The position numbers were made by a program, and so were the translations under genes. From Mucilaginibacter empetricola (GTDB lineage: Bacteria > Bacteroidota > Bacteroidia > Sphingobacteriales > Sphingobacteriaceae): a stretch of 64,000 nucleotides of DNA. The notes under the pieces were generated by a model. The model worked only from the letters and a program-made list of their open reading frames with translations, was not told the origin of the DNA and searched no databases. Shown here in pieces: positions 1 through 64,000 of the stretch (position 1 is its first letter; every line of letters begins with the position of its first letter). The stretch spans positions 7,075 to 71,074 of the forward strand of contig NZ_JANUBZ010000018.1 of NCBI RefSeq assembly GCF_024808665.1, given 5' to 3'.

Positions 1-1263
1 ATCCGTGAAAGCATCGGCATTAAATATCAGGGTATAATTATTAACCTGGTGCCAGCGATATTTTAATTTTAAAAGTCGTGGATTGGCAGTATCTTTTTCA
101 ACTGTAAAATTAGTAACGTCGGTTGAGTCTTCTTTCAAATTAATTAATGAGGCGTCAAAATTTTCGATTGGAAGATTTGCCTTTATTATTAAATCAGTAT
201 TTGGGCGTAATTTATTATCGCCAGAAATATTGTAAGAAAAAGATAGGTTTCTGGTAAAAGATTCTTTTTTTCCTTTTCTCAGATAAATGGTATCCAACGG
301 TTTGTTGTTGTCAAAAAAAGCAACCCTTATAGAATCAAAATCCATGCTGCGCATAAATACCATTGCAGTATCATTTGTCTTACTGATATCAACTATTTTT
401 TGCTGATCTAAATTTGGCGGGTAAGTTATTTTTATGGACGGATTATCCAGTTGCTTATTAAAAGAAAAAAACATTTTTCCATCCAAATCAAATCTCCGGT
501 CTACCAATCTGAATTTAGTGGGAGTTTGTTTAAATAACCGGAGCTCTACATTTTCGGTATCACGTGTAAGGTGGACGTTGTGTGTTGTAAAGGCTATCAG
601 TTCGTCATCTTTGTCATAAATTTTATTTACCGTTTTTTCTTTCAACGCATAAATTTTATAATCGTCGGGATGAAGATTATGTAAAGCAAAATTTCCGGCG
701 GTATCTGTTGTCGTAAAAATCGACGGACGCTTTTTTCCAAAATTGGTTGAATCTTGTTTTAGCGTAAACAACATCACAGTTGCTTCTTTCTCGCGGTCAC
801 CCGTTAAAGTATTTATTACTTTTCCTGAAATACTCAACGAGTCGATGTGCGCACCTGTCGAAAAAACATAAGTGAAATTTTTGAGCACGTTCGATTCATT
901 GACATCGGCAATGGCCTTACCAAAATTGATAACGTAAGTTGTATTTTTTTCGAGCGAGTCTTTCAACGTAATTACTAAACTCTTTCCTTTGATTTTGTAA
1001 TCCGGGGTTTTTGTCGGCGTCGGGCTCATCGTAATTTCAGTGTAAGTATTGCTGAGTTTAAAAAACTCATCAAAATCTAACTGGATAACTTTGGCGTTAA
1101 AATGCCGGGTCTCATTTGGCGGAGTTGCCTTCAATAATTTTGGCGGATCGTGATCTCGCGGCCCACCCTGGGGTAATTGCCGGTTTGCACATCCATAAAT
1201 GACCAGAGTGAGGCTAAAAAGCGAAAAAATTGCGACTAAAAATAAGGCTCTTTTATTTGACAT
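1..1263 (-). CDS. Ig-like domain lipoprotein, C-terminus beyond window
   Basis: The reading frame starts with ATG at 1263 and stays open to the window edge, so the 3' end is missing. The N-terminus is hydrophobic and ends in VIYGC, a lipobox-like site, so the protein is probably a lipoprotein exported to the periplasm or outer membrane. Residues about 40-135 resemble the SbsA-type bacterial Ig-like domain (Big_5): an early PPKLLKATPPNE stretch, then KVIQLDFDEFF and NTTYVINFGKAIAD. A second beta-rich carboxypeptidase-regulatory-like part follows (DTAGNFALHNLHPDDYKIYA). This arrangement is common for conserved unknown lipoproteins of Bacteroidota. No enzyme motif is visible and the role is unknown. 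Confidence 0.8.
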   Translation of the reverse strand, partial: MSNKRALFLVAIFSLFSLTLVIYGCANRQLPQGGPRDHDPPKLLKATPPNETRHFNAKVIQLDFDEFFKLSNTYTEITMSPTPTKTPDYKIKGKSLVITLKDSLEKNTTYVINFGKAIADVNESNVLKNFTYVFSTGAHIDSLSISGKVINTLTGDREKEATVMLFTLKQDSTNFGKKRPSIFTTTDTAGNFALHNLHPDDYKIYALKEKTVNKIYDKDDELIAFTTHNVHLTRDTENVELRLFKQTPTKFRLVDRRFDLDGKMFFSFNKQLDNPSIKITYPPNLDQQKIVDISKTNDTAMVFMRSMDFDSIRVAFFDNNKPLDTIYLRKGKKESFTRNLSFSYNISGDNKLRPNTDLIIKANLPIENFDASLINLKEDSTDVTNFTVEKDTANPRLLKLKYRWHQVNNYTLIFNADAFTD

Positions 1264-1378
1264 TGTTTTTAAACGCTATAAGCGAGTTTTATATTTTAAT
1301 GAAGTGTGATATTAAAAAATTTAAATAATTGATTTAAAAAGACATTTTATAAAACTTTAATTATCAATTAGTTATAAG

Positions 1379-3244
1379 CTATCTGGAGATGTGAACCATC
1401 AAAACTGATATGTCTGATGGTGTAACACCCGAAATTCTGGAAGCTTGCCCCAAAGTGCGTGGTTTTATCTTCATTAATTTTTCACGCGCTTCTTTTGAAA
1501 GTGAAGCCAACTGGTGATAATTAAATTCGGGGTTGATCTCTTTGTCTTCCATTTTTTTCATGCGGTCAACGATATCCATCTCTTTTTCAAAATAGCTTTC
1601 GTATTTAATTTTTATTTCAGCCTGTTCAATTGTTTCTTTATCATAGGCTGATAACAATTCATTTAGTGATTCATCAGCTTTTCTCAAATCCTCAAATCCA
1701 ACCTGAGGGCGACTTAGTAAATTAAATAATTTGGTGTTTTGATTTAATGCACTTGTTCCTACACTTTCCAATAAACTATTTACTGTTGATGGGTCAATGG
1801 ATTTTGATTTAGTGTAAGAAACAATATCGTCAGAGTTTTTTACTTTGGCTTTTACCTTGTCTAATCTTTCATCACTAATCAAACCTAACTCGTGTCCCAT
1901 AGGGCTTAACCTGATGTCAGCATTATCCTGGCGAAGCAATAAACGGTGTTCGGCTCTTGACGTAAACATGCGGTAAGGTTCTTCGGTTCCTTTAGTTACC
2001 AGGTCATCAATCAACACACCGATATATGATTCGGATCTTTTCATAATCAGTTCATGCTTATCTTTTAATTTTTGATGTGCATTTATGCCGGCTATGAAGC
2101 CTTGTGATGCCGCTTCTTCATAACCGGTGGTACCATTTATCTGCCCCGCAAAATATAAATTGCTGATCAATTTTGTTTCTAAAGTGAGGCCAAGTTGAGT
2201 AGGTGGGAAGTAATCGTACTCAATGGCATACCCAGGTCTGAACATTTTGGCGTTTTCAAAGCCCGGTATTTGTATCAAAGCTTTGTATTGAATATCCTCG
2301 GGTAGGGAAGTAGAGAAACCATTTACATAAATTTCTACCGTATTCCATCCTTCAGGTTCAACGAAAATCTGATGTCTTTCCCGTTCAGCAAAGCGGTTTA
2401 TTTTGTCTTCAATAGATGGACAATACCTTGGACCCAATCCCTTTATCCTTCCGGTAAACATGGGTGACTTCTCAAAGCCTTCTTTTAGGGTTTCATGTAC
2501 CTTGGTATTGGTATAAGTTATCCAGCAGCAACGTTGTTCTTTGGCTAGCTCCACATCAGTAAAAGAAAATCTTCCGCGTTCTTCATCACCCCATTGTTCT
2601 TCCATCAGGGAGTAGTTTAAGCTTCGTCCATCAACACGTGGAGGTGTTCCAGTCTTCATTCTACCTGATTCAAAACCCAACTCAACCAGTTGTTCTGTTA
2701 AACCTGTGGCTGCTTTTTCGGCAGTACGACCCCCGCCAAAACGTTTTTCACCAATATGAATTAATCCATTCAGGAAAGTTCCATTGGTTAATACTACAGC
2801 ATCTGATTCAATTTCTACACCTAAAGAAGTACGAACACCTTTAATGGTGTTGTTTTTTACCAACAGGGAAGTCACGGTATCCTGCCAAAAATCTAAAGTT
2901 GGAATACGTTCAAGGGCTAATCGCCATTCTTCAGCAAAGCGCATGCGGTCACTTTGTGCTCTTGGGCTCCACATAGCAGGACCTTTTGAGCGGTTTAGCA
3001 TCCTAAATTGTAAAGATGTCTTGTCTGTTATAATACCAGAGTATCCTCCCAGCGCATCAATTTCTCTTACAATTTGTCCTTTGGCTACGCCACCCATAGC
3101 AGGGTTACAGCTCATTTGTGCTATAACACCCATATTCATGGTGATTAATAACACGGACGAACCAAGGTTTGCCGCTGCTGCTGCTGCTTCACAGCCGGCA
3201 TGACCAGCACCTACAACTATTACATCATATTTCTTAAACATCAT
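1379..3244 (-). CDS. mnmG: tRNA uridine-5-carboxymethylaminomethyl(34) synthesis enzyme MnmG
   Basis: This is the FAD subunit of the MnmE-MnmG complex, which installs carboxymethylaminomethyl groups on wobble uridine of tRNAs using methylene-tetrahydrofolate and glycine. The 621-residue length is normal for the family. The FAD-binding dinucleotide fold [10 protein letters not shown] is at residues 12-21, followed by CNPAMGG with the conserved Cys near 45, [11 protein letters not shown] near 200 and [13 protein letters not shown] near 370. Two ATG codons are adjacent at the start, and a GGAGG ribosome-binding site lies just upstream. A parS-like site ends only 9 bp before the start codon. In many bacteria this gene (gidA) lies near the replication origin, in keeping with the parS cluster beside it. 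Confidence 0.97.
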
Positions 3245-3253
3245 TTACCTCCA

Positions 3254-3269
3254 TGTTCCACGTGGAACA
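3254..3269. promoter_or_regulatory. parS-like site 1
   Basis: A perfect 16-bp palindrome, TGTTCCACGTGGAACA. It is identical to the parS form known from Pseudomonas and close to the Bacillus parS, where ParB/Spo0J loads. It sits 9 bp upstream of the mnmG start codon, so ParB binding could affect mnmG expression. Confidence 0.8.
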
Positions 3270-3292
3270 TTATCTTTTTGCTACCTACCAGA

Positions 3293-3308
3293 TGTTCCGC
3301 ATGGAACA
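3293..3308. promoter_or_regulatory. parS-like site 2 (degenerate)
   Basis: TGTTCCGCATGGAACA. The outer arms match parS but the central ACGT is changed to GCAT, so this is probably a weak or decayed site. Confidence 0.5.
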
Positions 3309-3340
3309 TTCTTTATTTGTTGTGGGTGGTGGCATACTGG

Positions 3341-3405
3341 TATACTCGAAGGAGAGCGCAGAGGACTTTACCCGCGTGCTTCGAGTGTCTCAGTATGACA
3401 CCCTT
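3341..3405. repeat. Dispersed intergenic repeat, family A (partial)
   Basis: A shortened copy of the repeat seen in full at 15258-15386 and 17493-17620. It shares the blocks ACTCGAAG and GTGCTTCGAGTG followed by CTCAG and TGACACCC. It lies between parS-like sites 2 and 3. Confidence 0.6.
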
Positions 3406-3410
3406 TTTTA

Positions 3411-3426
3411 TGTTCCACGTGGAACA
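3411..3426. promoter_or_regulatory. parS-like site 3
   Basis: A perfect copy of TGTTCCACGTGGAACA in the mnmG upstream intergenic region. Confidence 0.8.
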
Positions 3427-3484
3427 TAGTTTATTGATTGCGCATTCGATTTTAAAATTCACCCATGATAAATAGCTATATTAA

Positions 3485-3519
3485 ACTTACGAAGTTTTTA
3501 AAACTTCGTAAGTTTTTTT
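3485..3519. terminator. Hairpin with T-run
   Basis: A 14-bp perfect stem (3485-3498 with 3500-3513, one-base loop) followed by a T-run, with A-rich sequence on the other side. It looks like a rho-independent terminator on the plus strand, although no plus-strand gene precedes it. It may instead insulate mnmG from the operon to its right. Confidence 0.5.
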
Positions 3520-3529
3520 CTGAGCCTCA

Positions 3530-3545
3530 TGTTCCACGTGGAACG
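3530..3545. promoter_or_regulatory. parS-like site 4 (one mismatch)
   Basis: TGTTCCACGTGGAACG, one base off the perfect palindrome at its last position. Confidence 0.65.
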
Positions 3546-3568
3546 TTGTGTGTTTTAAATTATGTGTG

Positions 3569-3642
3569 GTGTCACCATGAGGCGCTTGAAGGGTAAGGTA
3601 AAGGCCCTTACCCACATGCTTCGAGTGCCTCAGCATAACAAT
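3569..3642. repeat. Dispersed intergenic repeat, family A (partial)
   Basis: A short family A copy. It contains GTGTCACCATGAGGCGCTTGAAG, here carrying an internal inverted repeat (GGGTAAGG / CCCTTACCC), and ends CATGCTTCGAGTGCCTCAG. It lies between parS-like sites 4 and 5. Confidence 0.6.
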
Positions 3643-3659
3643 CCTTTAATCTATTTGTA

Positions 3660-3675
3660 TGTTCCACGTGGAACA
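3660..3675. promoter_or_regulatory. parS-like site 5
   Basis: A perfect TGTTCCACGTGGAACA, 25 bp beyond the 3' end of the small membrane gene at 3701. Confidence 0.8.
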
Positions 3676-3700
3676 TTACTCGCTAAATGTATATGCAAAA

Positions 3701-3955
3701 CTATTTATTACTTACCGATGTTCCACGTGGAACATTAAATAATGATAGTAATGCTACAATTGCCCATACGCTTTCTAATACCACAAAAGGATAGAAGCTG
3801 ATTAAATACGATGAAAAACCACAGATACCCGCACCTACTAAATTTAACAGCGCATATATTTTGCTGGTAGTAGGTAGTTTCTTGTATAAATTTAACAGAA
3901 AAGCGATCAATAATATGATAACGCCTATTGATGCAAGTATATCCGATATTTTCAT
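3701..3955 (-). CDS. CBU_0592-like small membrane protein
   Basis: An 84-residue protein with two or three hydrophobic segments (about residues 6-24, 35-54 and 56-73) and no catalytic motif. Size and pattern match the CBU_0592 family of small membrane proteins, whose function is unknown. Its ATG overlaps the stop of the upstream ABC-F gene by one base (TAATG), so the two are probably translationally coupled. The last residues (NVPRGTS) are encoded by a parS-like palindrome at 3719-3734, so the C-terminus seems shaped by that DNA site. Confidence is high that the gene is real and moderate on the family name. Confidence 0.75.
   Translation of the reverse strand: MKISDILASIGVIILLIAFLLNLYKKLPTTSKIYALLNLVGAGICGFSSYLISFYPFVVLESVWAIVALLSLFNVPRGTSVSNK
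3719..3734. promoter_or_regulatory. parS-like site 6, inside a coding region
   Basis: A perfect TGTTCCACGTGGAACA within the 3' end of the small membrane gene (3701-3955). This recalls the B. subtilis parS, which lies inside spo0J. Confidence 0.78.
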
Positions 3956-5820
3956 TATGCTTCTTTTAGCTCTGTTAATTCAATCCAACGAATGCTTTTT
4001 GCATCCATTTTACTGGTTAAATCAGCTATTTGCTTTAGTATCTCATTTAGTTTGCCGGTTTCAATACCTGCAACGTTTAATGCTTCGTTCTTTTCTTTTA
4101 GCTGATTCTCTATAACAGCGATCTCTGCTTCCAGTGTTTCTAACTCTTTTTGCTCTTTAAAGCTTAGTTTATTCTTTTTGGGTTGCTGTACTACCGGTGT
4201 TTCTATAATAGGCGCGCGCTTGTTTTGCTGTTTGGTTTCTTCTAACTCTATTCTGTATGATGAGTAATTGCCATTATAGATACGTACATGGCCGCCTTCT
4301 TCCATAATAAATAGCTGGTCGGTTAGCTTATCTAACAAATACCTATCGTGCGATACCATCATCAGTACACCCGAATAGTTGGTTAAAAACTCTTCCAGTA
4401 CATTTAGGGTATCAATATCCAAATCATTGGTAGGTTCATCCAGTATTAAAAAGTTAGGATTTTTCATCAGGATGCTCATCAATTGCAGACGTTTCTTTTC
4501 ACCACCGCTTAGTTTAGATATTAAACCGTACTGTTTTGCAGGTGGAAAAAGGAACAAAGTGAGCAGGGCAGAAGCGGATATTAGCTTTCCATCAGCCATA
4601 GTGATAAACTCCGCTACGTTTTTTACGATGTCAATTACACGTTCATCTTCCTTAAAAGTTATACCCGCCTGGTGAAAATAGCCGATTACTGTGGTTTCGC
4701 CTTTGTCAATAGTACCCTTATCCGGGCTTAATGCGCCAGTTATCAGGTTTAACAAGGTTGATTTACCACTACCGTTCTTTCCGGCTAAGCCAATTCTATC
4801 GCCTTTTTTAAATATGTAGCTAAAGTCATTAATAAAGGTTTGATCTCTGAATGACTTATAGAGATGGTTCATCTCCATAATTTTATTACCCTGACGGGCG
4901 GTTTTAACGCTCAGTTCTACCTTTTGCTTGGCTCCGCCATTTTTGGTTTTATCTTCCAGATCGTAATAAGCGTCTATACGTGCTTTTGATTTAGTGCCGC
5001 GCGCCTGTGGTTGCCTGCGCATCCACTCCAATTCCTTACGTAAAAGGTTTGAATTCTTTTGGAATGCTGCTTCATCGGCACTTTCGCGTTCAGCTTTCTT
5101 CTCTAAGTAATAACCATAGTTACCTACGTAGGGGATGATCTTGCCTTTATCAATCTCCAATATCTCGTTACACACATTATCCAGAAAATACCTGTCGTGC
5201 GTAACCATTAGTATGGTTTTTGATCCATCGGTTAATAGTTTCTCCAGCCATTCAATAGTGTCAATGTCCAGGTGGTTGGTGGGCTCATCTAAAATATAAA
5301 TGTCCGGGTCCTCAATCAGCAGTTTAGCCAGGGCCAAACGTTTCTTTTGGCCACCTGATAGCGTATTGATTTTTTGATTAAGGTGATGAATATCCAGTCG
5401 ACCTAAAATAGTTTTGATTTTATACTCATATTCCCAGGCGTCCACATTACTCATTTCTTCCATTACATTTTCAATGGCTTTGGCATTTTCCGGGTCATTT
5501 TCCAATAGCTCTTCATACTTCCGAATCAGCTGCTGCTGCACGTCATCAGCATGAAAAATATAATCGCTTATGGTTACCGCGTTTTTAAAGTGGGGGTCCT
5601 GTTCCAGGTAACCCATATTCAGGTCGCGCATTTGGGCAACTTTGCCTTCGGTAGGTTTAAGGGAGCCCGCTAATAATTTAAGTAGCGTTGATTTTCCGGC
5701 ACCGTTAATACCAACCAGGGCCACCCTGCGGCCGCGATTTATTCCAATGGATACATTTCTGAATAACCAATGGTCATGAAATGAATGGCCGAGTGTTTCG
5801 GCAGAGATGTAATTACTCAC
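3955..5820 (-). CDS. ABC-F family ATPase (Uup-like)
   Basis: A cytoplasmic protein with two ABC ATPase domains and no membrane segments, as in ABC-F ribosome-associated factors. Walker A motifs are GINGAGKST near residue 37 and GKNGSGKST near 350. The signatures are LSGGQKKR and LSGGEKKR, with Walker B runs ILDEPTNHLD and ILDEPTNDLD. The C-terminal 90 residues are charged and coiled-coil-like (PKKNKLSFKEQKELETLEAE), typical of Uup. Translation starts at GTG, whose bases overlap the stop of the upstream oxidoreductase gene (GTGA). That makes it the middle gene of a three-gene coupled operon (6473 down to 3701). Confidence 0.92.
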   Translation of the reverse strand: MSNYISAETLGHSFHDHWLFRNVSIGINRGRRVALVGINGAGKSTLLKLLAGSLKPTEGKVAQMRDLNMGYLEQDPHFKNAVTISDYIFHADDVQQQLIRKYEELLENDPENAKAIENVMEEMSNVDAWEYEYKIKTILGRLDIHHLNQKINTLSGGQKKRLALAKLLIEDPDIYILDEPTNHLDIDTIEWLEKLLTDGSKTILMVTHDRYFLDNVCNEILEIDKGKIIPYVGNYGYYLEKKAERESADEAAFQKNSNLLRKELEWMRRQPQARGTKSKARIDAYYDLEDKTKNGGAKQKVELSVKTARQGNKIMEMNHLYKSFRDQTFINDFSYIFKKGDRIGLAGKNGSGKSTLLNLITGALSPDKGTIDKGETTVIGYFHQAGITFKEDERVIDIVKNVAEFITMADGKLISASALLTLFLFPPAKQYGLISKLSGGEKKRLQLMSILMKNPNFLILDEPTNDLDIDTLNVLEEFLTNYSGVLMMVSHDRYLLDKLTDQLFIMEEGGHVRIYNGNYSSYRIELEETKQQNKRAPIIETPVVQQPKKNKLSFKEQKELETLEAEIAVIENQLKEKNEALNVAGIETGKLNEILKQIADLTSKMDAKSIRWIELTELKEA

Positions 5821-6473
5821 GATAGTTCTGTTATTTTGTCGGAAGGGTAAGTAAATACACCTTCCTGGTTTTTTAATGATTGTTTGTACATGGCCGAAGC
5901 AACAGTTTGCGCTGCTATGCTCCGGTATTTCTTTAAACTGCCCATCAGTAATGGATTTAATAATGTCATCAGTGGAACGAGAAACTTTTCGGCTAAGCGA
6001 TTTTCTTTTCTATCGCCCGTTAAAAAAGCGGGCTGATAAATACAAAGCGTTATTAAGCCAACTTGTTTAAGGTCTTCTTCTATCTGTCCCTTTGTTTTTA
6101 AATAAAAGTTGGATGCGTTTACATTTGCCCCCAGGGATGATACCATATGATATTGCGCTACACCATTTTGCTTGGCAATTTGCGCCAGTTGTAATGGGTA
6201 GTCATGATCTATCTTACGGTATACCGTTAAATCAGGCGTTTTCTTCATGGTGGTTCCTAAACAGGAAAAAATAGCATCGCCGCTTATTTCCGCAGCGTAA
6301 TCTGCCAACCGATCAAAATCAACTACCAGTTGTTTTAATTTAGCATGAGTAACGGGTAGGTTTTTTCGAACCAAAATCAATATTTCATCAAATTCCTGCG
6401 CACTCAACAGGATATCCAGCAGTGAACTGCCAATTAGTCCGCTTGCACCTGCTATGATCGCTTTTTTTGCCAT
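5817..6473 (-). CDS. NAD(P)H-binding oxidoreductase, atypical SDR type
   Basis: A protein of about 218 residues with an N-terminal Rossmann motif, GASGLIGSSLL, at residues 8-18 of the ATG form. It then has DAIFSCLGTTMKKT, with the SCLGTT loop usual in HTATIP2-like short-chain dehydrogenases, and a YHMVSSLGAN strand with YLKTKGQIEEDL downstream giving a YxxxK-like arrangement. The open frame also allows a TTG start at 6494, but the ATG at 6473 is preferred because it opens directly on the Rossmann strand (MAKKAIIAGAS). It is the first gene of the operon with the ABC-F factor. Substrate unknown. Confidence 0.82.
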   Translation of the reverse strand: MAKKAIIAGASGLIGSSLLDILLSAQEFDEILILVRKNLPVTHAKLKQLVVDFDRLADYAAEISGDAIFSCLGTTMKKTPDLTVYRKIDHDYPLQLAQIAKQNGVAQYHMVSSLGANVNASNFYLKTKGQIEEDLKQVGLITLCIYQPAFLTGDRKENRLAEKFLVPLMTLLNPLLMGSLKKYRSIAAQTVASAMYKQSLKNQEGVFTYPSDKITELS

Positions 6474-6557
6474 AGAGCCCCCAATTTTTTGCAAAAATAC
6501 ATAATATTAAATTGTGGTATAAATATTGTATGTTTAAACATGTAAATTAAATAGATT

Positions 6558-7268
6558 ATGAATCAGTTATTTTATCCGGCCAATGAGCGCGGAACAAACG
6601 ATATAGGATGGCTTAAGGCTAATTTTTCATTCAGCTTTGGCCCGCATTATAATCCAGACAAAATTAGATTTGGTGCCCTGCGTGTTTTAAATGATGACAT
6701 TATTGCGGCGGGCCGTGGTTTCGGCGCGCATCCGCATGATAATATGGAGATTATCACCATCCCCCTAAAAGGCGGATTGGAACATAACGACAGTATGGGG
6801 AATAGCGGCGTAGTGATGGCCGGCGAAGTGCAGGTAATGTCGGCGGGTACCGGTGTGCAACATTCGGAATATAATGCTTCGCAAACAGAGGCTGCTAATA
6901 CTTTGCAGATATGGCTTTATCCAAAGGAAATGAATATTGAACCGCGGTATGATCAAAAAAGCTTTAAACATTTGTTTAAATTAAATGAGCTGACTATCCT
7001 GATATCGCCCAAAAAAAGTGAAAATGCTTTATGGATAAATCAGGATGCCACATTTTCGATGGGAGAGTTTGAAGCGGGAAAAGAAATTAAGTACGACATA
7101 CAAACCCCCGGAAACGGCGTTTATGTATTTGTTTTGGATGGCTCAGTTGATATAAACAGCTGTAAGCTAAACAAAAAGGATGCTTTGGGTGTTTATAATA
7201 CCAGTTCAATAACAATTGAAACCGAAGTTCATTCCAGTTTGCTCATAATGGATATCCCCATGTTGTAA
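6558..7268 (+). CDS. Pirin family protein
   Basis: A bicupin of 236 residues, the normal size for bacterial pirins. The metal-binding set is visible: HPHDNMEII (two His, near residues 58-60) and GVQHSEYN (His and Glu, near 102-104). Pirins bind a single Fe or similar ion; some act as quercetin dioxygenases or redox sensors, but most are unassigned. The gene is divergent from the operon ending at 6473, with an 84-bp spacer that should hold both promoters. It stands alone. Confidence 0.9.
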   Translation: MNQLFYPANERGTNDIGWLKANFSFSFGPHYNPDKIRFGALRVLNDDIIAAGRGFGAHPHDNMEIITIPLKGGLEHNDSMGNSGVVMAGEVQVMSAGTGVQHSEYNASQTEAANTLQIWLYPKEMNIEPRYDQKSFKHLFKLNELTILISPKKSENALWINQDATFSMGEFEAGKEIKYDIQTPGNGVYVFVLDGSVDINSCKLNKKDALGVYNTSSITIETEVHSSLLIMDIPML

Positions 7269-7356
7269 GCCCGCCCGAATTTTTTTGAGGTAAATTTTAT
7301 TGAACTGTTTAAAACAGCAGTATTAAACGGCTGTTACATAAAAATAAAATTTACCT

Positions 7357-8136
7357 ATGGCAGAAGAAACAACAATTCCCGGATGGAAGCGATGGCTGGA
7401 AGGCATTGGCGACCAGGTGGAATTTATTATAAAGTTTGTAAGAAACATTTTTACCGGCGGTTTCGAGTGGTCGGAGTTTATTCGCCAATGTTACGAAATT
7501 GGGTACCGCTCTATTATGCTGGTGGGCATTACCTCGTTTATAATGGGGATGGTGCTCATTTTGCAATTGCGCCCAACGCTTGTTTCCTTTGGCGCGGTGA
7601 GTATGTTGCCTAAAACACTTTCCGTTTCCTTTATACGCGAAATAGGGCCGGTAATTATAGCCATAATTTGTGCCGGCAAAATAGCCTCGAGTATCGGTGC
7701 CGAATTAGGCAGCATGAAAGTGACCGAGCAACTGAGCGCCATGGAGGTATCGGGGGCCAATCCGGTGCAATATCTTGTTGTAACGCGTATTTTGGCTACA
7801 ACGCTCATGGTTCCCCTTCTTTCTGTTTTAGGCGATGCTATCGGCCTGTTTGGGGGCTATTTGGCCCTGAATTTAAGGGATAGCATGAGCTTTAGCCTGT
7901 ATTTCGGCAAAATTATAGGCGCACTTGACTTTAGCGACTTTTTACCCGCCCTGGTTAAAACCATTTTTTTTGGCTTCGCGATAGGTTTTGTAGGCTGTTA
8001 TAAAGGCTTTCACTCCAATAAAGGCACCGAAAGCGTGGGTATTGCCGCCAACTCGGCGGTGGTAACGGCATCCCTGTGGATTTTTGTGATTGATGCGATA
8101 GCGGTTCAAATTACCAGCTTATTATTTTATAAGTAA
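7357..8136 (+). CDS. MlaE family lipid ABC transporter permease
   Basis: A 259-residue inner-membrane permease of the MlaE/TTG2B family, which works with an MCE protein to move phospholipids between membranes. There are several hydrophobic segments, with the family-typical IREIGPVIIAIICAGKIAS and GAELGSMKVTEQLSAMEV stretches in the middle. The ATPase and MCE genes follow immediately (gaps of 1 and -4 bp), forming an MlaE-F-D operon. No MlaB or MlaC gene is linked, as is usual in Bacteroidota. Confidence 0.93.
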   Translation: MAEETTIPGWKRWLEGIGDQVEFIIKFVRNIFTGGFEWSEFIRQCYEIGYRSIMLVGITSFIMGMVLILQLRPTLVSFGAVSMLPKTLSVSFIREIGPVIIAIICAGKIASSIGAELGSMKVTEQLSAMEVSGANPVQYLVVTRILATTLMVPLLSVLGDAIGLFGGYLALNLRDSMSFSLYFGKIIGALDFSDFLPALVKTIFFGFAIGFVGCYKGFHSNKGTESVGIAANSAVVTASLWIFVIDAIAVQITSLLFYK

Positions 8137-8137
8137 A

Positions 8138-8929
8138 ATGGAAAAAATAAAAGAACATACCGAACCACAAAAACATCAGCCTAAAGTTAAAGAGGAGGTG
8201 GTAATTGCTATTAAAGGGCTTAAAAAATCATTCGGCAATAAGCATGTGCTAAAGGATATTAACCTGGAACTGAAAAGAGGCGAGAACCTGGTAATACTGG
8301 GTCGTTCGGGTACCGGGAAATCAGTTACCATTGAATGTATTGTTGGTTTGCTGAAACCCGACAAAGGATCGCTTAAAGTATTTGGTAATGAGGTGGTTGA
8401 TATGAATGACAAAGAGCTGAAAGAATTGCGGATGAAAATTGGCTTTTTATTTCAAAGCGGTGCTTTGTATGATTCTATGACGATTCGCGAAAATCTGGAA
8501 TTTCCACTAACGCGGATTTTAAAACTCAAAGATCAGAAGCAAATAGATAAAAAAGTAAAAGAAGCGCTTGATAATGTGGGTTTGTTGGAAGCGATAGATA
8601 AAATGCCTTCGGACCTGTCGGGCGGTATGCGGAAACGGGCCGGCCTGGCGCGAACCCTGGTGGTAAACCCCGAAATTATGTTGTATGATGAACCCACAAC
8701 CGGGTTGGATCCCATAACATCAAGAGAGATAAGCGAATTGATATTAACTATTCAAAAAAAGAACAAAACTTCATCCATCATTATTACCCACGATATGGAG
8801 TGCGCCCGGATAGCAGCCGACAGGGTTTTGGTGATGGAAAACGGAGAATACATTGCTGAGGGGACATTTGATGAACTTCATCAATCAAAAAATAAAACAG
8901 TATCTGCATATTTTAACGATATATTATGA
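8138..8929 (+). CDS. MlaF-like ABC transporter ATP-binding protein
   Basis: The ATPase partner of the MlaE permease. Walker A GRSGTGKS is near residue 55, the Q-loop is FLFQSGALYDSM, the signature is LSGGMRKRAGLAR, Walker B is IMLYDEPTTGLD and the switch His is in IITHDM. The MRKR after the ABC signature is typical of MlaF. An N-terminal stretch of about 25 charged residues precedes the ABC domain. The gene begins one base after the permease stop and its own stop overlaps the next start (ATGA), so expression is coupled. Confidence 0.94.
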   Translation: MEKIKEHTEPQKHQPKVKEEVVIAIKGLKKSFGNKHVLKDINLELKRGENLVILGRSGTGKSVTIECIVGLLKPDKGSLKVFGNEVVDMNDKELKELRMKIGFLFQSGALYDSMTIRENLEFPLTRILKLKDQKQIDKKVKEALDNVGLLEAIDKMPSDLSGGMRKRAGLARTLVVNPEIMLYDEPTTGLDPITSREISELILTIQKKNKTSSIIITHDMECARIAADRVLVMENGEYIAEGTFDELHQSKNKTVSAYFNDIL

Positions 8930-9702
8930 AAACAACATCGGGTCAAAAAATAAAAATAGGCTTGTTTACCTTTACCGGATTACTGGTATTGGTATTAGCC
9001 ATTTTCTTTATAGGGAATCAAAAAAATCTGTTTAGTTCAACCTTTGATATTTATGGCACTTTTAGAAATGTAAACGGCTTACAGGTTGGTAATAATGTGC
9101 GCTTTGCCGGTATAAATGTAGGCGTAGTGCAAGCCATCAACATAGTAAATGACAGCTCGGTACGGGTTGACTTGACATTGAACAGCAACGTAAAAAAGTT
9201 TATAAAGAAAGATGCCAAACTAAGTATCGGCAGTGATGGTTTAATGGGGGATAAACTGATAGTAATAGCACCGGGAGGTATCAGCAGTAATGATGAAATA
9301 TCGGGCGGCGGCCAGCTAAATGCAGTTAATCCTATTGATGTAGACAAAGTAGTTGTCAAATTAACCGGTATAGCCGATAACGCTGAAAGAATAACCAATG
9401 GATTATCGCTAATGGTAGACAAAGTGAACAGTGGAAAAGGCACCTTGGGTAAATTACTGAACGATGATAAGCTGGCCAATAACCTGGATGCCACAGTAAA
9501 ACAAGCGCAAAGCACTATAAAAAATGTGCATACTACATCAAGCGCCTTAAATACGGATTTAAAGGCGGCGCAAAATAATTTTCTGTTGAAAGGCTATTTC
9601 AAAAAGCAAAAGAAAAAACAACAACAAGATTCTATAAAGAAAGCGCAGGCTACCGCCTCAGGAGCAACGGGCGATCAGAAATCGGCGCAAAAGCAGAAGT
9701 AA
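8926..9702 (+). CDS. MlaD/MCE family protein
   Basis: A substrate-binding component with one N-terminal transmembrane helix (about residues 8-26) and an MCE domain (about 38-120; NVNGLQVGNNVRFAGINVG and DGLMGDKLIVIAPG). A helical tail follows, ending in a Lys/Gln-rich stretch (KKQKKKQQQDSIKKAQ). It should be anchored in the inner membrane and project into the periplasm to carry lipids with the MlaE/MlaF pair. No partner MlaC is seen nearby. It is the last gene of the operon. Confidence 0.92.
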   Translation: MKTTSGQKIKIGLFTFTGLLVLVLAIFFIGNQKNLFSSTFDIYGTFRNVNGLQVGNNVRFAGINVGVVQAINIVNDSSVRVDLTLNSNVKKFIKKDAKLSIGSDGLMGDKLIVIAPGGISSNDEISGGGQLNAVNPIDVDKVVVKLTGIADNAERITNGLSLMVDKVNSGKGTLGKLLNDDKLANNLDATVKQAQSTIKNVHTTSSALNTDLKAAQNNFLLKGYFKKQKKKQQQDSIKKAQATASGATGDQKSAQKQK

Positions 9703-9739
9703 GAGGGAAAGTGTTTTCCTTGTGCGTTATGGTATTATG

Positions 9740-9852
9740 AAGTCATACAAAGGGCGTGCGAGGGCACACGCAAATGCATTGCCGCCAATGTAAAACGTGA
9801 AGGTTTGGCGAAGAGGCCTTTGCGCGCATGCTTCGAGTGCCTACCCATGACA
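9740..9852. repeat. Dispersed intergenic repeat, family A (diverged)
   Basis: Shares with the long family A copies the blocks GCATTGCCGCCAATGTAAAACGTGAAG (in reverse orientation) and GCATGCTTCGAGTGCCTACCCATGAC. It fills the space after the MlaD gene. Confidence 0.5.
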
Positions 9853-9864
9853 TATAGCGGTACT

Positions 9865-9889
9865 AAACTTAGTTTTAAAAACTAAGTTT
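9865..9889. terminator. Hairpin after the MlaEFD operon
   Basis: A 12-bp AT-rich perfect stem (9865-9876 / 9878-9889) ending in TTTTTC. It could terminate the mlaEFD transcript, but its low GC content makes this uncertain. Confidence 0.4.
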
Positions 9890-9901
9890 TTCAGCGTGGA
9901 T

Positions 9902-10037
9902 GACCCCATCGGGGTCGAATATTGGTAGAAAAAACGACAACAATTATGTCGTGCCGTAGGTACGAAACCCATACGCATGCAAGGTGGCGTACCTACAGCA
10001 CGCTAAAATTGGTCACAACAATATTTCTACCGATATT
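9902..10037. repeat. Long foldback sequence between convergent genes
   Basis: Nested inverted repeats. A small hairpin GACCCC-ATC-GGGGTC at 9902-9916 precedes outer arms 9918-9931 and 10024-10037 (13 of 14 complementary) and inner arms 9950-9964 and 9988-10002 (14 of 15, with one G-U). No credible gene covers it. The structure resembles a small non-autonomous palindromic element, but no second copy is present in the window. Confidence 0.5.
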
Positions 10038-10229
10038 TTGCACCTACGGCGCATTTTTTGTCATTTCACCTTCACAGTCCCCGGATTTTATCACTCAGCA
10101 TGACACCGTTGACGCACGCGTGTCTCTGCCGTCATCCCCGCTTGCACGAATCGACATAGTGCTCGAGTCAAGATGGGCAAAAAAAGATGATATGGACACA
10201 CGCGTGCGCCAGCGAAATTCAGCGGAAAC

Positions 10230-10261
10230 AAAAAAGGCATCCCATTCAGGATGCCTTTTTT
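10230..10261 (-). terminator. Terminator of the glutathione peroxidase gene
   Basis: A stem AAAAAGGCATCC / GGATGCCTTTTT with a six-base loop (10243-10248), A-rich on one flank and T-rich on the other, so it can work in both directions. It lies 21 bp beyond the peroxidase stop codon. Confidence 0.85.
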
Positions 10262-10281
10262 ACGTCTTTTTGCTTCAGCAA

Positions 10282-10794
10282 TTACAAATACTTTGTAATC
10301 TCTGGTGAAAGCGGGGTAACTGGTGAGCGGAAACGGTGAATTAGTTTTCCGTTTTCGTCGATCAGGAACTTTTCAAAGTTCCATTTTATTTCGCCGGTAA
10401 ACTCAGGGTTTGGTGCTTCAGTTAAGTATTTAAATAATGGTGAAATGTCATCACCTTTAACACTTACCTTTTCGCTTAAAGGAAAAGTAACACCGTAGTT
10501 TTTTTGGCAAAATGTTTTGATGTCGGCATTTGCGCCTGGTTCCTGGCTGGCAAAGTTATTTGCAGGGAAGCCTATAACAACCAGTTTGTCTTTGTACAGA
10601 TCGGCTAGTTTTTGTAACTCAGCATATTGCGGGGTATAACCACATTTTGATGCTGTGTTAACAATTAAAACTTTTTTGCCTTTGTACTTAGCCAGCGAAA
10701 ATTCCTGTCCGTCAATTGATTTCAGCTTAAATTCATAAACTGAAGCAGGGGCCGTTACGAACATAAAAGCAAAGATTAAAGTTAGCAGTTTCAT
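10282..10794 (-). CDS. Glutathione peroxidase family thiol peroxidase
   Basis: A 170-residue exported member of the glutathione peroxidase family. The first about 20 residues are a signal peptide (LLTLIFAFMFVTAPASVYEF). The peroxidatic Cys is in NTASKCGYTPQY, the Gln/Asn site is GFPANNF, and the Trp-Asn pair is IKWNFEKFLID. As a Cys enzyme with a signal peptide, it probably reduces peroxides in the periplasm using thioredoxin-like partners rather than glutathione; that is inference from the family. It is monocistronic, with its own terminator downstream. Confidence 0.93.
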   Translation of the reverse strand: MKLLTLIFAFMFVTAPASVYEFKLKSIDGQEFSLAKYKGKKVLIVNTASKCGYTPQYAELQKLADLYKDKLVVIGFPANNFASQEPGANADIKTFCQKNYGVTFPLSEKVSVKGDDISPLFKYLTEAPNPEFTGEIKWNFEKFLIDENGKLIHRFRSPVTPLSPEITKYL

Positions 10795-10835
10795 ATTTTA
10801 AATAAGTTGGTTTCAATGGTAATTCTTTGGTAAAA

Positions 10836-11267
10836 TTAGCCATTAATGGTGCGCTTATTCAAATAGAAATCTTCTTTTAATGTCATTTTTTGCTTATCAG
10901 CAGTGCTTTTGTCCTTGTAACCCAATAGGTGAAGCGCCCCATGTATAATAACACGGTGCAGCTCATCAGTTTCGGTAATATTAAACTTTAAGGCGTTTTC
11001 GCGGATACGTTCAATCGAAATGAATATATCGCTTACAATAATTTTATCTTCTTCTGAATTATCAAAGGTGACAATGTCAGTATAGGTATCATGATTAAGA
11101 TATTGCTGGTTTATTTGCAATAAGTAATCATCCGAGCAAAAAATATAATTGAGTTCCTTTAATTTAAAGCCTTCGGCCTGTACAGTTTCGTTTATCCATT
11201 GCCTTACGGCCGTCTTATTTTTTAGTTTATAAGCTATATCCTCTTCAAAAAACTGAATTGCGGGCAT
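10836..11267 (-). CDS. ybeY: rRNA maturation endoribonuclease YbeY
   Basis: A 143-residue metal-dependent RNase that trims the 16S rRNA 3' end and takes part in ribosome quality control. The zinc site appears as RVIIHGALHLLGYKDKS, the Bacteroidota variant of the HGxLHLxGxDH motif in which KDK replaces the final DH. NHDTYTDIVTFD is the other conserved block. Its ATG overlaps the stop of the upstream anti-sigma gene by one base. It is the last gene of the DUF4175 / anti-sigma / ybeY operon. Confidence 0.93.
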   Translation of the reverse strand: MPAIQFFEEDIAYKLKNKTAVRQWINETVQAEGFKLKELNYIFCSDDYLLQINQQYLNHDTYTDIVTFDNSEEDKIIVSDIFISIERIRENALKFNITETDELHRVIIHGALHLLGYKDKSTADKQKMTLKEDFYLNKRTING

Positions 11268-11689
11268 TATATTTTAAAGTGTAGTTCAACCTCGTTGCCT
11301 TTAGTGTTAAATATGCACTGGTCTGCCAGGTGTTTAATAATAAAAACACCACGGCCGGTTAAGTTTTCAATATTTTCCGGAGCTGTTGGATCAGCAAGAC
11401 CATTATAGTCAAAGCCTTCGCCTTCGTCGGTAACTGTCCAAACAATTTTGCGACCGTCAACATCGGCGTTAACAATAACTTTTTTATCCGGATCGAGTTT
11501 ATTGCCATGTACAATGGCATTAATGGCAGCCTCACTAAGGCAGGTCATCATATTGGCGAAGGTGTCTTCGCTAACGTTGTGTTTATCGGCAATTTCCTCA
11601 ATCAAATTTTCGAGCAGTGTAATGCTTTCCTGTTTAGAAGGAAGCTGTAAAGTATACATTTCACCTGTTTGAACATTTGATTGGTCCAT
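11267..11689 (-). CDS. RsbW/SpoIIAB-like ATP-binding anti-sigma factor kinase
   Basis: A small GHKL ATPase domain of about 140 residues. The N-box is LSEAAINAIVHGNKLD, the G1 box VTDEGEGFD and the G2 region NLTGRGVFIIKHLAD. Proteins of this type phosphorylate anti-anti-sigma factors or bind sigma factors; no cognate partner is linked here. The open frame also allows a TTG start at 11713 inside the upstream gene. The ATG at 11689 is preferred because it lies one base after the DUF4175 stop. It overlaps ybeY by one base. Confidence 0.88.
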   Translation of the reverse strand: MDQSNVQTGEMYTLQLPSKQESITLLENLIEEIADKHNVSEDTFANMMTCLSEAAINAIVHGNKLDPDKKVIVNADVDGRKIVWTVTDEGEGFDYNGLADPTAPENIENLTGRGVFIIKHLADQCIFNTKGNEVELHFKI

Positions 11690-11690
11690 G

Positions 11691-14600
11691 TCATTTTGCG
11701 TTGAGTAGATCAAAGTAATATTTTATTTTTAATTTATAGTATAAATTCAGATCGGCAGGTACAGTTTTTACCTGCTCCGTCTGTTTTTGTTTTGCCTGCT
11801 GATATTCTTGCAAGGCTTTTATATACCCCGGAGGGATGTCTTTTCCGGCATGGCTCTCTCGTTGTTGGTCTTGTTCCCGTTCCTGCTCAGCCTTCTGAGC
11901 CTCAAGCAATCTGCTCTTTATTTGTTGCTGACGCTTAAGGGATTCCTCTGATACTGCCCTGTTTACGAGATCGTGTTCAGTTTGTTCCATTTGTTTAGAA
12001 ATTTTATCCAAATCGCCTAAACTGCCGGTGCCGTCTTTATTATCATCACGGTTTATTTGCTGCAACGCCTCACGAATCATTTGTTGCTGACGCGCTAATT
12101 TAGCTAATTGTTCGCTAATATTTCCATTCTCACCATTATTTCCACTTTTGCTTTTCCCCTGGTTTCCCTGCTGCATCATTTGTTGCCGGGCCTTTTGCAT
12201 GTTTTGGTTTAGCTGCTCCTGCATTTTTGCCAGTTGTGCAATAGATTGCTGTTTTCCTTTGCCGCTTTTTCCCTGGCCTTTGGATTTTTGCAATTGGTCT
12301 AGCGCTTCGCTCAACATTAATGCCAAATTATTCATTGATGTCATAGCGAATTGCTGATTGCGGGTTGCTTCGGCAATTCGCCTGTCGCCCAGGTTGCCGA
12401 GCGCATCATCAATATGAGTGTTTATGGCCGATACTTCCTGGTTAACGGTTGATTGTATTTGCGGGATGCGGCGGCTTAAGGCATACAAACTGTCTTCGGC
12501 AGTTTTCAAATTGTCTTTTATGCTTTTTTGATTTTGCGCCAAAGGAATATAACCCGGATCTGACGGACTCATACCCTTTAACGTTTGCATCACCTTTTCC
12601 TGATCGAATGAGCTGTTGATGAGGTTTTTTAACAGCTGCCGTAATTGCTGTTCATCCACCGTATTTTCACTATCCTGACCTTCCTGGTCTTTTTGTGTCA
12701 TTTTATCAGCCAGCTGTTTCATTTTGCTGGCAGCCTGTTGTTGTGATTGCGACGCTTTGGCACCATCGTTCTTTTTTAGTTCATCAGAACTTTGCTGCAT
12801 TTGCTGGTCAATTTTTTGCTCATCCTGCACCGGGTTTTGAAAATCCTGCTTGCGCTCGGTTTGTTCATTTGTTTTTTGCAGATCATCCAGCGATTTTTTG
12901 ATATCCTGAAAATCCTGATTCAGCTTTTGCTGATCCTTTTGCAGGCCCTGCTGATCGGCATTGGGCTGTTTGCTTTGTTCCGAAAGTTTTTGCTGCTCCT
13001 GCGAAAGCTGGTTAAGCTGACTTACATTTTGATTGAGTTTTTGCTCAAACTCCAGGCGTTTGTATAGTTCCAGCATCCGATCGAGCTCCTTTTTTAAGGA
13101 TTTGTTTTCGCTCTGCATTTTTGAGAGCTGATCGCGGGTGCCGTCTTTCTGCTCATTTTGCAGCAATTGCTGTAGCTTTTCAAGCATTTCCTGCGTTTTA
13201 GGATCGAGTACATTGTTGAGTAGCTGCTCCATTTGCTGCTGCTTTTCGGTTAGTGCTTTATCCTGCGGCTGATTTTCCTGGCGGTTGTACTCGTTCTTTT
13301 TATTATCGTTCTGAATCTCCTTTACCAAATCGTCCAGATCCTTCTTTTTTTGTAAAAGATCCTCTATTTGTTTTTTCTCATCAAAAGATAGTGTATTCTT
13401 ATCCAGCAGCATCTGGTTAAGTTTCTGCGAGTCGTGCTCTATCTGGCCGGCAATTTTTATAGCCGATAACATTTTTTGTTTTATCTGCTGGGTTCCGGCA
13501 TTTAGCTCGTTATTTAACGCCTTAGTGTCCGGAATATTGAGCGAATGTTCGGGCGAGCGTACTCTTTTTGGGCCACTTACGGCATCATTATCGGCCACTT
13601 CAAAATAATAAGTGACTTTATCGCCGGCTTTTATGCCCAGTTCTTTTAAGTTCCAGAAATAAAAGAAGTCGGCCTGAGTTGAACCGAGGTCGGCCTTAAC
13701 CGGTTTGGCAAATGACTTTTGAGCAGCTTTGTTATTGGGGTCGCCCACGGTGTAATGAAAGGTAAGTTCCAAAAAGCCGTGATCATCCTGGATGCGCCCA
13801 TTAAAGTACAGCGCTTTCATGCTAACGGAATCTGGTTTTTCATCAACCAAAATAGTCGGCGACTCATCCGCGATTACATTAATGCGGTAGCTGGCAGAAT
13901 CGGCATGATTTGCCCGGTTATTCAGCGGAGTTATTTTATAAATGCTGTTTTTAAGGATTCGTTCGCGGTGTTCAAAAATATCGGGAGCCACAGCATTTGC
14001 CACGCCTTCGTTTCCATCCATCGAAAACTGTAATGCGGTTGCATTTTGGGTATGAAAGTGCCAGTTAACAATGGTTCCGGTGGGAATAGTTAAATCGCCG
14101 GCGTTGATAAGTGTTTCGTTTTTTTTGTGCAGATAAGATGGGTAATTTAAATAGGCATCAAAATGAAGCAGGGCCGGGCGCAGGTTTACGGTTATGGTAT
14201 ATCGCGCGGATGCGAAACCATTACCAATTAACCTGAAAGAAGTGTTTTGCTGCAAATTGGTGAACAGGTAATGAAAACGGCTGATATTTTCTTTATCGAG
14301 CTTAAAAGTATTATTGGCTGTTTCTACATAAACATCTGCCGGAAGGCTGTTTCCCTCCAGTTTCAAATCCAGCTTCAGGTCATCGCCCTGAACAACAGCT
14401 AAACTTTTATTTTGAACAATGAATAAAAACGGAGCCACCGGGGCAAAATATTCATCGTGACGGATAAGCTTTTTGGTGCTTTCTGTTAATACCGAAGGAG
14501 CTGCTAAAGCTAAAACGCAAATTACTGCGGCAGGAAAAAGGATCCATTTAAGGTATTTGGTGTTTTCTTTTATGTTGATGGCCGATGGAAAACTTACCGG

Positions 14601-15029
14601 TTTTAAGGCTTCAATTTTTTGGTCGATGCTGGCCTCAATCAGTGCGCGGTGTCGTTCGTCTTCGGCGGAAAGCTTTTTTAGCTGGAGGGTGTTGAGCAGT
14701 TTATCATTAACATCGTTAAAATGTTTACCAATAATTTCGGCAGCCTCATCATGCGTTAATGATTTCCCCAGTTTGAGCCAGGCCAATAGCGAGGGTATAA
14801 TTAACCAGGCAATAAGCCCCAGGTTTAAAAAAATAAAAAGGTAAAAAAGGAGGGTGCGAAAGAGCGTGTTGAAATTGCCAAAATACTCGCTGACAGTGAC
14901 CACCACATAGGCCGAGAACAGACCGGCGCCCAAAAAGATAAGCCCCCGCAAAAAATTATTGAAATAATATTTGCGGATAAAGATGTTGATCTTATCAATT
15001 AAGAGCGAATAGTTATCGGTTGAATTCAT
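11691..15029 (-). CDS. DUF4175 family large membrane-anchored coiled-coil protein
   Basis: About 1112 residues. Three hydrophobic segments near the N-terminus (about residues 30-50, 60-85 and 160-180 of the ATG form) are followed by a beta-rich extracytoplasmic part. The C-terminal half is a very long Gln/Lys/Asp-rich helical region with coiled-coil character (repeated QQ and QKL patterns) and Gly/Ser-rich breaks such as KSKGQGKSGKGKQQ. This layout matches DUF4175 proteins of Bacteroidota, whose function is unknown. The frame opens with TTG at 15056, but the ATG at 15029 is preferred. It is the first gene of the operon with the anti-sigma factor and ybeY. Confidence 0.87.
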   Translation of the reverse strand: MNSTDNYSLLIDKINIFIRKYYFNNFLRGLIFLGAGLFSAYVVVTVSEYFGNFNTLFRTLLFYLFIFLNLGLIAWLIIPSLLAWLKLGKSLTHDEAAEIIGKHFNDVNDKLLNTLQLKKLSAEDERHRALIEASIDQKIEALKPVSFPSAINIKENTKYLKWILFPAAVICVLALAAPSVLTESTKKLIRHDEYFAPVAPFLFIVQNKSLAVVQGDDLKLDLKLEGNSLPADVYVETANNTFKLDKENISRFHYLFTNLQQNTSFRLIGNGFASARYTITVNLRPALLHFDAYLNYPSYLHKKNETLINAGDLTIPTGTIVNWHFHTQNATALQFSMDGNEGVANAVAPDIFEHRERILKNSIYKITPLNNRANHADSASYRINVIADESPTILVDEKPDSVSMKALYFNGRIQDDHGFLELTFHYTVGDPNNKAAQKSFAKPVKADLGSTQADFFYFWNLKELGIKAGDKVTYYFEVADNDAVSGPKRVRSPEHSLNIPDTKALNNELNAGTQQIKQKMLSAIKIAGQIEHDSQKLNQMLLDKNTLSFDEKKQIEDLLQKKKDLDDLVKEIQNDNKKNEYNRQENQPQDKALTEKQQQMEQLLNNVLDPKTQEMLEKLQQLLQNEQKDGTRDQLSKMQSENKSLKKELDRMLELYKRLEFEQKLNQNVSQLNQLSQEQQKLSEQSKQPNADQQGLQKDQQKLNQDFQDIKKSLDDLQKTNEQTERKQDFQNPVQDEQKIDQQMQQSSDELKKNDGAKASQSQQQAASKMKQLADKMTQKDQEGQDSENTVDEQQLRQLLKNLINSSFDQEKVMQTLKGMSPSDPGYIPLAQNQKSIKDNLKTAEDSLYALSRRIPQIQSTVNQEVSAINTHIDDALGNLGDRRIAEATRNQQFAMTSMNNLALMLSEALDQLQKSKGQGKSGKGKQQSIAQLAKMQEQLNQNMQKARQQMMQQGNQGKSKSGNNGENGNISEQLAKLARQQQMIREALQQINRDDNKDGTGSLGDLDKISKQMEQTEHDLVNRAVSEESLKRQQQIKSRLLEAQKAEQEREQDQQRESHAGKDIPPGYIKALQEYQQAKQKQTEQVKTVPADLNLYYKLKIKYYFDLLNAK

Positions 15030-15257
15030 ATTTCGGCTCACAATAATAATATCCAATAACGAAATTACTACAGATATTATACAATTGGTATCAAGATAGG
15101 AAAAATATTTATGTGGGTGTGACCTATCTGATAGGTTTTAAACCTTGGATGTTCGAAACACGGGTTTTGTTACAAATACGTAATATGGGTAGTATTTATA
15201 TAATGTCACTTGCCTTTGTTGGTGTTGTCACTATAGGTGCTCGGAAGATAAAAAAGG

Positions 15258-15386
15258 GTGTCATGCTGAGGCACTCGAAGCATGCGGACAAAGGCCTGAA
15301 TCGCCATGCCTTCACGTTTTGCATCAGCGGTAATACATTGGCGTATACCCACCGCACACCCTTCGAGAGCCTCAGGGTGACACCCA
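15258..15386. repeat. Dispersed intergenic repeat, family A (full copy 1)
   Basis: About 129 bp bounded by imperfect inverted ends (GTGTCATGCTGAGGCACTCG and the complement of CGAGAGCCTCAGGGTGACAC). It is nearly identical to 17493-17620. It is the main content of the 15057-15693 gap, in which no convincing gene is seen. Confidence 0.8.
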
Positions 15387-15502
15387 TATTCGATATTGAT
15401 AAGAAAAATCATCTTCCGAACACCTGTAGTGTTGTCACCAATAAACAGGACATAGATTTATTGGGAAATTTTAAGCTTTTAACTCAACACCTGGCATGGG
15501 GG

Positions 15503-15576
15503 CTTGTTGGTGACAACACCAACAAGGGCGTCTATGACAAAAAGAATTATAGCGATGGGTTTTAAACCCATCGCTA
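15503..15576. repeat. Two perfect hairpins upstream of the MarR gene
   Basis: A hairpin CTTGTTGGTG-ACAA-CACCAACAAG at 15503-15526, and a second palindrome, 13 bp per arm, at 15550-15576 (TAGCGATGGGTTT and its complement). Neither has a T-run. The first repeats a GGTGTTGTCAC motif also seen at 15219-15231 and 15429-15441. They are probably small mobile-repeat remnants. Confidence 0.5.
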
Positions 15577-15660
15577 TGAGGAAAGTCGCACACCTAAAGA
15601 ACAATGACGCTCAAATGATAATCGCGTATTGTTTACCGAAAATTTTGAACCGATATTTGT

Positions 15661-15689
15661 AAGGCAAACTTATTAGTTTGCCTTACAAA
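15661..15689. promoter_or_regulatory. Candidate MarR operator
   Basis: A near-perfect palindrome, AGGCAAACTTATTAG followed by AGTTTGCCT sequence, immediately upstream of the MarR start at 15694. Its location suggests autoregulation. Assignment to MarR is inference. Confidence 0.6.
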
Positions 15690-15693
15690 TAAA

Positions 15694-16131
15694 ATGGACA
15701 ATACAAAAGAGCTTGAATTTGCCTCAGAATTCCGAACTGCCATTGTGAGGCTGATAAAGAAACTGCGCAAACATTCGCCTACCGGCGAACAGTTGTCATT
15801 AACCGAGCGGTCGACACTGGCCTTATTACATCAGCATGGCGCGTTGCTGCCGAGTGAACTTGCTGGTATGGAAATGATTACCAATCAATCTATGTCGCAG
15901 GTGCTGAACAATCTTTCAGATTTGGGTTACATCAACCGCATTCCATCCGAAACGGATAAAAGGAAGGTGAATATTTCCCTGTCGGAAAAAGGACAGGAGG
16001 TTTTACTACAATTTTTTCATGAGCGCGACGAATGGTTACTGGCAGCCATCAAAACAGTATGCACACCCGAAGAAGAGCTACTGTTAAAACAGGTGATAGT
16101 ACCGTTAAACAAAATAATTGATTTAAAATAA
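15694..16131 (+). CDS. MarR family transcriptional regulator
   Basis: A 145-residue winged-helix regulator. The recognition region is LPSELAGMEMITNQSMSQVLNNLSDLGYINR, and the wing is SETDKRKVNISLSEKG with the conserved DKR. The MFS exporter gene starts 28 bp downstream on the same strand, so the likely role is control of that exporter in response to a small-molecule ligand. An A+T-rich inverted sequence (AGGCAAACTTATTAG / CTAATAAGTTTGCCT, 15661-15689) lies just before the ATG and is a good operator candidate. Confidence 0.93.
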   Translation: MDNTKELEFASEFRTAIVRLIKKLRKHSPTGEQLSLTERSTLALLHQHGALLPSELAGMEMITNQSMSQVLNNLSDLGYINRIPSETDKRKVNISLSEKGQEVLLQFFHERDEWLLAAIKTVCTPEEELLLKQVIVPLNKIIDLK

Positions 16132-16159
16132 ACAGGGGTTTTTAGACGAGGAGATTTAA

Positions 16160-17431
16160 ATGGACGCACATAAAGCACACGAGATAAGAACATTCAGAGC
16201 ATTTAGCAGCAGAAATTATCGTTTATATTTTATAGGCCAATCGGTTTCATTGATTGGTACCTGGATGCAGAAGACGGCTGTAAGCTGGGTAATTTATTCT
16301 TTAACACACTCTACATTTTTATTGGGGGTTACCCTTTTTGCCAGCCTTTTTCCATCGTTTTTACTTTCAGTAATTGGCGGGGTGGTTTCAGACAGGTATA
16401 ACCGTTTCAAGGTTTTGCTCACCACACAAATAGCATCGTTAATTCAAGCCTTACTTTTAGCCATTTTAATTTTACTGAAGCATTATGCGGTTTGGGAAAT
16501 TATAAGTCTGAGTGTGGTGCTGGGTGTAATTAATGCGTTTGATGTGCCGGCAAGGCAATCATTGGTTTACGAAATGGTGGAAGATAAAAATGATTTACCG
16601 AATGCATTGGCGCTCAACTCATCCATGGTAAATCTTTCGCGCATTGTTGGCCCGGCACTGGCTGGTATAGTGCTGGAAGCCTTTGGCGATGGTATGTGTT
16701 TTTTATTGAATGCACTGAGCTTTGTGGCTGTTATAGGATCATTATTGATGATGAAACTGCCCGCATATATTAAAAAGGAACATACCAAAAATGTGTTTGG
16801 CGAATTGAGAGAGGGGATGGATTACATAAAAAAAACACCATCCATAGCTTTTGTGCTGGTTATGCTGGCGCTCATTAGTTTAATGGTATTGCCATTCAGC
16901 ACGCTGATTCCGTATTATGCAAAAGATGTTTTTAAGGGAACAGCATCTACCTTTGGGGTAATTGACAGCTTTATTGGGCTGGGTGCATTTTCTGGTGCCA
17001 TATTTCTGGCGTCGGTTAAGGCGGGGACTAATTTAAAACAGATATTGTTTATAAATACGCTGGTATTTGGGGTGGGTTTGATCTTGTTTTCACACGAGCA
17101 TAGTTATCCGCTGGCGCTGGCTTTTGTAACTATTGCGGGTTTTGGGATGATGTCGCAAATTACGGTAAGCAATACCCTGATACAAACTACGGTTGCGCCG
17201 GATATGCGTGGCAGAGTGATCAGCTATTATGCTATGGCTTTTTTTGGGATGCAGCCATTGGGCGGATTGTTGGTTGGTGCGGTTTCTAAATGGGTGGGCA
17301 CTCAGGATACTTTGTTATTTGAAGGTATTGCCGCTTTGCTGATAGGCGCTTTGCACTGGCGCTATCTGCATAAAGAAAAAATGAAAGAAAAAGCAGTGGC
17401 GATTGAAACAGAACGCCTGGAGGCTGTTTAA
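16160..17431 (+). CDS. MFS transporter, EntS-like exporter
   Basis: A 423-residue major facilitator with about 12 hydrophobic helices. SLIGTWMQKTAVSWVIY at the first helix and GGVVSDRYNRFKVLL (the loop 2-3 motif) are typical of the MFS_3/EntS exporter group. ALNSSMVNLSRIVGPALAGI in helix 5 is also characteristic. It is probably a proton-driven efflux pump for a siderophore or toxic compound; the substrate cannot be read from sequence. It shares a transcript with the MarR gene just upstream. Confidence 0.92.
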   Translation: MDAHKAHEIRTFRAFSSRNYRLYFIGQSVSLIGTWMQKTAVSWVIYSLTHSTFLLGVTLFASLFPSFLLSVIGGVVSDRYNRFKVLLTTQIASLIQALLLAILILLKHYAVWEIISLSVVLGVINAFDVPARQSLVYEMVEDKNDLPNALALNSSMVNLSRIVGPALAGIVLEAFGDGMCFLLNALSFVAVIGSLLMMKLPAYIKKEHTKNVFGELREGMDYIKKTPSIAFVLVMLALISLMVLPFSTLIPYYAKDVFKGTASTFGVIDSFIGLGAFSGAIFLASVKAGTNLKQILFINTLVFGVGLILFSHEHSYPLALAFVTIAGFGMMSQITVSNTLIQTTVAPDMRGRVISYYAMAFFGMQPLGGLLVGAVSKWVGTQDTLLFEGIAALLIGALHWRYLHKEKMKEKAVAIETERLEAV

Positions 17432-17492
17432 AATTAGGGGTGTTATTTAGTTTTTGTTAATACTGATTTTGTGAGATGTTTGAACAAAAAGG

Positions 17493-17620
17493 GGTGTCAT
17501 GCAGAGGTACTCGAAGCATGCGGGCAAAGGCCTTAATCGCCATGTCTTCACGTTTTGCATCGGCGGTAATGCATTGGCGTATACCCAACGCACACCCTTC
17601 GAGTGCCTCAGGGTGACAGC
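17493..17620. repeat. Dispersed intergenic repeat, family A (full copy 2)
   Basis: Same length, order and orientation as 15258-15386 with only scattered substitutions. It fills most of the gap between the MFS and Crp-Fnr genes. Confidence 0.8.
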
Positions 17621-17693
17621 CATCCTTGGTAGCGTAAAATAGCGTTTTGTAGTATAAGACTCTGTGTTTGTATTAATAAACTTAACTTAGTTT

Positions 17694-18278
17694 ATGATTT
17701 TCCATTTCCGCGAAAAATTTCCGTTGCTTAATACCTACTGGGACCGGTATCTGCCGTTTCAGCAGCGGATGGAAGTACCGGCAAAAACAGTTTTGCTGGA
17801 GGAGGGAAAGATCTCACAACAATATATTTTTATTGAGAAGGGCTGTACCAGGCTTTTCTTTAACAACAATGGCGACGATAAAACGGTGCAATTTTTTTTC
17901 GAAAAGGAAGGATTGACCTCTTTTGATAGTTTCGTTAATAACATTCCCAGTTTGTTTACTATAGAAACGATAGAGCCATCCGTTATTTATTTACTGCCAA
18001 AACATTATGTGCTTCAATTGATGGATGAGTTGAGCCATGAGCCCAACTTTGTGCAAATGATGATGCAGTTATCGGCCCAGCGCCAAACGCATTATATGAA
18101 TGAATTTGTTTCTTTTATCCGCGATACACCCGAGCAGCGCTACCAAAATCTTTTGGCCGACCGGCCGCATATTATTCAACGTGTGCCTCAACATTACATT
18201 GCTTCGTACCTGGGCGTAAGTACGGTACACTTGAGTCGTATTAAAAATAAACTCGCCAAAGGCAAACCACATTTCTAA
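17694..18278 (+). CDS. Crp/Fnr family transcriptional regulator
   Basis: A 194-residue regulator with an N-terminal cyclic-nucleotide-like beta barrel (about residues 20-115; EGKISQQYIFIEKGCTRLFF) and a C-terminal helix-turn-helix, VPQHYIASYLGVSTVHLSRI (about 161-180). The residues that bind cAMP in E. coli Crp are not evident, so the ligand is unknown. A 16-bp palindrome follows 5 bp after its stop and precedes the oxidoreductase promoter, making that gene the likely target. Confidence 0.92.
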   Translation: MIFHFREKFPLLNTYWDRYLPFQQRMEVPAKTVLLEEGKISQQYIFIEKGCTRLFFNNNGDDKTVQFFFEKEGLTSFDSFVNNIPSLFTIETIEPSVIYLLPKHYVLQLMDELSHEPNFVQMMMQLSAQRQTHYMNEFVSFIRDTPEQRYQNLLADRPHIIQRVPQHYIASYLGVSTVHLSRIKNKLAKGKPHF

Positions 18279-18283
18279 AACTT

Positions 18284-18299
18284 GATAACATATGTTATC
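18284..18299. promoter_or_regulatory. Palindromic operator before the oxidoreductase gene
   Basis: A perfect 16-bp palindrome, GATAACATATGTTATC. It lies directly upstream of the -33 region of the putative promoter whose -7 box is at 18322-18329, a position suited to an activator of the adjacent Crp/Fnr type. Confidence 0.65.
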
Positions 18300-18321
18300 G
18301 TTAGAGCGCAGCTGCCTCATC

Positions 18322-18329
18322 TACTTTTG
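18322..18329 (+). promoter_or_regulatory. -7 box of the oxidoreductase promoter
   Basis: TACTTTTG, matching the Bacteroidota -7 consensus TAnnTTTG, 20 bp upstream of the ATG at 18350. The -33 region falls next to the palindrome and does not match TTG well, as expected for an activated promoter. Confidence 0.6.
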
Positions 18330-18349
18330 TATCAACAAAAAAAGAAAAG

Positions 18350-19321
18350 ATGAAAGCAGCAGTAATATATCAGAAAGGCGAATTACCTCAATATGTAGAT
18401 TTCCCTGAGCCAACCACTCAAAACGATGATGAAGTATTGGTTACTGTAAAAGCAGTAGCGATTAAACATTTTGACAAGGGTCGTGCGGCGGGTAAGCATT
18501 ATTCGAGCACTGCAACGGCTACAACCGGAAAGGTAATTGGCGGCGACGGCGTTTGTTTACTGGCCGACGGTACACGGGTTTACGGCATGGGCATAAGTGG
18601 CACATTGGCCGAAAGGGCAACCATTGAAAAAAGCCGCATCGTAAAACTCCCGGAAGGATTGGATGATGCCAGCGCGGCAGCTCTGCCAAACGCGGTAATT
18701 GGTGCAGCCATGGGTTTAAAGTTTAAAGCGGATATCCAGCCGGGCGATATAGTGCTGATTAACGGCGCAACCGGTTTTACCGGGCGGTTGGCTGTGCAGA
18801 TTGCCAAACACTACGGCGCAAAAAAAGTAATTGTAACCGGCAGAAACCAAACATCGCTCAATGAATTATTATTATTGGGTGCCGATGAACTGATTGCGAT
18901 AACCCAGGATGACGAAAACTTTAAGGCACAAATAGCAGCAATTCATGCTACCACTCCGATTGATATTATTGTTGATTACCTGTGGGGGCATACTGCCGAA
19001 ATGATTTTGGCCTGTGTAAAAGGGGATGGATCGTTCACCAATAAAATACGGTATGTATCTGTTGGCAGCATGGCCGGCGATATCATTCAGCTTTCGGCGG
19101 CAAATTTAAGAAGTGTTGATCTGCAGTTAACAGGTTCAGGTTTGGGTGCCTGGTCGAAGCCGCAGGTAAGGCAGCTTTTTAGCGAGATATTGCCCGAAAT
19201 GTTTGAACTGGCGGCAAAGGGCAAATTGAAGGTAGAAACTATCACCGTAAAGTTGGAGGACATAGCTGAGCTTTGGGATATGGATGTTACCAACGGTCGG
19301 CGATTGGTGGTTACTATTTAA
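18350..19321 (+). CDS. Quinone oxidoreductase-like medium-chain dehydrogenase
   Basis: A 323-residue member of the medium-chain alcohol dehydrogenase superfamily. It has an N-terminal GroES-like part (FPEPTTQNDDEVLVTVKAVAIKHFDKG) and a Rossmann motif, NGATGFTGRLAVQIAKHYGA, near residues 140-160. The zinc-ligand cysteines of true alcohol dehydrogenases are absent, so a zinc-free NADPH quinone or enone reductase is likely. It lies 71 bp after a Crp/Fnr gene, with a palindrome between them. Confidence 0.88.
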   Translation: MKAAVIYQKGELPQYVDFPEPTTQNDDEVLVTVKAVAIKHFDKGRAAGKHYSSTATATTGKVIGGDGVCLLADGTRVYGMGISGTLAERATIEKSRIVKLPEGLDDASAAALPNAVIGAAMGLKFKADIQPGDIVLINGATGFTGRLAVQIAKHYGAKKVIVTGRNQTSLNELLLLGADELIAITQDDENFKAQIAAIHATTPIDIIVDYLWGHTAEMILACVKGDGSFTNKIRYVSVGSMAGDIIQLSAANLRSVDLQLTGSGLGAWSKPQVRQLFSEILPEMFELAAKGKLKVETITVKLEDIAELWDMDVTNGRRLVVTI

Positions 19322-19388
19322 AGTGGTAAGGAAGCGAAATTTTAATTTCATCTTTTTCATATCAAAATTTAACATGTAATTTCCCAAT

Positions 19389-20474
19389 ATGAAACTATGT
19401 TATTCTATTTTATTTATGGCGTTCGCCATAAATGTTGCACGCGGTCAGGTAAATGCGGTTGACAAGGTGCTAGACTCTTGTATTAAAAAGCGAAATTTTA
19501 ATGGCGCTGTTTTAATAGCTCAAAATGGAAAAATAAACTATTTAAAATATACAGGTTTAGCAAACCGGCACTATAATATTCCATTCTCCGATAAAAGCAG
19601 ATTTCAGATATTTTCGGTAACCAAAACATTTACCGCCGTGCTTATTATGCAATTGTACGAGCAAGGAAAAATCAACCTCGATTCAACAATTGCTGCTTAT
19701 TACCCGGAATATAAGGGTGAAGCGGCACACAAAGTTACCATCAGGAATTTACTGACCTATAGCAGCGGCCGCTACTTAAAAGAAATGGACCCTAAGTTTA
19801 TTCCTGAAGCGTATGACCAAAACCTGTGGCCTGTTGACACTTTTATTAACCGGTACTGTTCAGAAAAATTGATAGATACTCCCGGCGCTAAATTCAATTA
19901 TAGCAATGGCGATTTTATTATACTGGGGAGAATAATAGAGAAAATTTACAAAAAGCCGTTTGATTTAATATTACGCGAAAAAATACTCAAGCCACTTAAA
20001 ATGTTGAACACGGATTACTGGCACCATGAAGATATTGTGGCGAATCTGGATGAAGGATATTATAACAAGGAAGGCAGCGTTGACTCTTTAATTATGCCGA
20101 CCAATCATTATATCGACAATCATTTTTCTGCTGGCGCAATGTACTCAACCGCGCAGGACTTGTTAATTTTTGACCAAGCCATTTTTAATCACACGCTGCT
20201 GAAAAAAGCAACGGTAGATATCATGTTAACATCGTACCCCAAGCTGGGCGATGTAGCATTTGGCTTTTGGGTTTACCCGAGAAAAATAGGCAAGACAAAT
20301 ACAATGTTTGCTGAAAGACAGGGCGGGGGTTATGGCAATGAATCTAACTGGGTACATCTGATGGACAAAGGAGTAACACTCATCTTACTATCAAATACCG
20401 AAACGGCCAATTTAAACCAAATGCGGCTAGATGTATTGAAGGCTTATTTAAATGGGAAAAAAGGGAGCAATTGA
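19389..20474 (+). CDS. Serine hydrolase, beta-lactamase/penicillin-binding class C family
   Basis: 361 residues with a signal peptide (about 1-19). The catalytic SxxK motif is SVTK (FQIFSVTKTFTAVLIMQLYE) and the second motif is YSN (FNYSNGDFIILGRIIEKIY). The third motif is not a clear KTG or HxG; GGGYGNESNW occupies that place. Proteins of this type are usually periplasmic esterases or D-aminopeptidases rather than resistance enzymes. The gene follows the oxidoreductase by 67 bp and may be co-transcribed with it. Confidence 0.88.
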   Translation: MKLCYSILFMAFAINVARGQVNAVDKVLDSCIKKRNFNGAVLIAQNGKINYLKYTGLANRHYNIPFSDKSRFQIFSVTKTFTAVLIMQLYEQGKINLDSTIAAYYPEYKGEAAHKVTIRNLLTYSSGRYLKEMDPKFIPEAYDQNLWPVDTFINRYCSEKLIDTPGAKFNYSNGDFIILGRIIEKIYKKPFDLILREKILKPLKMLNTDYWHHEDIVANLDEGYYNKEGSVDSLIMPTNHYIDNHFSAGAMYSTAQDLLIFDQAIFNHTLLKKATVDIMLTSYPKLGDVAFGFWVYPRKIGKTNTMFAERQGGGYGNESNWVHLMDKGVTLILLSNTETANLNQMRLDVLKAYLNGKKGSN

Positions 20475-20520
20475 TAGTCGGCTTAATAAGTGATTTAGCG
20501 GTTTTGAATAAATTGCAGCT

Positions 20521-21207
20521 ATGAATAATAGCGCCATTTTTAAGGTTACTACTTTATTGATAATTGGCTGCCTGGCGGGATTAAGTGCTAACGCACAAAA
20601 CACGATAAACCTCAAGCTTCAGCAAAAACTGGACAGTATTATGGTGTTGGATCAAAAATACAGAGAGGATTTGGTTTTATTGATGAGCCCGGGCAACGAA
20701 GATTATTTGTCTGAAAAGTACCACGTATCCCAAAGCCTTTTAAATCAAACCCTTTGGAAACGGCAACATACTATCGACTCTGCCAATATTAATTATATAG
20801 CTGCTGTAATTAAAAAATATGGTTATCCGGGTAAGTCTCTTGTAGGGTCGCCTGCTAATGAAGGTGCTTATTATGTAATTCAACATTCCTCAAAAATCTC
20901 CACGTATATACAAACCATCGAAAAAGCGGCTAAAGAGAACGAGTTGCCATTCCATTTATATGCCATGATGGAAGATCGTTTTTTGATGGATAATAATAAA
21001 GAACAAATTTATGGTAGTCAGGCTATGTACGTAACATTAAAAAACGGCACCAGTAAATATATCATCTGGCCAATAAAAGACCCATTGCATGTAAACGAGC
21101 TTAGAAAAAAAGCCGGCTTTGAACTAACGGTTGAACAAAATGCTGAACGCTTGGGGCTTAGTTACCAGGTAATCCGGTTACCTGAAATTAACGCGAAAGC
21201 TCGGTAA
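20521..21207 (+). CDS. DUF6624-like exported protein
   Basis: 228 residues with an N-terminal signal peptide (TLLIIGCLAGLSANAQ). The rest is helical. It contains the family-like pattern QHSSKISTYIQTIEKAAKENE followed by LYAMMEDRFLMDNNKEQIYGSQ and WPIKDPLHVNELRKKAGFELTVEQNAERLG. This combination of an E/DR-L-D segment, a YG(S/T)Q motif and a P-I-x-D stretch fits the DUF6624 group, of unknown function. Certain as a gene, moderate for the family. Confidence 0.75.
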   Translation: MNNSAIFKVTTLLIIGCLAGLSANAQNTINLKLQQKLDSIMVLDQKYREDLVLLMSPGNEDYLSEKYHVSQSLLNQTLWKRQHTIDSANINYIAAVIKKYGYPGKSLVGSPANEGAYYVIQHSSKISTYIQTIEKAAKENELPFHLYAMMEDRFLMDNNKEQIYGSQAMYVTLKNGTSKYIIWPIKDPLHVNELRKKAGFELTVEQNAERLGLSYQVIRLPEINAKAR

Positions 21208-21308
21208 TAATTAATGGGTTTATTTATATTTTCATTCGTATTACCATAGTAGATGAAAAGTATAACCTTAAAGAAGGCGGCAACCTATAAGGTAACCGCC
21301 GTCTGCTA

Positions 21309-22130
21309 TTAGAACAATTCTATTTCAGCCGCTATCATTATGTGAGGACTTAAACATAACAACTCAGCATCTTTCTCTGTAAGTTTCACTAACTCTAAAA
21401 GGCGTAGTCTTTGTTCTGTTGACGACCAGCTTTCAAAATATTTGCTGTCTATCCAGGCAATTCCTTCTACAGCTAAAAGATCAACGGGTTTAAAACCAGC
21501 CGATTCAAACTCTGATATTAATGCCGATGGCCGATGAAAATAAGCTTGGGCCAACATACCGGGAATGGAATTCGGGGGGTAATGGCAGCTAGTCGTAAGT
21601 TCTTCCTTACACATCGAAAAAACGTCGGGGTTGTGTATCATGCCATTTTGAAGCGCAGCGAGTGTAAAAGCGGAATAGGTAATGGCGAAACCTAACACAA
21701 CACCGCCAATTCTTAATATTCTACGCGCCTCCTTTATAACCGCAATGCGTTCTGCTTCATCTTGAAGATGATAAAGTGGGCCATGTAAAATGACCACATC
21801 TGCACAATGATCTGCTAGTGGCAATTGCCTCGCTTCACCAAGTATCGCCTTAAAAGGACGTTTGGATTTGTGTGAACGTTTTTCAGCTTGCTGGATATGC
21901 TTGATAACAGGATCAATTAAAAAAACCTGGTGGCCGAGGTTTGCTAACCACTGGGAATAATGACCTGTTCCTCCACCAATATCAGCTATAACACCATTTG
22001 ATGAAGGTAAATAACGACTTATTAAATCTTTGTTTCTTTCAAACTCGAGAGGGCCGAGCCCCATTTTTAGTCTTGATTCTTCAGCACTTTGTGCATAAAA
22101 GGCATCAATTGAGGGATCAATATAATTCAT
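21309..22130 (-). CDS. Class I SAM-dependent methyltransferase
   Basis: A 273-residue cytoplasmic methyltransferase. The SAM-binding motif I is VIADIGGGTGHYSQWLA (about residues 46-62), the acidic end of strand 2 is VFLIDP, and motif IV is ADVVILHGPLYHL. The C-terminal third, which would bind the substrate, gives no clue. It is convergent with the DUF6624 gene, and an imperfect GC-rich hairpin lies between them (21277-21300). Confidence 0.9.
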   Translation of the reverse strand: MNYIDPSIDAFYAQSAEESRLKMGLGPLEFERNKDLISRYLPSSNGVIADIGGGTGHYSQWLANLGHQVFLIDPVIKHIQQAEKRSHKSKRPFKAILGEARQLPLADHCADVVILHGPLYHLQDEAERIAVIKEARRILRIGGVVLGFAITYSAFTLAALQNGMIHNPDVFSMCKEELTTSCHYPPNSIPGMLAQAYFHRPSALISEFESAGFKPVDLLAVEGIAWIDSKYFESWSSTEQRLRLLELVKLTEKDAELLCLSPHIMIAAEIELF

Positions 22131-22375
22131 TTAGTTTCATAAAAAATATACATAAGAATTCTGTTGGCGAGATCGGGCGATCGGCCGGCTGACAGGAACA
22201 TTAATATATGTTGCTGTTTCGTGTATATTTATGAAACAATTCTAATAGGTCAAAGATATCATAAAATGTATCTTCAAAGACTAACCAGCTATAAATATAA
22301 GTCTCCTCTGCATTCTCATGGAACAGGTCTGGGCACTATCTCGTAACTATAGCTGTTTTGTTTGTAACATAAATG

Positions 22376-22406
22376 TTGCAATTAAGGTTCGGCTTATTTA
22401 TATTTG
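22376..22406 (+). promoter_or_regulatory. Promoter of a candidate small RNA
   Basis: TTG at 22376-22378, a 20-bp spacer, then TATATTTG at 22399-22406. Both boxes and the spacing match the Bacteroidota housekeeping promoter. Confidence 0.6.
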
Positions 22407-22412
22407 ATTTAT

Positions 22413-22497
22413 TCAAAATGGCAATAGTTCTTATTGCCCATTGTGATAAGGTTTAGGTTAAAGCCTCTGAACAGCGAGTGTGAAGAGGCTTTTATTT
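22413..22497 (+). ncRNA. Candidate small RNA of about 85 nt
   Basis: The predicted transcript starts about 7 bp after the -7 box. It contains a hairpin with a 7-bp stem (22420-22426 / 22432-22438) and ends in a terminator stem AAAGCCTCT / AGAGGCTTT (22460-22468 / 22484-22492) with a T-rich tail. No start codon opens a useful frame inside. Promoter, hairpin and terminator line up without any gene between them. The alternative is a leader of the DUF1080 gene at 22590. Confidence 0.5.
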
Positions 22498-22589
22498 TAA
22501 ATTGACCCCAAAAACAATAAAAAAGATACAAATCATTTATGGGGCTCTTTTCGTTTAATGGTTATATTCGTTTAATAAATGTGCTAACC

Positions 22590-23435
22590 ATGAAAACCGC
22601 AAAAGTTGTACTGCCGCTGTTGCTGTGTGTCTTTTTATCAGCATTTACCTATTCCGGCAAAAAAAATCATTGGAAAAAACTTTATGATGGCCGAAACCTT
22701 ACTGGTTGGGACGTTTACATTGGTCCTGATCTGGATAATGACGGCAAACCTATTACCGGCAAACCACTAGGACTAAATAACGACCCGCGCTTTGTTTTTA
22801 CTATTGTAAAAGATGATGGCGAAAAGGTTATCCGTGTGTCCGGGCAAAACTGGGGGGCCATATCAACCCATAAAGAATATGAAGATTATCATTTGCATTT
22901 AATGTTTAAATGGGGCAAACTGCAATGGGGGCAAAAAAAAGGAAAGAAAAAGGATAGCGGGGTTTTGTATCATTCGGTAGGGAGCTATGGTGCCGATTAT
23001 GGCGCCTGGATGCGTTCGCAGGAATTTCAGATTGAAGAAGGCAATTGCGGCGACTACTGGGGAGTTGCAGGTGGGATGGCAGATATTAGGGCAGATAAAA
23101 AATCGGAAAGCGAATATGTTTATAATCCGCAAGGGAAATTAACGGTGTTTGGCGAAAAGAGTGAAGCCGGCAGACATTGCATCAAAAGTGGTGATGCCGA
23201 AAACCCAACCGGCCAGTGGAACACGCTCGATTTATATTGCCATGGCGATACCAGTATACACGTAGTAAACGGTAAAGTGATGATGGTGCTGTACCATAAC
23301 CGCCAAATGCAAGATGGAAAAGAACAGCCGCTAACCAAAGGAAAAATACAAATACAATCGGAAGGGGCAGAGGCGTTTTATAAAGATATTATTATACAGC
23401 CCATTGATGAGCTGCCGGCGGAGCTGTTGAGGTAA
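22590..23435 (+). CDS. DUF1080 (3-keto-disaccharide hydrolase-type) exported protein
   Basis: About 281 residues with a signal peptide (TAKVVLPLLLCVFLSAFTYS). The concanavalin-like DUF1080 fold is recognised from WKKLYDGRNLTGWDVYIG at the start, YEDYHLHLMFKWGK, KDSGVLYHSVG, the ExQIEEGNCGDYWGV stretch and GQWNTLDLYCHGDTSIHVVNG. The family includes 3-keto-glucoside hydrolases and carbohydrate-binding proteins. The frame also opens at 22539, but the ATG at 22590 puts the signal peptide at the N-terminus. A second DUF1080 gene is at 50179. Confidence 0.9.
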   Translation: MKTAKVVLPLLLCVFLSAFTYSGKKNHWKKLYDGRNLTGWDVYIGPDLDNDGKPITGKPLGLNNDPRFVFTIVKDDGEKVIRVSGQNWGAISTHKEYEDYHLHLMFKWGKLQWGQKKGKKKDSGVLYHSVGSYGADYGAWMRSQEFQIEEGNCGDYWGVAGGMADIRADKKSESEYVYNPQGKLTVFGEKSEAGRHCIKSGDAENPTGQWNTLDLYCHGDTSIHVVNGKVMMVLYHNRQMQDGKEQPLTKGKIQIQSEGAEAFYKDIIIQPIDELPAELLR

Positions 23436-23518
23436 TTGGCGGGTACAGGGCAAAATGTGAAAAAACGTTTTGCATAAAGTGGAGGATATATATATTTGTT
23501 ACCTCAAAATTAACAGTT

Positions 23519-23592
23519 CGGGATGTAGCGTAGCCCGGTATCGCGCCAGCATGGGGTGCTGGAGGTCGGAAGTTCGAATCTTCTCATCCCGA
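23519..23592 (+). tRNA. tRNA-Pro (anticodon GGG)
   Basis: Acceptor arms CGGGATG (23519-23525) and CATCCCG (23585-23591), discriminator A at 23592, no encoded CCA. The anticodon stem CCAGC/GCTGG (23546-23550 / 23558-23562) closes the loop ATGGGGT, giving anticodon GGG at 23553-23555. The T-arm GGAAG-TTCGAAT-CTTCT is normal. From the anticodon stem onward this gene is rebuilt by the left end of the integrated element, so it stays intact. Confidence 0.95.
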
Positions 23593-23597
23593 CTTGA
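23546..23597. repeat. Left attachment repeat (in tRNA-Pro)
   Basis: A 52-bp sequence running from the 5' strand of the anticodon stem to five bases past the tRNA end. It is identical to 40679-40730. The strand-exchange site should lie within it, commonly in the anticodon loop for tyrosine recombinases. Confidence 0.93.
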
Positions 23598-23602
23598 AAA
23601 TC

Positions 23603-23637
23603 AAGGACTTATGATTGAAAAATCTAAGTCCTTTTTT
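23603..23637 (+). terminator. tRNA-Pro terminator supplied by the element
   Basis: Stem AAGGACTTA (23603-23611) / TAAGTCCTT (23625-23633) followed by TTTT. It replaces the original chromosomal terminator, which is now at 40744-40776 beyond the right repeat. Confidence 0.85.
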
Positions 23638-23641
23638 CATG

Positions 23642-23661
23642 GGTCAAACATAGGTCAAACA
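23642..23661. repeat. Element-end repeat, left (candidate integrase arm site)
   Basis: GGTCAAACATAGGTCAAACA, made of two GGTCAAACA units. The same 20 bp are found at 40549-40568 inside the other end, in the same orientation. Position and doubling fit arm-type sites of a tyrosine integrase. Confidence 0.65.
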
Positions 23662-23765
23662 GTTTTGATAGGTTTTGTTGCTTTCAAGTATGTAGAAAAA
23701 AAATCACATTTAGTTATTTTAAACTATTTTGGCTATTTAGAATAGGACAGCTTCATTATTTTCTT

Positions 23766-24524
23766 CTAAAGTTCAATGCACTTATCAGTACGAAATAATG
23801 GGTTTTCATTGTTATGAACATAGCCAAGCTGATTGGTCAGCAATTTGGTATGACCTATTTTAAACTCAGGGATATTTTGATGATGATGCCCGTAAATCCA
23901 ATAATCAGGTGTAGTATCCAAAATCAAATCATCCAAAATCGTTGCAAATGCCTCGTTCAAGTAGTCACCTTTATATTCAGGGGGATAGTTTTTAAAGGTA
24001 GGAACGTGATGTGTGATCACTACTTTTTTGCCTGTTGTGTCTGTTTCTAAAGCATCGCGCAGAAAAGTAAGGCAGTTTGCGTGAAAATCATTATAATCAG
24101 GAATTTGAAACCGTCTTCCGTTAAAACTGATTTGATAAAAATCATTCAGGCCACGTTCTATCCGCCAGCCATTTAATAAGCTGATGGATGACCACAAGGT
24201 GGAAAATATCACCTGGTGTGTGCCAAATTTTTTAACTACATTATTTACCAGCGACACATTATTTCTGATCTGTTCTTCAAATGACCCTGATCTGTTTGAA
24301 ATATCGCTTTGATAGTACTCGTGATTTCCCGGTATCCAATAGGTTTCCTTGAAGTGATCACTAATATAATTAAAGAAGTCTTTTTGTCCGTCTATCTGGG
24401 TAAACAATGTAATATCACCTGCCAATATCAAGATGTCTGCTATGGGTTGAATTGGGTGGGCTTTTATGTAGGCTTCATTTTTGGGAAACTCTAAATGCAG
24501 GTCGGAACAGTACTGTAAAATCAT
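23766..24524 (-). CDS. Metallophosphoesterase (calcineurin-like)
   Basis: 252 residues. The dimetal site is complete: SDLHLEF (D-x-H), ILAGDIT (GD), IPGNHEYY (GNHE), VITHHVP (His) and YGHHHQN (GHxH). The protein is cytoplasmic, with no signal peptide. The substrate may be a cyclic nucleotide, a nucleotide or a phosphoprotein. It is the first cargo gene beside the left end, transcribed toward that end, and separated from the next genes by the structured RNA region at 24.7-24.8 kb. Confidence 0.9.
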   Translation of the reverse strand: MILQYCSDLHLEFPKNEAYIKAHPIQPIADILILAGDITLFTQIDGQKDFFNYISDHFKETYWIPGNHEYYQSDISNRSGSFEEQIRNNVSLVNNVVKKFGTHQVIFSTLWSSISLLNGWRIERGLNDFYQISFNGRRFQIPDYNDFHANCLTFLRDALETDTTGKKVVITHHVPTFKNYPPEYKGDYLNEAFATILDDLILDTTPDYWIYGHHHQNIPEFKIGHTKLLTNQLGYVHNNENPLFRTDKCIEL

Positions 24525-24698
24525 GGCATCTCAAAATTATAAAAAGGCGCTTTAAAACCATTATGTAAGGCCATTATTTGCCTTAACTTTTTAAATTAGC
24601 TTATTTATAAGGATTTTAAATTGGAATGATATTAAAATAAATTGACATAAAATTTACCATTACAATAATTGTAGATGAATTTTAGTAATTGAATTTAT

Positions 24699-24706
24699 TA
24701 TATTTG
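24699..24706 (+). promoter_or_regulatory. -7 box before the structured RNA
   Basis: TATATTTG, a full match to TAnnTTTG, followed after about 7 bp by the hairpin region. No well-spaced TTG is seen at -33. Confidence 0.5.
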
Positions 24707-24840
24707 CAATATAATTTGTTGCCCGCAAGATAGCAAACTTAATAAAGTTTGTTTTGGGCCTTACAGAAAAGACCGGCTGTGATGATGACACAACCTTGTC
24801 TTCTGTATTGTTTCGTGACCTTAATCCGAAGCAATTTTTT
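24707..24840 (+). ncRNA. Candidate structured RNA of the element
   Basis: Three consecutive hairpins. The first has a GCCC/GGGC outer helix (24721-24724 / 24756-24759) around CAAACTT-AATA-AAGTTTG (24734-24751). The second is a long stem 24762-24773 / 24798-24807 with inner pairs 24775-24781 / 24789-24795. The third is a terminator-like stem 24807-24815 / 24827-24835 ending in six Ts. A promoter box precedes it. No protein frame explains the conserved pairing. It fills the 24525-24953 gap. Confidence 0.6.
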
Positions 24841-24953
24841 CAATATTTTGCCTCAATTAACCTCTTGATTTTTGTTGTACAACACCTAAAATCACGTTTT
24901 TTACCTCTAAAATAAAGAAATATCTTTAATTTTTTAATTGTATGATCGTAAAA

Positions 24954-25130
24954 TCACAACTGTTCAATCCAAGCCCTAAACATAGCGTTCAAATTTTTTC
25001 CATAGGTCTCTTTTAGATATTTGATCTTAGATTTCGTTAATCTAAAATTTATAACGGCGGTTTCTTCTTTCTTAGGCTGTCCGGTTCCCGGCCTTTTACC
25101 GCCGTGTGTGGATTTTGGAGTGTCTGTCAT
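24954..25130 (-). CDS. Small basic protein, ribbon-helix-helix-like
   Basis: 58 residues from the ATG at 25130. The frame is open further up to 25208, but that extension is poor in polar residues and unlike the rest. The N-terminus is Gly/Lys/Pro-rich (THGGKRPGTGQPKKEE) and the core VINFRLTKSKIKYLKETYG resembles the beta strand and first helix of ribbon-helix-helix DNA-binding proteins. It may regulate the element. Assignment is tentative. Confidence 0.6.
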   Translation of the reverse strand: MTDTPKSTHGGKRPGTGQPKKEETAVINFRLTKSKIKYLKETYGKNLNAMFRAWIEQL

Positions 25131-25221
25131 TAAAAATTTTGCGATTTTTATAGTTAAAATATAATTAGTGGATGTATGTAAAATGGCGTTCGCTGAATAA
25201 AAAACCAAACGTTATTGCCGT

Positions 25222-25854
25222 TTAATAATCTATTTCCGTATTTAGCCCGTAGCCCAAAACATTGTTGCATAATATACGACCATCTAACCAGTCTTTTTCC
25301 TCACCGTTAGAACTTATCTCACAAATCGAAAAATGATGTTTTAACGCAATCAGTACGGCCGTCACTGTTAAATCATAGGGGCGGTATGCTGTTTTGCACG
25401 ACTGAAAAAGCAAGCCGTTTTCAGCATATTCGTCCAATTGAAGGCCATCATCCGAAATGCAACGCGCTATGTCTACAGATTCATAACTGCCTTGCGCTAC
25501 CGTAGCCAAGTTTTCACAAGGTGCAACACGCTTGTTTACCAGTGTTCCGGCAATCCAATCCCCACCCACAATTTCATCTGGTTCGGTCAAAGAAGCACTC
25601 GAAGAGGGCCACGGTATATTAATATCTTCGTATGTAGTCCAAAAACCCAGCGGCTGCTCATCTGAACCATTAAAAAAAACCTCGTTTTTGTCCGCCATGG
25701 GTGTTGAACCTGCTGCTGCAGAGCCATCGGCAAGTTTAATGCCCATTACATTTTCGCAATAATCAAATATCTTTTTGCAATCATTTGAAAAACTCTCAAA
25801 CTGATCTTCTGTTCCTAAAACCGCCGGACGGTTCCAATAATGTGAGTACCCCAT
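25222..25854 (-). CDS. Unknown protein, 210 residues
   Basis: A soluble protein beginning GYSHYWNRPAVLG, with no signal peptide or membrane segment. Aromatic and acidic residues are frequent (for example FNGSDEQPLGFWTTYEDINIPWPSSSASL). No catalytic motif is recognised. It sits at the downstream end of the run of small minus-strand genes of the element and may belong to the same transcript. Related proteins beginning YSHYW occur in other mobile elements of Bacteroidota, as far as I recall; the function is unknown. Confidence 0.75.
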   Translation of the reverse strand: MGYSHYWNRPAVLGTEDQFESFSNDCKKIFDYCENVMGIKLADGSAAAGSTPMADKNEVFFNGSDEQPLGFWTTYEDINIPWPSSSASLTEPDEIVGGDWIAGTLVNKRVAPCENLATVAQGSYESVDIARCISDDGLQLDEYAENGLLFQSCKTAYRPYDLTVTAVLIALKHHFSICEISSNGEEKDWLDGRILCNNVLGYGLNTEIDY

Positions 25855-25871
25855 AGCTTTTTTTAATTATG

Positions 25872-26063
25872 TTAAAGTACATTAATTTTTACAATTGACA
25901 ATTCATCATCCCGCTTGAACGGGTAGCTATAATCTTCCCTTAGATTTTTTAAATATACCGGGTAAGATACCTCGTCTTCCAATTTTGCATAATTGTACGC
26001 CTTTCGGGGATTGCTAAAATAGATTGGGCCATCGAGGCTGTTATAAATCCAAATGTTTTTCAT
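25872..26063 (-). CDS. Unknown small protein, 63 residues
   Basis: Starts MKNIWIYNSLDGPIYF and is rich in Tyr and charged residues (YPVYLKNLREDYSYPFKRDDE). The family is not recognised. It lies 17 bp upstream of the 210-residue gene on the same strand, so the two are probably co-expressed. Confidence 0.6.
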   Translation of the reverse strand: MKNIWIYNSLDGPIYFSNPRKAYNYAKLEDEVSYPVYLKNLREDYSYPFKRDDELSIVKINVL

Positions 26064-26139
26064 ACACTAATTTTTGTACCGTTAACCATTTGCAAATTCT
26101 AATTAAAACAAGACAGCCAGTCAGCAATTTGCATTTCGG

Positions 26140-26403
26140 TCAGGGATAAACAACTCTGAAATAACTGCAATCAAGTCCCCTTAATAAGGCATTTATTTCA
26201 GCTAATTGGGCTAAGATCATTTTCGGATAGGGCTTATTTTTTTGTTCTTCCTCCAGGATATTTTCAATACCGTAAAGATTTTCTTCCAATATCAGGTCTT
26301 GATATACCGGTATTTGGGATTGGATAAAACCAATAAAATCCTCACCTAATTGGCTGTGATGAATGTCAACTACTTTTAATATGTTTTCGTGTTCAATTGC
26401 CAT
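26140..26403 (-). CDS. Unknown acidic protein, tandem paralog 1
   Basis: 87 residues. It is similar along its whole length to the neighbouring gene at 26451: both open MAI(E/K)H..ILK, share a Y.D.I....LY..E.I...E pattern, and end LDC(S/T)YFR. It is helical and acidic, with no known domain. Tandem duplication followed by divergence is clear; the role is unknown. Confidence 0.7.
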   Translation of the reverse strand: MAIEHENILKVVDIHHSQLGEDFIGFIQSQIPVYQDLILEENLYGIENILEEEQKNKPYPKMILAQLAEINALLRGLDCSYFRVVYP

Positions 26404-26450
26404 AACTGTGTTTTTAAAAGGGTTATTGTTTTTGATCGGCTATTATTTAA

Positions 26451-26717
26451 TTAGGACACATAAATCCTAAAGTAAGTGCAATCCAACTCTAAAAGCAGCT
26501 TTTCGAGTTCGGCTAACTCTTCCTTAATGTTATCGGGATAAGACCCGTCAGGCTCTTCCTTTTCCCAAATATCTTCAACACGGTAAAGGTGTTCATCATC
26601 CATGATCTGATCTCGGTATGATGGTTGGCAGGTATTCAGAAAATCTACCATATTTTCACTTATCTCGTCGATATTGAATTCTATCATTTTGAGTATGGTA
26701 TAATGTTTAATTGCCAT
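26451..26717 (-). CDS. Unknown acidic protein, tandem paralog 2
   Basis: 88 residues, the diverged duplicate of the 26140 gene (aligned end to end with few gaps, about one third identical by eye). NMVDFLNTCQPSYRDQIMDDEHLY and LAELEKLLLELDCTYFRI are its main conserved blocks. A 47-bp spacer separates the copies. Confidence 0.7.
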   Translation of the reverse strand: MAIKHYTILKMIEFNIDEISENMVDFLNTCQPSYRDQIMDDEHLYRVEDIWEKEEPDGSYPDNIKEELAELEKLLLELDCTYFRIYVS

Positions 26718-26769
26718 AGTCTTATTATTTTAAACGTTTTTAATTCTCAATTTATTAATTATTATACTA

Positions 26770-27009
26770 TCAGTATTTAATTAGGCAACCCCTTTCGTCT
26801 GTATAAATTTTTGCGTAATGATTATTTTTAATAATCAGTTCCTTTTGTTCATCAGTCAAAGGGGTTACAGAAGCAACCGCTCTGCCATACTCATACATTT
26901 TGTGGCCGATTGTTCTTATTTCCGTCCTCACCCGGACTTTCTGACCGTCCCACCTGGTTGCGCCAATACTTTTCAAAATTTGTTTCAATTCTTTGGCTTG
27001 CTCCATCAT
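26770..27009 (-). CDS. Unknown small protein, 79 residues
   Basis: Contains KELKQILKSIGATRWDGQKVRVRTEIR and then TPLTDEQKELIIKNNHYAKIY. It is mildly basic and starts with two Met codons. No family is recognised. It belongs to the minus-strand run of small cargo genes. Confidence 0.6.
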   Translation of the reverse strand: MMEQAKELKQILKSIGATRWDGQKVRVRTEIRTIGHKMYEYGRAVASVTPLTDEQKELIIKNNHYAKIYTDERGCLIKY

Positions 27010-27077
27010 AACCTATTGCCCTTATTCACTTACAATTCAACTACTACTATATAACTCATAATATTGCTCTAACTGAA

Positions 27078-27311
27078 TTATTTCAAGTGTAGGGGCTGAA
27101 TGCCCCTTGCTATTTTTGCCCGCCTCAAATGCTCATGCCAATACCTTTTATAGTTCTGGCGGAGATTATTGTTCCATGATTCGTTATAAAAACGATGACA
27201 TGACGCGGCATTGTTTAAACAAAAGATTATTGCCCCCTTGCCTGTTAGTATAACTCTTTCACCCCAAATGCCATTGGGATAATTAATTAGCTGAAACTGC
27301 CCCATCGTCAT
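27078..27311 (-). CDS. Unknown small basic protein, 77 residues
   Basis: Rich in aromatic and basic residues (HRFYNESWNNNLRQNYKRYW, then HEHLRRAKIARG). Its ATG directly follows the stop codon of the gene upstream (27312-27629), so the two are translationally linked. Family not recognised. Confidence 0.6.
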   Translation of the reverse strand: MTMGQFQLINYPNGIWGERVILTGKGAIIFCLNNAASCHRFYNESWNNNLRQNYKRYWHEHLRRAKIARGIQPLHLK

Positions 27312-27629
27312 TTATTGATTAATTTGTTTCAAAACTTCCAATAGTCCAATCATATTCCAATGGTCAATTTCATTGTCTGAAATAAAACTGGAAAAGTATT
27401 TTTTTTCAACATCGCTAAAGGAGGTATCTAATACAGGGCTTTTATCTTCATCTAACCTAATGGCCTCTATATAATCCTGCACCTCATCATTAAATGGTAC
27501 ATAATTAAATTCATCCATTTTAACCGGACGCCCGATGCGTTCAAGCTCCGCGCTGATGCTTTCGGTAATATCCTGTTCAAATTCGGAAAGTTGCTCCCTT
27601 AATTCTTCAATTCCTTTTGTCGTTTCCAT
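27312..27629 (-). CDS. Unknown acidic protein, 105 residues
   Basis: Starts METTKGIEELREQLSEFEQ, a helical acidic segment, followed by RIGRPVKMDEFNYVPFNDEV. Acidic residues far outnumber basic ones. No domain is recognised. The first gene of a zero-gap pair with 27078-27311. Confidence 0.65.
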   Translation of the reverse strand: METTKGIEELREQLSEFEQDITESISAELERIGRPVKMDEFNYVPFNDEVQDYIEAIRLDEDKSPVLDTSFSDVEKKYFSSFISDNEIDHWNMIGLLEVLKQINQ

Positions 27630-27653
27630 GGTCTTAAATATTAAATGACTGAT

Positions 27654-27953
27654 TTATTGGTTAGCCGCTATTGGGTAGGCAGGTTTAAAATCCATTTGGG
27701 TTGGTGTCCAGTAATTAGCCTGCAATTCTACCTGTGCTGTTACCTCGAATTGATCGTAACCATTCGGCAAAGCTTCCATAGCATTAGCGGTTACACACGT
27801 TCTATAAGCTATTGTTTGATCGCCATGTTCAGGCAATTCATACTCAGCAAGGATCGAAAATTGAACCTGCTCTTTTCCGCAATCAACCATTACAGTATAT
27901 ACCAAGTCGATTCCATCGGGATTTACGGGTGTATTTATCTTAATTGCTTTCAT
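27654..27953 (-). CDS. Unknown protein, 99 residues
   Basis: Predominantly beta-strand pattern (DLVYTVMVDCGKEQVQFSILAEY and FEVTAQVELQANYW). Acidic. No known motif. It lies 24 bp upstream of the METTKG gene in the same run. Confidence 0.65.
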   Translation of the reverse strand: MKAIKINTPVNPDGIDLVYTVMVDCGKEQVQFSILAEYELPEHGDQTIAYRTCVTANAMEALPNGYDQFEVTAQVELQANYWTPTQMDFKPAYPIAANQ

Positions 27954-28030
27954 CTTAAAACTTTTTTAATTATATAATTCCTTTCATAATGTGTGTAAAC
28001 TTGCATGACGCATTTCATAAAATAAGTAGT

Positions 28031-28387
28031 TTATATAAGAGTTAAACGTTCTATTTCTATTTCAAAACAATCACCATCAGCATCTTCAACAATGGCATTA
28101 TCACCTCTGAAAGATTTTATGTAACCGCTAAATTCGTGCATGTGGATGTCTGTACCGTTCGGTTCAGGTACTAAAGCCAAATCGCCAATGTTCAATTCTC
28201 CGCTGCAAGTTTCCTGTTCATAATCCATGCAAAGGATATGATCTTCAAACGTACCACCGTTGGTTATTTCATCAGCGGTCATGCTTGATATATCATTAGC
28301 CATTGTTTTTAACGCTTCTGATACTTGTTCTTTACTGCCTGAACCGGTAATCTTTATTTTAATGTCGGGAGATACTATTGTTGTCAT
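28031..28387 (-). CDS. Unknown acidic protein, 118 residues
   Basis: An N-terminal beta-alpha part (IKIKITGSGSKEQVSEALKT) is followed by a beta-rich acidic domain (CSGELNIGDLALVPEPNGTD, FSGYIKSFRGDNAIVEDADGD). The second part resembles small SH3-like or KOW-like barrels, which is only an impression. It starts 4 bp after the stop of the next gene upstream (28392), so the two are coupled. Confidence 0.65.
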   Translation of the reverse strand: MTTIVSPDIKIKITGSGSKEQVSEALKTMANDISSMTADEITNGGTFEDHILCMDYEQETCSGELNIGDLALVPEPNGTDIHMHEFSGYIKSFRGDNAIVEDADGDCFEIEIERLTLI

Positions 28388-28391
28388 AGTT

Positions 28392-28631
28392 TTAATATTT
28401 AAGCCGTTTTAATTCATCAGCAACTTCCTGTTCAGATGGATTACTTCCCTCAAAAAGCAGGTAGGATTTACCATCCTCAAACATTTCGTCCTGTTCTTCA
28501 ATTTCCCGTACTGGCTCTACGCCATCGTCCTGTAAGTCATAGTCAACAATTAATACTTTACAGTCGGGCAAGTTTGTGTTAAAGGATGTAATCACACCCC
28601 CACTTACTGTTATTAATACTTTTGCTTCCAT
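28392..28631 (-). CDS. Unknown strongly acidic protein, 79 residues
   Basis: 19 Asp/Glu against 7 Lys/Arg by count. It begins with a beta-strand segment (EAKVLITVSGGVITSFNTNL) and ends in an acidic helix (PSEQEVADELKRLKY). The charge is compatible with a DNA-mimic protein, but this is speculation. Coupled to the downstream 118-residue gene. Confidence 0.65.
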   Translation of the reverse strand: MEAKVLITVSGGVITSFNTNLPDCKVLIVDYDLQDDGVEPVREIEEQDEMFEDGKSYLLFEGSNPSEQEVADELKRLKY

Positions 28632-28657
28632 AATAATTTCCTTAGTTATTTATTAAC

Positions 28658-28840
28658 TTAATCGTTTAAAAGTTCGCCATCATATTTTTTGGCATGATTG
28701 ATATAGCGTTGTATTTGTTTAATCCTAAACACCCAATTATCTATCAGATCTGCCACACTGTCCTAATAGGCTAAGTCATCGATCAAATCGCCGTCTAATC
28801 CGGCATCTATAAATGTTTTTTCTAATTCTGCGTGTGTCAT
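28658..28840 (-). pseudogene. Small gene interrupted by an in-frame stop
   Basis: From ATG 28840 the frame reads MTHAELEKTFIDAGLDGDLI, then DDLAY, a TAG at 28763-28765, and continues in frame as DSVADLIDNWVFRIKQIQRY to a stop at 28658. The 60-codon product would be a small helical acidic protein in keeping with its neighbours, and the gene order fits. A single base change (TAG) breaks it after 25 residues, unless the stop is read through. Confidence 0.65.
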
Positions 28841-28855
28841 GATTTTCTTGTTTAT

Positions 28856-29365
28856 TTAAACAGCTAATTGCCAAATCTCTATATCGCTTAAAAGCATTTC
28901 ATCGGGAGAGGCATAGAAAAAAACCTCCCTGTCTAATTTGCAACCCTCAAAATCCTGCCCAAATTCGTTACGCAATACTTCCCCAAACGCCTCCGGCGCA
29001 ATGGTTAAATCAAAGCCGGGATTTTCCGGGTCTGCAAGCTCCCTGCACTTATAGGCTTTGTCTTTCCCAAAGATTGTAGAATATTTGAAACTGGCCTGTC
29101 GTTTATCGCCGTCAGCCCAAATCTCAAACGTTTGGTAGTCTTCATCCAGTAACAATGTATCTTCGTCAAGGTCGTCGGGCGATAAACCAATCCAGTCGTC
29201 GTCGTCCCCGTATTCCTTACACATGATTTCAAATGGTAAAAATTCACCGTGCAGTAATAACAATCGTTCTGCTTCTTCTTTGCTGATACGCTGGTTGAAG
29301 TTGGTGGTTTCGTCATCGGTATTGATGTTAACTTCGATGCCTTTAATAATTTGTGTTGTTTCCAT
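28856..29365 (-). CDS. Unknown strongly acidic protein, about 169 residues
   Basis: About 42 Asp/Glu against 15 Lys/Arg by count, including runs such as GDDDDW and SPDDLDEDTLLLDED. The ATG at 29365 (METTQIIKG) is preferred over 29389 because it lies 4 bp after the stop of the 50-residue gene upstream. No domain is recognised. With the neighbouring acidic proteins it could serve as an anti-restriction or DNA-mimic function; this is inference from charge and setting only. Confidence 0.72.
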   Translation of the reverse strand: METTQIIKGIEVNINTDDETTNFNQRISKEEAERLLLLHGEFLPFEIMCKEYGDDDDWIGLSPDDLDEDTLLLDEDYQTFEIWADGDKRQASFKYSTIFGKDKAYKCRELADPENPGFDLTIAPEAFGEVLRNEFGQDFEGCKLDREVFFYASPDEMLLSDIEIWQLAV

Positions 29366-29369
29366 AGCA

Positions 29370-29522
29370 TTAAACAAGTTGAAATTCATACATATTAACG
29401 GGCATACGACTAACCAAAATCATTCCGTTACGGGTCAAAAATTCTATTACCTCAGTTTTTGTATTTTTCGGATAGAAATGCAAAAAATGGTCAAATGTCT
29501 TTATAGTTACCATGTCGCTCAT
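29370..29522 (-). CDS. Unknown small protein, 50 residues, first gene of the cargo run
   Basis: From ATG 29522 it reads MSDMVTIKTFDHFLHFYPKN, then a helix with TEVIEFLTRNGMILVS, and ends at TAA 29370-29372. A good Bacteroidota promoter (29537-29568) is placed to start transcription about 8 bp before this ATG, which supports a real gene and identifies it as the first of the operon running to 25222 or beyond. Confidence 0.65.
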   Translation of the reverse strand: MSDMVTIKTFDHFLHFYPKNTKTEVIEFLTRNGMILVSRMPVNMYEFQLV

Positions 29523-29536
29523 TACTAATTACATAT

Positions 29537-29568
29537 CAAATATAAGAAAATTCTTGATACTTGCAAAA
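29537..29568 (-). promoter_or_regulatory. Promoter of the small-gene run
   Basis: On the minus strand TTTTG, a 19-bp spacer and TATATTTG. Both boxes and the spacing are near consensus. Transcription should start around 29530. Confidence 0.75.
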
Positions 29569-29648
29569 CAAATATCAACTTATTTTATATTTTTTTCTTC
29601 CAGGGAAAATGGGAGAAGTCAGTAATAAATTTTCGGCTAACTCCTGAA

Positions 29649-30158
29649 TCACCTACATAAGATCGTCTTATATTTACTTTTAGGCGGTCTGCATAAAGCA
29701 AATTTACCCAAACAATTATTTTTCTCAAAATAAAATACTAAAATAATTAGTACGCTTGTTCGGGTAAAAAGCGAAACAAATACATCGGATATACTATATA
29801 ATATAAAGCGAGCAAACTCGCCAGTATATTCCCGCCATGCTTCCCTTCGACGCACACCCCATTTCACCATGTAAGCAACCGAGAGCGCGTAGCCGGGTAA
29901 ACTGTCAAGGGCGGGCGGGGCCGCTGAAAGCAAATAACTCCCGCCCGTTCATATACCCTTTACAGTTTATCCCGGCGTGGGCTATCTTTGCGGATATGGT
30001 GTACATGGGGTTGTTGTTGTTTCTTTTCATCGGCAAAAAAGAGAAAGGCAAATCGGTTATGAGCGAAGCGAATTTCCGATTTGCTGTGCAGGCTAGAAAT
30101 GAACCTGAACTTTTCACACCGCTTTAAAATATAGCTTCATATCCGTAAATTTGGATCT
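29649..30158. other. GC-rich stretch without a confident gene
   Basis: Separates the minus-strand cargo run from the plus-strand phosphatase gene. A frame at 29649-29933 (minus) reads MLSAAPPALDSLPGYALSVA and VKWGVRRREAWREYTGEFAR, but its codon use and mixed hydrophobic-basic pattern look non-coding. The stretch 29815-29975 is much richer in G+C than its surroundings. It holds the left flank of the phosphatase gene, where TAAATTTG at 30146-30153 is a possible -7 box almost touching the ATG. Confidence 0.4.
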
Positions 30159-30785
30159 ATGAAAAATGTATGGTTTATCCGCCATGCCGAGTCCGAGGCG
30201 AATGCCGGGCTGCCTACTGCTGATCCCGGTCTGATTGCACTAACGTCTAAAGGACACGAACAGGCGGAACTTTTAGCTGATATTATCAATGTCGTGCCCG
30301 ACCTGGTGGTCTGCTCATCCTATATAAGAACGCAACAAACAGCACGACCCCTTTTGGATAAATACTCCCACGTTCAAACATTGGTATGGCCGATACATGA
30401 GTTCGACTTCTTATCGCCCAAATCGTGTATAAATACCACCGTCGATCAGCGGCGGCCCTGGGTAAAAAGCTATTGGGATGCCTGCCTGCCCGATTATGTA
30501 CACGGCGAGGGAGCAGAATCTTTTAACAGCTTCCGAAACCGTGTAATTTCGTGTATTAAACTTTTAGAGCAAAGGGATGAAGCGTTTATCCTGGTGTTTG
30601 CGCATGGCCATGTCATGCGCGTGATCTGGCAATATTTTACCACAGGCAAGTATGACGATCCGGCGGCTATGACTGTGTTTCGAGATCAAATGACTTTATT
30701 GCCGGTACATAATACAGCAGTGTTCAAAGCCAGCTACAATCAGGATACATGGAATATTCTTGACCCTGTATTTGACCCGAGTTAG
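30159..30785 (+). CDS. Histidine phosphatase family protein
   Basis: A 208-residue member of the phosphoglycerate-mutase-like branch. The catalytic motif is FIRHAESEAN (RHA/G with His at about residue 9), the second Arg is in CSSYIRTQQTARPL, and the second catalytic His is in LVFAHGHVMR. It is cytoplasmic. The only plus-strand gene in this half of the element. A TAnnTTTG box ends 5 bp before the ATG, so its mRNA may have almost no leader. Substrate unknown. Confidence 0.9.
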   Translation: MKNVWFIRHAESEANAGLPTADPGLIALTSKGHEQAELLADIINVVPDLVVCSSYIRTQQTARPLLDKYSHVQTLVWPIHEFDFLSPKSCINTTVDQRRPWVKSYWDACLPDYVHGEGAESFNSFRNRVISCIKLLEQRDEAFILVFAHGHVMRVIWQYFTTGKYDDPAAMTVFRDQMTLLPVHNTAVFKASYNQDTWNILDPVFDPS

Positions 30786-30838
30786 CCGCAGGTGAATAAT
30801 TAAATATTATTGGCTGCGGTTAAAAATCATCAGGTTGG

Positions 30839-31072
30839 TTAAAAGTTTGTATTGATCACTACTATTTCCCCGGTTGCTGCGTTTACATGGACAAGTTCCC
30901 GGTGGTTAGTATATTGGTGGACAAACACATCTTTGGAATTACCATGTTGGTAAATATTATAAAAACCAGCCTTTAGATTTTCGGCCTCCACCTTTTCAAT
31001 TACAGGTCGCAAGCGGTTTTCCATCTCTTTTAAAGTGCATTCAAAAATCTGCTTATAGGCTAATTCTTCCAT
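30839..31072 (-). CDS. Unknown small protein, about 77 residues
   Basis: From ATG 31072 the protein begins MEELAYKQIFECTLKEMENR and continues to a beta-strand C-terminus (HRELVHVNAATGEIVVINT). The same frame stays open upstream to the stop of the zeta-toxin gene, with a TTG at 31105 but no ATG. Family not recognised. Lies downstream of the zeta toxin gene on the same strand. Confidence 0.55.
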   Translation of the reverse strand: MEELAYKQIFECTLKEMENRLRPVIEKVEAENLKAGFYNIYQHGNSKDVFVHQYTNHRELVHVNAATGEIVVINTNF

Positions 31073-31105
31073 ATAGCATTGCTTTAACACATCAAATTTA
31101 CCCAA

Positions 31106-31258
31106 ATACGGGATATTGTCAATCTCAGAGCACTGGTTTTTGCACTTCCAGGTTTCGCAAGGTTCGCCGCGAAACCCTGACCATAAGGGCAGCGAAGATG
31201 GTTTCGCATACGCAAACCCATCTTGCTGTTTCCTTTGGTGGTAATTACACCGGATAAT
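31106..31258. other. Spacer with inverted repeats after the zeta toxin gene
   Basis: Holds repeated GCGAAACC / GGTTTCGC units in opposite orientations (around 31152-31210), GC-rich compared with the flanks. The zeta-toxin frame stays open through it after the TAA at 31259, without an ATG. It may be a structured spacer or the remains of a longer coding region. Confidence 0.4.
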
Positions 31259-32290
31259 TTACCTTCGTGGCCCACCGCCCTGGCGATGGCCGGGACCATT
31301 ATCATCCCCTAAATCTTTGCCCCTTGACTGCCGCAATTGTTGACGGGCTTCTTCAGCTTGTCTTTGCCGCTCTAATTCCTGCCGTTGCTGTGCGGCTTTC
31401 AGTTCCTGCGCCGCTTTTTGTTCCTGTGCTTGCTGCTCGGCCATCTGCTGCATTTGACCTGGCGAGGGGTACTCGGCCTTCATTTCTTCCTTGAATTTAG
31501 CTATTTCTTCCGCAGGTGCATCCCTGGCTATTTTTTGGAGGATGACTTTTTTCATTTCCTGCTCAAAAAAGTTTTCCATTTTATGCGGCCACGGCTGATC
31601 AAAGACTTCCTGAAATATTTGTACCGCATTCGGCGGATTAGTAGCGATCAGGTGTATCCCTTCAATTTCAGAAGATCGGTCAGAGGCCACATTCCTGCCA
31701 TAGATCTGCATTTTATCATACAGAGCCGCCGACTGTACCATCAGGACCGATGGTACCAACTTGCTATAACGCTCGTCGTGATCTTCTTTGCTGATTATTC
31801 GACCGCTTGTTTCCTGAAGCTTTTGTTTTTCATAACGGGTCTGGGTGCCCAACAAGCTTAACTTTGGGTGAACCGCCAATAGTTTTAAATCAACCCGGTA
31901 ATCGTTTTTCTTTAATTCCTGGATCATTTTATTGATATCGGCACCATTGGCAAAAGTGACTTCCAAAACAAAATTCAGGCGATTCTTTATGCAATAGTCC
32001 TTTAGACCTTCACGCCACTTCCAGGCATAGTCACCGGTAAGCTGTGGATAATAAGCTTCAAATTCTCTCTTGATCTTGTTCGCAGAAGGGTGGAAATCAC
32101 GTAACTGATCCAAACTGCAGACCAGGGCGTTATGCCCCAATTCCTCTACTGCGTTGTTCTCAAGAAAGCTTTTACCTGATCCAGGTTGAGCACCAACGAT
32201 AATGGCAACCGGTTTTTCAACAGGCGCGCCATCGTTACGGTGAAAGTTGATAATATATCGCTGCACCTCATCAAATGCCGAGGTGGTCAA
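31259..32290 (-). CDS. Zeta toxin family protein
   Basis: The zeta toxin domain (about residues 20-210) phosphorylates UDP-N-acetylglucosamine in known members. The P-loop is IVGAQPGSGKSFLEN, the substrate Asp region CSLDQLRDFHP, and the third motif FVLEVTFANGADI. The C-terminal 90 residues form a Gln/Arg/Glu-rich tail (AQEQKAAQELKAAQQRQELE). The listed start is TTG 32290, but the same frame is open 23 codons further to an A10 run at 32349-32358 that abuts the upstream gene. The true N-terminus may therefore be made by slippage. It lies in the relaxase operon. Confidence 0.85.
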   Translation of the reverse strand: MTTSAFDEVQRYIINFHRNDGAPVEKPVAIIVGAQPGSGKSFLENNAVEELGHNALVCSLDQLRDFHPSANKIKREFEAYYPQLTGDYAWKWREGLKDYCIKNRLNFVLEVTFANGADINKMIQELKKNDYRVDLKLLAVHPKLSLLGTQTRYEKQKLQETSGRIISKEDHDERYSKLVPSVLMVQSAALYDKMQIYGRNVASDRSSEIEGIHLIATNPPNAVQIFQEVFDQPWPHKMENFFEQEMKKVILQKIARDAPAEEIAKFKEEMKAEYPSPGQMQQMAEQQAQEQKAAQELKAAQQRQELERQRQAEEARQQLRQSRGKDLGDDNGPGHRQGGGPRR

Positions 32291-32340
32291 ATGATACCGC
32301 TTTTTGAGAACCTCGGCAAAAGAAGGCGAATACGATTTGT

Positions 32341-32751
32341 CTAAAGTATTTTTTTTTTCTCTGCCAGTAATATGGGGCTGTACTTAGCGATCAGTTCCTC
32401 CATTCGCTCCATTGTCTTGTAGTTCTGCGTATTTCGGTTAGCTTGATGCGCTTCGTCACGCAACGCCACCAATTCCGCAATCCTATCCTGATTAGGATGA
32501 GCTTTCTTCATTTCTTTCATGTGTTCCGTTGAAGCAAGCGCGACCAATCCGGTTAAAATAGATTTAGTGCTTTCTGTCAACGAATACCAGTCCAGCGGAT
32601 TACGTTCCTGTACGGTGGATGTCGGCGTTAAAGGCAGATGGTTCTTTTTCGCCAGTTCCACATACTCCTTATAATCCATACTCAGGTTGACCCTTAAAGG
32701 TTCCCCGGTTTCCACATCTGTCACAAACTGTGCTTCCATAATCTTATCCAT
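32341..32751 (-). CDS. Unknown protein upstream of zeta toxin, possible partner
   Basis: 136 residues, soluble, helical (DQDRIAEL-type and MERMEELIAKYSPILL segments). It starts MDKIMEAQFVTDVETGEPLR. It ends EKKKIL* over an A10 run, and one extra A there would fuse it in frame to the zeta toxin. Its position before the toxin suggests an antitoxin or N-terminal domain of the toxin. The family is not recognised. Confidence 0.7.
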   Translation of the reverse strand: MDKIMEAQFVTDVETGEPLRVNLSMDYKEYVELAKKNHLPLTPTSTVQERNPLDWYSLTESTKSILTGLVALASTEHMKEMKKAHPNQDRIAELVALRDEAHQANRNTQNYKTMERMEELIAKYSPILLAEKKKIL

Positions 32752-32821
32752 AACTCATTCAAATTTAATAAATAATTCATAATTTTTTGTTACTCTGCTA
32801 TACGCAGCCGTCATACGGCTG

Positions 32822-33415
32822 TTAATTTGTATGTTTTGTTTTATTGCCCGACAACGTTTCCTTCCGCGCCTGGGCAGTTTCATTTTTAAGCGCTTTGGCT
32901 TCTTTTTGTGCGGCCTTGGCATCTTGTTCTTTCTGTTCAGCTACGTCCCCAGCGTGATCGCTTTGACTGGCCTTTTCTTCTATCTCGATGGTATTCTTTT
33001 CCGCAGCGTCGGGGCCAGCCTGATAAATACTATCCGCCCAGTCTGCTTGTATTGGATAAGCCTGGCGGATCATCCGGTATTTGAGCGAATTAGCTTTTAA
33101 CGTATTGTTATCCGCGTGCTGGCTGATGTTCAGGCCGACCGATAAGCAGGTAAATAGCCCCCACGCCGCCAAAACGATGATGACGCCCTTTGTTTTGATG
33201 TCCAGCGTATGCTGAATTTTCATCGCCAGGAGTTTCTCGACCAATGCTTTAACCTGATCGAGGTGGCTTTTCAGATTGATCACTAACTCCCTTAAAGCTG
33301 CTGTAGCCTCCTTATAATCCGGGTAGTCCCTTTTTTCAATCACTTCCACTTGCTTGATCAGCTGGTCAAAAAGCTGCTCGTGGTTGTCTAATTTTTCTTT
33401 GATTTCACTTTCCAT
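32822..33415 (-). CDS. Membrane-anchored coiled-coil protein of the mobilization operon
   Basis: 197 residues. The N-terminal 65 residues are a charged coiled coil (EIKEKLDNHEQLFDQLIKQV), a single transmembrane helix lies at about 77-97 (GVIIVLAAWGLFTCLSVGL), and the C-terminal part is a Lys/Glu/Ala-rich helix (EQDAKAAQKEAKALKNETAQ). It directly follows the relaxase gene (62-bp spacer). The placement recalls small membrane proteins accompanying MOBP relaxases that help dock the relaxosome. The role is inference. Confidence 0.75.
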   Translation of the reverse strand: MESEIKEKLDNHEQLFDQLIKQVEVIEKRDYPDYKEATAALRELVINLKSHLDQVKALVEKLLAMKIQHTLDIKTKGVIIVLAAWGLFTCLSVGLNISQHADNNTLKANSLKYRMIRQAYPIQADWADSIYQAGPDAAEKNTIEIEEKASQSDHAGDVAEQKEQDAKAAQKEAKALKNETAQARKETLSGNKTKHTN

Positions 33416-33477
33416 AATCGTACTAATAATTTAATGTTTACTATATTTTAATTGTTATTAAGCTCATCGAACAGTAA

Positions 33478-34434
33478 TCATCTTGAGATATACTGTCCTT
33501 TTTTCTTTCTTTTCCGGTAAAACTCGCTGTCATCCTGCGCGTCCTGCCCGCCAAAATGGGCTTCTTCCAGCAGCGTACCGATTAAAGCATGGCCCTTATT
33601 TCCCGTACCGTGCGATAGCGCTGGCGCTTGCTGCTGACTGTTCTGACGAATGCGCTCGCGTAACTGATCCGCCAAAGAGGGTCTCGCTGGTTGCTGTTCC
33701 TGTACAATCCGCTCGTTGATAGCCGTTTTCAACCGGCCATAACTCAGGCTTCTGTCGATCTCCGACCCTTTAAATTTGTATTGTCCCTTGCTGAAGCTGA
33801 TGCCCTGGACTTCCTGGGTGCCGCTTTTATATTTGTACTGCATACCGATGCCCTGCTTCTTTAATTGCTGCTGCAATTCATCCATATTCCGTACTTTCTG
33901 GCTAACTGCCTTGATCGCATCATACAGTTGGTATTTGACCTGGTCAAGGCCTTTCAGGCGCAGGCGGTTGACGTGCTGTTTGCCCTGGCTCATGTGAAGG
34001 CTATGCTTCAACGTTAAAGCCTTGCTTGCCTTTACATTGTCCCACCGCTGCATACTGTCCTTAATGGTTTTCGCCTGGTTATTGACCCGGTTGTAAACAA
34101 TATGCAGGTGTGGGTGCCGGGTATCGTTATGCTTCACGATCAGCATTTGTGTGTCACTGATCTTCATCTTGTCCAGGTATTCGTGAGCGATAGCCAGCAT
34201 CTTTTCGTTCGTCAAATTGGGAGCATCCTCCGGGCTGAAATTGAGTGCAATATGGCCGACCGCCTGGCCCAGGTCAACGTTCAGCTTTCGCTGCATATTA
34301 AAATCAGCAATCGTCTGGTAGATGTCGTCCGCACGCACCCCGTCGGCAAACAAAACCTCCGCCTTATTTTTGAGCATACAATACTCTACGCAGCCTTTAA
34401 AGCTCTTTCCCGATTTCACGATCTTGCCCATCAT
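33478..34434 (-). CDS. Relaxase/mobilization nuclease (MobA/VirD2-like)
   Basis: 318 residues. The relaxase three-His metal motif is seen as HNDTRHPHLHIVYNRVN (about residues 103-119). The N-terminus GKIVKSGKSFKGCVEYCM is typical of Bacteroidota mobilization relaxases, with the catalytic Tyr candidates just after (EYC) and in HEYLDKM. It nicks oriT and leads the strand into a recipient through a helper's secretion system. Its start overlaps the MobC gene by 38 bp. Confidence 0.93.
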   Translation of the reverse strand: MMGKIVKSGKSFKGCVEYCMLKNKAEVLFADGVRADDIYQTIADFNMQRKLNVDLGQAVGHIALNFSPEDAPNLTNEKMLAIAHEYLDKMKISDTQMLIVKHNDTRHPHLHIVYNRVNNQAKTIKDSMQRWDNVKASKALTLKHSLHMSQGKQHVNRLRLKGLDQVKYQLYDAIKAVSQKVRNMDELQQQLKKQGIGMQYKYKSGTQEVQGISFSKGQYKFKGSEIDRSLSYGRLKTAINERIVQEQQPARPSLADQLRERIRQNSQQQAPALSHGTGNKGHALIGTLLEEAHFGGQDAQDDSEFYRKRKKKGQYISR

Positions 34435-34816
34435 GGTTATTCAAATATTTTATAGTGTGGTCAATCTCGGCCAGCAGGGTTTCGCACTTGCGCAGGATAA
34501 AAAGTAGCTTACCGCTGTTGGCCTGTTTGGCCAATTGGTTCAAGTTGTTTGCCATACCAGCCATCATCCTCAACAACTCCATTTGTTCCGGTGTCCAGCG
34601 CGGGGCGATCCTTGCGGCTTTGGCCGCCTGCCTGATCCAGGTGCTCGCCCGCATACCTGCTTCCCTGGCCTTTGTCTTGATCAGGTATAGCTCGGTTGCA
34701 TTGATCCTGATCCGCAATGTCTGGTCGCGCCTGATCTTTGCTTTCGGCCGGCCGCCCTTATTTTTCGGACGGCTTAATGCTGTTTTTTGTAATACTTTTT
34801 GTGGCACCGTTGTCAT
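34397..34816 (-). CDS. mobC: Plasmid mobilization relaxosome protein MobC
   Basis: 139 residues. A basic N-terminus (KNKGGRPKAKIRRDQTLRIRI) is followed by a ribbon-helix-helix-like part (INATELYLIKTKAREAGMRAS, then WIRQAA) and the family-typical GMANNLNQLAKQAN segment. MobC proteins bind near oriT and open the DNA for the relaxase. The gene precedes and overlaps the relaxase gene. The candidate oriT lies just upstream. Confidence 0.92.
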   Translation of the reverse strand: MTTVPQKVLQKTALSRPKNKGGRPKAKIRRDQTLRIRINATELYLIKTKAREAGMRASTWIRQAAKAARIAPRWTPEQMELLRMMAGMANNLNQLAKQANSGKLLFILRKCETLLAEIDHTIKYLNNHDGQDREIGKEL

Positions 34817-34890
34817 GATAAATTTTATTACACGATGAATAAATTTCTAATAAATCCTTACTTTTTCTTTTTGCGACCATCGGGAGCAAA

Positions 34891-34958
34891 AAGCAAGTTT
34901 GCCCGCGCGCCGAAGGCGCAGTGGGGGTTTTTGCGGTAGCAAAAACACAAACTTGCTT
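34891..34958. other. Candidate origin of transfer (oriT)
   Basis: Nested inverted repeats in the only sizeable gap beside mobC. The outer arms AAGCAAGTTTG / CAAACTTGCTT are at 34891-34901 and 34948-34958. Inside are GCGCC-GAA-GGCGC (34907-34919) and GTTTTTGC-GGTA-GCAAAAAC (34927-34946). The place, upstream of mobC and the relaxase, is where such elements keep oriT. The nick site cannot be named. Confidence 0.6.
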
Positions 34959-35013
34959 CTTGCAACGACGCAGATATACTGATAGACAACTATATGCTTA
35001 GCTGCGTCTTTAA

Positions 35014-35967
35014 TTACCGCCCAATCCCCCGGCTGTGCCGCTGTTCCTGTTGGCTTTGTCGCTGCTGTTGTTCCTCTTTGAGACAGGCCAGTAGGTAATC
35101 GTTGATGTCATTGTGGCCATTGTAAAATCCACCTGAATCAATGGCATGGATGCCCGCCTGTTTCAGCTTTTCGGCGGCAGCATGGCCCGCGCTGTCATGG
35201 TTCAGGTATTGGTAAACGTGCTGATAGCCGCTAAGTAATTCGATGCTTCTGCCGACCAGGGCAACCGAGTTCAGCACAATGATGTCGGTAGGGGTGTCGG
35301 GTATTTGCCGCAACCGCTGTAACGAAAGGAAATCCATAAAGCCCTCGACAAGGCATACCGCCTGTGCGTTGTCATGGCTGCTGATCACGGTAATATCTTT
35401 AGGTGAGGATGACCCTTTGAACCAGGCATTACGCAGTTCATAACCGCCAGAGCGGTTCTCAAAACCGATAGCCATATAGGTCTTGTCTTTAAGATTATAC
35501 TTGACTTCCCGGCAATACCAGCGGGCGGACGTGGGGTCAATACCCCTGCTTGTAATATACGCGATCAGGCCGGGGCTATGCAATGGTGCAACTTCCAGCA
35601 CGGTGATCCGCTGTTCGTCTGTATCGCGGGATGGACTACCAGGATACATTTTCTCGCGTCCCGCCGTAACCGCTGACGGCTGATGAAAAGAAAAGGCGTA
35701 GTTGCCAGCAGACAGACGAGCCAGCAGTTCCTCCACTGAACAATGGTGCAGCCGGATGCCCAGGTCGATGAGATTGCCGCCCTCCCCGCTGCCGTGGTCA
35801 TACCAAGCATTAAGCCGGGTATCGACCTTAAAAGAGGGCGTATTTTCCTCCCGGATCGGTGACAGGTACCAGTATTGGGTTCCTTTAATATAAGCGGGCT
35901 TTATCCCGTTGTTTGCCAGGTATTCCACTATCGGGATTTGCCTGGCCTGGTTACAATTTAATGTCAT
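35014..35967 (-). CDS. CHC2/Toprim primase-like protein
   Basis: 317 residues. The N-terminal zinc-finger-like primase part (about 1-80) shows YWYLSPIREENTPSFKVDTR followed by WYDHGSGEGGNLIDL, the pattern of DnaG-type CHC2 domains although the zinc cysteines are degenerate. The Toprim part shows VCLVEGFMDFLSL (E-G), VLNSVALV and LNHDSAGHAAAEKLKQAG (D-x-D equivalent). It probably primes complementary-strand synthesis after transfer. The tail is Gln-rich. Confidence 0.87.
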   Translation of the reverse strand: MTLNCNQARQIPIVEYLANNGIKPAYIKGTQYWYLSPIREENTPSFKVDTRLNAWYDHGSGEGGNLIDLGIRLHHCSVEELLARLSAGNYAFSFHQPSAVTAGREKMYPGSPSRDTDEQRITVLEVAPLHSPGLIAYITSRGIDPTSARWYCREVKYNLKDKTYMAIGFENRSGGYELRNAWFKGSSSPKDITVISSHDNAQAVCLVEGFMDFLSLQRLRQIPDTPTDIIVLNSVALVGRSIELLSGYQHVYQYLNHDSAGHAAAEKLKQAGIHAIDSGGFYNGHNDINDYLLACLKEEQQQRQSQQEQRHSRGIGR

Positions 35968-36013
35968 GCTACTGTGATTGTGACGGCTGGATGAAGCCGT
36001 CGGGGTGACAATA

Positions 36014-36301
36014 TTATTTCTGAATAGCAGGTCGGGAACTGGCGGAAATCCAATCCAGTAGTTGTTTGCGGGAAAAAAGTAATTTCCCCTCGACTTTACA
36101 AAAAGGGATTTTTTTCCGCTTTACTAAACCATAAAGTGAAGTGACCTCATATTTGATTAGGCTTGCCGCTTCTTTCGTATCAAGCAGCATGTCATCATCC
36201 ACCGGCGCAGAGGGTGCTGTGTGTACAGCTTTTTTGACGGCCGACTCCATGAGCTCCTTGAGTTCATCAGTCGAAAGGGTAGTAATAAAGGATGCGTTCA
36301 T
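36014..36301 (-). CDS. Helix-turn-helix DNA-binding protein (excisionase-like)
   Basis: About 95 residues from ATG 36301 (the frame opens higher, at 36334). The C-terminal DNA-binding unit reads MLLDTKEAASLIKYEVTSLY, then GLVKRKKIPFCKVEGKLLFS and RKQLLDWI, the MerR-like winged helix of Bacteroidota element proteins. Such proteins act as excision or transfer regulators beside the integrase. It lies next to the primase gene. Confidence 0.87.
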   Translation of the reverse strand: MNASFITTLSTDELKELMESAVKKAVHTAPSAPVDDDMLLDTKEAASLIKYEVTSLYGLVKRKKIPFCKVEGKLLFSRKQLLDWISASSRPAIQK

Positions 36302-36369
36302 AATTAAAAATTGATGAACGCAAAAGAATATCAAAAAAGCTCAACGTTGCTGAACGAAGTTAAACGTAG

Positions 36370-37521
36370 TTAATCGCCCAACTTATAGAACCTCATTTTT
36401 CGCAGGATATTCGCAGTTTTTTTAGCGTATTTTCCTTTGCTTTTGGTGATCTGTACCACAGCAATATCTGCCTTTTTGTTGATATTTGAAGCGATATCAG
36501 ATACGGATTCAATTGTCTTAAATGGCGAAAACGCCTTTTTTAAAAGTTCGCAATATAATTTAAGGGGTAATCTTTCATAGGGAAGATTTAATTTATAGGT
36601 CGCGTGCATAAGAAGGCAAAGTACATTTTGGTAGCCTGCCGGCATTTCATGATATTGAGGCTCATTATCCACGAAACCATCTTTGGGCGAGGTACTAAAT
36701 AGCGAGCCTAATAAAAAGCGGATCTCTTTTTCTGTCTCAAAAACAGGCGAAAGCTTTAATTCTTTACAAAACAAGGGGTCAATAAGTACATACCATAATT
36801 GGGCAACGTCTTGTGGCGGGCAATGCAATAACAATTTGGATTCCATTGACTTATCCGCTTCGATAGTTTTTTCTTCTACAGGCGAAGCCTGTGGCTCATC
36901 TGTAACCAATCGTTCGGCTGGCTGGTTGTATAAATCTGGCGAAATATTTATTTGAGGGTATAGGTTGATCTCCGGCAAAGCCAGCGGTTTTTCTGTCAGA
37001 CGTTCGATATTGGTATATTCCTTTTCGGCTCTGACCAGGTTAGCCTGTATATAGCCTAATGCGTAAAGCAAGTCAGGAATGACAAAACCCTCGAAATAGA
37101 GCATCTCATGGCAGTACATAATAAAGTTGCGCAGTATCTCTTTACGGTGATCCAGGCCGGATGAAAAGAAAGATTGGCCCAGCTCTTTATATAATTCGTC
37201 AAAACCGGCCCGATACCCCTCGTAAAAATGTTGCAGCGATTCGTCAGCAAGTACAGCATCGAAAGGTTTAACGTGGTCGACAATGATGCCTTCTTTGCCA
37301 TATCGGATATTGTCAATGATCTTTAGGAGGTTAGGTTCACTAATGTAATAGATATGTTTGTCCTCTGTTTCAATGCGCTTAAATGCAACGCTCATTCGTT
37401 CAACATCTCTTTCATCAGGCTCAAACAGGCCGTCGGATGGCGCTATAAAAGGGAATTTCCCCTGGCTTTCTGTAATAACGCCTTTTGCCGGATCAAATGC
37501 ACGTAAGCTTAAAAAATACAT
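36370..37521 (-). CDS. Unknown element protein, about 383 residues
   Basis: From ATG 37521 it begins MYFLSLRAFDPAKGVITESQ. The first about 200 residues carry aromatic, acidic stretches (YRAGFDELYKELGQSFFSSG). The C-terminal 140 (QDVAQLWYVLIDPLFCKELK, then PPLKLYC-type helices) end in a basic tail (SKGKYAKKTANILRKMRFYK). It occupies the place where related elements have regulators such as RteC, but I do not see a convincing match. A TTG start at 37548 is also possible. Confidence 0.65.
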   Translation of the reverse strand: MYFLSLRAFDPAKGVITESQGKFPFIAPSDGLFEPDERDVERMSVAFKRIETEDKHIYYISEPNLLKIIDNIRYGKEGIIVDHVKPFDAVLADESLQHFYEGYRAGFDELYKELGQSFFSSGLDHRKEILRNFIMYCHEMLYFEGFVIPDLLYALGYIQANLVRAEKEYTNIERLTEKPLALPEINLYPQINISPDLYNQPAERLVTDEPQASPVEEKTIEADKSMESKLLLHCPPQDVAQLWYVLIDPLFCKELKLSPVFETEKEIRFLLGSLFSTSPKDGFVDNEPQYHEMPAGYQNVLCLLMHATYKLNLPYERLPLKLYCELLKKAFSPFKTIESVSDIASNINKKADIAVVQITKSKGKYAKKTANILRKMRFYKLGD

Positions 37522-37610
37522 AGGCAGTTTAAATTGGATGTTGTACAAATTTGGGAATTTTATTTTTATACCATATATTTTAAACAGGCACCATCAATTT
37601 TAATATGGGG

Positions 37611-37736
37611 TTACACCGGGGTTTGTGAGTTAAATATAAAATATCCACCGGTTTTAGCAACTCCCCTATATTCGATTTTACCATCGTTTCTTAGCTTTTG
37701 TAGCCAGCGCTCGATTGTTCTTTTCGGGATATTCAT
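37611..37736 (-). pseudogene. Winged-helix fragment
   Basis: A 41-codon frame MNIPKRTIERWLQKLRNDGK continuing to EYRGVAKTGGYFIF. It matches the recognition helix and wing found at the C-terminus of larger ATP-binding or replication proteins, including the one at 37864. A stop lies a short way upstream in frame (the open part is SSRQQTAIFQSE). It is probably the remnant of such a gene, though a tiny independent gene cannot be excluded. Confidence 0.45.
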
Positions 37737-37863
37737 TTCTGATTGAAAAATTGCGGTTTGCTGCCGGGATGATTATGGATTAAACTTAATAATTAATCTT
37801 CAACCTCGTTTACACCGCCATTTTTGATGACCACTTTTAATCCCTCGTAATCCCTCATAGTTT

Positions 37864-39192
37864 TTACAGGGTTTGCCAAAATCCACCTTTATCGGCTCCT
37901 TTGCGTTCTAATTTTTTCTCTTTCTGAAGCTTGCTTATATTCCGTTCAATTGAACGGTTTGAAATTCCTATATTTGCCGCGAGTTCAGCAATGGTAATCA
38001 AAGGGTTCTGTGTTACCATTAAAAGGATTTTCTCCGACGTTTTCTCCGACGTTTTCTCCGACGTTTTCTCCGACGTTTTCTCCGACGTTAATTTAGTGGC
38101 AGAATAGACAGTTACCTGAAACCCATGCTGCATATTTTCAAAAAGAGGGGCCTTCAGTTCATAATCAGCAAACGCTTCCTGAATCCGTTTAATTCCGGAA
38201 CCATATTTTTCTATCAATTGAGCTTCTTTGAATGTTGCGGCTATTTTTTTATTTCTTGCCTGCGAAATATATTGACCACTTAGTAAGTTAGCAATAGATA
38301 TATCGCCAGGTAGCCTCCCCGGATTAAAAAATTCGATACGGTCATTAAATATCTTGACCGAGGAATCGCCATAATGCGTATAATCGCGATGGACGATCAT
38401 ATTAATAACGATTTCCCGAATAGCCGGTATGGGGTATTGCCATCGTTCTTCCCGTTGGGGGTCACCTGAAATGATGTAAGACTTATTAATATGCTTCCTG
38501 ACGAAATTAATAACATCTTCAACCTCGGTAAATAAATCAGAACGAACTGATAAACTATCTTTGATACTTGTAGCGGTATCAAATCTACCCAACTCCATGT
38601 TGGCAGAAAAAATATCATGATTAGCAAATAGCAGGTAACATGCATTGGTGACCCCTGACGCTTTGATTAATTCAAATTTGGCAAGGACTGTTAAAGGATC
38701 ATCTTCAATGCGAACCTCTCTATCTTTGTTACACATGGCAACAAAGCCACGCACCTTATCCAGTGATAACGTGTCCACCGTATACTCCGGGTTAATGTAG
38801 CTATCCCAACTTGAATTAAAAGATTTAAGATGCAGGTCTGAAATTTCAGTTAATGAAAGTTGATGATTTGAATTTCCAACCCGTTTAAAATACCGGCCTT
38901 TAAAAGAAACTGGCTTTATTGGAAATTCCTGAACGGATAGGGAGGCCACATCTTTCCCTTGTATGGTAATTATTTCAGCATCAGGTATGATACTGGGTTG
39001 CGTTTTATTCTTGACTTCATTTACCCAGTTTTGGAGGCTTTCTACCCCGATAGTAAATGCCTTTACAGGATCACCTTGATTATCTACGCCAACAAGCACT
39101 TTACCGCCTTTGGTATTGGTAAAAGCGACCAAGCTTTCAATAACAGCATCTGAAAAACTACTTTTAAATTCTGTTCGGTTATCCTCCTGCAT
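37864..39192 (-). CDS. AlbA_2/Schlafen-like ATP-binding protein with C-terminal winged helix
   Basis: About 442 residues from ATG 39192 (MQEDNRTEFKSSF; a TTG start at 39237 is the longer option). The AlbA_2 domain is marked by TEFKSSFSDAVIESLVAFTN and GGKVLVGVDNQG. The ATP-binding C-terminal part (HATPase_c_4 type) is marked by PIPAIREIVINMIVHRDYTH and EKYGSGIKRIQEAF. A linker of TSEK repeats leads to a winged helix (ITIAELAANIGISNRSIERN). Such proteins are common in mobile elements and some defence loci; here it is likely a regulator. Confidence 0.87.
   Translation of the reverse strand: MQEDNRTEFKSSFSDAVIESLVAFTNTKGGKVLVGVDNQGDPVKAFTIGVESLQNWVNEVKNKTQPSIIPDAEIITIQGKDVASLSVQEFPIKPVSFKGRYFKRVGNSNHQLSLTEISDLHLKSFNSSWDSYINPEYTVDTLSLDKVRGFVAMCNKDREVRIEDDPLTVLAKFELIKASGVTNACYLLFANHDIFSANMELGRFDTATSIKDSLSVRSDLFTEVEDVINFVRKHINKSYIISGDPQREERWQYPIPAIREIVINMIVHRDYTHYGDSSVKIFNDRIEFFNPGRLPGDISIANLLSGQYISQARNKKIAATFKEAQLIEKYGSGIKRIQEAFADYELKAPLFENMQHGFQVTVYSATKLTSEKTSEKTSEKTSEKTSEKILLMVTQNPLITIAELAANIGISNRSIERNISKLQKEKKLERKGADKGGFWQTL
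38028..38087. repeat. Five tandem 12-bp repeats within a gene
   Basis: TTTTCTCCGACG repeated five times without change. Read on the minus strand it encodes TSEK units in the linker between the ATP-binding part and the winged helix of the 37864 gene. The unit is a multiple of three, so copy number can change without breaking the frame. Confidence 0.95.
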
Positions 39193-39249
39193 TTTTGTTA
39201 TCGTATTATTAATGGTTGTGTTGGCTGGTTTCGACAAAAATAAGAATGT

Positions 39250-40479
39250 TTAAATACACTCGTTGATCCTGTCATCAAATAAGGGGTCACCTATTTCATC
39301 TAAATATATTTCGGTGGTTTTTGGACTGTCATGCCCGAGGGTCTTGCCTATTTCTTCTATCGAAATGCCTCTTGCCTTTAAGGTGGTCGCATAAGTATGT
39401 CGTGCAACGTAGGTGGTGAGGTTCTTTTGAATCTCGGCTTTTTCGGATATCGTTTTCAAATCTTTGTTAACACGCTTTAATATTTTCTGCCTCCTGTCGC
39501 GTTTAGACCGCACGGTAGCATGGCGCTTATAAAGGATCGGGAAAATATAACCATCATCGCTGTTGCCTTCCATGTTTTTATAAAAGTTCAGGATATGCAA
39601 AGCTTCGGGATGCAGTTTAAAATCAAATTGCTCCTTAGTCTTGGCCCGTACATAATTTAAATGGCCATCAATAATATTTGTCCATTTCAACCCGGCCAGA
39701 TCAGTGAAATTGAGGCCCCGGCAATAATAGCTAAATAAAAAGTAATTCCTCGAATTGACCAGTTTATCATCTTCCAGTTTAAGGTTGGCTATCTTTTGGA
39801 ACTGCTCCTGGGTAATCGCCCTTTTCTTCGTTTTAGGGTTGTTGTACTTCGAAAAAGCAAAATCCTTAAATGGATAATGGGTATCCTTACAATCCCGCTC
39901 TTTGATTGCATTCCGCCAAACTGTCCTGAATGTGCGCAGGTCAATACTCCTGGTCGTTACAGCGATGTTCTTACGGATCATCCAATCCTCGAATTTCCGG
40001 ATGAAATTAAGATCAATATCATCAAACGCCATATCGACATTATTCATGTAGTTACTTAGCCTACTTTTGGTCATAGTATGGACAGAAGCATAACCGAGCC
40101 GTTCCATTGATTTCAATCGCTCAATTTCATGGTCAAAAAACTCAAGTAACCTCCTTGTGGGTGTTGTTTGAATAGCACCAGTCAGCTTTTCAACGATATT
40201 TTTTATGGCAATTACGCGAGGGGCTTGCCCCTCTTTGAGATTAGCAAAATAAAAGGTTACCTGCACCTTGATATTATTTAGCAAGGCGTTGATTGGCTTA
40301 TGGTTCGGATGATTGCTGTATACGCACTGGGTTCGCTTATCCCACTGATTTGCCAATGATGATTCCTTAGTCGCTACTTCATAAACACGCCTATTTTCGG
40401 TAATCCGAAATACAATAGGGTGACCCCCATCGGGCAATATTTTGTTGGTTCTAAGTATAAGTTTAGTTGTAATTGCCAT
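39250..40479 (-). CDS. Tyrosine recombinase integrase of the element
   Basis: 409 residues. The N-terminal arm-binding part (LILRTNKILPDGGHPIVFRI) is followed by a SAM-like core-binding domain (about 110-210) and the catalytic domain. The catalytic residues are in FSYYCRGLNFTDLAGLKW (Arg), YVARHTYATTL (His-x-x-Arg equivalent) and LGHDSPKTTEIYLDEI (His and nucleophile Tyr). It is placed 200 bp from the right attachment repeat, as expected for the enzyme that made the insertion. Candidate arm sites lie on both sides. Confidence 0.95.
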   Translation of the reverse strand: MAITTKLILRTNKILPDGGHPIVFRITENRRVYEVATKESSLANQWDKRTQCVYSNHPNHKPINALLNNIKVQVTFYFANLKEGQAPRVIAIKNIVEKLTGAIQTTPTRRLLEFFDHEIERLKSMERLGYASVHTMTKSRLSNYMNNVDMAFDDIDLNFIRKFEDWMIRKNIAVTTRSIDLRTFRTVWRNAIKERDCKDTHYPFKDFAFSKYNNPKTKKRAITQEQFQKIANLKLEDDKLVNSRNYFLFSYYCRGLNFTDLAGLKWTNIIDGHLNYVRAKTKEQFDFKLHPEALHILNFYKNMEGNSDDGYIFPILYKRHATVRSKRDRRQKILKRVNKDLKTISEKAEIQKNLTTYVARHTYATTLKARGISIEEIGKTLGHDSPKTTEIYLDEIGDPLFDDRINECI

Positions 40480-40481
40480 AT

Positions 40482-40568
40482 TAGGTCAAACATTTTATTA
40501 TATTTGAACGAAAAAAATGCGTCTACAGTATAATAAAAGCACTTTTCAGGTCAAACATAGGTCAAACA
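40482..40568. repeat. Element-end repeat, right (candidate integrase arm sites)
   Basis: A single TAGGTCAAACA at 40482-40492 just upstream of the integrase start, and GGTCAAACATAGGTCAAACA at 40549-40568, identical to 23642-23661 near the left end. Confidence 0.65.
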
Positions 40569-40678
40569 AATCGATCTAAAGTTGCAAAAAATAACCCAAA
40601 ATTGCAAATGTGAAAAAACGTAAATAACTGTTTTTAAGATAATTAGTCTAATTTAACTGAAAGAAAAAGTGTAACTTA

Positions 40679-40730
40679 CCAGCATGGGGTGCTGGAGGTC
40701 GGAAGTTCGAATCTTCTCATCCCGACTTGA
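40679..40730. repeat. Right attachment repeat
   Basis: An exact 52-bp copy of the tRNA-Pro 3' segment 23546-23597. The tRNA 5' half is absent here, so it is the non-functional remnant of the original site. Confidence 0.93.
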
Positions 40731-40743
40731 TTTACCCCAAACG

Positions 40744-40776
40744 AAAGCCCTTATATTGAACGATATAAGGGCTTTT
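40744..40776 (+). terminator. Original tRNA-Pro terminator, now orphaned
   Basis: Stem AAAGCCCTTATAT / ATATAAGGGCTTT (40744-40756 / 40763-40775) with a T-run. Its position relative to the right repeat is where the terminator of the uninterrupted tRNA gene would be. Confidence 0.8.
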
Positions 40777-40797
40777 GGTTATTAGCATTCGTCGGAC

Positions 40798-40931
40798 TCG
40801 TTGGTCGGGATTTATAATCCAGGACCCTGTATTTATGGATTTGTAATCCGCGAAACGGATTTTTATTTTTAGCGATGGGGATTGCAAATCCCCGCGTATT
40901 TTAGTCCGGGATTATAAATCCGGACTAACGT
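40798..40931 (+). repeat. Family B hairpin repeat, full copy
   Basis: Four hairpins in order: a GGTCGGGATTTATAATCC-type stem, a GGATTTGTAATCC stem, GGGGATTGCAAATCCCC, and AGTCCGGGATTATAAATCC closed by GGACT. It is followed by AACG. Matches the ends of the RAYT transposon at 53463-54158 with the transposase removed. Confidence 0.8.
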
Positions 40932-41070
40932 GTTGAAATAACTAAAGGCCTTTTACTTACAATTATTTCATTTGATTAACCGCAAACAATAACGACGAAA
41001 TTTGCAATAATTTTACGATAATTGTTTAAAGCGATAACACACCTTTTGCCTAGCATTAAAACAAACCTAA

Positions 41071-42180
41071 ATGTCTTTAAAAAAAATTAATTCCATCCAG
41101 TTATTACGCGCCATAGCTGTTAGCCTTGTTATTTTTTTGCACATTAGTTTTGGAGGAATTGAAAAATTTTCACAGGTAAACCCCATAGCCTCTTTTTATC
41201 ATCTGAAAACATGGGGTGCTATTGGTGTCGACCTGTTTTTTTCGATAAGTGGTTTTATCATGACTATTGTTGTTCCCTCTTATACTCAACCCGGCGACTG
41301 GAAAAAGTTCTTCGTTAAAAGATTTATCCGGATACTTCCTCTGTATTATTTAATATCTTTTTTAACGGCAATGAATATAATTGTTATTCATCATGAGTCA
41401 ATACCAATTTTGAGTATAGCCAAAACGGTTTTGTTTTTCCCCTTTTTTGATGTCAAAGCATTTGTTGATCCAATAGTGGGAGTAGGTTGGTCTTTATCAT
41501 ATGAAATATATTTTTACAGTTTAATTGGTATACTACTTATATTAAAAAAAGACATGTATAAACGCTTGTTGATCATTATTTTATTGCTTGTTGTGGCAGG
41601 TTTATATTTTAATAGTCAAAACCCGTTATTAAAATTTTTAACAAGCCCCATTTTATTAGAGTTTGCATTCGGAATAATTTGTGGTTTATTCTACCAAAAA
41701 TTAAACAAGATAAGCTACCCAGCTTTTAGAACGAAGACGACATCGATATTACTTGTATTTATTGGCATTGCATTGATGGGTATCACTGTATTTGTTGTTC
41801 CGGGGTTTGAGCTTCACTCAATGCGAGCCATTGAAAATGATAATACGCTGGCCTTTTACAGAGCAATTATATGGGGGCTGCCATCGGCCATTTTCATGTT
41901 GGGCGTAATACTTTACGAAAGATTTTTTCATCAACAAATTTCGAGATTTCTTGTATTGGCCGGCGATGCTTCTTATTCGTGCTATTTAATTCATGTTCAG
42001 GTATATGCAATATTTGCTTATATATTTAAATACACACATCTAAATGTTTGGATATACATAATTACAGTAATTCCGTTTTGTCATTTAGTCAGCATTATTT
42101 TTTACAAATTAGTCGAGAAAAAATTGGTTTTGTTGGTCGACAAATGGTTTCATCAACAAAAACCAGTCTTCATGGATTAA
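41071..42180 (+). CDS. Acyltransferase 3 family membrane protein
   Basis: 369 residues with about 10 hydrophobic helices. The N-terminal motif LLRAIAVSLVIFLHISFG carries the conserved His, followed by GVDLFFSISGFIM, PLYYLISF and a mid-protein GVGWSLSYEIYFYS block. This family transfers acyl groups to sugars or other surface polymers. The gene is alone; a second, more distant member is at 54237. Substrate unknown. Confidence 0.92.
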   Translation: MSLKKINSIQLLRAIAVSLVIFLHISFGGIEKFSQVNPIASFYHLKTWGAIGVDLFFSISGFIMTIVVPSYTQPGDWKKFFVKRFIRILPLYYLISFLTAMNIIVIHHESIPILSIAKTVLFFPFFDVKAFVDPIVGVGWSLSYEIYFYSLIGILLILKKDMYKRLLIIILLLVVAGLYFNSQNPLLKFLTSPILLEFAFGIICGLFYQKLNKISYPAFRTKTTSILLVFIGIALMGITVFVVPGFELHSMRAIENDNTLAFYRAIIWGLPSAIFMLGVILYERFFHQQISRFLVLAGDASYSCYLIHVQVYAIFAYIFKYTHLNVWIYIITVIPFCHLVSIIFYKLVEKKLVLLVDKWFHQQKPVFMD

Positions 42181-42234
42181 ATATTTCTGTAAAACTCTTT
42201 GCGTCTTATATTACACTTTAATTTCCCCCGCTGG

Positions 42235-42285
42235 TCTAAGTTTATAAACTTAGATCTAAAATGTTTTAAGCTTCCAGCTTAACAT
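42235..42285. repeat. Palindrome and short repeat
   Basis: A perfect 20-bp palindrome at 42235-42254 (TCTAAGTTTATAAACTTAGA) followed by a 30-bp unit at 42256-42285. The unit is repeated with few changes at 46386-46415 (shared core CTAAAATGT, TTAAGCTT, AGCTTAACAT). Confidence 0.7.
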
Positions 42286-42334
42286 TGTTACCTGGCCAGA
42301 CTATTGCGTTCCAACTTTCACCACACAGAAATTG

Positions 42335-42342
42335 TATCTTTG
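42335..42342 (+). promoter_or_regulatory. -7 box of the Crp/Fnr gene
   Basis: TATCTTTG, matching TAnnTTTG, 12 bp before the ATG at 42355. It argues for that start and against the upstream one at 42304. Confidence 0.6.
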
Positions 42343-42354
42343 TACCAATCACCA

Positions 42355-42927
42355 ATGTTGGAACAGCTTATAAACTTTTTGAAACAAGCACGCCCTATTC
42401 CGCCGGGTGATGTCGGTAAAATTGGCCATTACCTGCAAACCCGCAGCGTTAAGGAAGGTGAGGTATTGATTGAAATGGACCAAAGCGCGCGTGAACTTTA
42501 CTTTATTACCAGCGGCATCCTCAAAATTATTGGCGTAAACAGTAAAAGCGATACGGTTATCCGTTTTTTTATTCCGGAAAACCATCTATGCACTATCCTT
42601 TACAGCTTTCAGAATAATGTGCCGTCTACAGAATCGGTTATTGCAGCGTGTGATACAGAAGTGATCGTGATAACACACAAAATACTGGACAATATCAATA
42701 ACGAGGTTCCTTATTTTAAAGAGATGCTGAATGGTATTATGCAGCAGGCTTTATTGAAAAAGATTGCCATTATGTCGACCTATTTGGGTGAGGATGCTAC
42801 TACCCGCTATCATCACTTTTTGCAGCAGCAACCTCATGTAGCCAACCGGGTATCGCTGCATGATATTGCTTCTTATTTGGAAATAACCCCGCAATCGCTG
42901 AGCCGCATCCGCAGAGGGGTGAAATAG
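42355..42927 (+). CDS. Crp/Fnr family transcriptional regulator
   Basis: About 190 residues from ATG 42355. It has an N-terminal cyclic-nucleotide-like barrel (VKEGEVLIEMDQSARELYFI, then SGILKIIG) and a C-terminal helix-turn-helix (VSLHDIASYLEITPQSLSRI). The frame opens at 42304, but a promoter -7 box at 42335-42342 lies within that extension. The SDR gene follows 104 bp downstream, and an inverted repeat before it may be its target, repeating the layout at 17694-19321. Confidence 0.92.
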   Translation: MLEQLINFLKQARPIPPGDVGKIGHYLQTRSVKEGEVLIEMDQSARELYFITSGILKIIGVNSKSDTVIRFFIPENHLCTILYSFQNNVPSTESVIAACDTEVIVITHKILDNINNEVPYFKEMLNGIMQQALLKKIAIMSTYLGEDATTRYHHFLQQQPHVANRVSLHDIASYLEITPQSLSRIRRGVK

Positions 42928-42968
42928 TTTGGTCCTATAATTCATAATTTTTTGCATCTCGTCGCTTT

Positions 42969-42982
42969 TTACCATTTGGTAA
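42969..42982. promoter_or_regulatory. Inverted repeat before the SDR gene
   Basis: TTACC-ATTT-GGTAA between the Crp/Fnr gene and the SDR gene. A candidate binding site for the adjacent regulator. Confidence 0.45.
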
Positions 42983-43031
42983 GTGTTTACTCATCGGTAT
43001 AACGGAACTTTATATTATAAAATTTAATATC

Positions 43032-43763
43032 ATGAGCGATACAAATTCATTAGCAAACAAAACGGTAGTAGTATTGGGCGGTAGCGCAGGGATAGGATTG
43101 GCCACAGCAAAAGCGGCAGCAGCTGAAGGTGCAAAGGTGATCATCGTATCCAGCAATCAGCAACGCATCAACAAGGCGCTGGAGCAATTGCCGCAAGGTT
43201 CGGCAGGTTATGCGGTTGACCTGAGCAAAGAGGAGAATATCAAAAACTTTTTCGAAAAAATTGGTCAGCTGGATCACCTGGTTTATACCGCCGGTGAAAA
43301 CCTGCAGTTGGGCGTTGTTGAAACGCTGGATCTGGAGAAATCACGCGACTTTTTTAACCTGCGTTACTGGAGTGCGCTGGCAGCGGTAAAACATGCTTCG
43401 GGCAGAATCAATGCGGGCGGTTCTATTACGTTGACCAGTGGTTCGGGCGGTATCAGGCCGCAAAAAGGTTGGGTAATTGCAGCCAGCATTTGTACGATGA
43501 TGGAAGGGCTGACCAGAGCATTGGCCGTTGAATTGGCGCCCACCCGTGTAAATTGTGTAATGCCCGGCTTTGTAAAAACCGAATTATGGGGCAACGTTCC
43601 CGAAGCTGATCGTGAGGCCATGTTCAAAAGCGCTGCAGATATGCTGCTGGTAAAACATGTTGCCGAACCGGAAGAAATTGCGCAAGGTTATTTATATCTC
43701 ATCAAACAATCATACAGCACCGGTCAAAGTATTGTGATTGATGGCGGCGGAGTGCTTTCGTAA
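43032..43763 (+). CDS. SDR family oxidoreductase lacking the usual catalytic Tyr-Lys
   Basis: 243 residues with an intact Rossmann start (VVVLGGSAGIGLATAKAAA) and a catalytic-Ser-like strand (GSITLTSGSGG). At the place of YxxxK the sequence is GWVIAASICTMMEGLTRALA, so Tyr is replaced by Trp and Lys by Ala. The C-terminal part (VNCVMPGFVKTELWG) is normal. It may be an atypical dehydrogenase or a non-catalytic NAD(P)-binding protein. It is downstream of a Crp/Fnr gene. Confidence 0.85.
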   Translation: MSDTNSLANKTVVVLGGSAGIGLATAKAAAAEGAKVIIVSSNQQRINKALEQLPQGSAGYAVDLSKEENIKNFFEKIGQLDHLVYTAGENLQLGVVETLDLEKSRDFFNLRYWSALAAVKHASGRINAGGSITLTSGSGGIRPQKGWVIAASICTMMEGLTRALAVELAPTRVNCVMPGFVKTELWGNVPEADREAMFKSAADMLLVKHVAEPEEIAQGYLYLIKQSYSTGQSIVIDGGGVLS

Positions 43764-43872
43764 GCCTCACCCTGCCCTCTCCAACCGCGTGCCGCCTTAG
43801 CTTTAGCGGTGGCGCAAGGAGAGGGTTCTAAAAAGACGAGCGAAGTTTAAGTCCTCTCCTTTGGTGAGGCTT
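43762..43872. repeat. Inverted-repeat sequence between convergent genes
   Basis: Arms AAGCCTCACC (43762-43771) and GGTGAGGCTT (43863-43872), with internal CCCTCTCC / GGAGAGGG pairs. It may terminate transcription from both sides. The internal CCCTCTCC units resemble a Sphingobacteriaceae intergenic repeat. Confidence 0.55.
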
Positions 43873-43879
43873 TACCCTC

Positions 43880-45205
43880 TTAAAACGCTTCCCTTATATT
43901 CAGATAAATACCCGAGAAACCATAGCCCATACCATAATCGACAGTGATATTGGTGCGATCGAGTTTATTCATTTTGATGCGCAGTCCTACGCCGCCGCCG
44001 GGAGCTACCGTATTAAAAAGATTTTGATTGGTAAGAGGCAGCGGATTACTGGCTGTGGTGCAATTGATAAAAGTAACGCCACCCAGCAATCCGTTACTGG
44101 TAAGTCTGAAACGGAACTCCGATTCGCCATAGAGCATATTATCGCCTCTGAACCGGCCCTGGATATATCCTCTGCCAGACCGGTTATAAGTATCCCAGGT
44201 AATAGAGGGTAATTCTAAATAAGGCACATGTCCGGTTAGTACATTGGTGCCCCAAAACCAAAAAGCTATTAAATTTTGTGGGATATCCTTATTTACATTG
44301 ATATAAGTACGATATTCATAATAAAGGATGCTGCTGTTTTGAGAGCTGCCCAAAAAAGTGGGATTTACCCGGTAACTCACATTTAAATAATAGCCGCTGT
44401 ATGGATTGATGGGATTGTCCCTGCTATCGTGCATAATTTCGACTGATAAACCATCAGTATTATATTGCGTAGTATTGAAACCGTATGCTTTTGAATAAAT
44501 GTAGTGCGAAGTAAGATGCACGGGCGAATCGAGTTTTAAGGATTGGTCCTGTATTTTGTAATTATCATCAATCATAACAGCCATCCCGGCATACCAGTGG
44601 TGTTCGTTTATTTTCCTCAAAAAAGTTTCATACAGGCGTATGTAGTTATATTTTAATGGCTGCTCCAAACTGCCATGAGTGGTTGCACTTAAGCCATTTA
44701 AATTAAAAGTGTAGGGTTGATCATTGAGACCGTATATACCCAAGCCATAGGTGGGTTGGGTAAAAAACAGTAAACGGTTATCGCCAGAGATGTACCATTT
44801 ATTTTGTGCGGTGTAAAGATCATATCTTAAACTTAATATAACCTGATCTTTTGTGGTTACAGAGGCATTGAGCAAGGCTGTGGTAAGCTTGGTAATTGTT
44901 GGGTCGGCCATATATTTGGTAACACTCACCGCTGCCCCCAACACCACGCCGTTTGACGGACTATAACCCAAAACCGGTAAAATAGAAAGATTGCTTTTTG
45001 TAGTACGGACAGTATCAACCGGTTTGGCCGGTTTTTTTGTCCACTTGCGCAGCACATCAAATATATCTATGCTGGGAGCTGAGTGTGTGGTGTCTTGATT
45101 TTGCTTTGCCGTCGTTGCATAGCCATTTCCCACAATCATCACCATAATGATTATAAACGGTATAACAGATCTCCATACATTAAAAAAAAGCTGAATGGAA
45201 TTCAT
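43880..45205 (-). CDS. BamA/TamA-like outer membrane barrel protein
   Basis: 441 residues with an N-terminal hydrophobic signal segment (SVIPFIIIMVMIVGNGYAT). The rest is beta-rich, with GYSPSNGVVLGAAVSVTKYM near residue 80, HDSRDNPINPYSGYYLNVSY and a C-terminal aromatic strand GFSGIYLNIREAF. GRGYIQGRFRGDNMLYGESE matches the RGF-like region of D15/surface-antigen barrels. No POTRA domains are present, so it is a short form, probably of unknown surface role. Confidence 0.82.
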   Translation of the reverse strand: MNSIQLFFNVWRSVIPFIIIMVMIVGNGYATTAKQNQDTTHSAPSIDIFDVLRKWTKKPAKPVDTVRTTKSNLSILPVLGYSPSNGVVLGAAVSVTKYMADPTITKLTTALLNASVTTKDQVILSLRYDLYTAQNKWYISGDNRLLFFTQPTYGLGIYGLNDQPYTFNLNGLSATTHGSLEQPLKYNYIRLYETFLRKINEHHWYAGMAVMIDDNYKIQDQSLKLDSPVHLTSHYIYSKAYGFNTTQYNTDGLSVEIMHDSRDNPINPYSGYYLNVSYRVNPTFLGSSQNSSILYYEYRTYINVNKDIPQNLIAFWFWGTNVLTGHVPYLELPSITWDTYNRSGRGYIQGRFRGDNMLYGESEFRFRLTSNGLLGGVTFINCTTASNPLPLTNQNLFNTVAPGGGVGLRIKMNKLDRTNITVDYGMGYGFSGIYLNIREAF

Positions 45206-45350
45206 GCCTTGTTGTGTTGCTGCGGGCGCTATTAAAAGATGTTTAAAGTTAAGGTGGTTTCCGTTTCAAAAGCTGGGTTGTAAAAGCAAGACGGGTTCCA
45301 AATTGCAAAATGCATCAACAAAGGCGAGGCTTGGCGAAAAAGAGTTTATG

Positions 45351-45402
45351 AGGATTACAGATCCCCAATATTTTAGTCCGGGGTTATAAATCCGGACTAA
45401 CG
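45351..45402 (+). repeat. Family B hairpin repeat, right half
   Basis: GATTACAGATCCCC followed by TTTTAGTCCGGGGTTATAAATCC and GGACTAACG. Only the last two hairpins of the full element. Confidence 0.7.
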
Positions 45403-45449
45403 TTATTATATATTTGTTTCTGAACATTAAAGATTTCAAAAATTAATCT

Positions 45450-46178
45450 ATGTCTGAAGAAAAAATAATCAAGCATACTGAGGCAGCTGTCCGTCTCATC
45501 GGCAATAAAGAAAAACCCTGGCGCAAAAAGATAGGCGAGCTTGCCGAGGAGATAGCCATTATCATATTTGCGGTTAGTATTACGCTGGCGTTGCATAACT
45601 GGAACGATTGGCGCAATGAGCGCAAAATGGAAAAGGATTTTTTAACCGGTATTAAGGGCGATTTGAAAAATGACGCTATAAACCTAGATTACGCAGTTAT
45701 TGATTTAAACAATACAGCGCATTATTATGATACCGTATGGCAGCAAATTGCCCATAAAAAGTTAGATGTTGCGTATATTGATACCAATAGCGGCCAGCTT
45801 TTAAATACCGTTTACTTCAGATTTGACAACGGGCGGTTTGAAAGCTTTAAATCAAGTGGTTACCTGCGGCTGATTGAGAACCAGGTACTTTTAAAAAACC
45901 TGACCAATTTGTACACTTCTGATATGCCTTTCCAGGTTACGGCAGACGATTATATTTATGGAAGCCGGCGGGCGGATTACAACACCTACATCGGCGTAAA
46001 AGCGCCGATGGATGCTGAAAAGGTTGTTCATGTTTCACAGATTTTGAACGATCCTGCCGTGCGATACCAACTTGTGTACTATGGAAGTTATATACACGAA
46101 CGCATCAGGCAAAAAAAGGAACTCGCTAAACATATCAGAAGCGTTATTACCGAAATTGACAAAGAGCTGGATAAATAG
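45450..46178 (+). CDS. DUF6090-like membrane protein
   Basis: 242 residues. One transmembrane helix at about 31-49 (EIAIIIFAVSITLALHNWND) is followed by a charged, helical domain. Its start KYMEKDF-type block (RNERKMEKDFLTGIKGDLKN) is typical of DUF6090. The function is unknown. The gene lies between two copies of repeat B. Confidence 0.78.
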   Translation: MSEEKIIKHTEAAVRLIGNKEKPWRKKIGELAEEIAIIIFAVSITLALHNWNDWRNERKMEKDFLTGIKGDLKNDAINLDYAVIDLNNTAHYYDTVWQQIAHKKLDVAYIDTNSGQLLNTVYFRFDNGRFESFKSSGYLRLIENQVLLKNLTNLYTSDMPFQVTADDYIYGSRRADYNTYIGVKAPMDAEKVVHVSQILNDPAVRYQLVYYGSYIHERIRQKKELAKHIRSVITEIDKELDK

Positions 46179-46210
46179 GCAGGCTGCATCTTTCTATCCT
46201 TCGTTTGTTT

Positions 46211-46342
46211 CGTTGGTCGGGATTTATAATCCACGACCAAATCATTGTGGATTTGTAATCCACGAAACGGAATTTTATATTTAGCAATGGGGATTGCAAA
46301 TCCCCAATATTTTAGTCCGGGATTATAAATCCGGACTAACGT
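46211..46342 (+). repeat. Family B hairpin repeat, full copy
   Basis: 132 bp with all four hairpins, starting TTGGTCGGGATTTATAATCC and ending GGATTATAAATCC-GGACTAACG. The clearest free copy for comparison with the RAYT element. Confidence 0.88.
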
Positions 46343-46417
46343 AACACACACTCAACTATTACTGGTCGAGGTTTTCAACATCGTCCTAAAATGTATTAAG
46401 CTTGTAGCTTAACATAT

Positions 46418-46451
46418 AACAAAGCCCGACGCTCTATGGCCGGGCTTTGTT
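46418..46451 (-). terminator. Terminator after the NTF2-like gene
   Basis: Stem AACAAAGCCCG (46418-46428) / CGGGCTTTGTT (46441-46451), ending 2 bp from the gene's stop codon. Confidence 0.8.
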
Positions 46452-46452
46452 A

Positions 46453-46929
46453 TTATTGCGCCTTATGATTACTGTTAAATAAATCTCTGAATATTTTCCA
46501 GCCATCTTTTGTGGCCCGCCATAATTTGAGGTATTTGCCATCATCGAGCAGCTTCCCATTAGGATCAAAAACCTGCCAGGTACCTTCTTCGGTAATATAT
46601 CCTTTGCCATCTCCATAAACTTCGCCGGTTTGAAACTTAACGCCTTTTACTTGCCCTGCTGCAAAGGTGTCTCCAAAATCTTTCTCTAAAGCTTTTTTTC
46701 CGCAGATGGGCGGCATGTTTGGCGAAAGCAGACAGGCATCATCAGTATAAAGATTAACGATGGCGGTATCTTTTTGGGCAAATAAATCAAAATAAAGAAT
46801 GTTGGTTTTTTCGATTGCTTTTTTTACCGCTGTTAAGTTGGATGAGTTAGTGCTTTGAGCCGTGCTGTTGTTATAAACCAAAAAGAGGGCGATGCCTAAG
46901 ATTGCGGTTATCAGTTTGTTTTGTTTCAT
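46453..46929 (-). CDS. NTF2-like (SnoaL/DUF4440 type) exported protein
   Basis: 158 residues with a signal peptide (LITAILGIALFLVYNNSTAQ). The NTF2-like fold is suggested by the helix KAIEKTNILYFDLFAQKDTA and VNLYTDDACLLSPNMPPICG, followed by the beta strands EGTWQVFDPNGKLLDDGKYL and KLWRATKDGWKIFRDLFNS. The latter is the hallmark DUF4440/SgcJ ending. Ligand or substrate unknown. A terminator lies directly downstream. Confidence 0.85.
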   Translation of the reverse strand: MKQNKLITAILGIALFLVYNNSTAQSTNSSNLTAVKKAIEKTNILYFDLFAQKDTAIVNLYTDDACLLSPNMPPICGKKALEKDFGDTFAAGQVKGVKFQTGEVYGDGKGYITEEGTWQVFDPNGKLLDDGKYLKLWRATKDGWKIFRDLFNSNHKAQ

Positions 46930-47005
46930 AAATTTTTTAATTGAATAAATAATGACAACAAAACTACCCGATGTAAAACCGGCAAAATTGTAAAAAACGG
47001 AACCG

Positions 47006-47815
47006 CTAATTTTTTAGGGCGACAAAAAGATCGGTTGAACTTTCGGGAGCGAACCGGGATGGTGCTACACCGGTGAAGAATTTAAAGTCCTTTATAAAAT
47101 GCGACTGATCGAAGTACCCGCATTGATGCGCGATAGTTGTGAGCGACGAGCTTTTGCCCGAAACCAGGTGAATGCTTTTTTGAAACCGCATTATTTTACT
47201 AAACAGGTTTGGGCTTAGCCCCGAATAGGTTAAGAATATTTTCTGTAGATACCGGGATGAAACACCGTACCTGGCAGCTATGGAATTGATATTTTCAAAA
47301 AAATCATCCCTGCCCAAATCGTTCATGATGCTGGTTACCAGTTTTAACCGGGTAAATTTATTTAGCGAGAGCCGGCGCAGTAAAAACGCATCTACCAAAT
47401 CAACCCTTTGCTCCGGCGTTTTAGCTTCCTGCAATTTTGAATGTAGTATGGTGGTTGCTTTACCGCCAATGTCTTTAAAATCAATTACCTGGTCATTAAA
47501 TTCTGCTACCCGTTCATTAAAAAAGCAAGCTGCGGTATGGGCAAAAAACCGGATGCCAAACATGGAATGCTTACCGAAAGAGGTAAAAGTAAAAGGATGA
47601 ATGGTTTGTCCCCATAATTGGATATAGGGCTGGCGTATTAAATCACCATTTTTTAATTAATGCGGTCCATCGGCCCCTACATTAAACATCATTTCAATAC
47701 AGCCCGATGCAAAAACAGTGTCCTCAGCGAAAACGGCGGTGTCTGTTTCGCACGTAAAATAACATTGTACGTGGTTTTTTAAAAATCCGGCCGGGGCAAA
47801 TTCTTTATAATGCAT
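47006..47815 (-). pseudogene. AraC family regulator split by one stop codon
   Basis: From ATG 47815 the frame encodes 52 residues (HYKEFAPAGFLKNHVQCYFT to NVGADGPH), meets TAA at 47657-47659, and then continues in the same frame through KNGDLIRQPYIQLWGQTIHP to a full C-terminal AraC domain (IAARYGVSSRYLQKIFLTYS and TIAHQCGYFDQSHFIKDFKF). The reconstructed 269-residue length is normal for AraC regulators with a DUF6597 N-terminus. The part downstream of the stop (from ATG 47563) could still make a DNA-binding domain alone. Confidence 0.85.
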
Positions 47816-47871
47816 ACATCGCCAATAACAACACCTAAGTTAGTATAAAGCATAGATATTTTTATTTGGTT

Positions 47872-48027
47872 GATCGGGGATTACAAATCCCCGATATTTT
47901 AGTCCGGGATTATAAATCCGGACTAACGTGGGCGTGGGATATCTGAAGAGATGTCTGGTTTTTTGTTTAAAGTGGGTGTAATTATGGATTTGTATTCTTC
48001 GAAACGGAATTTTATATTTAGTGAACG
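47872..48027 (+). repeat. Family B hairpin repeat, rearranged copy
   Basis: The right half (47872-47930: GGGGATTACAAATCCCC, AGTCCGGGATTATAAATCC, GGACTAACG) is followed after 50 bp by a degraded left-half element (ATGGATTTGTATTCTTCGAA, 47982-48003, and ACGGAATTTTATATTTAG). Arrangement is reversed relative to a full copy. Confidence 0.6.
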
Positions 48028-48079
48028 GATTTGCTTTAACCAGAACTTCAAAAATTAGTCGCCTAAACAAACTACAGTT

Positions 48080-48526
48080 ATGATTAAAATATCGAAAGGT
48101 TATCTGTTCATATTGAGCCGTGTGGGTCCATTGGTTGTAATCTTTATACATATTGCAGTTATAAGTATATTAATAAAGATGGGGTTATGGACGGTTTGCT
48201 GTAGCTACGCTGCCTTTGCCCTGTTTCATTTTTTTACATTTACTATTTGGAAGCGCTTTCTTTTAAGCGACGTTTATGTAAACGGCGAATCTGACAAGGT
48301 GATCTTCAAAAAATTGACTGATACTGAGGAAACGTTTAACAGAAAACAAGTAATTAAATTATCCACTTATGCTGGGATAACCAAAGTTATCATATCCGCT
48401 GATAACAGGGAAATAAAGAAGTATTTTATGGCAAATGATGAGGATAGTATTAATTACTTAGCCAAGGGCGCGCAAAGCACGGAAGACAAACTGCCTGACC
48501 AGGAAAATATTTCTGACATAATTTAA
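48080..48526 (+). CDS. Unknown membrane protein, 148 residues
   Basis: Two N-terminal transmembrane helices (LVVIFIHIAVISILIKMGLW and CCSYAAFALFHFFTFTIW), then a cytoplasmic or periplasmic domain with SDKVIFKKLTDTEETFNRKQ. No domain recognised; the second part may be a PH-like fold, which is only a guess. Starts 50 bp after repeat B sequence. Confidence 0.7.
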   Translation: MIKISKGYLFILSRVGPLVVIFIHIAVISILIKMGLWTVCCSYAAFALFHFFTFTIWKRFLLSDVYVNGESDKVIFKKLTDTEETFNRKQVIKLSTYAGITKVIISADNREIKKYFMANDEDSINYLAKGAQSTEDKLPDQENISDII

Positions 48527-48668
48527 TCTACCATACATCGGGTTTCCGTTGCAATATTCAACCAGGCGATTCGATAATAAAGCTGAAAAATGCGTTTACG
48601 GTAACACTTGTAAAAAAAAATGGAAAGAAACAGGTTTATTGCGGCGATTGATAAATAGTTCACTTATG

Positions 48669-48741
48669 AATGGGGATTACAAATCCCCGGTATTTTAGTC
48701 CGGGATTATAAATCCGGACTAACGTTGACCCGGACTAACGT
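48669..48741 (+). repeat. Family B hairpin repeat, right half with extra end
   Basis: GGGGATTACAAATCCCC and AGTCCGGGATTATAAATCC-GGACTAACG, followed by a second CCGGACTAACG. It sits 100 bp upstream of the DeoR gene. Confidence 0.7.
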
Positions 48742-48773
48742 TGATGTCTGAACAAGTATGGATTAATTATCTT

Positions 48774-48812
48774 ATTTGCAATATTATATATTTGCGTTAT
48801 ATTATTGCAAAT
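48774..48812. promoter_or_regulatory. Inverted repeat over the DeoR start (candidate operator)
   Basis: ATTTGCAATA (48774-48783) and its complement TATTGCAAAT (48803-48812) flank a -7 box TATATTTG (48787-48794) and overlap the start codon at 48811. TTGCAATA-type units recur before the MFS gene (50958-50995). Probable autoregulation by the DeoR protein. Confidence 0.65.
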
Positions 48813-49560
48813 GTTAAAGGAAGAGCGGTTTAATCATATCCTGATTAATTTAAAACAAAAGGGGAAAGTATTTTACGAGCCCCTGGCGAAGGATTTAAAC
48901 GTTTCTGAAGATACTATCCGCAGGGATATTGAGGCACTTTATAATAACGGACTGCTTTTAAAAGTACGGGGCGGTGCAATTTCCCAATCAAAAAACCCAC
49001 TCACTTTCCAGGATAGATCCCATTATTTTTCTGACGAAAAAGATATAATAGCTTTAAAAGCGCAACAATTGATCAGGAACGGGCAAACAGTTTTTATGGA
49101 CGGCGGTACAACCGTTTGTGCCATAGCGTCACACCTGCCGGCTAATTCCAGCTTTAGATTAATCACCAATAATTTAGCCTTAGTACCCATTGTTTCGAAG
49201 TTTAAAGATATTGAGCTTATTGTACTGGGTGGTTTATACGATAGGAAAACGGAAGTTGCTACCGGCGGCCAAACGGCCGATGAGGTTGATAAATATGTTG
49301 CCGATCTCTATTTGATGGGAACCTGTGCCATTCACAAAGATTTTGGAATTACGGCGGTATTTCAACACGACGGGGAAGTGAAACAACGGATGCTAAAAAA
49401 TTCAAATAAAACTTTCGCCTTGAGCAATCATGCAAAATTAAATTTGAATGAATATTATAAGGTTTGCGATCTGCAGGATATAAACGGCTTAATTACGGAC
49501 CTCCCTGCGGATGATACCAAACTCAATCATTTTAGAAATTCAGGGATTCAACTGATTTGA
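48811..49560 (+). CDS. DeoR/GlpR family transcriptional regulator
   Basis: About 249 residues from ATG 48811. The N-terminal winged helix is EPLAKDLNVSEDTIRRDIEA, with VRGGAI just after. The C-terminal sugar-phosphate-sensing domain shows NGQTVFMDGGTTVCAIASHL and LGGLYDRKTEVATGG. Such proteins usually respond to phosphorylated sugars or polyols. It probably controls itself and the MFS, DUF1080 and cupredoxin genes nearby, judging from shared TTGCAATA sites. Confidence 0.93.
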   Translation: MLKEERFNHILINLKQKGKVFYEPLAKDLNVSEDTIRRDIEALYNNGLLLKVRGGAISQSKNPLTFQDRSHYFSDEKDIIALKAQQLIRNGQTVFMDGGTTVCAIASHLPANSSFRLITNNLALVPIVSKFKDIELIVLGGLYDRKTEVATGGQTADEVDKYVADLYLMGTCAIHKDFGITAVFQHDGEVKQRMLKNSNKTFALSNHAKLNLNEYYKVCDLQDINGLITDLPADDTKLNHFRNSGIQLI

Positions 49561-49570
49561 AATACTGAAT

Positions 49571-49598
49571 AAAAAAGCGGACTCAACGTCCGCCTTTT
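49571..49598. terminator. Bidirectional terminator
   Basis: GCGGAC / GTCCGC stem (49577-49582 / 49588-49593) between an A-run and a T-run, between the convergent DeoR and cupredoxin genes. Confidence 0.8.
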
Positions 49599-49632
49599 AC
49601 CAACACATTTAACACTAACAAACCAAAATCTC

Positions 49633-50160
49633 TTATTCAACAACTATTTTACCTTGCATAGTCCCCCAATGGCCAGGGTAGCTGCAAATAAAATCATACA
49701 CACCCGCTTGCGTAATAATGAATTCTACCTCATCAGATTTTCCGGCAATAACCGGTTTGGTGTGAGCAATAATTGAAGCGGCAAATGCGGAAGGGATATA
49801 TTGATCTTTTTCGGACATCCGCGCCTCATCGGCAAAGTTTGAAATGTCGGTACCTTTATTCAGGATAACAACATTATGCGACATCAGCACGCCTGCCTGG
49901 GAGCCAATATTTGTTAAGCGAAGTATAGTTTTTTTACCGCTTTTGATCTTAAATAAATCTTTATCAAAATGCATATCATCATTAGCGTGCAAGCTGATTG
50001 TATCAGTGAAGGGCACTTTTTCAATTCCTGGGATGGACGTGGTGTCAATTTCGGTGGTTTTTGCAGTGGCCGAGGTGTCTTGTTGGCCCTGATTGTTGCC
50101 GGCTTGCCCGCAAGCAGTCAAAAAAAGAGAAATTGCCAATAGCTGTAGAATTCTTTTCAT
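49633..50160 (-). CDS. Azurin-like cupredoxin lipoprotein
   Basis: 175 residues. The N-terminus has a lipobox, LFLTACGQ, so the protein is a periplasmic or outer-membrane lipoprotein. The copper ligands of azurin are present: the His in VLMSHNVVIL, and Cys, His and Met in FICSYPGHWGTMQGKIVVE. It is expected to carry a type 1 copper centre for electron transfer. It follows the DUF1080 gene by 18 bp on the same strand, so the two are likely co-transcribed. Confidence 0.93.
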   Translation of the reverse strand: MKRILQLLAISLFLTACGQAGNNQGQQDTSATAKTTEIDTTSIPGIEKVPFTDTISLHANDDMHFDKDLFKIKSGKKTILRLTNIGSQAGVLMSHNVVILNKGTDISNFADEARMSEKDQYIPSAFAASIIAHTKPVIAGKSDEVEFIITQAGVYDFICSYPGHWGTMQGKIVVE

Positions 50161-50178
50161 GCTTTAATACCAATAATT

Positions 50179-50913
50179 TTATAACTCCTTAATCTTAATA
50201 TCCCTGAATGCGACTCCGCTTGTCCAGTCCTGCAATGCAATATGTCCCTTCACCGCAGCGGCATACGATGGATACTTACTCATGGAGCTGGCCGCTACTG
50301 CTTTTTTCCATTCGTCACTTTTAAAATCGGCGGTAACGGTCTGTACGCCATTTAGCCAAAAGGTGACTTTACCATCCTTTTGCACAATACGCGAGTGGTT
50401 CCACTCACCTGAGTTTGGCATAGTTTTACTTGTATCCGGAATTACGCCGAAAATTGAAGCTGCTTTATGAGATAGGTTTTTAAGATAATCGGGCTCCACG
50501 TTTCTATCATCAAGCAGCTGGTATTCGGGGCCTGTGGCGAAAGTAGCTCCAAACTCCGGGCGCTCTTGCACGTTGATAAATAAACCACTGTTACCTGCTT
50601 TTGAAATCTTCCAGTCAAAGCGCAGGTCGTAATTTTCATACTCTTTGTCTGTTACTAAATCGCCGTGTTTAACATTTTTTGTATGCGGATTGCAAATGAG
50701 TTTACCGCTATCTGCCGACCATGCTGAAAGCATATTGCCTTTGTTAAAAACATGCCATCCGTTCATCGTATCTCCGTCAAAAAGCAAAGCCCAGCCTTCG
50801 CTTTTTTCCTGGTCCGAAAGTACATTGTGCTGCTCCTGGTTTGAACAGGCGCTAAAAAGCACAACACATACAAGTGTAATACATAAGTTAATTCGGGTTG
50901 ATTTAGCTATCAT
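50179..50913 (-). CDS. DUF1080 (3-keto-disaccharide hydrolase-type) lipoprotein
   Basis: 244 residues with a lipobox (CVVLFSACSNQEQ). The DUF1080 fold is seen in GWALLFDGDTMNGWHVFNKG, ENYDLRFDWKISKAGNSGLF, EYQLLDD and GEWNHSRIVQKDGKVTFWLN. The family includes hydrolases of 3-keto sugars. It is divergent from the MFS gene at 51000 and in front of the cupredoxin gene. Together with the DeoR regulator, this suggests a sugar-oxidation or uptake unit; that is inference. Confidence 0.9.
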   Translation of the reverse strand: MIAKSTRINLCITLVCVVLFSACSNQEQHNVLSDQEKSEGWALLFDGDTMNGWHVFNKGNMLSAWSADSGKLICNPHTKNVKHGDLVTDKEYENYDLRFDWKISKAGNSGLFINVQERPEFGATFATGPEYQLLDDRNVEPDYLKNLSHKAASIFGVIPDTSKTMPNSGEWNHSRIVQKDGKVTFWLNGVQTVTADFKSDEWKKAVAASSMSKYPSYAAAVKGHIALQDWTSGVAFRDIKIKEL

Positions 50914-50957
50914 GCTATTTAGGGTTAATTGGAAGATGAAAATAATTTAGATAAATA

Positions 50958-50995
50958 TATTGCAACATTGTGCATATTTGCAAATAATTGCAATA
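50958..50995. promoter_or_regulatory. Cluster of TTGCAA motifs between DUF1080 and MFS genes
   Basis: TATTGCAA at 50958-50965, the palindrome ATTTGCAAAT at 50976-50985 and TTGCAATA at 50988-50995. The units match the inverted repeat over the DeoR start, so DeoR may control this divergent promoter region. Confidence 0.6.
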
Positions 50996-50999
50996 AAAT

Positions 51000-52181
51000 A
51001 TGGTTGTTTCTGCTGATATTAATTTAGAAAGATCTAAAAAGGCCACTCAGGCAATTTTTTTGGTTTGCGGCCTGGGGATTTCAAGCTGGGCCATTATGGT
51101 GCCTTACGCCAAATACAGACTGGGGCTTAATGATGAGCGTTTAGGGCTGCTCCTGCTGCTATTGGGTGCAGGTGCAATAACCATGATGCCTGTAACAGGT
51201 GTGTTAATTCATAAATTCGGAAGCAGGATAGTAATTTTAGTTTCATCATTTGTTGTGGTTTTAACATTGCCATTGTTGCTGATTATGAATTCAGTAGCAG
51301 GCATGGGGGTTATCCTGTTCCTGTTTGGTTCTGCAATAGGCACGGTTGATGTCGCCATGAACGCCCATGGTGTGCAAGTGCAAAATTTATACGGCAAACC
51401 CATTATGTCATCGCTGCATGGTCTTTTTAGTGTTGGAGGGCTTTTGGGTTCATTGGGCCTTGGGTTTTTGATAAAAACCGGCTTATCGCCACTTGTGGCC
51501 GCAGTAAGTATATCAGCATTATTGTTTTTAATTATCATTACCCAATACCATTTTCTCATTAAAGGGGCTTATGAAAAAGAAGTTATTAAAAATTTCAGCA
51601 TAGTAAATAACAGTCCATCAGGCAACAAATTTTCCTGGCTCAAAATGAGCATTATCTATTTGGGGCTTTTATGCTTCGCTGTGTTTTTATCGGAAGGAGC
51701 GATGTTAGATTGGAGCGCATTGTTTTTAAAGGAAGACCGGGGTGTTAACGTTGCACTAGCAGGAATTGGCTATGCAGCTTTTTCGATAGCTATGGCCACG
51801 ATGCGCTTAGTGGGCGACAAAATTGTTAGCCGGTTTAACAGCAAAAATGTGGTTGTATATGGCAGCCTTGTAGCCGCATCCGGTTTGTTCCTCGCAGTGT
51901 TTACGCCATGGATAATCACGTCATTACTTGGCTTTATTTTACTCGGTATTGGAGCAGCTAACATTGTGCCCGTATTTTTTAGCGAGGGCGGGAGATTGAA
52001 AGATGTTCCGTCATCAGTTGCTGTCCCGGCAATTTCAACGTTTGGGTATGCCGGCCAGTTGGTTGGGCCTGCCACGTTAGGTTTCATCGCTCATCACACT
52101 TCACTGCCAACTGCATTTGGGTTTATCGCTTTTCTTTTGCTATTGGTTGGCCTGTCATTCAGCTTAAAAAAATCAAGTTAA
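51000..52181 (+). CDS. MFS transporter (sugar-type)
   Basis: 393 residues with about 12 hydrophobic helices. KKATQAIFLVCGLGISSWAI and MVPYAKYRLGLNDERLGLLL at the N-terminus, then MNAHGVQVQNLYGKPIMSSL, a conserved block found in fucose/sugar-type MFS proteins (MFS_1, FucP-like or YbjJ-like). Probably imports a sugar or related compound under DeoR control. Divergent from the DUF1080 lipoprotein gene. Confidence 0.9.
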   Translation: MVVSADINLERSKKATQAIFLVCGLGISSWAIMVPYAKYRLGLNDERLGLLLLLLGAGAITMMPVTGVLIHKFGSRIVILVSSFVVVLTLPLLLIMNSVAGMGVILFLFGSAIGTVDVAMNAHGVQVQNLYGKPIMSSLHGLFSVGGLLGSLGLGFLIKTGLSPLVAAVSISALLFLIIITQYHFLIKGAYEKEVIKNFSIVNNSPSGNKFSWLKMSIIYLGLLCFAVFLSEGAMLDWSALFLKEDRGVNVALAGIGYAAFSIAMATMRLVGDKIVSRFNSKNVVVYGSLVAASGLFLAVFTPWIITSLLGFILLGIGAANIVPVFFSEGGRLKDVPSSVAVPAISTFGYAGQLVGPATLGFIAHHTSLPTAFGFIAFLLLLVGLSFSLKKSS

Positions 52182-52382
52182 CAGGTCTTCATAGTTAATG
52201 ATAACTCCTGCTGCCACCAGCGGGGCGTACGCGACAGATTTTATCTTTTTTTTCCTTCAATTTAAGATCAACAAATTTTGTAATATTTTAATTATTAGTA
52301 TTTTAGCTCTGCCTTTGGCGAAAACCTTATACAACTTAACCTAAACCAGTTTTTAGAAAATATAGCTTAAACTAAACTTATC

Positions 52383-53399
52383 ATGGAACAAAATCACAAC
52401 ACAGACGACATCCGTCAGCAACCGTCGTTCATCCCGGCAGGATGGATAGGTGGTTTTTCTGAACATCCGCCTGGACAAACCTATCCAAACGAAGCACTTC
52501 TTTCATCATTGCCTTTTGAAGGAAATTTGAGTCACCTTACCAGCATTACCCGTATGTTACGGGCCCGTTGGCCCGAATTTAGCTGGGAGACAACGCCGGG
52601 CGACCCTAAAACAAGAATGTTCCAAATGTTTGCACCAGATATATCCAGACTTGGATATGATGATACCGGAAAAGTTTGGGCCATTATATGCCCACAGCAA
52701 GGTGTTTATTTTGAAAGGCTGGGCGCTACCTTAAATATTGAAGTTACCGTTACCGGAAACCGGGGATGGATTAACGAAAATGCAGATACAAACGAAAAAT
52801 TTGCCGCAGATATAACCATTAAACCCACCATTTGGTTTAGTCCGGATAGTACCGCAGGTTGGTTTTGGCAACAGCTGGTAAAATTGGACAACCAGTGGGC
52901 CAACAAGCTGCCGCTCAGCAAAGTTAAAGGTATCAGGATAAATGCAACGGATGAGGACGGCCTTGATTATCTTCAGGTGCGGATGGGCGAACGCCCGAAT
53001 TATCCTTTTCCTGACCGGGCCAAACACTGGCGCGACTATGCATGGACCGTAGCGAATTTAGCTGTGAAGATAGGAAAGATAGATAGCGTTGATTCAAAAG
53101 TTGATGAGTTTAACAGCTGGGTGATGGAGCTTTTCAACATAGGATCGGGCAATTTGCTACAGGAAAACAATATTTTGACCTGGAACCTTTGGGCCGGTTC
53201 GCCCGAGTTGGTAAATCAGGAGGAGTGGGCTGCTCACGCCGAATACTGGCGATACTCTATTGATGTAAACCACCGCCCGCCCGAAGGCGAAGGAAGCGGC
53301 ATAGCCGACTTTAACGGCAATCCATTTAGCGTTAGTGACTTTTATTGGGGAATAAAAGTCAGCGAATTTATTGCATGGATAGCTAAGGAACTGTTGTAG
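52383..53399 (+). CDS. Unknown protein, 338 residues
   Basis: A soluble protein with no signal peptide, rich in Trp and acidic residues. It starts with a Pro/Gly-rich part (FIPAGWIGGFSEHPPGQTYP), then SHLTSITRMLRARWPEFSWE and a middle PDSTAGWFWQQLVKLDNQWA. No known domain or enzyme motif is recognised. Stands alone between the MFS gene and the RAYT element. Confidence 0.7.
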   Translation: MEQNHNTDDIRQQPSFIPAGWIGGFSEHPPGQTYPNEALLSSLPFEGNLSHLTSITRMLRARWPEFSWETTPGDPKTRMFQMFAPDISRLGYDDTGKVWAIICPQQGVYFERLGATLNIEVTVTGNRGWINENADTNEKFAADITIKPTIWFSPDSTAGWFWQQLVKLDNQWANKLPLSKVKGIRINATDEDGLDYLQVRMGERPNYPFPDRAKHWRDYAWTVANLAVKIGKIDSVDSKVDEFNSWVMELFNIGSGNLLQENNILTWNLWAGSPELVNQEEWAAHAEYWRYSIDVNHRPPEGEGSGIADFNGNPFSVSDFYWGIKVSEFIAWIAKELL

Positions 53400-53462
53400 G
53401 GGAATAATATAATCATTCTTACTGCTCGCAGTGCGGCAAGCGAAGCTTGTTGCACTGTTCAA

Positions 53463-54158
53463 TACGTTGGTTGGGATTTATAATCCCGACCCAATATTTG
53501 TGGATTTGTAATCCACGAAACGTAAATTTTAATTATGGGTTTTAAATATACCATTACTACAAACGAAAAGTATTTTTTAACGATAACCGTTGTTGATTGG
53601 ATTGATGTTTTTACAAGGAAGGAATTAAGCGAAGTAATAGTGAACTCCTTAAGATATTGCCAGCAGGTAAAGGGTCTTCAAATTTTTGCGTGGTGTTTAA
53701 TGCCCAGCCATTTGCATTTGGTGGTATCTGTTGATGAAAAGACAGACCATACACTTTCTGACGTAATGCGTGATTTTAAAAAGTATACATCTAAACAGAT
53801 TGTAAAAACGATAAATGAAATTGCTGAAAGCAGGAGGGAATGGCTTTTAATCCATTTTGAATATGCAGGAAAATACAATCCTAAAATAAAAGATTACAAA
53901 TTTTGGCAGGATGGATTACATCCAATTGAATTAACCAGCGGGAAGTTTATTGATCAGAAAATTAACTATATCCACCAAAACCCAGTAGAAGCCGGTATTG
54001 TTTACAGCGCCGAAGACTATGTTTTAAGTTCTGCTGCTGAATATGCCGGGGAGCATACCGGGTTATTGGATGTGATTGTGTTGGATTAATTTGCTTTGTG
54101 CTATGGGATTACAAATCCCCACTATTTTAGTCCGGGATTATAAATCCGGACTAACGTA
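53463..54158 (+). mobile_element. RAYT transposon with family B ends
   Basis: Left end 53463-53530 (TTGGTTGGGATTTATAATCC and a GTGGATTTGTAATCCAC hairpin, then GAAACG), the transposase gene, and right end 54104-54158 (ATGGGATTACAAATCCCC, AGTCCGGGATTATAAATCC, GGACTAACG). Putting the two ends together gives the free full repeats at 40798, 46211 and 56660, so this is the likely parent. Confidence 0.85.
53535..54089 (+). CDS. REP-associated tyrosine transposase (RAYT, Y1/HUH type)
   Basis: 184 residues. The HUH motif is MPSHLHLVVSV (about residues 56-66), and the catalytic Tyr is probably in KINYIHQNPVEAGIV (about 148-162), the signature ending of RAYTs. The N-terminus TTNEKYFLTITVVDWIDVFT is typical of this family. 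Unlike insertion sequences it is single-copy here and bracketed by hairpin repeats, as known for enzymes that act on REP elements in other bacteria. Confidence 0.93.
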   Translation: MGFKYTITTNEKYFLTITVVDWIDVFTRKELSEVIVNSLRYCQQVKGLQIFAWCLMPSHLHLVVSVDEKTDHTLSDVMRDFKKYTSKQIVKTINEIAESRREWLLIHFEYAGKYNPKIKDYKFWQDGLHPIELTSGKFIDQKINYIHQNPVEAGIVYSAEDYVLSSAAEYAGEHTGLLDVIVLD

Positions 54159-54188
54159 GGAGGACTTGAGCTTCACTCTTTTTAGAAC

Positions 54189-54223
54189 TTGTTGGTCGGG
54201 ATTTATAATCCTCGACCAACAAA
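54189..54223 (+). repeat. Family B left-end hairpin
   Basis: GTTGGTCGGGATTTATAATCC closed by CGACCAAC, a lone first hairpin of the family immediately after the RAYT element. Confidence 0.65.
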
Positions 54224-54236
54224 GATCTTAAAGTGT

Positions 54237-55367
54237 CTAACCCACCTTTTTCACTAGGAAACGTTTTCTAAGCCACTCGCGCACAGGCTCATCATAAAAC
54301 CGCAGGCTTACCCAAGCTATGGCTACGGCTATAATTGCCAGACCAAGGCCGGCTAAAAGTCCCTGGGCCATGGGTATTTTATTGTTGCTCACCCAGGCAA
54401 TATGCAGGTACATGAGCGGATAATGTGTGATGTAGAGCGGGTAAGATATGGCACCCAAAAACTTGCAAACCTTAACAGATGTTTTGCTCACTAAAGTGCC
54501 CCCGGCACCAATAGATACAATAAGCGGGAATATAACGATGATGACAAAAGCTTCATATATACCGTTCATCCACAAATGATCTGGCCCACCAATGCGGGGA
54601 ACTGCTAAAAAAACAATAATAAGGAAGCTGCAAACAGCGAATGCGTTTTTAATATGGATCAGTTTGCCCACGCGCATCAGCAACACGCCCGCGAAAAAGG
54701 GATAAAGCAAACGGGTAAGACCAATATTAACCTGTGTTTTATCAATAGACCAGCCGCCGATTACATCACCCTGTGGTCCCCATACCAAAAAGTGGATAAG
54801 CAAACATGCCGATAATATGACAAATATGGTAAGCAATGTTTTAGAGAACCGGCGAATGAGTACCGCATAAAGGATATTGGCAATGTACTCGTAAAAAAGA
54901 GACCAGGCGGCGCCGTTGAGCGGGTGTGTTTCCTGCCAGCCGCGAATATCCATCGACGGCAGCAGTGGCAGCATGGTAAAGCCAACCAGCATAACCAATA
55001 GCATTTTCCAAACAGGTGTCGCAGCAATGAGCGGGAACGCAGCGCCGGTTTGGAAATAAAAAAGCAATGCGCCAATTAGCGTACCTGCAATTACCATGGG
55101 CTGCAAGCGGATAAGCCGGCGTTTGTAAAAATCCCACTGGGTCATTTGGTCCCAACGATCATCATAGGCATAAGCAACCACAAAACCCGACAATAAAAAG
55201 AAAAAATCGACCGCTAAATAGCCGTGGTTGATGATCTGGTGAAAACGATCGCCGGAGTAAGTTTCAAATACGTGAAAAATTACCACCAAAATAGAGGCTA
55301 CGCCACGCAATCCGTCCAGGATTTCATAATGGCTTTTTGATTTAAGATAGGTTGGAGCTTGGTTCAT
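54237..55367 (-). CDS. Acyltransferase 3 family membrane protein
   Basis: 376 residues with about 10 helices. YEILDGLRGVASILVVIFHV carries the conserved Arg and His, followed by AVDFFFLLSGFVVAYAYDDR and RRLIRLQPMVIAG. The catalytic His of the family is in VVIFHVFET. It could O-acylate a surface sugar. The gene is monocistronic and transcribed toward the RAYT element. Confidence 0.92.
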   Translation of the reverse strand: MNQAPTYLKSKSHYEILDGLRGVASILVVIFHVFETYSGDRFHQIINHGYLAVDFFFLLSGFVVAYAYDDRWDQMTQWDFYKRRLIRLQPMVIAGTLIGALLFYFQTGAAFPLIAATPVWKMLLVMLVGFTMLPLLPSMDIRGWQETHPLNGAAWSLFYEYIANILYAVLIRRFSKTLLTIFVILSACLLIHFLVWGPQGDVIGGWSIDKTQVNIGLTRLLYPFFAGVLLMRVGKLIHIKNAFAVCSFLIIVFLAVPRIGGPDHLWMNGIYEAFVIIVIFPLIVSIGAGGTLVSKTSVKVCKFLGAISYPLYITHYPLMYLHIAWVSNNKIPMAQGLLAGLGLAIIAVAIAWVSLRFYDEPVREWLRKRFLVKKVG

Positions 55368-55456
55368 TGCCCAGGTAAAATAAGTAAAAAATAATTAGGT
55401 TATATTTTGGTTGATTTGTTTTGCTGAACAAATGCGGATACCAATATAGGTTTTAA

Positions 55457-56563
55457 TTATCTTTTATCAGTAACCTTAAATCGTAATACCCTGCGCCTGT
55501 CAAACATAATATCCATATAGGCCAGCGTGTAATCTCGCACTACATAGGCAAAATCATACGTATCGCCATGGCGGCTAAATGTGATATATTGTTGCCGTTT
55601 GATGGCGAATGTATCTGTAACCGTTCGCGGAAAGCAGCGCTTGCAATCAAATACCTCGTAAGTAATATCCGGGTTTGTGAAAGCATTTGTGTTAATCTGC
55701 AGCTGCCTGATTAATCCCGCATATTTTAATTTAAAATGTATTGTATCGCCTTTCTTAGCTTTGACTATTCCGGACGCAGGTGCCAGCACTTTTATGTCGC
55801 CGATATCGTCTGGACTATAATACGGATTTGCTGAAAATGTTTCTTTTGTGTACTTAGGTATCAGTACCCATTTAGGATCTAATGGAAAATGATTTTTAGC
55901 GAATTCCTCAGCCGGCGTTAACCAGTAATAATCATCGAAATGTTTTATAAAATGTGTTAATTTATCGTTGTCATCTTTCAGGCAAAAACCTGCCGCCCAG
56001 GTGGCATCCAGCAGATAATAGTTGCCATTTAACTGCACCACATTCCAGGCATGATCTAATTCGCCGGGTGTGCCAACTTCGTAATATTCGGTTCGGGTAT
56101 AGCCCGGTACAACTTCGGCATGCAAGCCTGCAATGTCACACATTCTTTTAAAAAGCATAGCATAGCCCTGGCAAACGGCCCGCCCTTTGTCAAGTGCTTT
56201 GTTGATATATTCGTTTTCCCATACTTTTTCTTTTATGATGCAGGCCAGCGTATCATCCGACGGACAATCGAATGTGACAGCGTCTTCGCCCTGATCCGCG
56301 TGACGGTTATAATATTTATAGTCGTAGGCGATATGGCCGGTTATCCATATAAAGATGGCCCTGGCTTTTGATACTTCATCTGTATAGTGATTCGTTAACT
56401 GTTTTGTAAGACCTACAATATTGCCATCGTATTTTACTTGCAGGGCCAGGCTGTCTGCGTGAGAAAGACGAATATCACGGATTCTTCCTTCCTGGGCATA
56501 AATAAAAGACTGGGACAGGGAGAAAAACACGACAGTTACAGCTAAAAACCTACGAACGAGCAT
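55457..56563 (-). CDS. Transglutaminase-like exported protein
   Basis: 368 residues with a signal peptide (VTVVFFSLSQSFIYAQ). The transglutaminase catalytic triad is seen as Cys in GRAVCQGYAMLFKRMCDIAG, His in ELDHAWNVVQLNG and Asp in YLLDATWAAG. The flanking ARAIFIWITGHIAYDYKYYN matches the usual N-terminal block of this fold. The C-terminal domain is beta-rich. It is more likely a peptidase-like or structural fold protein than a cross-linker; this is inference. Confidence 0.9.
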   Translation of the reverse strand: MLVRRFLAVTVVFFSLSQSFIYAQEGRIRDIRLSHADSLALQVKYDGNIVGLTKQLTNHYTDEVSKARAIFIWITGHIAYDYKYYNRHADQGEDAVTFDCPSDDTLACIIKEKVWENEYINKALDKGRAVCQGYAMLFKRMCDIAGLHAEVVPGYTRTEYYEVGTPGELDHAWNVVQLNGNYYLLDATWAAGFCLKDDNDKLTHFIKHFDDYYWLTPAEEFAKNHFPLDPKWVLIPKYTKETFSANPYYSPDDIGDIKVLAPASGIVKAKKGDTIHFKLKYAGLIRQLQINTNAFTNPDITYEVFDCKRCFPRTVTDTFAIKRQQYITFSRHGDTYDFAYVVRDYTLAYMDIMFDRRRVLRFKVTDKR

Positions 56564-56659
56564 AAGTATATAACATTGATGAAATAGTATAAATATACTT
56601 TATTAAAGCAAAACAAGAAACCGCACTATTTTAACTCCCCCCGCTGCCGCAAGAGTCCT

Positions 56660-56792
56660 TGTTGGTCGGGATTTATAATCCTCGACCCAATATTTGTGGA
56701 TTTGTAATCCACGAAATGAAAATTTATATTTAGCAAAGGGGATTGCAAATCCCCACTATTTTAGTCCTGGATTATAAATCCGGACTAACGTG
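56660..56792 (+). repeat. Family B hairpin repeat, full copy
   Basis: TTGGTCGGGATTTATAATCC, GTGGATTTGTAATCCAC, GGGGATTGCAAATCCCC and AGTCCTGGATTATAAATCC with one change in the last stem. The rightmost family B copy in the window. Confidence 0.85.
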
Positions 56793-56803
56793 TTTCATCA
56801 CTC

Positions 56804-57514
56804 TCAAAACTTATTTTTATTAATCAACTCCATAAAGCGCTCCCTGAATTTTTCACTAACGGGGATGCGTTTATCGGCGATAAAAATGTGGTTGTCTTCC
56901 ACTTTGCTTAACTGTTCGTAATTAATAATGTAGGAGTTGTGCACCCGGATAAAGGGCAGGTTCAGTTGCTCTTCAATATCTTTCAGGCGGCGGTAAATCA
57001 GCAATTGTTCATCGCCTTTAACCAGGCGTACGTAGTCTTTTTCTCCCTCAAAATATTGGATGTCCTTCAGTATTATTTTACGGAATGTTTTTCCCGATTT
57101 TACAAAGAAAAACTCCGGACTGTGTTCCGCGTTTGGCACCTGCCCGGGCTGGTGGACTGAAAAATACTGCTCTATTTTTTGTACCGATGCCAGGAAACGT
57201 TTAAGGGTGATCGGTTTAAGCAGGTAATCGATGGTTTGGAAGGCGTAGCTCTCTACCGCATATTCGGAATAGGCGGTGGTGAAAACAATTTTAGTTTGAG
57301 GCGGCAGTAAAGAAGCCAGCTCCATACCCGTTAGTTTGGGCATATTAATATCCAGAAAAATAAAATCGACCGTGTTGGTTTTTAAAAAGGTCAGTGCTTC
57401 CAGGGCATTATAGCACTTGCCTTTGAGCGTCCACGAGGTGCTTTGCCCAATCAGCAGTTCTACCAGGTCTATAGCATCGGGCTCGTCATCAATAATTATG
57501 CAGCTTAAATTCAT
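56804..57514 (-). CDS. LytTR family response regulator
   Basis: 236 residues. The receiver domain has the phosphoacceptor Asp in DFIFLDINMPKLTGM and the switch Lys in DYLLKPITLKRFL. The LytTR DNA-binding domain is marked by DIQYFEGEKDYVRLVKGDEQ, PFIRVHNSYIINYEQLSKV and IPVSEKFRERF. It overlaps the upstream sensor kinase stop by one base (TGATG). The ATG at 57514 is used; a GTG one codon earlier is also in frame. Confidence 0.93.
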   Translation of the reverse strand: MNLSCIIIDDEPDAIDLVELLIGQSTSWTLKGKCYNALEALTFLKTNTVDFIFLDINMPKLTGMELASLLPPQTKIVFTTAYSEYAVESYAFQTIDYLLKPITLKRFLASVQKIEQYFSVHQPGQVPNAEHSPEFFFVKSGKTFRKIILKDIQYFEGEKDYVRLVKGDEQLLIYRRLKDIEEQLNLPFIRVHNSYIINYEQLSKVEDNHIFIADKRIPVSEKFRERFMELINKNKF

Positions 57515-58530
57515 CACACCGGGATTTTTAAAAAGGCCGTGTATAATTCGCCCTCGTCATCAACATTAAGCTCAAATTTGGTGCCGTATAGCATGGTGAG
57601 TCGTTTAGTTAAATTTACTATGCCGAAGCCCCCCGGCTGATCGCCCGTTGCCGGATCGGCTTTGCGGTTGCTGGTTTTAAAAAGGAGGAAACCATCCTGC
57701 TGCACTAACGAAATATGCACATGATTTTGTTTAAGCGATTTATCAATACCATGTTTAAATATGTTTTCTACAAAAGTCATCAGCAGCATTGGCGGAATGC
57801 GCAACTCCGGGTTGTAGGTTTTTTCAAAATCGATATGAGCGCCATGGCGGATGCGGATTTTTTCGAGCGCCATATAGTTTTCAATAAAGGCCACTTCGGT
57901 AGCTACCGGCACCACATCTTTAGGGCTTTCGTCAACAAAATAACGCATAATGTCTGATAAGCGCTCAATCAATCCCGCGGATGCGGGATCAACCTTATAA
58001 ACCCGGTAGTAAATGTTGTTGAGCACATTAAACAGAAAATGCGGCTGCACCTGTGATTTAAGTAAGTTTAATTCGGCCTGGCTTTTTTGTAAAAGAATTT
58101 CTTCGGTTTGCTGCTTTAAACCAAAATAGGCAATGGCAATGCGAAAAATTAGGCTGAGTACATAAATGAGCATGCCACCCGGAACATAGCCCAGCAGCAC
58201 CAGGAAATCTACGGGCCATGGTTTCATCAATGAAAAATACTCATAAAGCAGAATGGTTACATATCCCCGTAAGGCACCTGTTACAACCAAAAAAAGTGCA
58301 ACGGTTATGCCGTACCAAACAAATTTCCTTTTCTGATAAAATAAAGGGTATAAGATGAGGATGTTGCCATAAATGATAATAGCATACGACAGGGCGTTAA
58401 CTACGGTATAAATGGCCGACTTCTGCCACCCATCCATAGGCAGCAATGAAAAAAAGATCAACAACAGCACGGCCACCCATATCAGCACCTGTAGCTGAAT
58501 AATCCCCGGCCTGTACTTCAATATATTCAT
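57514..58530 (-). CDS. LytS-like sensor histidine kinase
   Basis: About 338 residues from ATG 58530. Four hydrophobic segments at the N-terminus (within residues 10-150) form the sensor. The phosphoacceptor motif is LKSQVQPHFLFNVLNNIYYR, and the ATP site is marked by PPMLLMTFVENIFKHGIDKS and GFGIVNLTKRLTMLYG. It pairs with the LytTR regulator just downstream. The target genes cannot be read from the sequence. Confidence 0.93.
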   Translation of the reverse strand: MNILKYRPGIIQLQVLIWVAVLLLIFFSLLPMDGWQKSAIYTVVNALSYAIIIYGNILILYPLFYQKRKFVWYGITVALFLVVTGALRGYVTILLYEYFSLMKPWPVDFLVLLGYVPGGMLIYVLSLIFRIAIAYFGLKQQTEEILLQKSQAELNLLKSQVQPHFLFNVLNNIYYRVYKVDPASAGLIERLSDIMRYFVDESPKDVVPVATEVAFIENYMALEKIRIRHGAHIDFEKTYNPELRIPPMLLMTFVENIFKHGIDKSLKQNHVHISLVQQDGFLLFKTSNRKADPATGDQPGGFGIVNLTKRLTMLYGTKFELNVDDEGELYTAFLKIPV

Positions 58531-58804
58531 TAGCAATTTTTGTTTTTAAAATGATGATCCGGCATTGCGGGTCAGTCATATTCAAAAGTACCAACCTTTT
58601 CCGTTTTCGGCGCATTGCTTTATGCCGATGAGTGCTTATTCTCTGCAATTAACCTCAAAATACAGATAATCGACTAAAACTCCTTCAAAAACCATGTTGC
58701 CGAATAATTGGCCCAGCCGGTTGGAAATAAAGCGCCTGATGTCGAATTGATTATTGGAAGCTGTTTACAAACAACAGTTTTGAGTAAACTAAAAAATCAA
58801 AACC

Positions 58805-59341
58805 ATGAAGAAAATCATCAACACTATCCTGCTGCTTTTACTGGCAGCAGCGCTATCGGTTCCGGCTTATGCGCAGAAGGACAAACCACGCGTAAGTCCG
58901 CCCGAATTAGTAACCGGAATGATCAACAAAGCCACCGTCACCATCAATTATAGTAGTCCATCGGTTAAAGGGCGTAAAATATGGGGAGGGTTGGTGCCTT
59001 ATGATACCGTTTGGCGTGCAGGAGCCAATGAGGCAACCACTTTTCAAACCGACAAAGATCTGCTAATCGGTACCCAGGTATTGCCGGCCGGTAAATATGG
59101 CTTTTTCCTGGTCCCTAATAAAACCGGACAATGGATAGCCGTTTTTAACAAAGTACCCAACCAGTGGGGCGCTTTCAAGTACGATAAAAACCAGGATCAG
59201 CTACGCGTAAATGTAAGTACGCAAAATCTTGACGCGGTGCAGGAAATGCTGGTTTATAAGATCAATCCCGATGGTTTTTCATTAACGTGGGAAAAGCTTA
59301 CGGTTATTATCCCCGCACAACAAAACCACCCGAACGAATAA
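58805..59341 (+). CDS. DUF2911 exported protein
   Basis: 178 residues with a signal peptide (IINTILLLLLAAALSVPAYAQ). The DUF2911 pattern is VTINYSSPSVKGRKIWGGLV, then PYDTVWRAGANEATTFQTDK and PAGKYGFFLVPNKTGQWIAV. The family is found in Bacteroidota and has no known function. It precedes the outer-membrane receptor gene by 6 bp on the same strand, in an operon. Confidence 0.9.
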   Translation: MKKIINTILLLLLAAALSVPAYAQKDKPRVSPPELVTGMINKATVTINYSSPSVKGRKIWGGLVPYDTVWRAGANEATTFQTDKDLLIGTQVLPAGKYGFFLVPNKTGQWIAVFNKVPNQWGAFKYDKNQDQLRVNVSTQNLDAVQEMLVYKINPDGFSLTWEKLTVIIPAQQNHPNE

Positions 59342-59347
59342 GCCAGG

Positions 59348-61819
59348 ATGAAATTGCGCAAATCAACCATAGTAGTCACCCTATTGCTGCTGTTAATTAA
59401 TGTGGCGGCCTATAGTCAGGGTAATGGAAAAATAACGGGGGGCATTAAAGATTCCGTAAGCCATGAAAATATTGCGTTTGCTACAGTTGCCCTAACCGAT
59501 CAGCATACAAAAGCTCCGGTTAAGGCAACGCAAACGGATATAAGCGGCCAGTTCGTGTTGGAAAATTTGCCATCGGGCGCGTTTATACTGCGGATAAGCT
59601 ATGTTGGTTACCAGGATATTGTTAAGGCCGATATTACCATCAACCCAACCACCGGCAATTTAAATTTAGGCGATTTGCTGCTGATCACCTCAAAAAGCAA
59701 TGCGCTTAAAGAAGTGGTGGTTACCGCACAAAAGGAAGCATTGCAAAACGTTGATGGTAAAAAAGTATTTGCGGTTAACCAGAGCCTGGTGAGCAAAGGA
59801 GGCAACGCGGCAGATTTATTGCAGAACGTACCTACCCTGCAAATTGATGGCAGTGGCAATGTAAGCCTGCGCGGATCAACCGGCGTTAAGGTTTTGGTGG
59901 ATGGTAAACCTTCGGTTATTGGGGATGGCGATGTTAGCCAGATTTTACAATCCATCCCGGCCAGCGCTATTGAAACGATAGAAGTAATCCCTAATCCTCC
60001 GGCCAAATATGATGCTAATGGTGAAGGGATTATCAATATCATCCTGAAAAAAAATAGCAGGCCGGGACTAAATGGTTCGGTAAATATTGGGGGCGGTACC
60101 CGCGAAAATTATAATGGCAGTGCCAATTTAAGCTACCAAACGGGCAAGGTAAATGTGTATGGCAACTATAGCCTCAAAAATGGAAATACGTTTAGTAATG
60201 GGATACAGAACATGACGTTTTTACAGCAGACGGATTCTGTTCGCTATTCCAATGAAATATTTCCGTCGGTTACCCGCAACAAGATCCAGTTTTTAAAGGG
60301 AGGGATTGATTATTCATTGTCGCCGAAAAGCACTTTGGGGGTTTCTGCCAGTTTAAATTCGCGCAATAGCCATCGCAATGAGACTTTAACTATTGATAAC
60401 TTAGATGATAACGGTGCGCCTTTAAATACAAGTAACCGGTATAATACCATCAATAATAATGGTAACAGCTATGAACTGGATTTAGATTATAACCAACGCT
60501 TTAATAAACCCAAAGAGGAGCTTTCCTTTAACTTTTCATATGCCTATGGCAGCTTCAAAAACTGGCAGGAATATGAAACCCATTTTAACAGTATAAATGG
60601 ATTGCCCGTGTCGTTAATTGATACGCCATTGATAAGCGACATCAGAAATAAGGCTACCAATTATAATATTCAGGCCGATTATGTTTTACCGCTGGGCAAA
60701 ACGGGGCAGTTTTCGGCAGGCTACCGCAGCCAGATCACTTTGGGCGATAATGACCAATACGCCTATAGTATAACCGGCACGGGCCAGGCACCGATTTATG
60801 CTTTTACCAGTTTTTTCAGCAGTAATAACCAGGTACATGCCCTTTATGTAAATTACCAAAACCAGTTTGCTAATTTCGGTTATCAGCTAGGTTTAAGGGG
60901 TGAAGATAGCCACCTTAATGCCACCTATATGAGTTATGATGCCAATAATAACCTGTTTGCCGACCCGGTAAAAGTACCCAGCGTAGGTTTATACCCAAGT
61001 GTGTTGCTGACGGAAAAACTCCAAAATGATGCGGAGCTACAATTTACGTATAGCAACCGGGTTTCGCGGCCCAGGGCGCGGGAGCTGAACTCGGCCATTG
61101 ATTTTTCGGACCCGGTAAATTACGATAGGGGTAACCCGGCCTTAACGCCCGAAAGCATCAACTCACTGGAGCTGGATTATAACAAAACCTGGCAAAATAT
61201 TTCTTTTACCTCGGGCATTTATTATAACCGTATCAACAACGTGATAAAGCACATTGAGGGCGATCCGGTTGATGGCGTAGTAACCACCACATCTGAAAAC
61301 TTAAAAGGCTCAACCACTACCGGGATAGAGCTGATTGGCCATTTTAACCTGGTTAAGGGATGGGACCTTACAGCTAATGCCAATATTTTTCAGCGGGATA
61401 ATGATGCGGCGCCCCAGTTTGGCATTGCCCAAAACACCAGCTTGAGCTGGAATGCCAACATAACCAGCAATATAACGCTGCTGCAAAGACTACAGATCCA
61501 AATTCATGCAGACTACCGGGCACCTGATATGGTGGTGCAGGACAGAAACAGCGCGGCATTTGGATTGGATGCTGCGGCAAAATACGATTTGCCGGGAAAC
61601 AGAGCCTCGTTTGCCCTTAATGCCAACGATATTTTTAACAGCCGGGATTGGGCATTTTTAAGGAGCAGTGATGCTTTGTTACTTGATTTTGAACGCCGCA
61701 CCGTAAGCTCACGAGCTACGCTCAGCTTTACTTACCGGTTTGGCAGTACACCGGGCACAACCAAACAACCCCGCAAAAAAGATACCCAGCAGGATAAGCG
61801 TATTGATGATGCCTCCTGA
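59348..61819 (+). CDS. TonB-dependent-receptor-like outer membrane barrel
   Basis: 823 residues with a signal peptide (VVTLLLLLINVAAYSQ). The CarboxypepD_reg domain (about residues 28-110) is marked by GGIKDSVSHENIAFATVAL and LENLPSGAFILRISYVGYQD. The plug (about 120-220) is marked by VTAQKEALQNVDGKKVFAVN and NPPAKYDANGEGIINIILKK. The long C-terminal outer-membrane barrel is of the OMP_b-brl_3 type, ending in RATLSFTYRFG. Role unknown; such proteins import or export at the outer membrane or only line it. A terminator follows. Confidence 0.93.
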   Translation: MKLRKSTIVVTLLLLLINVAAYSQGNGKITGGIKDSVSHENIAFATVALTDQHTKAPVKATQTDISGQFVLENLPSGAFILRISYVGYQDIVKADITINPTTGNLNLGDLLLITSKSNALKEVVVTAQKEALQNVDGKKVFAVNQSLVSKGGNAADLLQNVPTLQIDGSGNVSLRGSTGVKVLVDGKPSVIGDGDVSQILQSIPASAIETIEVIPNPPAKYDANGEGIINIILKKNSRPGLNGSVNIGGGTRENYNGSANLSYQTGKVNVYGNYSLKNGNTFSNGIQNMTFLQQTDSVRYSNEIFPSVTRNKIQFLKGGIDYSLSPKSTLGVSASLNSRNSHRNETLTIDNLDDNGAPLNTSNRYNTINNNGNSYELDLDYNQRFNKPKEELSFNFSYAYGSFKNWQEYETHFNSINGLPVSLIDTPLISDIRNKATNYNIQADYVLPLGKTGQFSAGYRSQITLGDNDQYAYSITGTGQAPIYAFTSFFSSNNQVHALYVNYQNQFANFGYQLGLRGEDSHLNATYMSYDANNNLFADPVKVPSVGLYPSVLLTEKLQNDAELQFTYSNRVSRPRARELNSAIDFSDPVNYDRGNPALTPESINSLELDYNKTWQNISFTSGIYYNRINNVIKHIEGDPVDGVVTTTSENLKGSTTTGIELIGHFNLVKGWDLTANANIFQRDNDAAPQFGIAQNTSLSWNANITSNITLLQRLQIQIHADYRAPDMVVQDRNSAAFGLDAAAKYDLPGNRASFALNANDIFNSRDWAFLRSSDALLLDFERRTVSSRATLSFTYRFGSTPGTTKQPRKKDTQQDKRIDDAS

Positions 61820-61854
61820 AAAAACAAAAATCTTCAATCGTTCTTAGGTCAGTT

Positions 61855-61888
61855 AATCAGGTATTAGAAGAGATGCCTGATTTTTTTT
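61855..61888 (+). terminator. Terminator after the receptor gene
   Basis: Stem 61855-61864 / 61873-61882 (one G-U) followed by a run of eight T. Confidence 0.85.
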
Positions 61889-61927
61889 GGACGTAGCGCT
61901 AAAGCTTCACCGGCGGGATGACGAATT

Positions 61928-63535
61928 TTATTGGTTAACAGGCAGGGTGAACCAAAAGGTACTGCCTCTGCCCGGTTCGGTATCAACACCTATTTCGCCG
62001 CCATGTTTTTTGATGATATCGGCGCTGATATACAGGCCAAGGCCGAGTCCTGAAAATTGAACGCCGCTATAGTCGGCACGGTAATAGCGATCAAACAGGT
62101 AGGGTAGCTTTTCGGCAGCAATGCCGGGGCCGTTATCTTTTACTGATACCTTGGCTGCGCCATTTATTTTTTCGATAATAATATCGATGTGTTTCGAATC
62201 GGGCGCATATTTGATAGCATTGTTCACCATGTTTACCACCACCTGGTCAATACGTTGTTCATCGGCAGAAACCATTAAATTTAAATCGCCTTTAATCTCC
62301 ACATGGTTGGCAGTACTATGCACCAGCTGGCAACAATCCTTTATCAATTCGGCCAGGTTAAAAGTGGTTTTGCGTAAAGAGAGCTGCCCTTGTGCAATAC
62401 GGTTAACATTTAGCAGATCGTTAACAAGGCTGCTCAGTTTCTGCAAACTTTTGCCAGCCTGTTCTATCAGTTTGGGAAACATGGGTGATGAAGGATCATT
62501 CTTCACCCTGTCGAGCAATTGGATGGATGCTTTAAGGCTGGTAATGGGCGTTTTTAATTCGTGGCTGGCAATGCTGATAAACTCATCCTTTTGTTTCATC
62601 AGCTGGCGCCTGTTGGTAACATCCATAAATGTGGCAATACCACCAGTAATTGCCCCATCGACATCAACAATTGGTGCGGCATTTATAGAGATATAAAAAA
62701 CTTCTTTTTTTGGAATTTTTATACCTACTTCGAAATCATAAACAGACGATCCGGTTTTTAGGGCAAGGGTCATAGGATGCTCTTCATCCGGAAGCAGGGT
62801 GCCGTCTTGTCGCAGGTTTTTCCATTTGGTATCATTATAAGTACGGTCGGCTATATCAATACCGTTAAGGCCAAATATGTTGCGGGCCATTTGATTGGTG
62901 AAAATCAGTTTCCCGGTAACATCAACAATCGAAACACCCTCGGCCATGGTATCCAGAATTCCCTTTAACCGGTCTTCGCTGGTGGCCAGCAGCAGATTTG
63001 TTTGTTGCTGCCTTTCTGATTTTTCGATATTGGAGAGGCGAAGTGCCACCTGTTCCATCACTACATTTGCAAGGCTTTGTAAAATATCCTTTTCATGTGG
63101 GGTTAAGGTACGTGGCTGGGTATCAACCAAACATATGGTACCAATAATATAATTATCAGGAGTAACAATGGGCGCACCCGCGTAAAAACGCAAGCCAAAA
63201 TCGCCATGCACAAACGGGTGACGGGCAAAAGCAGGATCAGTAAAAGCATTTTCAACCACCAGCACATCGGGCGTTAATAATGATAAGGCACAAATGCTCT
63301 CGCCACGGTCGACCAAAACAATACCATCGATACCAACGCTAGCTTTAACAAATTCATTTTCGGCATCCAGAAAAGAAATATGCGCAATAGGAACCTTAAA
63401 TATAGTGATGGCCAGTTTTACGATACTATCAAACTCGTTCTCGGCCGGGGTATTGAATATACGGTATCGTTTTAACGCCTCAACCCGTTCGCTATCATTT
63501 GGGGGTATAATATTGAAACTGTACGCATTACTCAT
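61928..63535 (-). CDS. GAF-PAS sensor histidine kinase
   Basis: 535 residues, no transmembrane segment. An N-terminal GAF domain (about 25-170; FDSIVKLAITIFKVPIAHIS and YAGAPIVTPDNYIIGTICLV) is followed by a PAS domain (about 190-310; DTMAEGVSIVDVTGKLIFTN and AAPIVDVDGAITGGIATFMD). The HisKA His is in SIASHELKTPITSLKASIQL. The ATPase boxes are MVNNAIKYAPDSK, VKDNGPGIAAEKLPYLF and GLGLGLYISADIIKKHGGEI. No response regulator is adjacent. Confidence 0.94.
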   Translation of the reverse strand: MSNAYSFNIIPPNDSERVEALKRYRIFNTPAENEFDSIVKLAITIFKVPIAHISFLDAENEFVKASVGIDGIVLVDRGESICALSLLTPDVLVVENAFTDPAFARHPFVHGDFGLRFYAGAPIVTPDNYIIGTICLVDTQPRTLTPHEKDILQSLANVVMEQVALRLSNIEKSERQQQTNLLLATSEDRLKGILDTMAEGVSIVDVTGKLIFTNQMARNIFGLNGIDIADRTYNDTKWKNLRQDGTLLPDEEHPMTLALKTGSSVYDFEVGIKIPKKEVFYISINAAPIVDVDGAITGGIATFMDVTNRRQLMKQKDEFISIASHELKTPITSLKASIQLLDRVKNDPSSPMFPKLIEQAGKSLQKLSSLVNDLLNVNRIAQGQLSLRKTTFNLAELIKDCCQLVHSTANHVEIKGDLNLMVSADEQRIDQVVVNMVNNAIKYAPDSKHIDIIIEKINGAAKVSVKDNGPGIAAEKLPYLFDRYYRADYSGVQFSGLGLGLYISADIIKKHGGEIGVDTEPGRGSTFWFTLPVNQ

Positions 63536-63625
63536 AAACAGTGACTGGTTATAACAAATATAACAGATAACGCAGTTATGATGACATTTTGGGGTAAAAA
63601 TATTGAGGAGGTGATGGGTACAGCT

Positions 63626-63750
63626 TCGTCTTTTTTGTCATTTCGAACGAGGGTACCGAAGAGAAATCTTCTGCGACTGGCATAGCCACTCTGCAAAGTT
63701 CGCATAGCATATCGTATAAGATTTCTCTCTATCGTTCGAAATGACAACGG
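63626..63750. repeat. Dispersed intergenic repeat, family C (copy 1)
   Basis: About 125 bp. It begins TTTGTCATTTCGAACGAGGG and carries AGAAATCTTCTGCGA and TATAAGATTTCTCTCTATCG, closing with the complement (TTCGAAATGACAA). Inverted ends. No gene overlaps it. Confidence 0.85.
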
Positions 63751-63818
63751 GGGAGAGCTTTCGTGTTCGTTGTCATTTTTTGTCTGAACTATGATTTTTA
63801 AGGTTTTGGGCACAACTC

Positions 63819-63935
63819 CGTCTTTTTTGTCATTTCGAACGAGGGTACCGAGGAGAAAACTTCTGCGAGAAGGATCATCGTTCTGCAAAGTTTATGTAGT
63901 ATGTCGTATAAGATTTCTCTCTATCGTTCGATTTC
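63819..63935. repeat. Dispersed intergenic repeat, family C (copy 2)
   Basis: Starts with the same 30 or so bases as copy 1 and carries the same TATAAGATTTCTCTCTATCG block. Its closing arm is altered (CGATTTCTATGA), so the hairpin is incomplete. Confidence 0.8.
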
Positions 63936-64000
63936 TATGATTCAAGCAAGCAATCTTTGATAATTTTTTTCATAGACTCTGTTTTGGTTTACACAGGCAA

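Follow-up and report, generated by a model that had tools for sequence, protein, structure and literature searches.

A RAYT gene between inverted two-hairpin arms in Mucilaginibacter and short elements that probably arose from such units by gene deletion

In a 64,000-nucleotide stretch of the genome of the soil bacterium Mucilaginibacter empetricola (hereinafter, the window), a small transposase gene is flanked by hairpins that recur nearby as short repeats. The question raised by this locus is how the repeats and the transposase gene are related, that is, which gave rise to which and whether the transposase is involved in the spread of the repeats. In our assessment, the explanation with by far the highest probability is that the locus is a 692-bp transposon, composed of a RAYT gene and inverted arms of two hairpins each on either side, and that the repeats are its non-autonomous progeny.

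The RAYT unit and the free elements

The gene (positions 53535–54089, plus strand) encodes a protein of 184 amino acids, with HLH at residues 59–61 and Tyr145 in the YIHQNP motif. The protein belongs to the RAYT family, with 104.6 bits against NCBIfam REP_Tyr_transpos (NF047646; cut-off 80), and matches Y1_Tnp (36.3 bits); the best fold match of its structural model, which is of moderate confidence (mean pLDDT 76), is the TnpAREP-REP complex (4er8). Compared with TnpAREP/RAYT subclass 2.6, equated with Bertels group 5 by Corneloup et al. 2018 (PMC6006769), the WQ and YIHQNP motifs fit, as does the distance of 86 between H59 and Tyr145 (about 82 expected), and the first motif is SHLH rather than NHLH (NH[LIV]H).

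The gene is single-copy in its genome, and the palindromes flanking it recur there, as is characteristic of RAYT (TnpAREP) genes. For two of the three other RAYTs of this genome, further copies of the ends were sought and, in both cases, found. The left arm of the unit (53465–53516, minus strand; 66.5 bits with a covariance model of the arms, and supported by folding) and the right arm (54104–54156, plus strand; 73 bits), both of which are in the training set of the model, are inverted to each other, and the hairpins in both share the core GGATT-NNN-AATCC. Both RAYT ends fold stably (z = -4.8 and -5.2). By eye, the foot of the outer hairpin reads (C/T)GTTAG or (C/T)GTTGG in all 15 left ends that were printed, none of which carries a GTAG/GTGG tag at this foot. 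The 32 arms examined, which come from 8 genomes, have 93.4% of their cells paired; changes on both sides affect 27 cells, compared to 9.3 +/- 2.2 in shuffles (none of 500 as high); the numbers of pairs changed on both sides (4; 60 of 500 shuffles as high) and of further pair types (8; 213 of 500) in the same arms are unexceptional. At 60 of the 67 RAYT loci compared, the sequences on either side of the gene resemble each other in inverted orientation, with shuffles as the control, so the unit consisting of the gene with arms is the common state in this sample.

IS200/IS605 insertion sequences have a Y1 HuH transposase and hairpin ends. The RAYT unit resembles them in both respects, and the ISDra2 and IS608 structures are also among the fold matches of the model; however, the protein scores 26.8 bits against the IS200 equivalog NF033573, below the cut-off of 55 for membership, and the ends of the unit are long, inverted two-hairpin arms.

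The window contains three free full elements of 131–132 bp, all on the plus strand and detected with the covariance model: 40799–40930, which consists of a left arm, a 25-nt leader-like spacer and a right arm; 46211–46341; and 56660–56790, the most similar to the RAYT left end. There are also three solo right arms on the plus strand (45350–45402, 47876–47928 and 48672–48724; 64.7, 78.5 and 78.1 bits, respectively) and a solo left (outer) hairpin on the minus strand (54190–54232; 35.8 bits), 33 bases past the RAYT unit. A remnant at 47977–48024 (plus strand), missing from the list of the earlier, sequence-only reading, comprises an inner left hairpin and a leader-like spacer (85% identity to 40828–40875). 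The free elements and the solo right arms are 84–96% identical to the RAYT arms. For the left end, the identity is 93.8% over 65 bp (element starting at 56661), 89.4% over 66 bp (46211) and 84.5% over 71 columns (40799); for the right end, it is 94.4, 96.3 and 96.2% over 53–54 bp in the three elements. With the arm model, 12 places in the window score 35.8–79.6 bits, and 7 of these are in its training set; similarity between elements was, however, detected independently of this model, with E values down to 1e-49, so it is not due to chance.

The sequence-only reading had located these features correctly to within a few bases, including two hairpins with a common core in each arm and half-copies near 45351, 47872, 48669 and 54189, which are the three solo right arms and the left hairpin. 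Its statement that the two RAYT ends joined together give the free elements almost base for base holds for the ends (84.5–96.3%), but the elements are 8–9 bases longer than the quoted ends combined.

Three free elements, two from the window and one from C6, which is outside it, fold with z = -6.5, -7.0 and -11.8, and none of 200 shuffles is as stable; the two window elements form separate hairpins, and the C6 element forms one long arm-on-arm hairpin. Spacers measure 15–29 nt in the first 12 full elements to be listed (4 genomes), which thus have the REPIN arrangement of two inverted REPs. The high copy number of REPINs was not observed: the genome contains at least 24 arms in 5.8 Mb, a lower bound from scoring 150 of 3,355 first-look candidates. 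A PADLOC search yielded no match.

Whole units, their distribution and clustering

Whole units appear to have moved in the course of evolution. In the family of the window RAYT, units occupy 7 unrelated sites in 8 genomes, and in 27 of the 28 pairwise comparisons of these 8 loci, no block longer than 60 bp extends more than about 15 bases beyond the unit and the adjacent arms. Unlike flanks can also result from the decay of synteny. The sole pair of loci with a common site is G097/G037, and the unit is absent there in all six other genomes read at this site (G132, G117, G052, G092, G040 and G019). Against G052, homology begins within a base or two after the CTAACG of a distal right arm; this junction belongs to a composite that includes about 600 extra bp. 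At the left end, no exact pre-insertion site was found, and there the 10–20 bases at the G132 junction are too diverged, and the G088/G082 comparison yielded no clean pre-insertion site.

Near-identical copies of whole units are present in sister RAYT families: 718 bp, 99.2% identical and 2.1 Mb apart in G088; 687 bp, 96.2% identical and 639 bp apart in G094; and 91.5% identical over 910 bp in G110. Such duplicates (>90% identity) are rare, occurring in 3 of the 40 genomes with at least two sampled RAYT units, none of them in the family of the window RAYT. These whole sister units within the genomes of relatives imply that transposases of this class, which are regarded as settled and immobile, apparently retain the capacity to move as units. 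In G088, a RAYT fragment located 1.6 kb from the second copy is not counted as a local hop because it lies inside a 99.9% tandem duplication that includes a neighboring 1.46-kb repeated element; a 194-bp fragment 5.4 kb from the first copy, near the same repeated element, is not counted either.

Among 100 genomes of the same genus, in which the arm counts are lower bounds, at least four arms were detected in all 8 genomes with a RAYT orthologue and in 6 of the 92 without one (Fisher p = 1.6e-8). Two of the orthologues are impaired or partial, with an in-frame stop in G068 and a match to residues 44–183 only in G071. Arms are present in 23 of the 92 genomes without an orthologue (4–8 arms in six, 1–3 in 17), so either the arms persist after the gene is lost or they are acted on by other enzymes.

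The copies are locally clustered, although around the RAYT itself the clustering reaches significance in this genome alone. Local copying by the host through tandem or recombinational duplication, with the RAYT as a bystander or occasional cutter, would account for such clusters and would be in line with the view that local REPIN amplification is probably due to the host replication machinery (PMC8049555), as well as with the tandem duplication that carries the G088 fragment. This explanation appears improbable, given that the repetition extends no more than a few bases from the element in the window, in C6, in L097 or in L098, and that copies 0.7–10 kb apart have no common flanks except for a 35-bp, 86% match touching the second element in L098 and a 39-bp pair away from the elements in L037; furthermore, the arms co-occur with the RAYT. 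Copies that lie near each other without common flanks rather suggest that the elements spread largely locally. Somewhat less probable still is the possibility that the arms persist chiefly because they serve as intergenic hairpins (terminators, mRNA ends or binding sites), with the RAYT acting as a domesticated regulator. No listed ORF longer than 103 amino acids overlaps the window copies, the RAYT within its own unit excepted, and RAYTs are generally viewed as domesticated (PMC8266576, PMC8049555); however, the window copies agree across the spacer as well as the stems, near-identical duplicate units exist, and positions 39000–58000 contain no Rfam family at the gathering score.

Leader sequence and parentage of the free elements

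Besides resembling the RAYT unit at both ends, the window elements retain a RAYT leader up to ATGGG, which makes them look like internally deleted units and not merely paired hairpins. The distance from the inner hairpin to the ATG is 23 nt in two of them, and the third has AAA in place of ATG in the same register. The RAYTs of four of the seven relatives (G063, G004, G068 and G071) also have 23 nt, but this register is not universal: it is 22 nt in G008, 36 in G037, 45 in G097 and 18 in the window RAYT itself (53517–53534, plus strand). With a matrix of the seven relatives' RAYT starts, the centers of the window elements rank second, third and seventh among about 128,000 positions, and the start of the window RAYT ranks sixth. 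Compared with single leaders, the element spacers score better than shuffles at the 5% level or better in 11 of 24 comparisons. The leader in the register of four relatives' RAYTs favors internal deletion. Because the leader of the window RAYT is 18 nt long and that of the elements 23 nt, the parent would be an ancestral or sister copy, and the window RAYT is probably a sister of that parent or has changed since. Elements outside the window, including that of C6, carry different spacers, which indicates more than one origin; not all copies come from one deletion.

The reversed order, in which a short inverted element came first and the RAYT gene was captured between its arms later, is the least probable of the alternatives: the 15–18-nt spacers without an evident leader in 6 of the 12 full elements first listed (G000 C6, G004 and G063) could be an older form, and arms do occur without an orthologue, but the window elements have what resembles a RAYT leader with its start codon, in the register seen in the RAYTs of four other species, and most RAYT loci have inverted flanks.

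The reference set for the closest-arm comparison consisted of RAYT-unit arms from 8 genomes, seven for each side. The RAYT ends, which the sequence-only reading had expected to be closest to the free copies, nearly are so in the window, where the RAYT arm is closest for two of three left and five of six right arms, the two exceptions being 0.01 apart. Outside the window, this is not the case: the RAYT arm of the same genome is closest for 4 of 21 free arms (C6, G004, G008 and G063), a set that includes two G063 right arms without any RAYT arm of their own. Overall, the internal-deletion reading is supported with two corrections: as judged by ends and leader, the window elements look like deletion copies, but of an ancestral or sister copy rather than of the RAYT in its present form, and there was more than one origin.

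We therefore favor a scheme in which a putatively group 5-type RAYT (TnpAREP, a HuH/Y1 single-strand transposase) gene with an inverted two-hairpin arm on either side would now and then lose the gene between its start codon (ATGGG) and the ATGGG/GGGGATT at the right arm, leaving an element of 120–132 bp with both arms. The RAYT would then mobilize this element in trans as single-stranded DNA, through arm cutting, circularization or transfer, and re-insertion; the solo arms would be partial or decayed copies.

Relation to known systems

The kind of element itself (REPtron/TIRtron, REPIN) is already known. As described for subclass 2.6 (PMC6006769), the unit is found in Bacteroidota, has the WQ and YIH[QN]NP motifs and carries atypical gene-flanking structures that lack GT[AG]G and have copies elsewhere in the genome; the two-hairpin arms, the gene-deleted copies that keep the leader, the local clusters and the duplicated whole units go beyond that description. 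TIRtrons (Di Nocera et al. 2013, PMC3733652) are similar in having RAYT-like genes between terminal inverted repeats, some of them doubly palindromic, and families of modest size, whose copies are single, dimeric or grouped. The related REPtrons are considered in the same paper to be unable to self-propagate, whereas here there are whole-unit copies up to 99% identical, in sister families. The REPINs of Pseudomonas and E. coli (Bertels and Rainey 2011, PMC3116915), thought to be mobilized in trans by a single-copy RAYT, also consist of two inverted palindromes with a short spacer; in contrast to these, the elements described here have two hairpins per arm, a low copy number and no GTAG tag, are clustered, and coexist with a gene-containing unit of the same arrangement. 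What is new is the apparent whole-unit mobility and the leader-keeping deletion copies in this group of Bacteroidota.

According to a 2021 paper, evidence of tnpAREP mobility is lacking (PMC8266576), and the duplicated whole units bear on this statement. In 2011, REPINs were proposed to derive from an IS200-like element with flanking REPs (PMC3116915). We consider it an even bet that the RAYTs of this Bacteroidota group are not domesticated but are whole, self-moving transposons with two-hairpin arms, from which REPIN-like elements repeatedly derive through deletion of the gene, at the start codon or at another point, and then spread for the most part to nearby sites. If so, such RAYTs would be the living form of the proposed REPIN ancestor. 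A genus that has complete units, duplicated units and different kinds of gene-deleted copies, together with a site where the unit is present in some genomes and absent in others, makes this origin of REPINs and the domestication of RAYTs directly testable.

The RAYT unit and its hairpin arms

Within the 5.83-Mb genome (39 contigs, with the window on contig C18), the RAYT ORF at 53535-54089 encodes a protein of 184 aa that scores 104.6 bits against the NCBIfam REP_Tyr_transpos model (cut-off 80) and 26.8 bits, below the cut-off of 55, against the NCBIfam IS200 family. The protein contains the HLH motif at residues 59-61 and Tyr145 within YIHQNP; in an alignment of 21 proteins, H59 is invariant, and H61 and Tyr145 each occur in 90% or more of the sequences. 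The predicted structure (mean pLDDT 76) has as its top match the TnpAREP-REP complex solved as 4er8 (E 2.8e-7). Altogether, the genome contains seven Y1 transposase matches, namely, four RAYTs and three high-scoring IS200-like proteins.

The gene is bracketed by mutually inverted two-hairpin arms, one on each side (53465-53516 and 54104-54156), and every hairpin has the core GGATT-NNN-AATCC, in agreement with the sequence-only reading, which had assigned two hairpins with a shared core to each RAYT end. Three free elements that lack the gene (40799-40930, 46211-46341 and 56660-56790) are built of these arms in the order of the unit, and the family further includes solo arms and one remnant. 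No ORF longer than 103 aa in a mechanical ORF list overlaps these window copies, save the RAYT gene inside its own unit. Across 32 arms drawn from 8 genomes, standard pairing holds for 93.4% of named pairs, and compensatory changes occur in 27 cells compared with 9.3 ± 2.2 in shuffles (0/500 as high) and 0-5 in slid structures. The number of pairs with compensatory change (4; 60/500 shuffles as high) and that of further pair types (8; 213/500) are unexceptional, and counts of this type are inflated by kinship of the sequences.

Both flanks and a complete ORF were available for 69 of 80 RAYT loci, and removal of two double entries left 67, a non-random sample that includes within-genome copies; inverted similarity between the 150-base flanks beats 100/100 shuffles in 60 of these. 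Direct similarity was also detected in 42 loci, as expected from palindromes and abutting extra arms, and the test therefore says less about the orientation of the hairpins than about their relatedness across the gene. The seven misses include an own-genome RAYT with direct-repeat flanks (L034; C6:240000-242500). Copies of the ends were found for both of the other own-genome RAYTs searched (of three). Beside another RAYT unit of this genome, on contig C8, lies a second RAYT copy (L121:3997-4622), with a left part that is 81% identical and interrupted by a full free element belonging to that RAYT's family, and a right part of 335 bp that is 99.7% identical to the intact copy.

Spacers and the closest parent

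The free elements had been read from the sequence as internally deleted copies of the RAYT unit, and for the window this is right in substance, judging from the end identities (84.5-93.8% for left ends and 94-96% for right ends) and the leader-like spacers. The spacer between the arms is 25 nt in all three window elements. In related genomes, the RAYT start codon context is TATATTTA-like, then three bases, then ATGGG, and the distance between the inner left hairpin and the start codon is 23 nt in four relatives (G063, G004, G068 and G071), 22 nt in G008, 36 nt in G037, 45 nt in G097 and 18 nt in the RAYT gene of the window. Elements 40799 and 46211 contain 23 nt followed by ATGGG fused directly to the right-arm GGGGATT; element 56660 has AAAGGG in place of ATGGG. 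When a start-site matrix built solely from the RAYT starts of seven relatives was scanned on both strands of the window (~128,000 positions), the element centres ranked 3rd (40799), 2nd (46211) and 7th (56660), and the RAYT start itself 6th; the three copies are related, so these ranks do not amount to three independent events. Simple local alignment of a spacer with a single leader gave weaker results: the 5% level or better against shuffles was reached in 11 of 24 comparisons and missed in the other 13, the worst with 395/500 shuffles as good.

Compared with RAYT-unit arms of 8 genomes (7 left, 7 right), 7 of the 9 window arms match the window's own RAYT arm best, and for the other two it is second by 0.01. 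With its shorter leader (18 vs 23 nt), the present gene is not the unaltered parent of the window elements. The expectation that the RAYT ends would be closest to the free copies does not extend beyond the window: for 21 free arms from C6, G004, G008 and G063, the RAYT arm of the same genome was best in 4 only. Accordingly, support for a parent-offspring link is good but confined to the window. Of 12 full elements first listed, from 4 genomes, those outside the window have spacers of 15-18 nt (three on C6, two in G004, one in G063), 25 and 29 nt (two in G004) and 21 nt (one in G008); given these differences, the simple reading is that free elements would have more than one origin.

Distribution within the genome and the genus

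Of the 15 free units in this genome, 6 are situated less than 20 kb from the RAYT gene (binomial p 4.9e-10, with 54190-54232 counted with RAYT), and 7 of the remaining 9 have a neighbour within 10 kb (0.27 expected), under a random model that disregards contig borders and gene positions. Away from RAYT, clustering beyond chance was also observed in G004 (4/5), G063 (7/7) and G071 (6/10) but not in G008 (0/6) or G097 (2/5); nearness to RAYT was not significant in any of these five genomes, with arms abutting the RAYT unit left uncounted. Beyond the elements, copies in the window, C6 and two further loci (L097 and L098) have no sequence in common, save short tails of a few bases 3' of the right hairpin and one 35-bp, 86% match at L098. 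GT follows CTAAC in 7/7 window right ends, and the tail is ATGC in both L097 copies and GAG in both L098 copies; the three C6 copies have none in common. These shared tails suggest a right cut a few bases outside the hairpin.

Other repeats were noticed in the window. A 52-base stretch (23546-23597) that includes the 3' end of a tRNA-Pro gene (23519-23593) is repeated exactly 17.1 kb on, at 40679-40730, adjoining an ORF (39250-40479) that reads by eye as a putative tyrosine recombinase; the arrangement is probably an integrated element of ~17 kb. Direct repeat pairs of 131-138 bp are located at 15250-15387/17486-17623 and 63609-63739/63801-63931.

A covariance model of the arm (E <= 0.001) detected matches in at least 31 of 100 genus genomes, including this one; these and all following arm counts are lower bounds because 58 first-look candidates were scored per genome. 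A RAYT orthologue is present in 8 (relatives 70-78% identical; next best protein 56%), which carry at least 24 (own), 13 (G004), 10 (G008), 5 (G037), 12 (G063), 4 (G068), 12 (G071) and 9 (G097) arms. The G068 orthologue contains an in-frame stop, and the G071 match spans residues 44-183 only. Among the 92 genomes without an orthologue, 6 have 4-8 arms and 17 have 1-3. For the association with the orthologue, Fisher p is 1.6e-8 for four or more arms and 4e-5 for any arm; the contrast is somewhat inflated, given that the RAYT unit itself accounts for one or two of the arms in a genome and the model was trained on arms of all 8 genomes. Even so, each of the 6 genomes examined for clustering contains 5-15 free units. 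The six genomes with 4-8 arms but no orthologue, two of which (G077 and G092) are only 81-86% complete, tell against a strict present need for the gene.

Apparent mobility of whole units

In 27 of 28 comparisons among 8 loci of this RAYT family, no shared stretch longer than 60 bp lies outside the unit and its neighbouring arms, in itself weak evidence because synteny decays in the genus. At one site, a unit is common to G097 and G037 and absent in all six other genomes read (G132, G117, G052, G092, G040 and G019). G052 is 91% identical to the unit-bearing sequence around the site, and its homology starts no more than 1-2 bases after the CTAACG of a distal right arm, ~660 bp past the unit's own right arm. 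Beside the G097 RAYT unit (L048:2149-2811), two same-orientation right arms enclose ~600 bp, and part of this stretch matches places in G130 and G078 at 90% identity.

In sister families, G088 carries two units that lie 2.1 Mb apart with unrelated flanks and are 99.2% identical over 718 bp; unit pairs are 96.2% identical over 687 bp in G094 (639 bp apart), 91.5% over 910 bp in G110 and 86.1% in G044. Pairs more than 90% identical were found in 3 of 40 genomes with two or more units (128 RAYT loci, 50 genomes; G094 is counted, with both units in one locus), a biased rate because the locus list was cut by E-value, and similar scores had guided the choice of G110 and the first pairs. By these comparisons, the case for whole-unit mobility is stronger for the sister families than for the family in the window. 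According to a 2021 paper, tnpAREP mobility has no evidence behind it (PMC8266576). In G088, a repeated element of 1.46 kb (L117:5882-7345 and L115:9959-11422) lies directly against the right hairpin of a RAYT unit and recurs with 24 bases of it; RAYT hairpins may be its target.

For this group, the accessible text of the literature searched yielded no account of whole-unit duplication, of deletion copies that keep the leader or of local clustering. The RAYT unit is of a known kind, a TIRtron/REPtron of the Bacteroidota subclass (PMC6006769, PMC3733652), and the free elements are REPIN-like progeny, likewise a known kind (PMC3116915).
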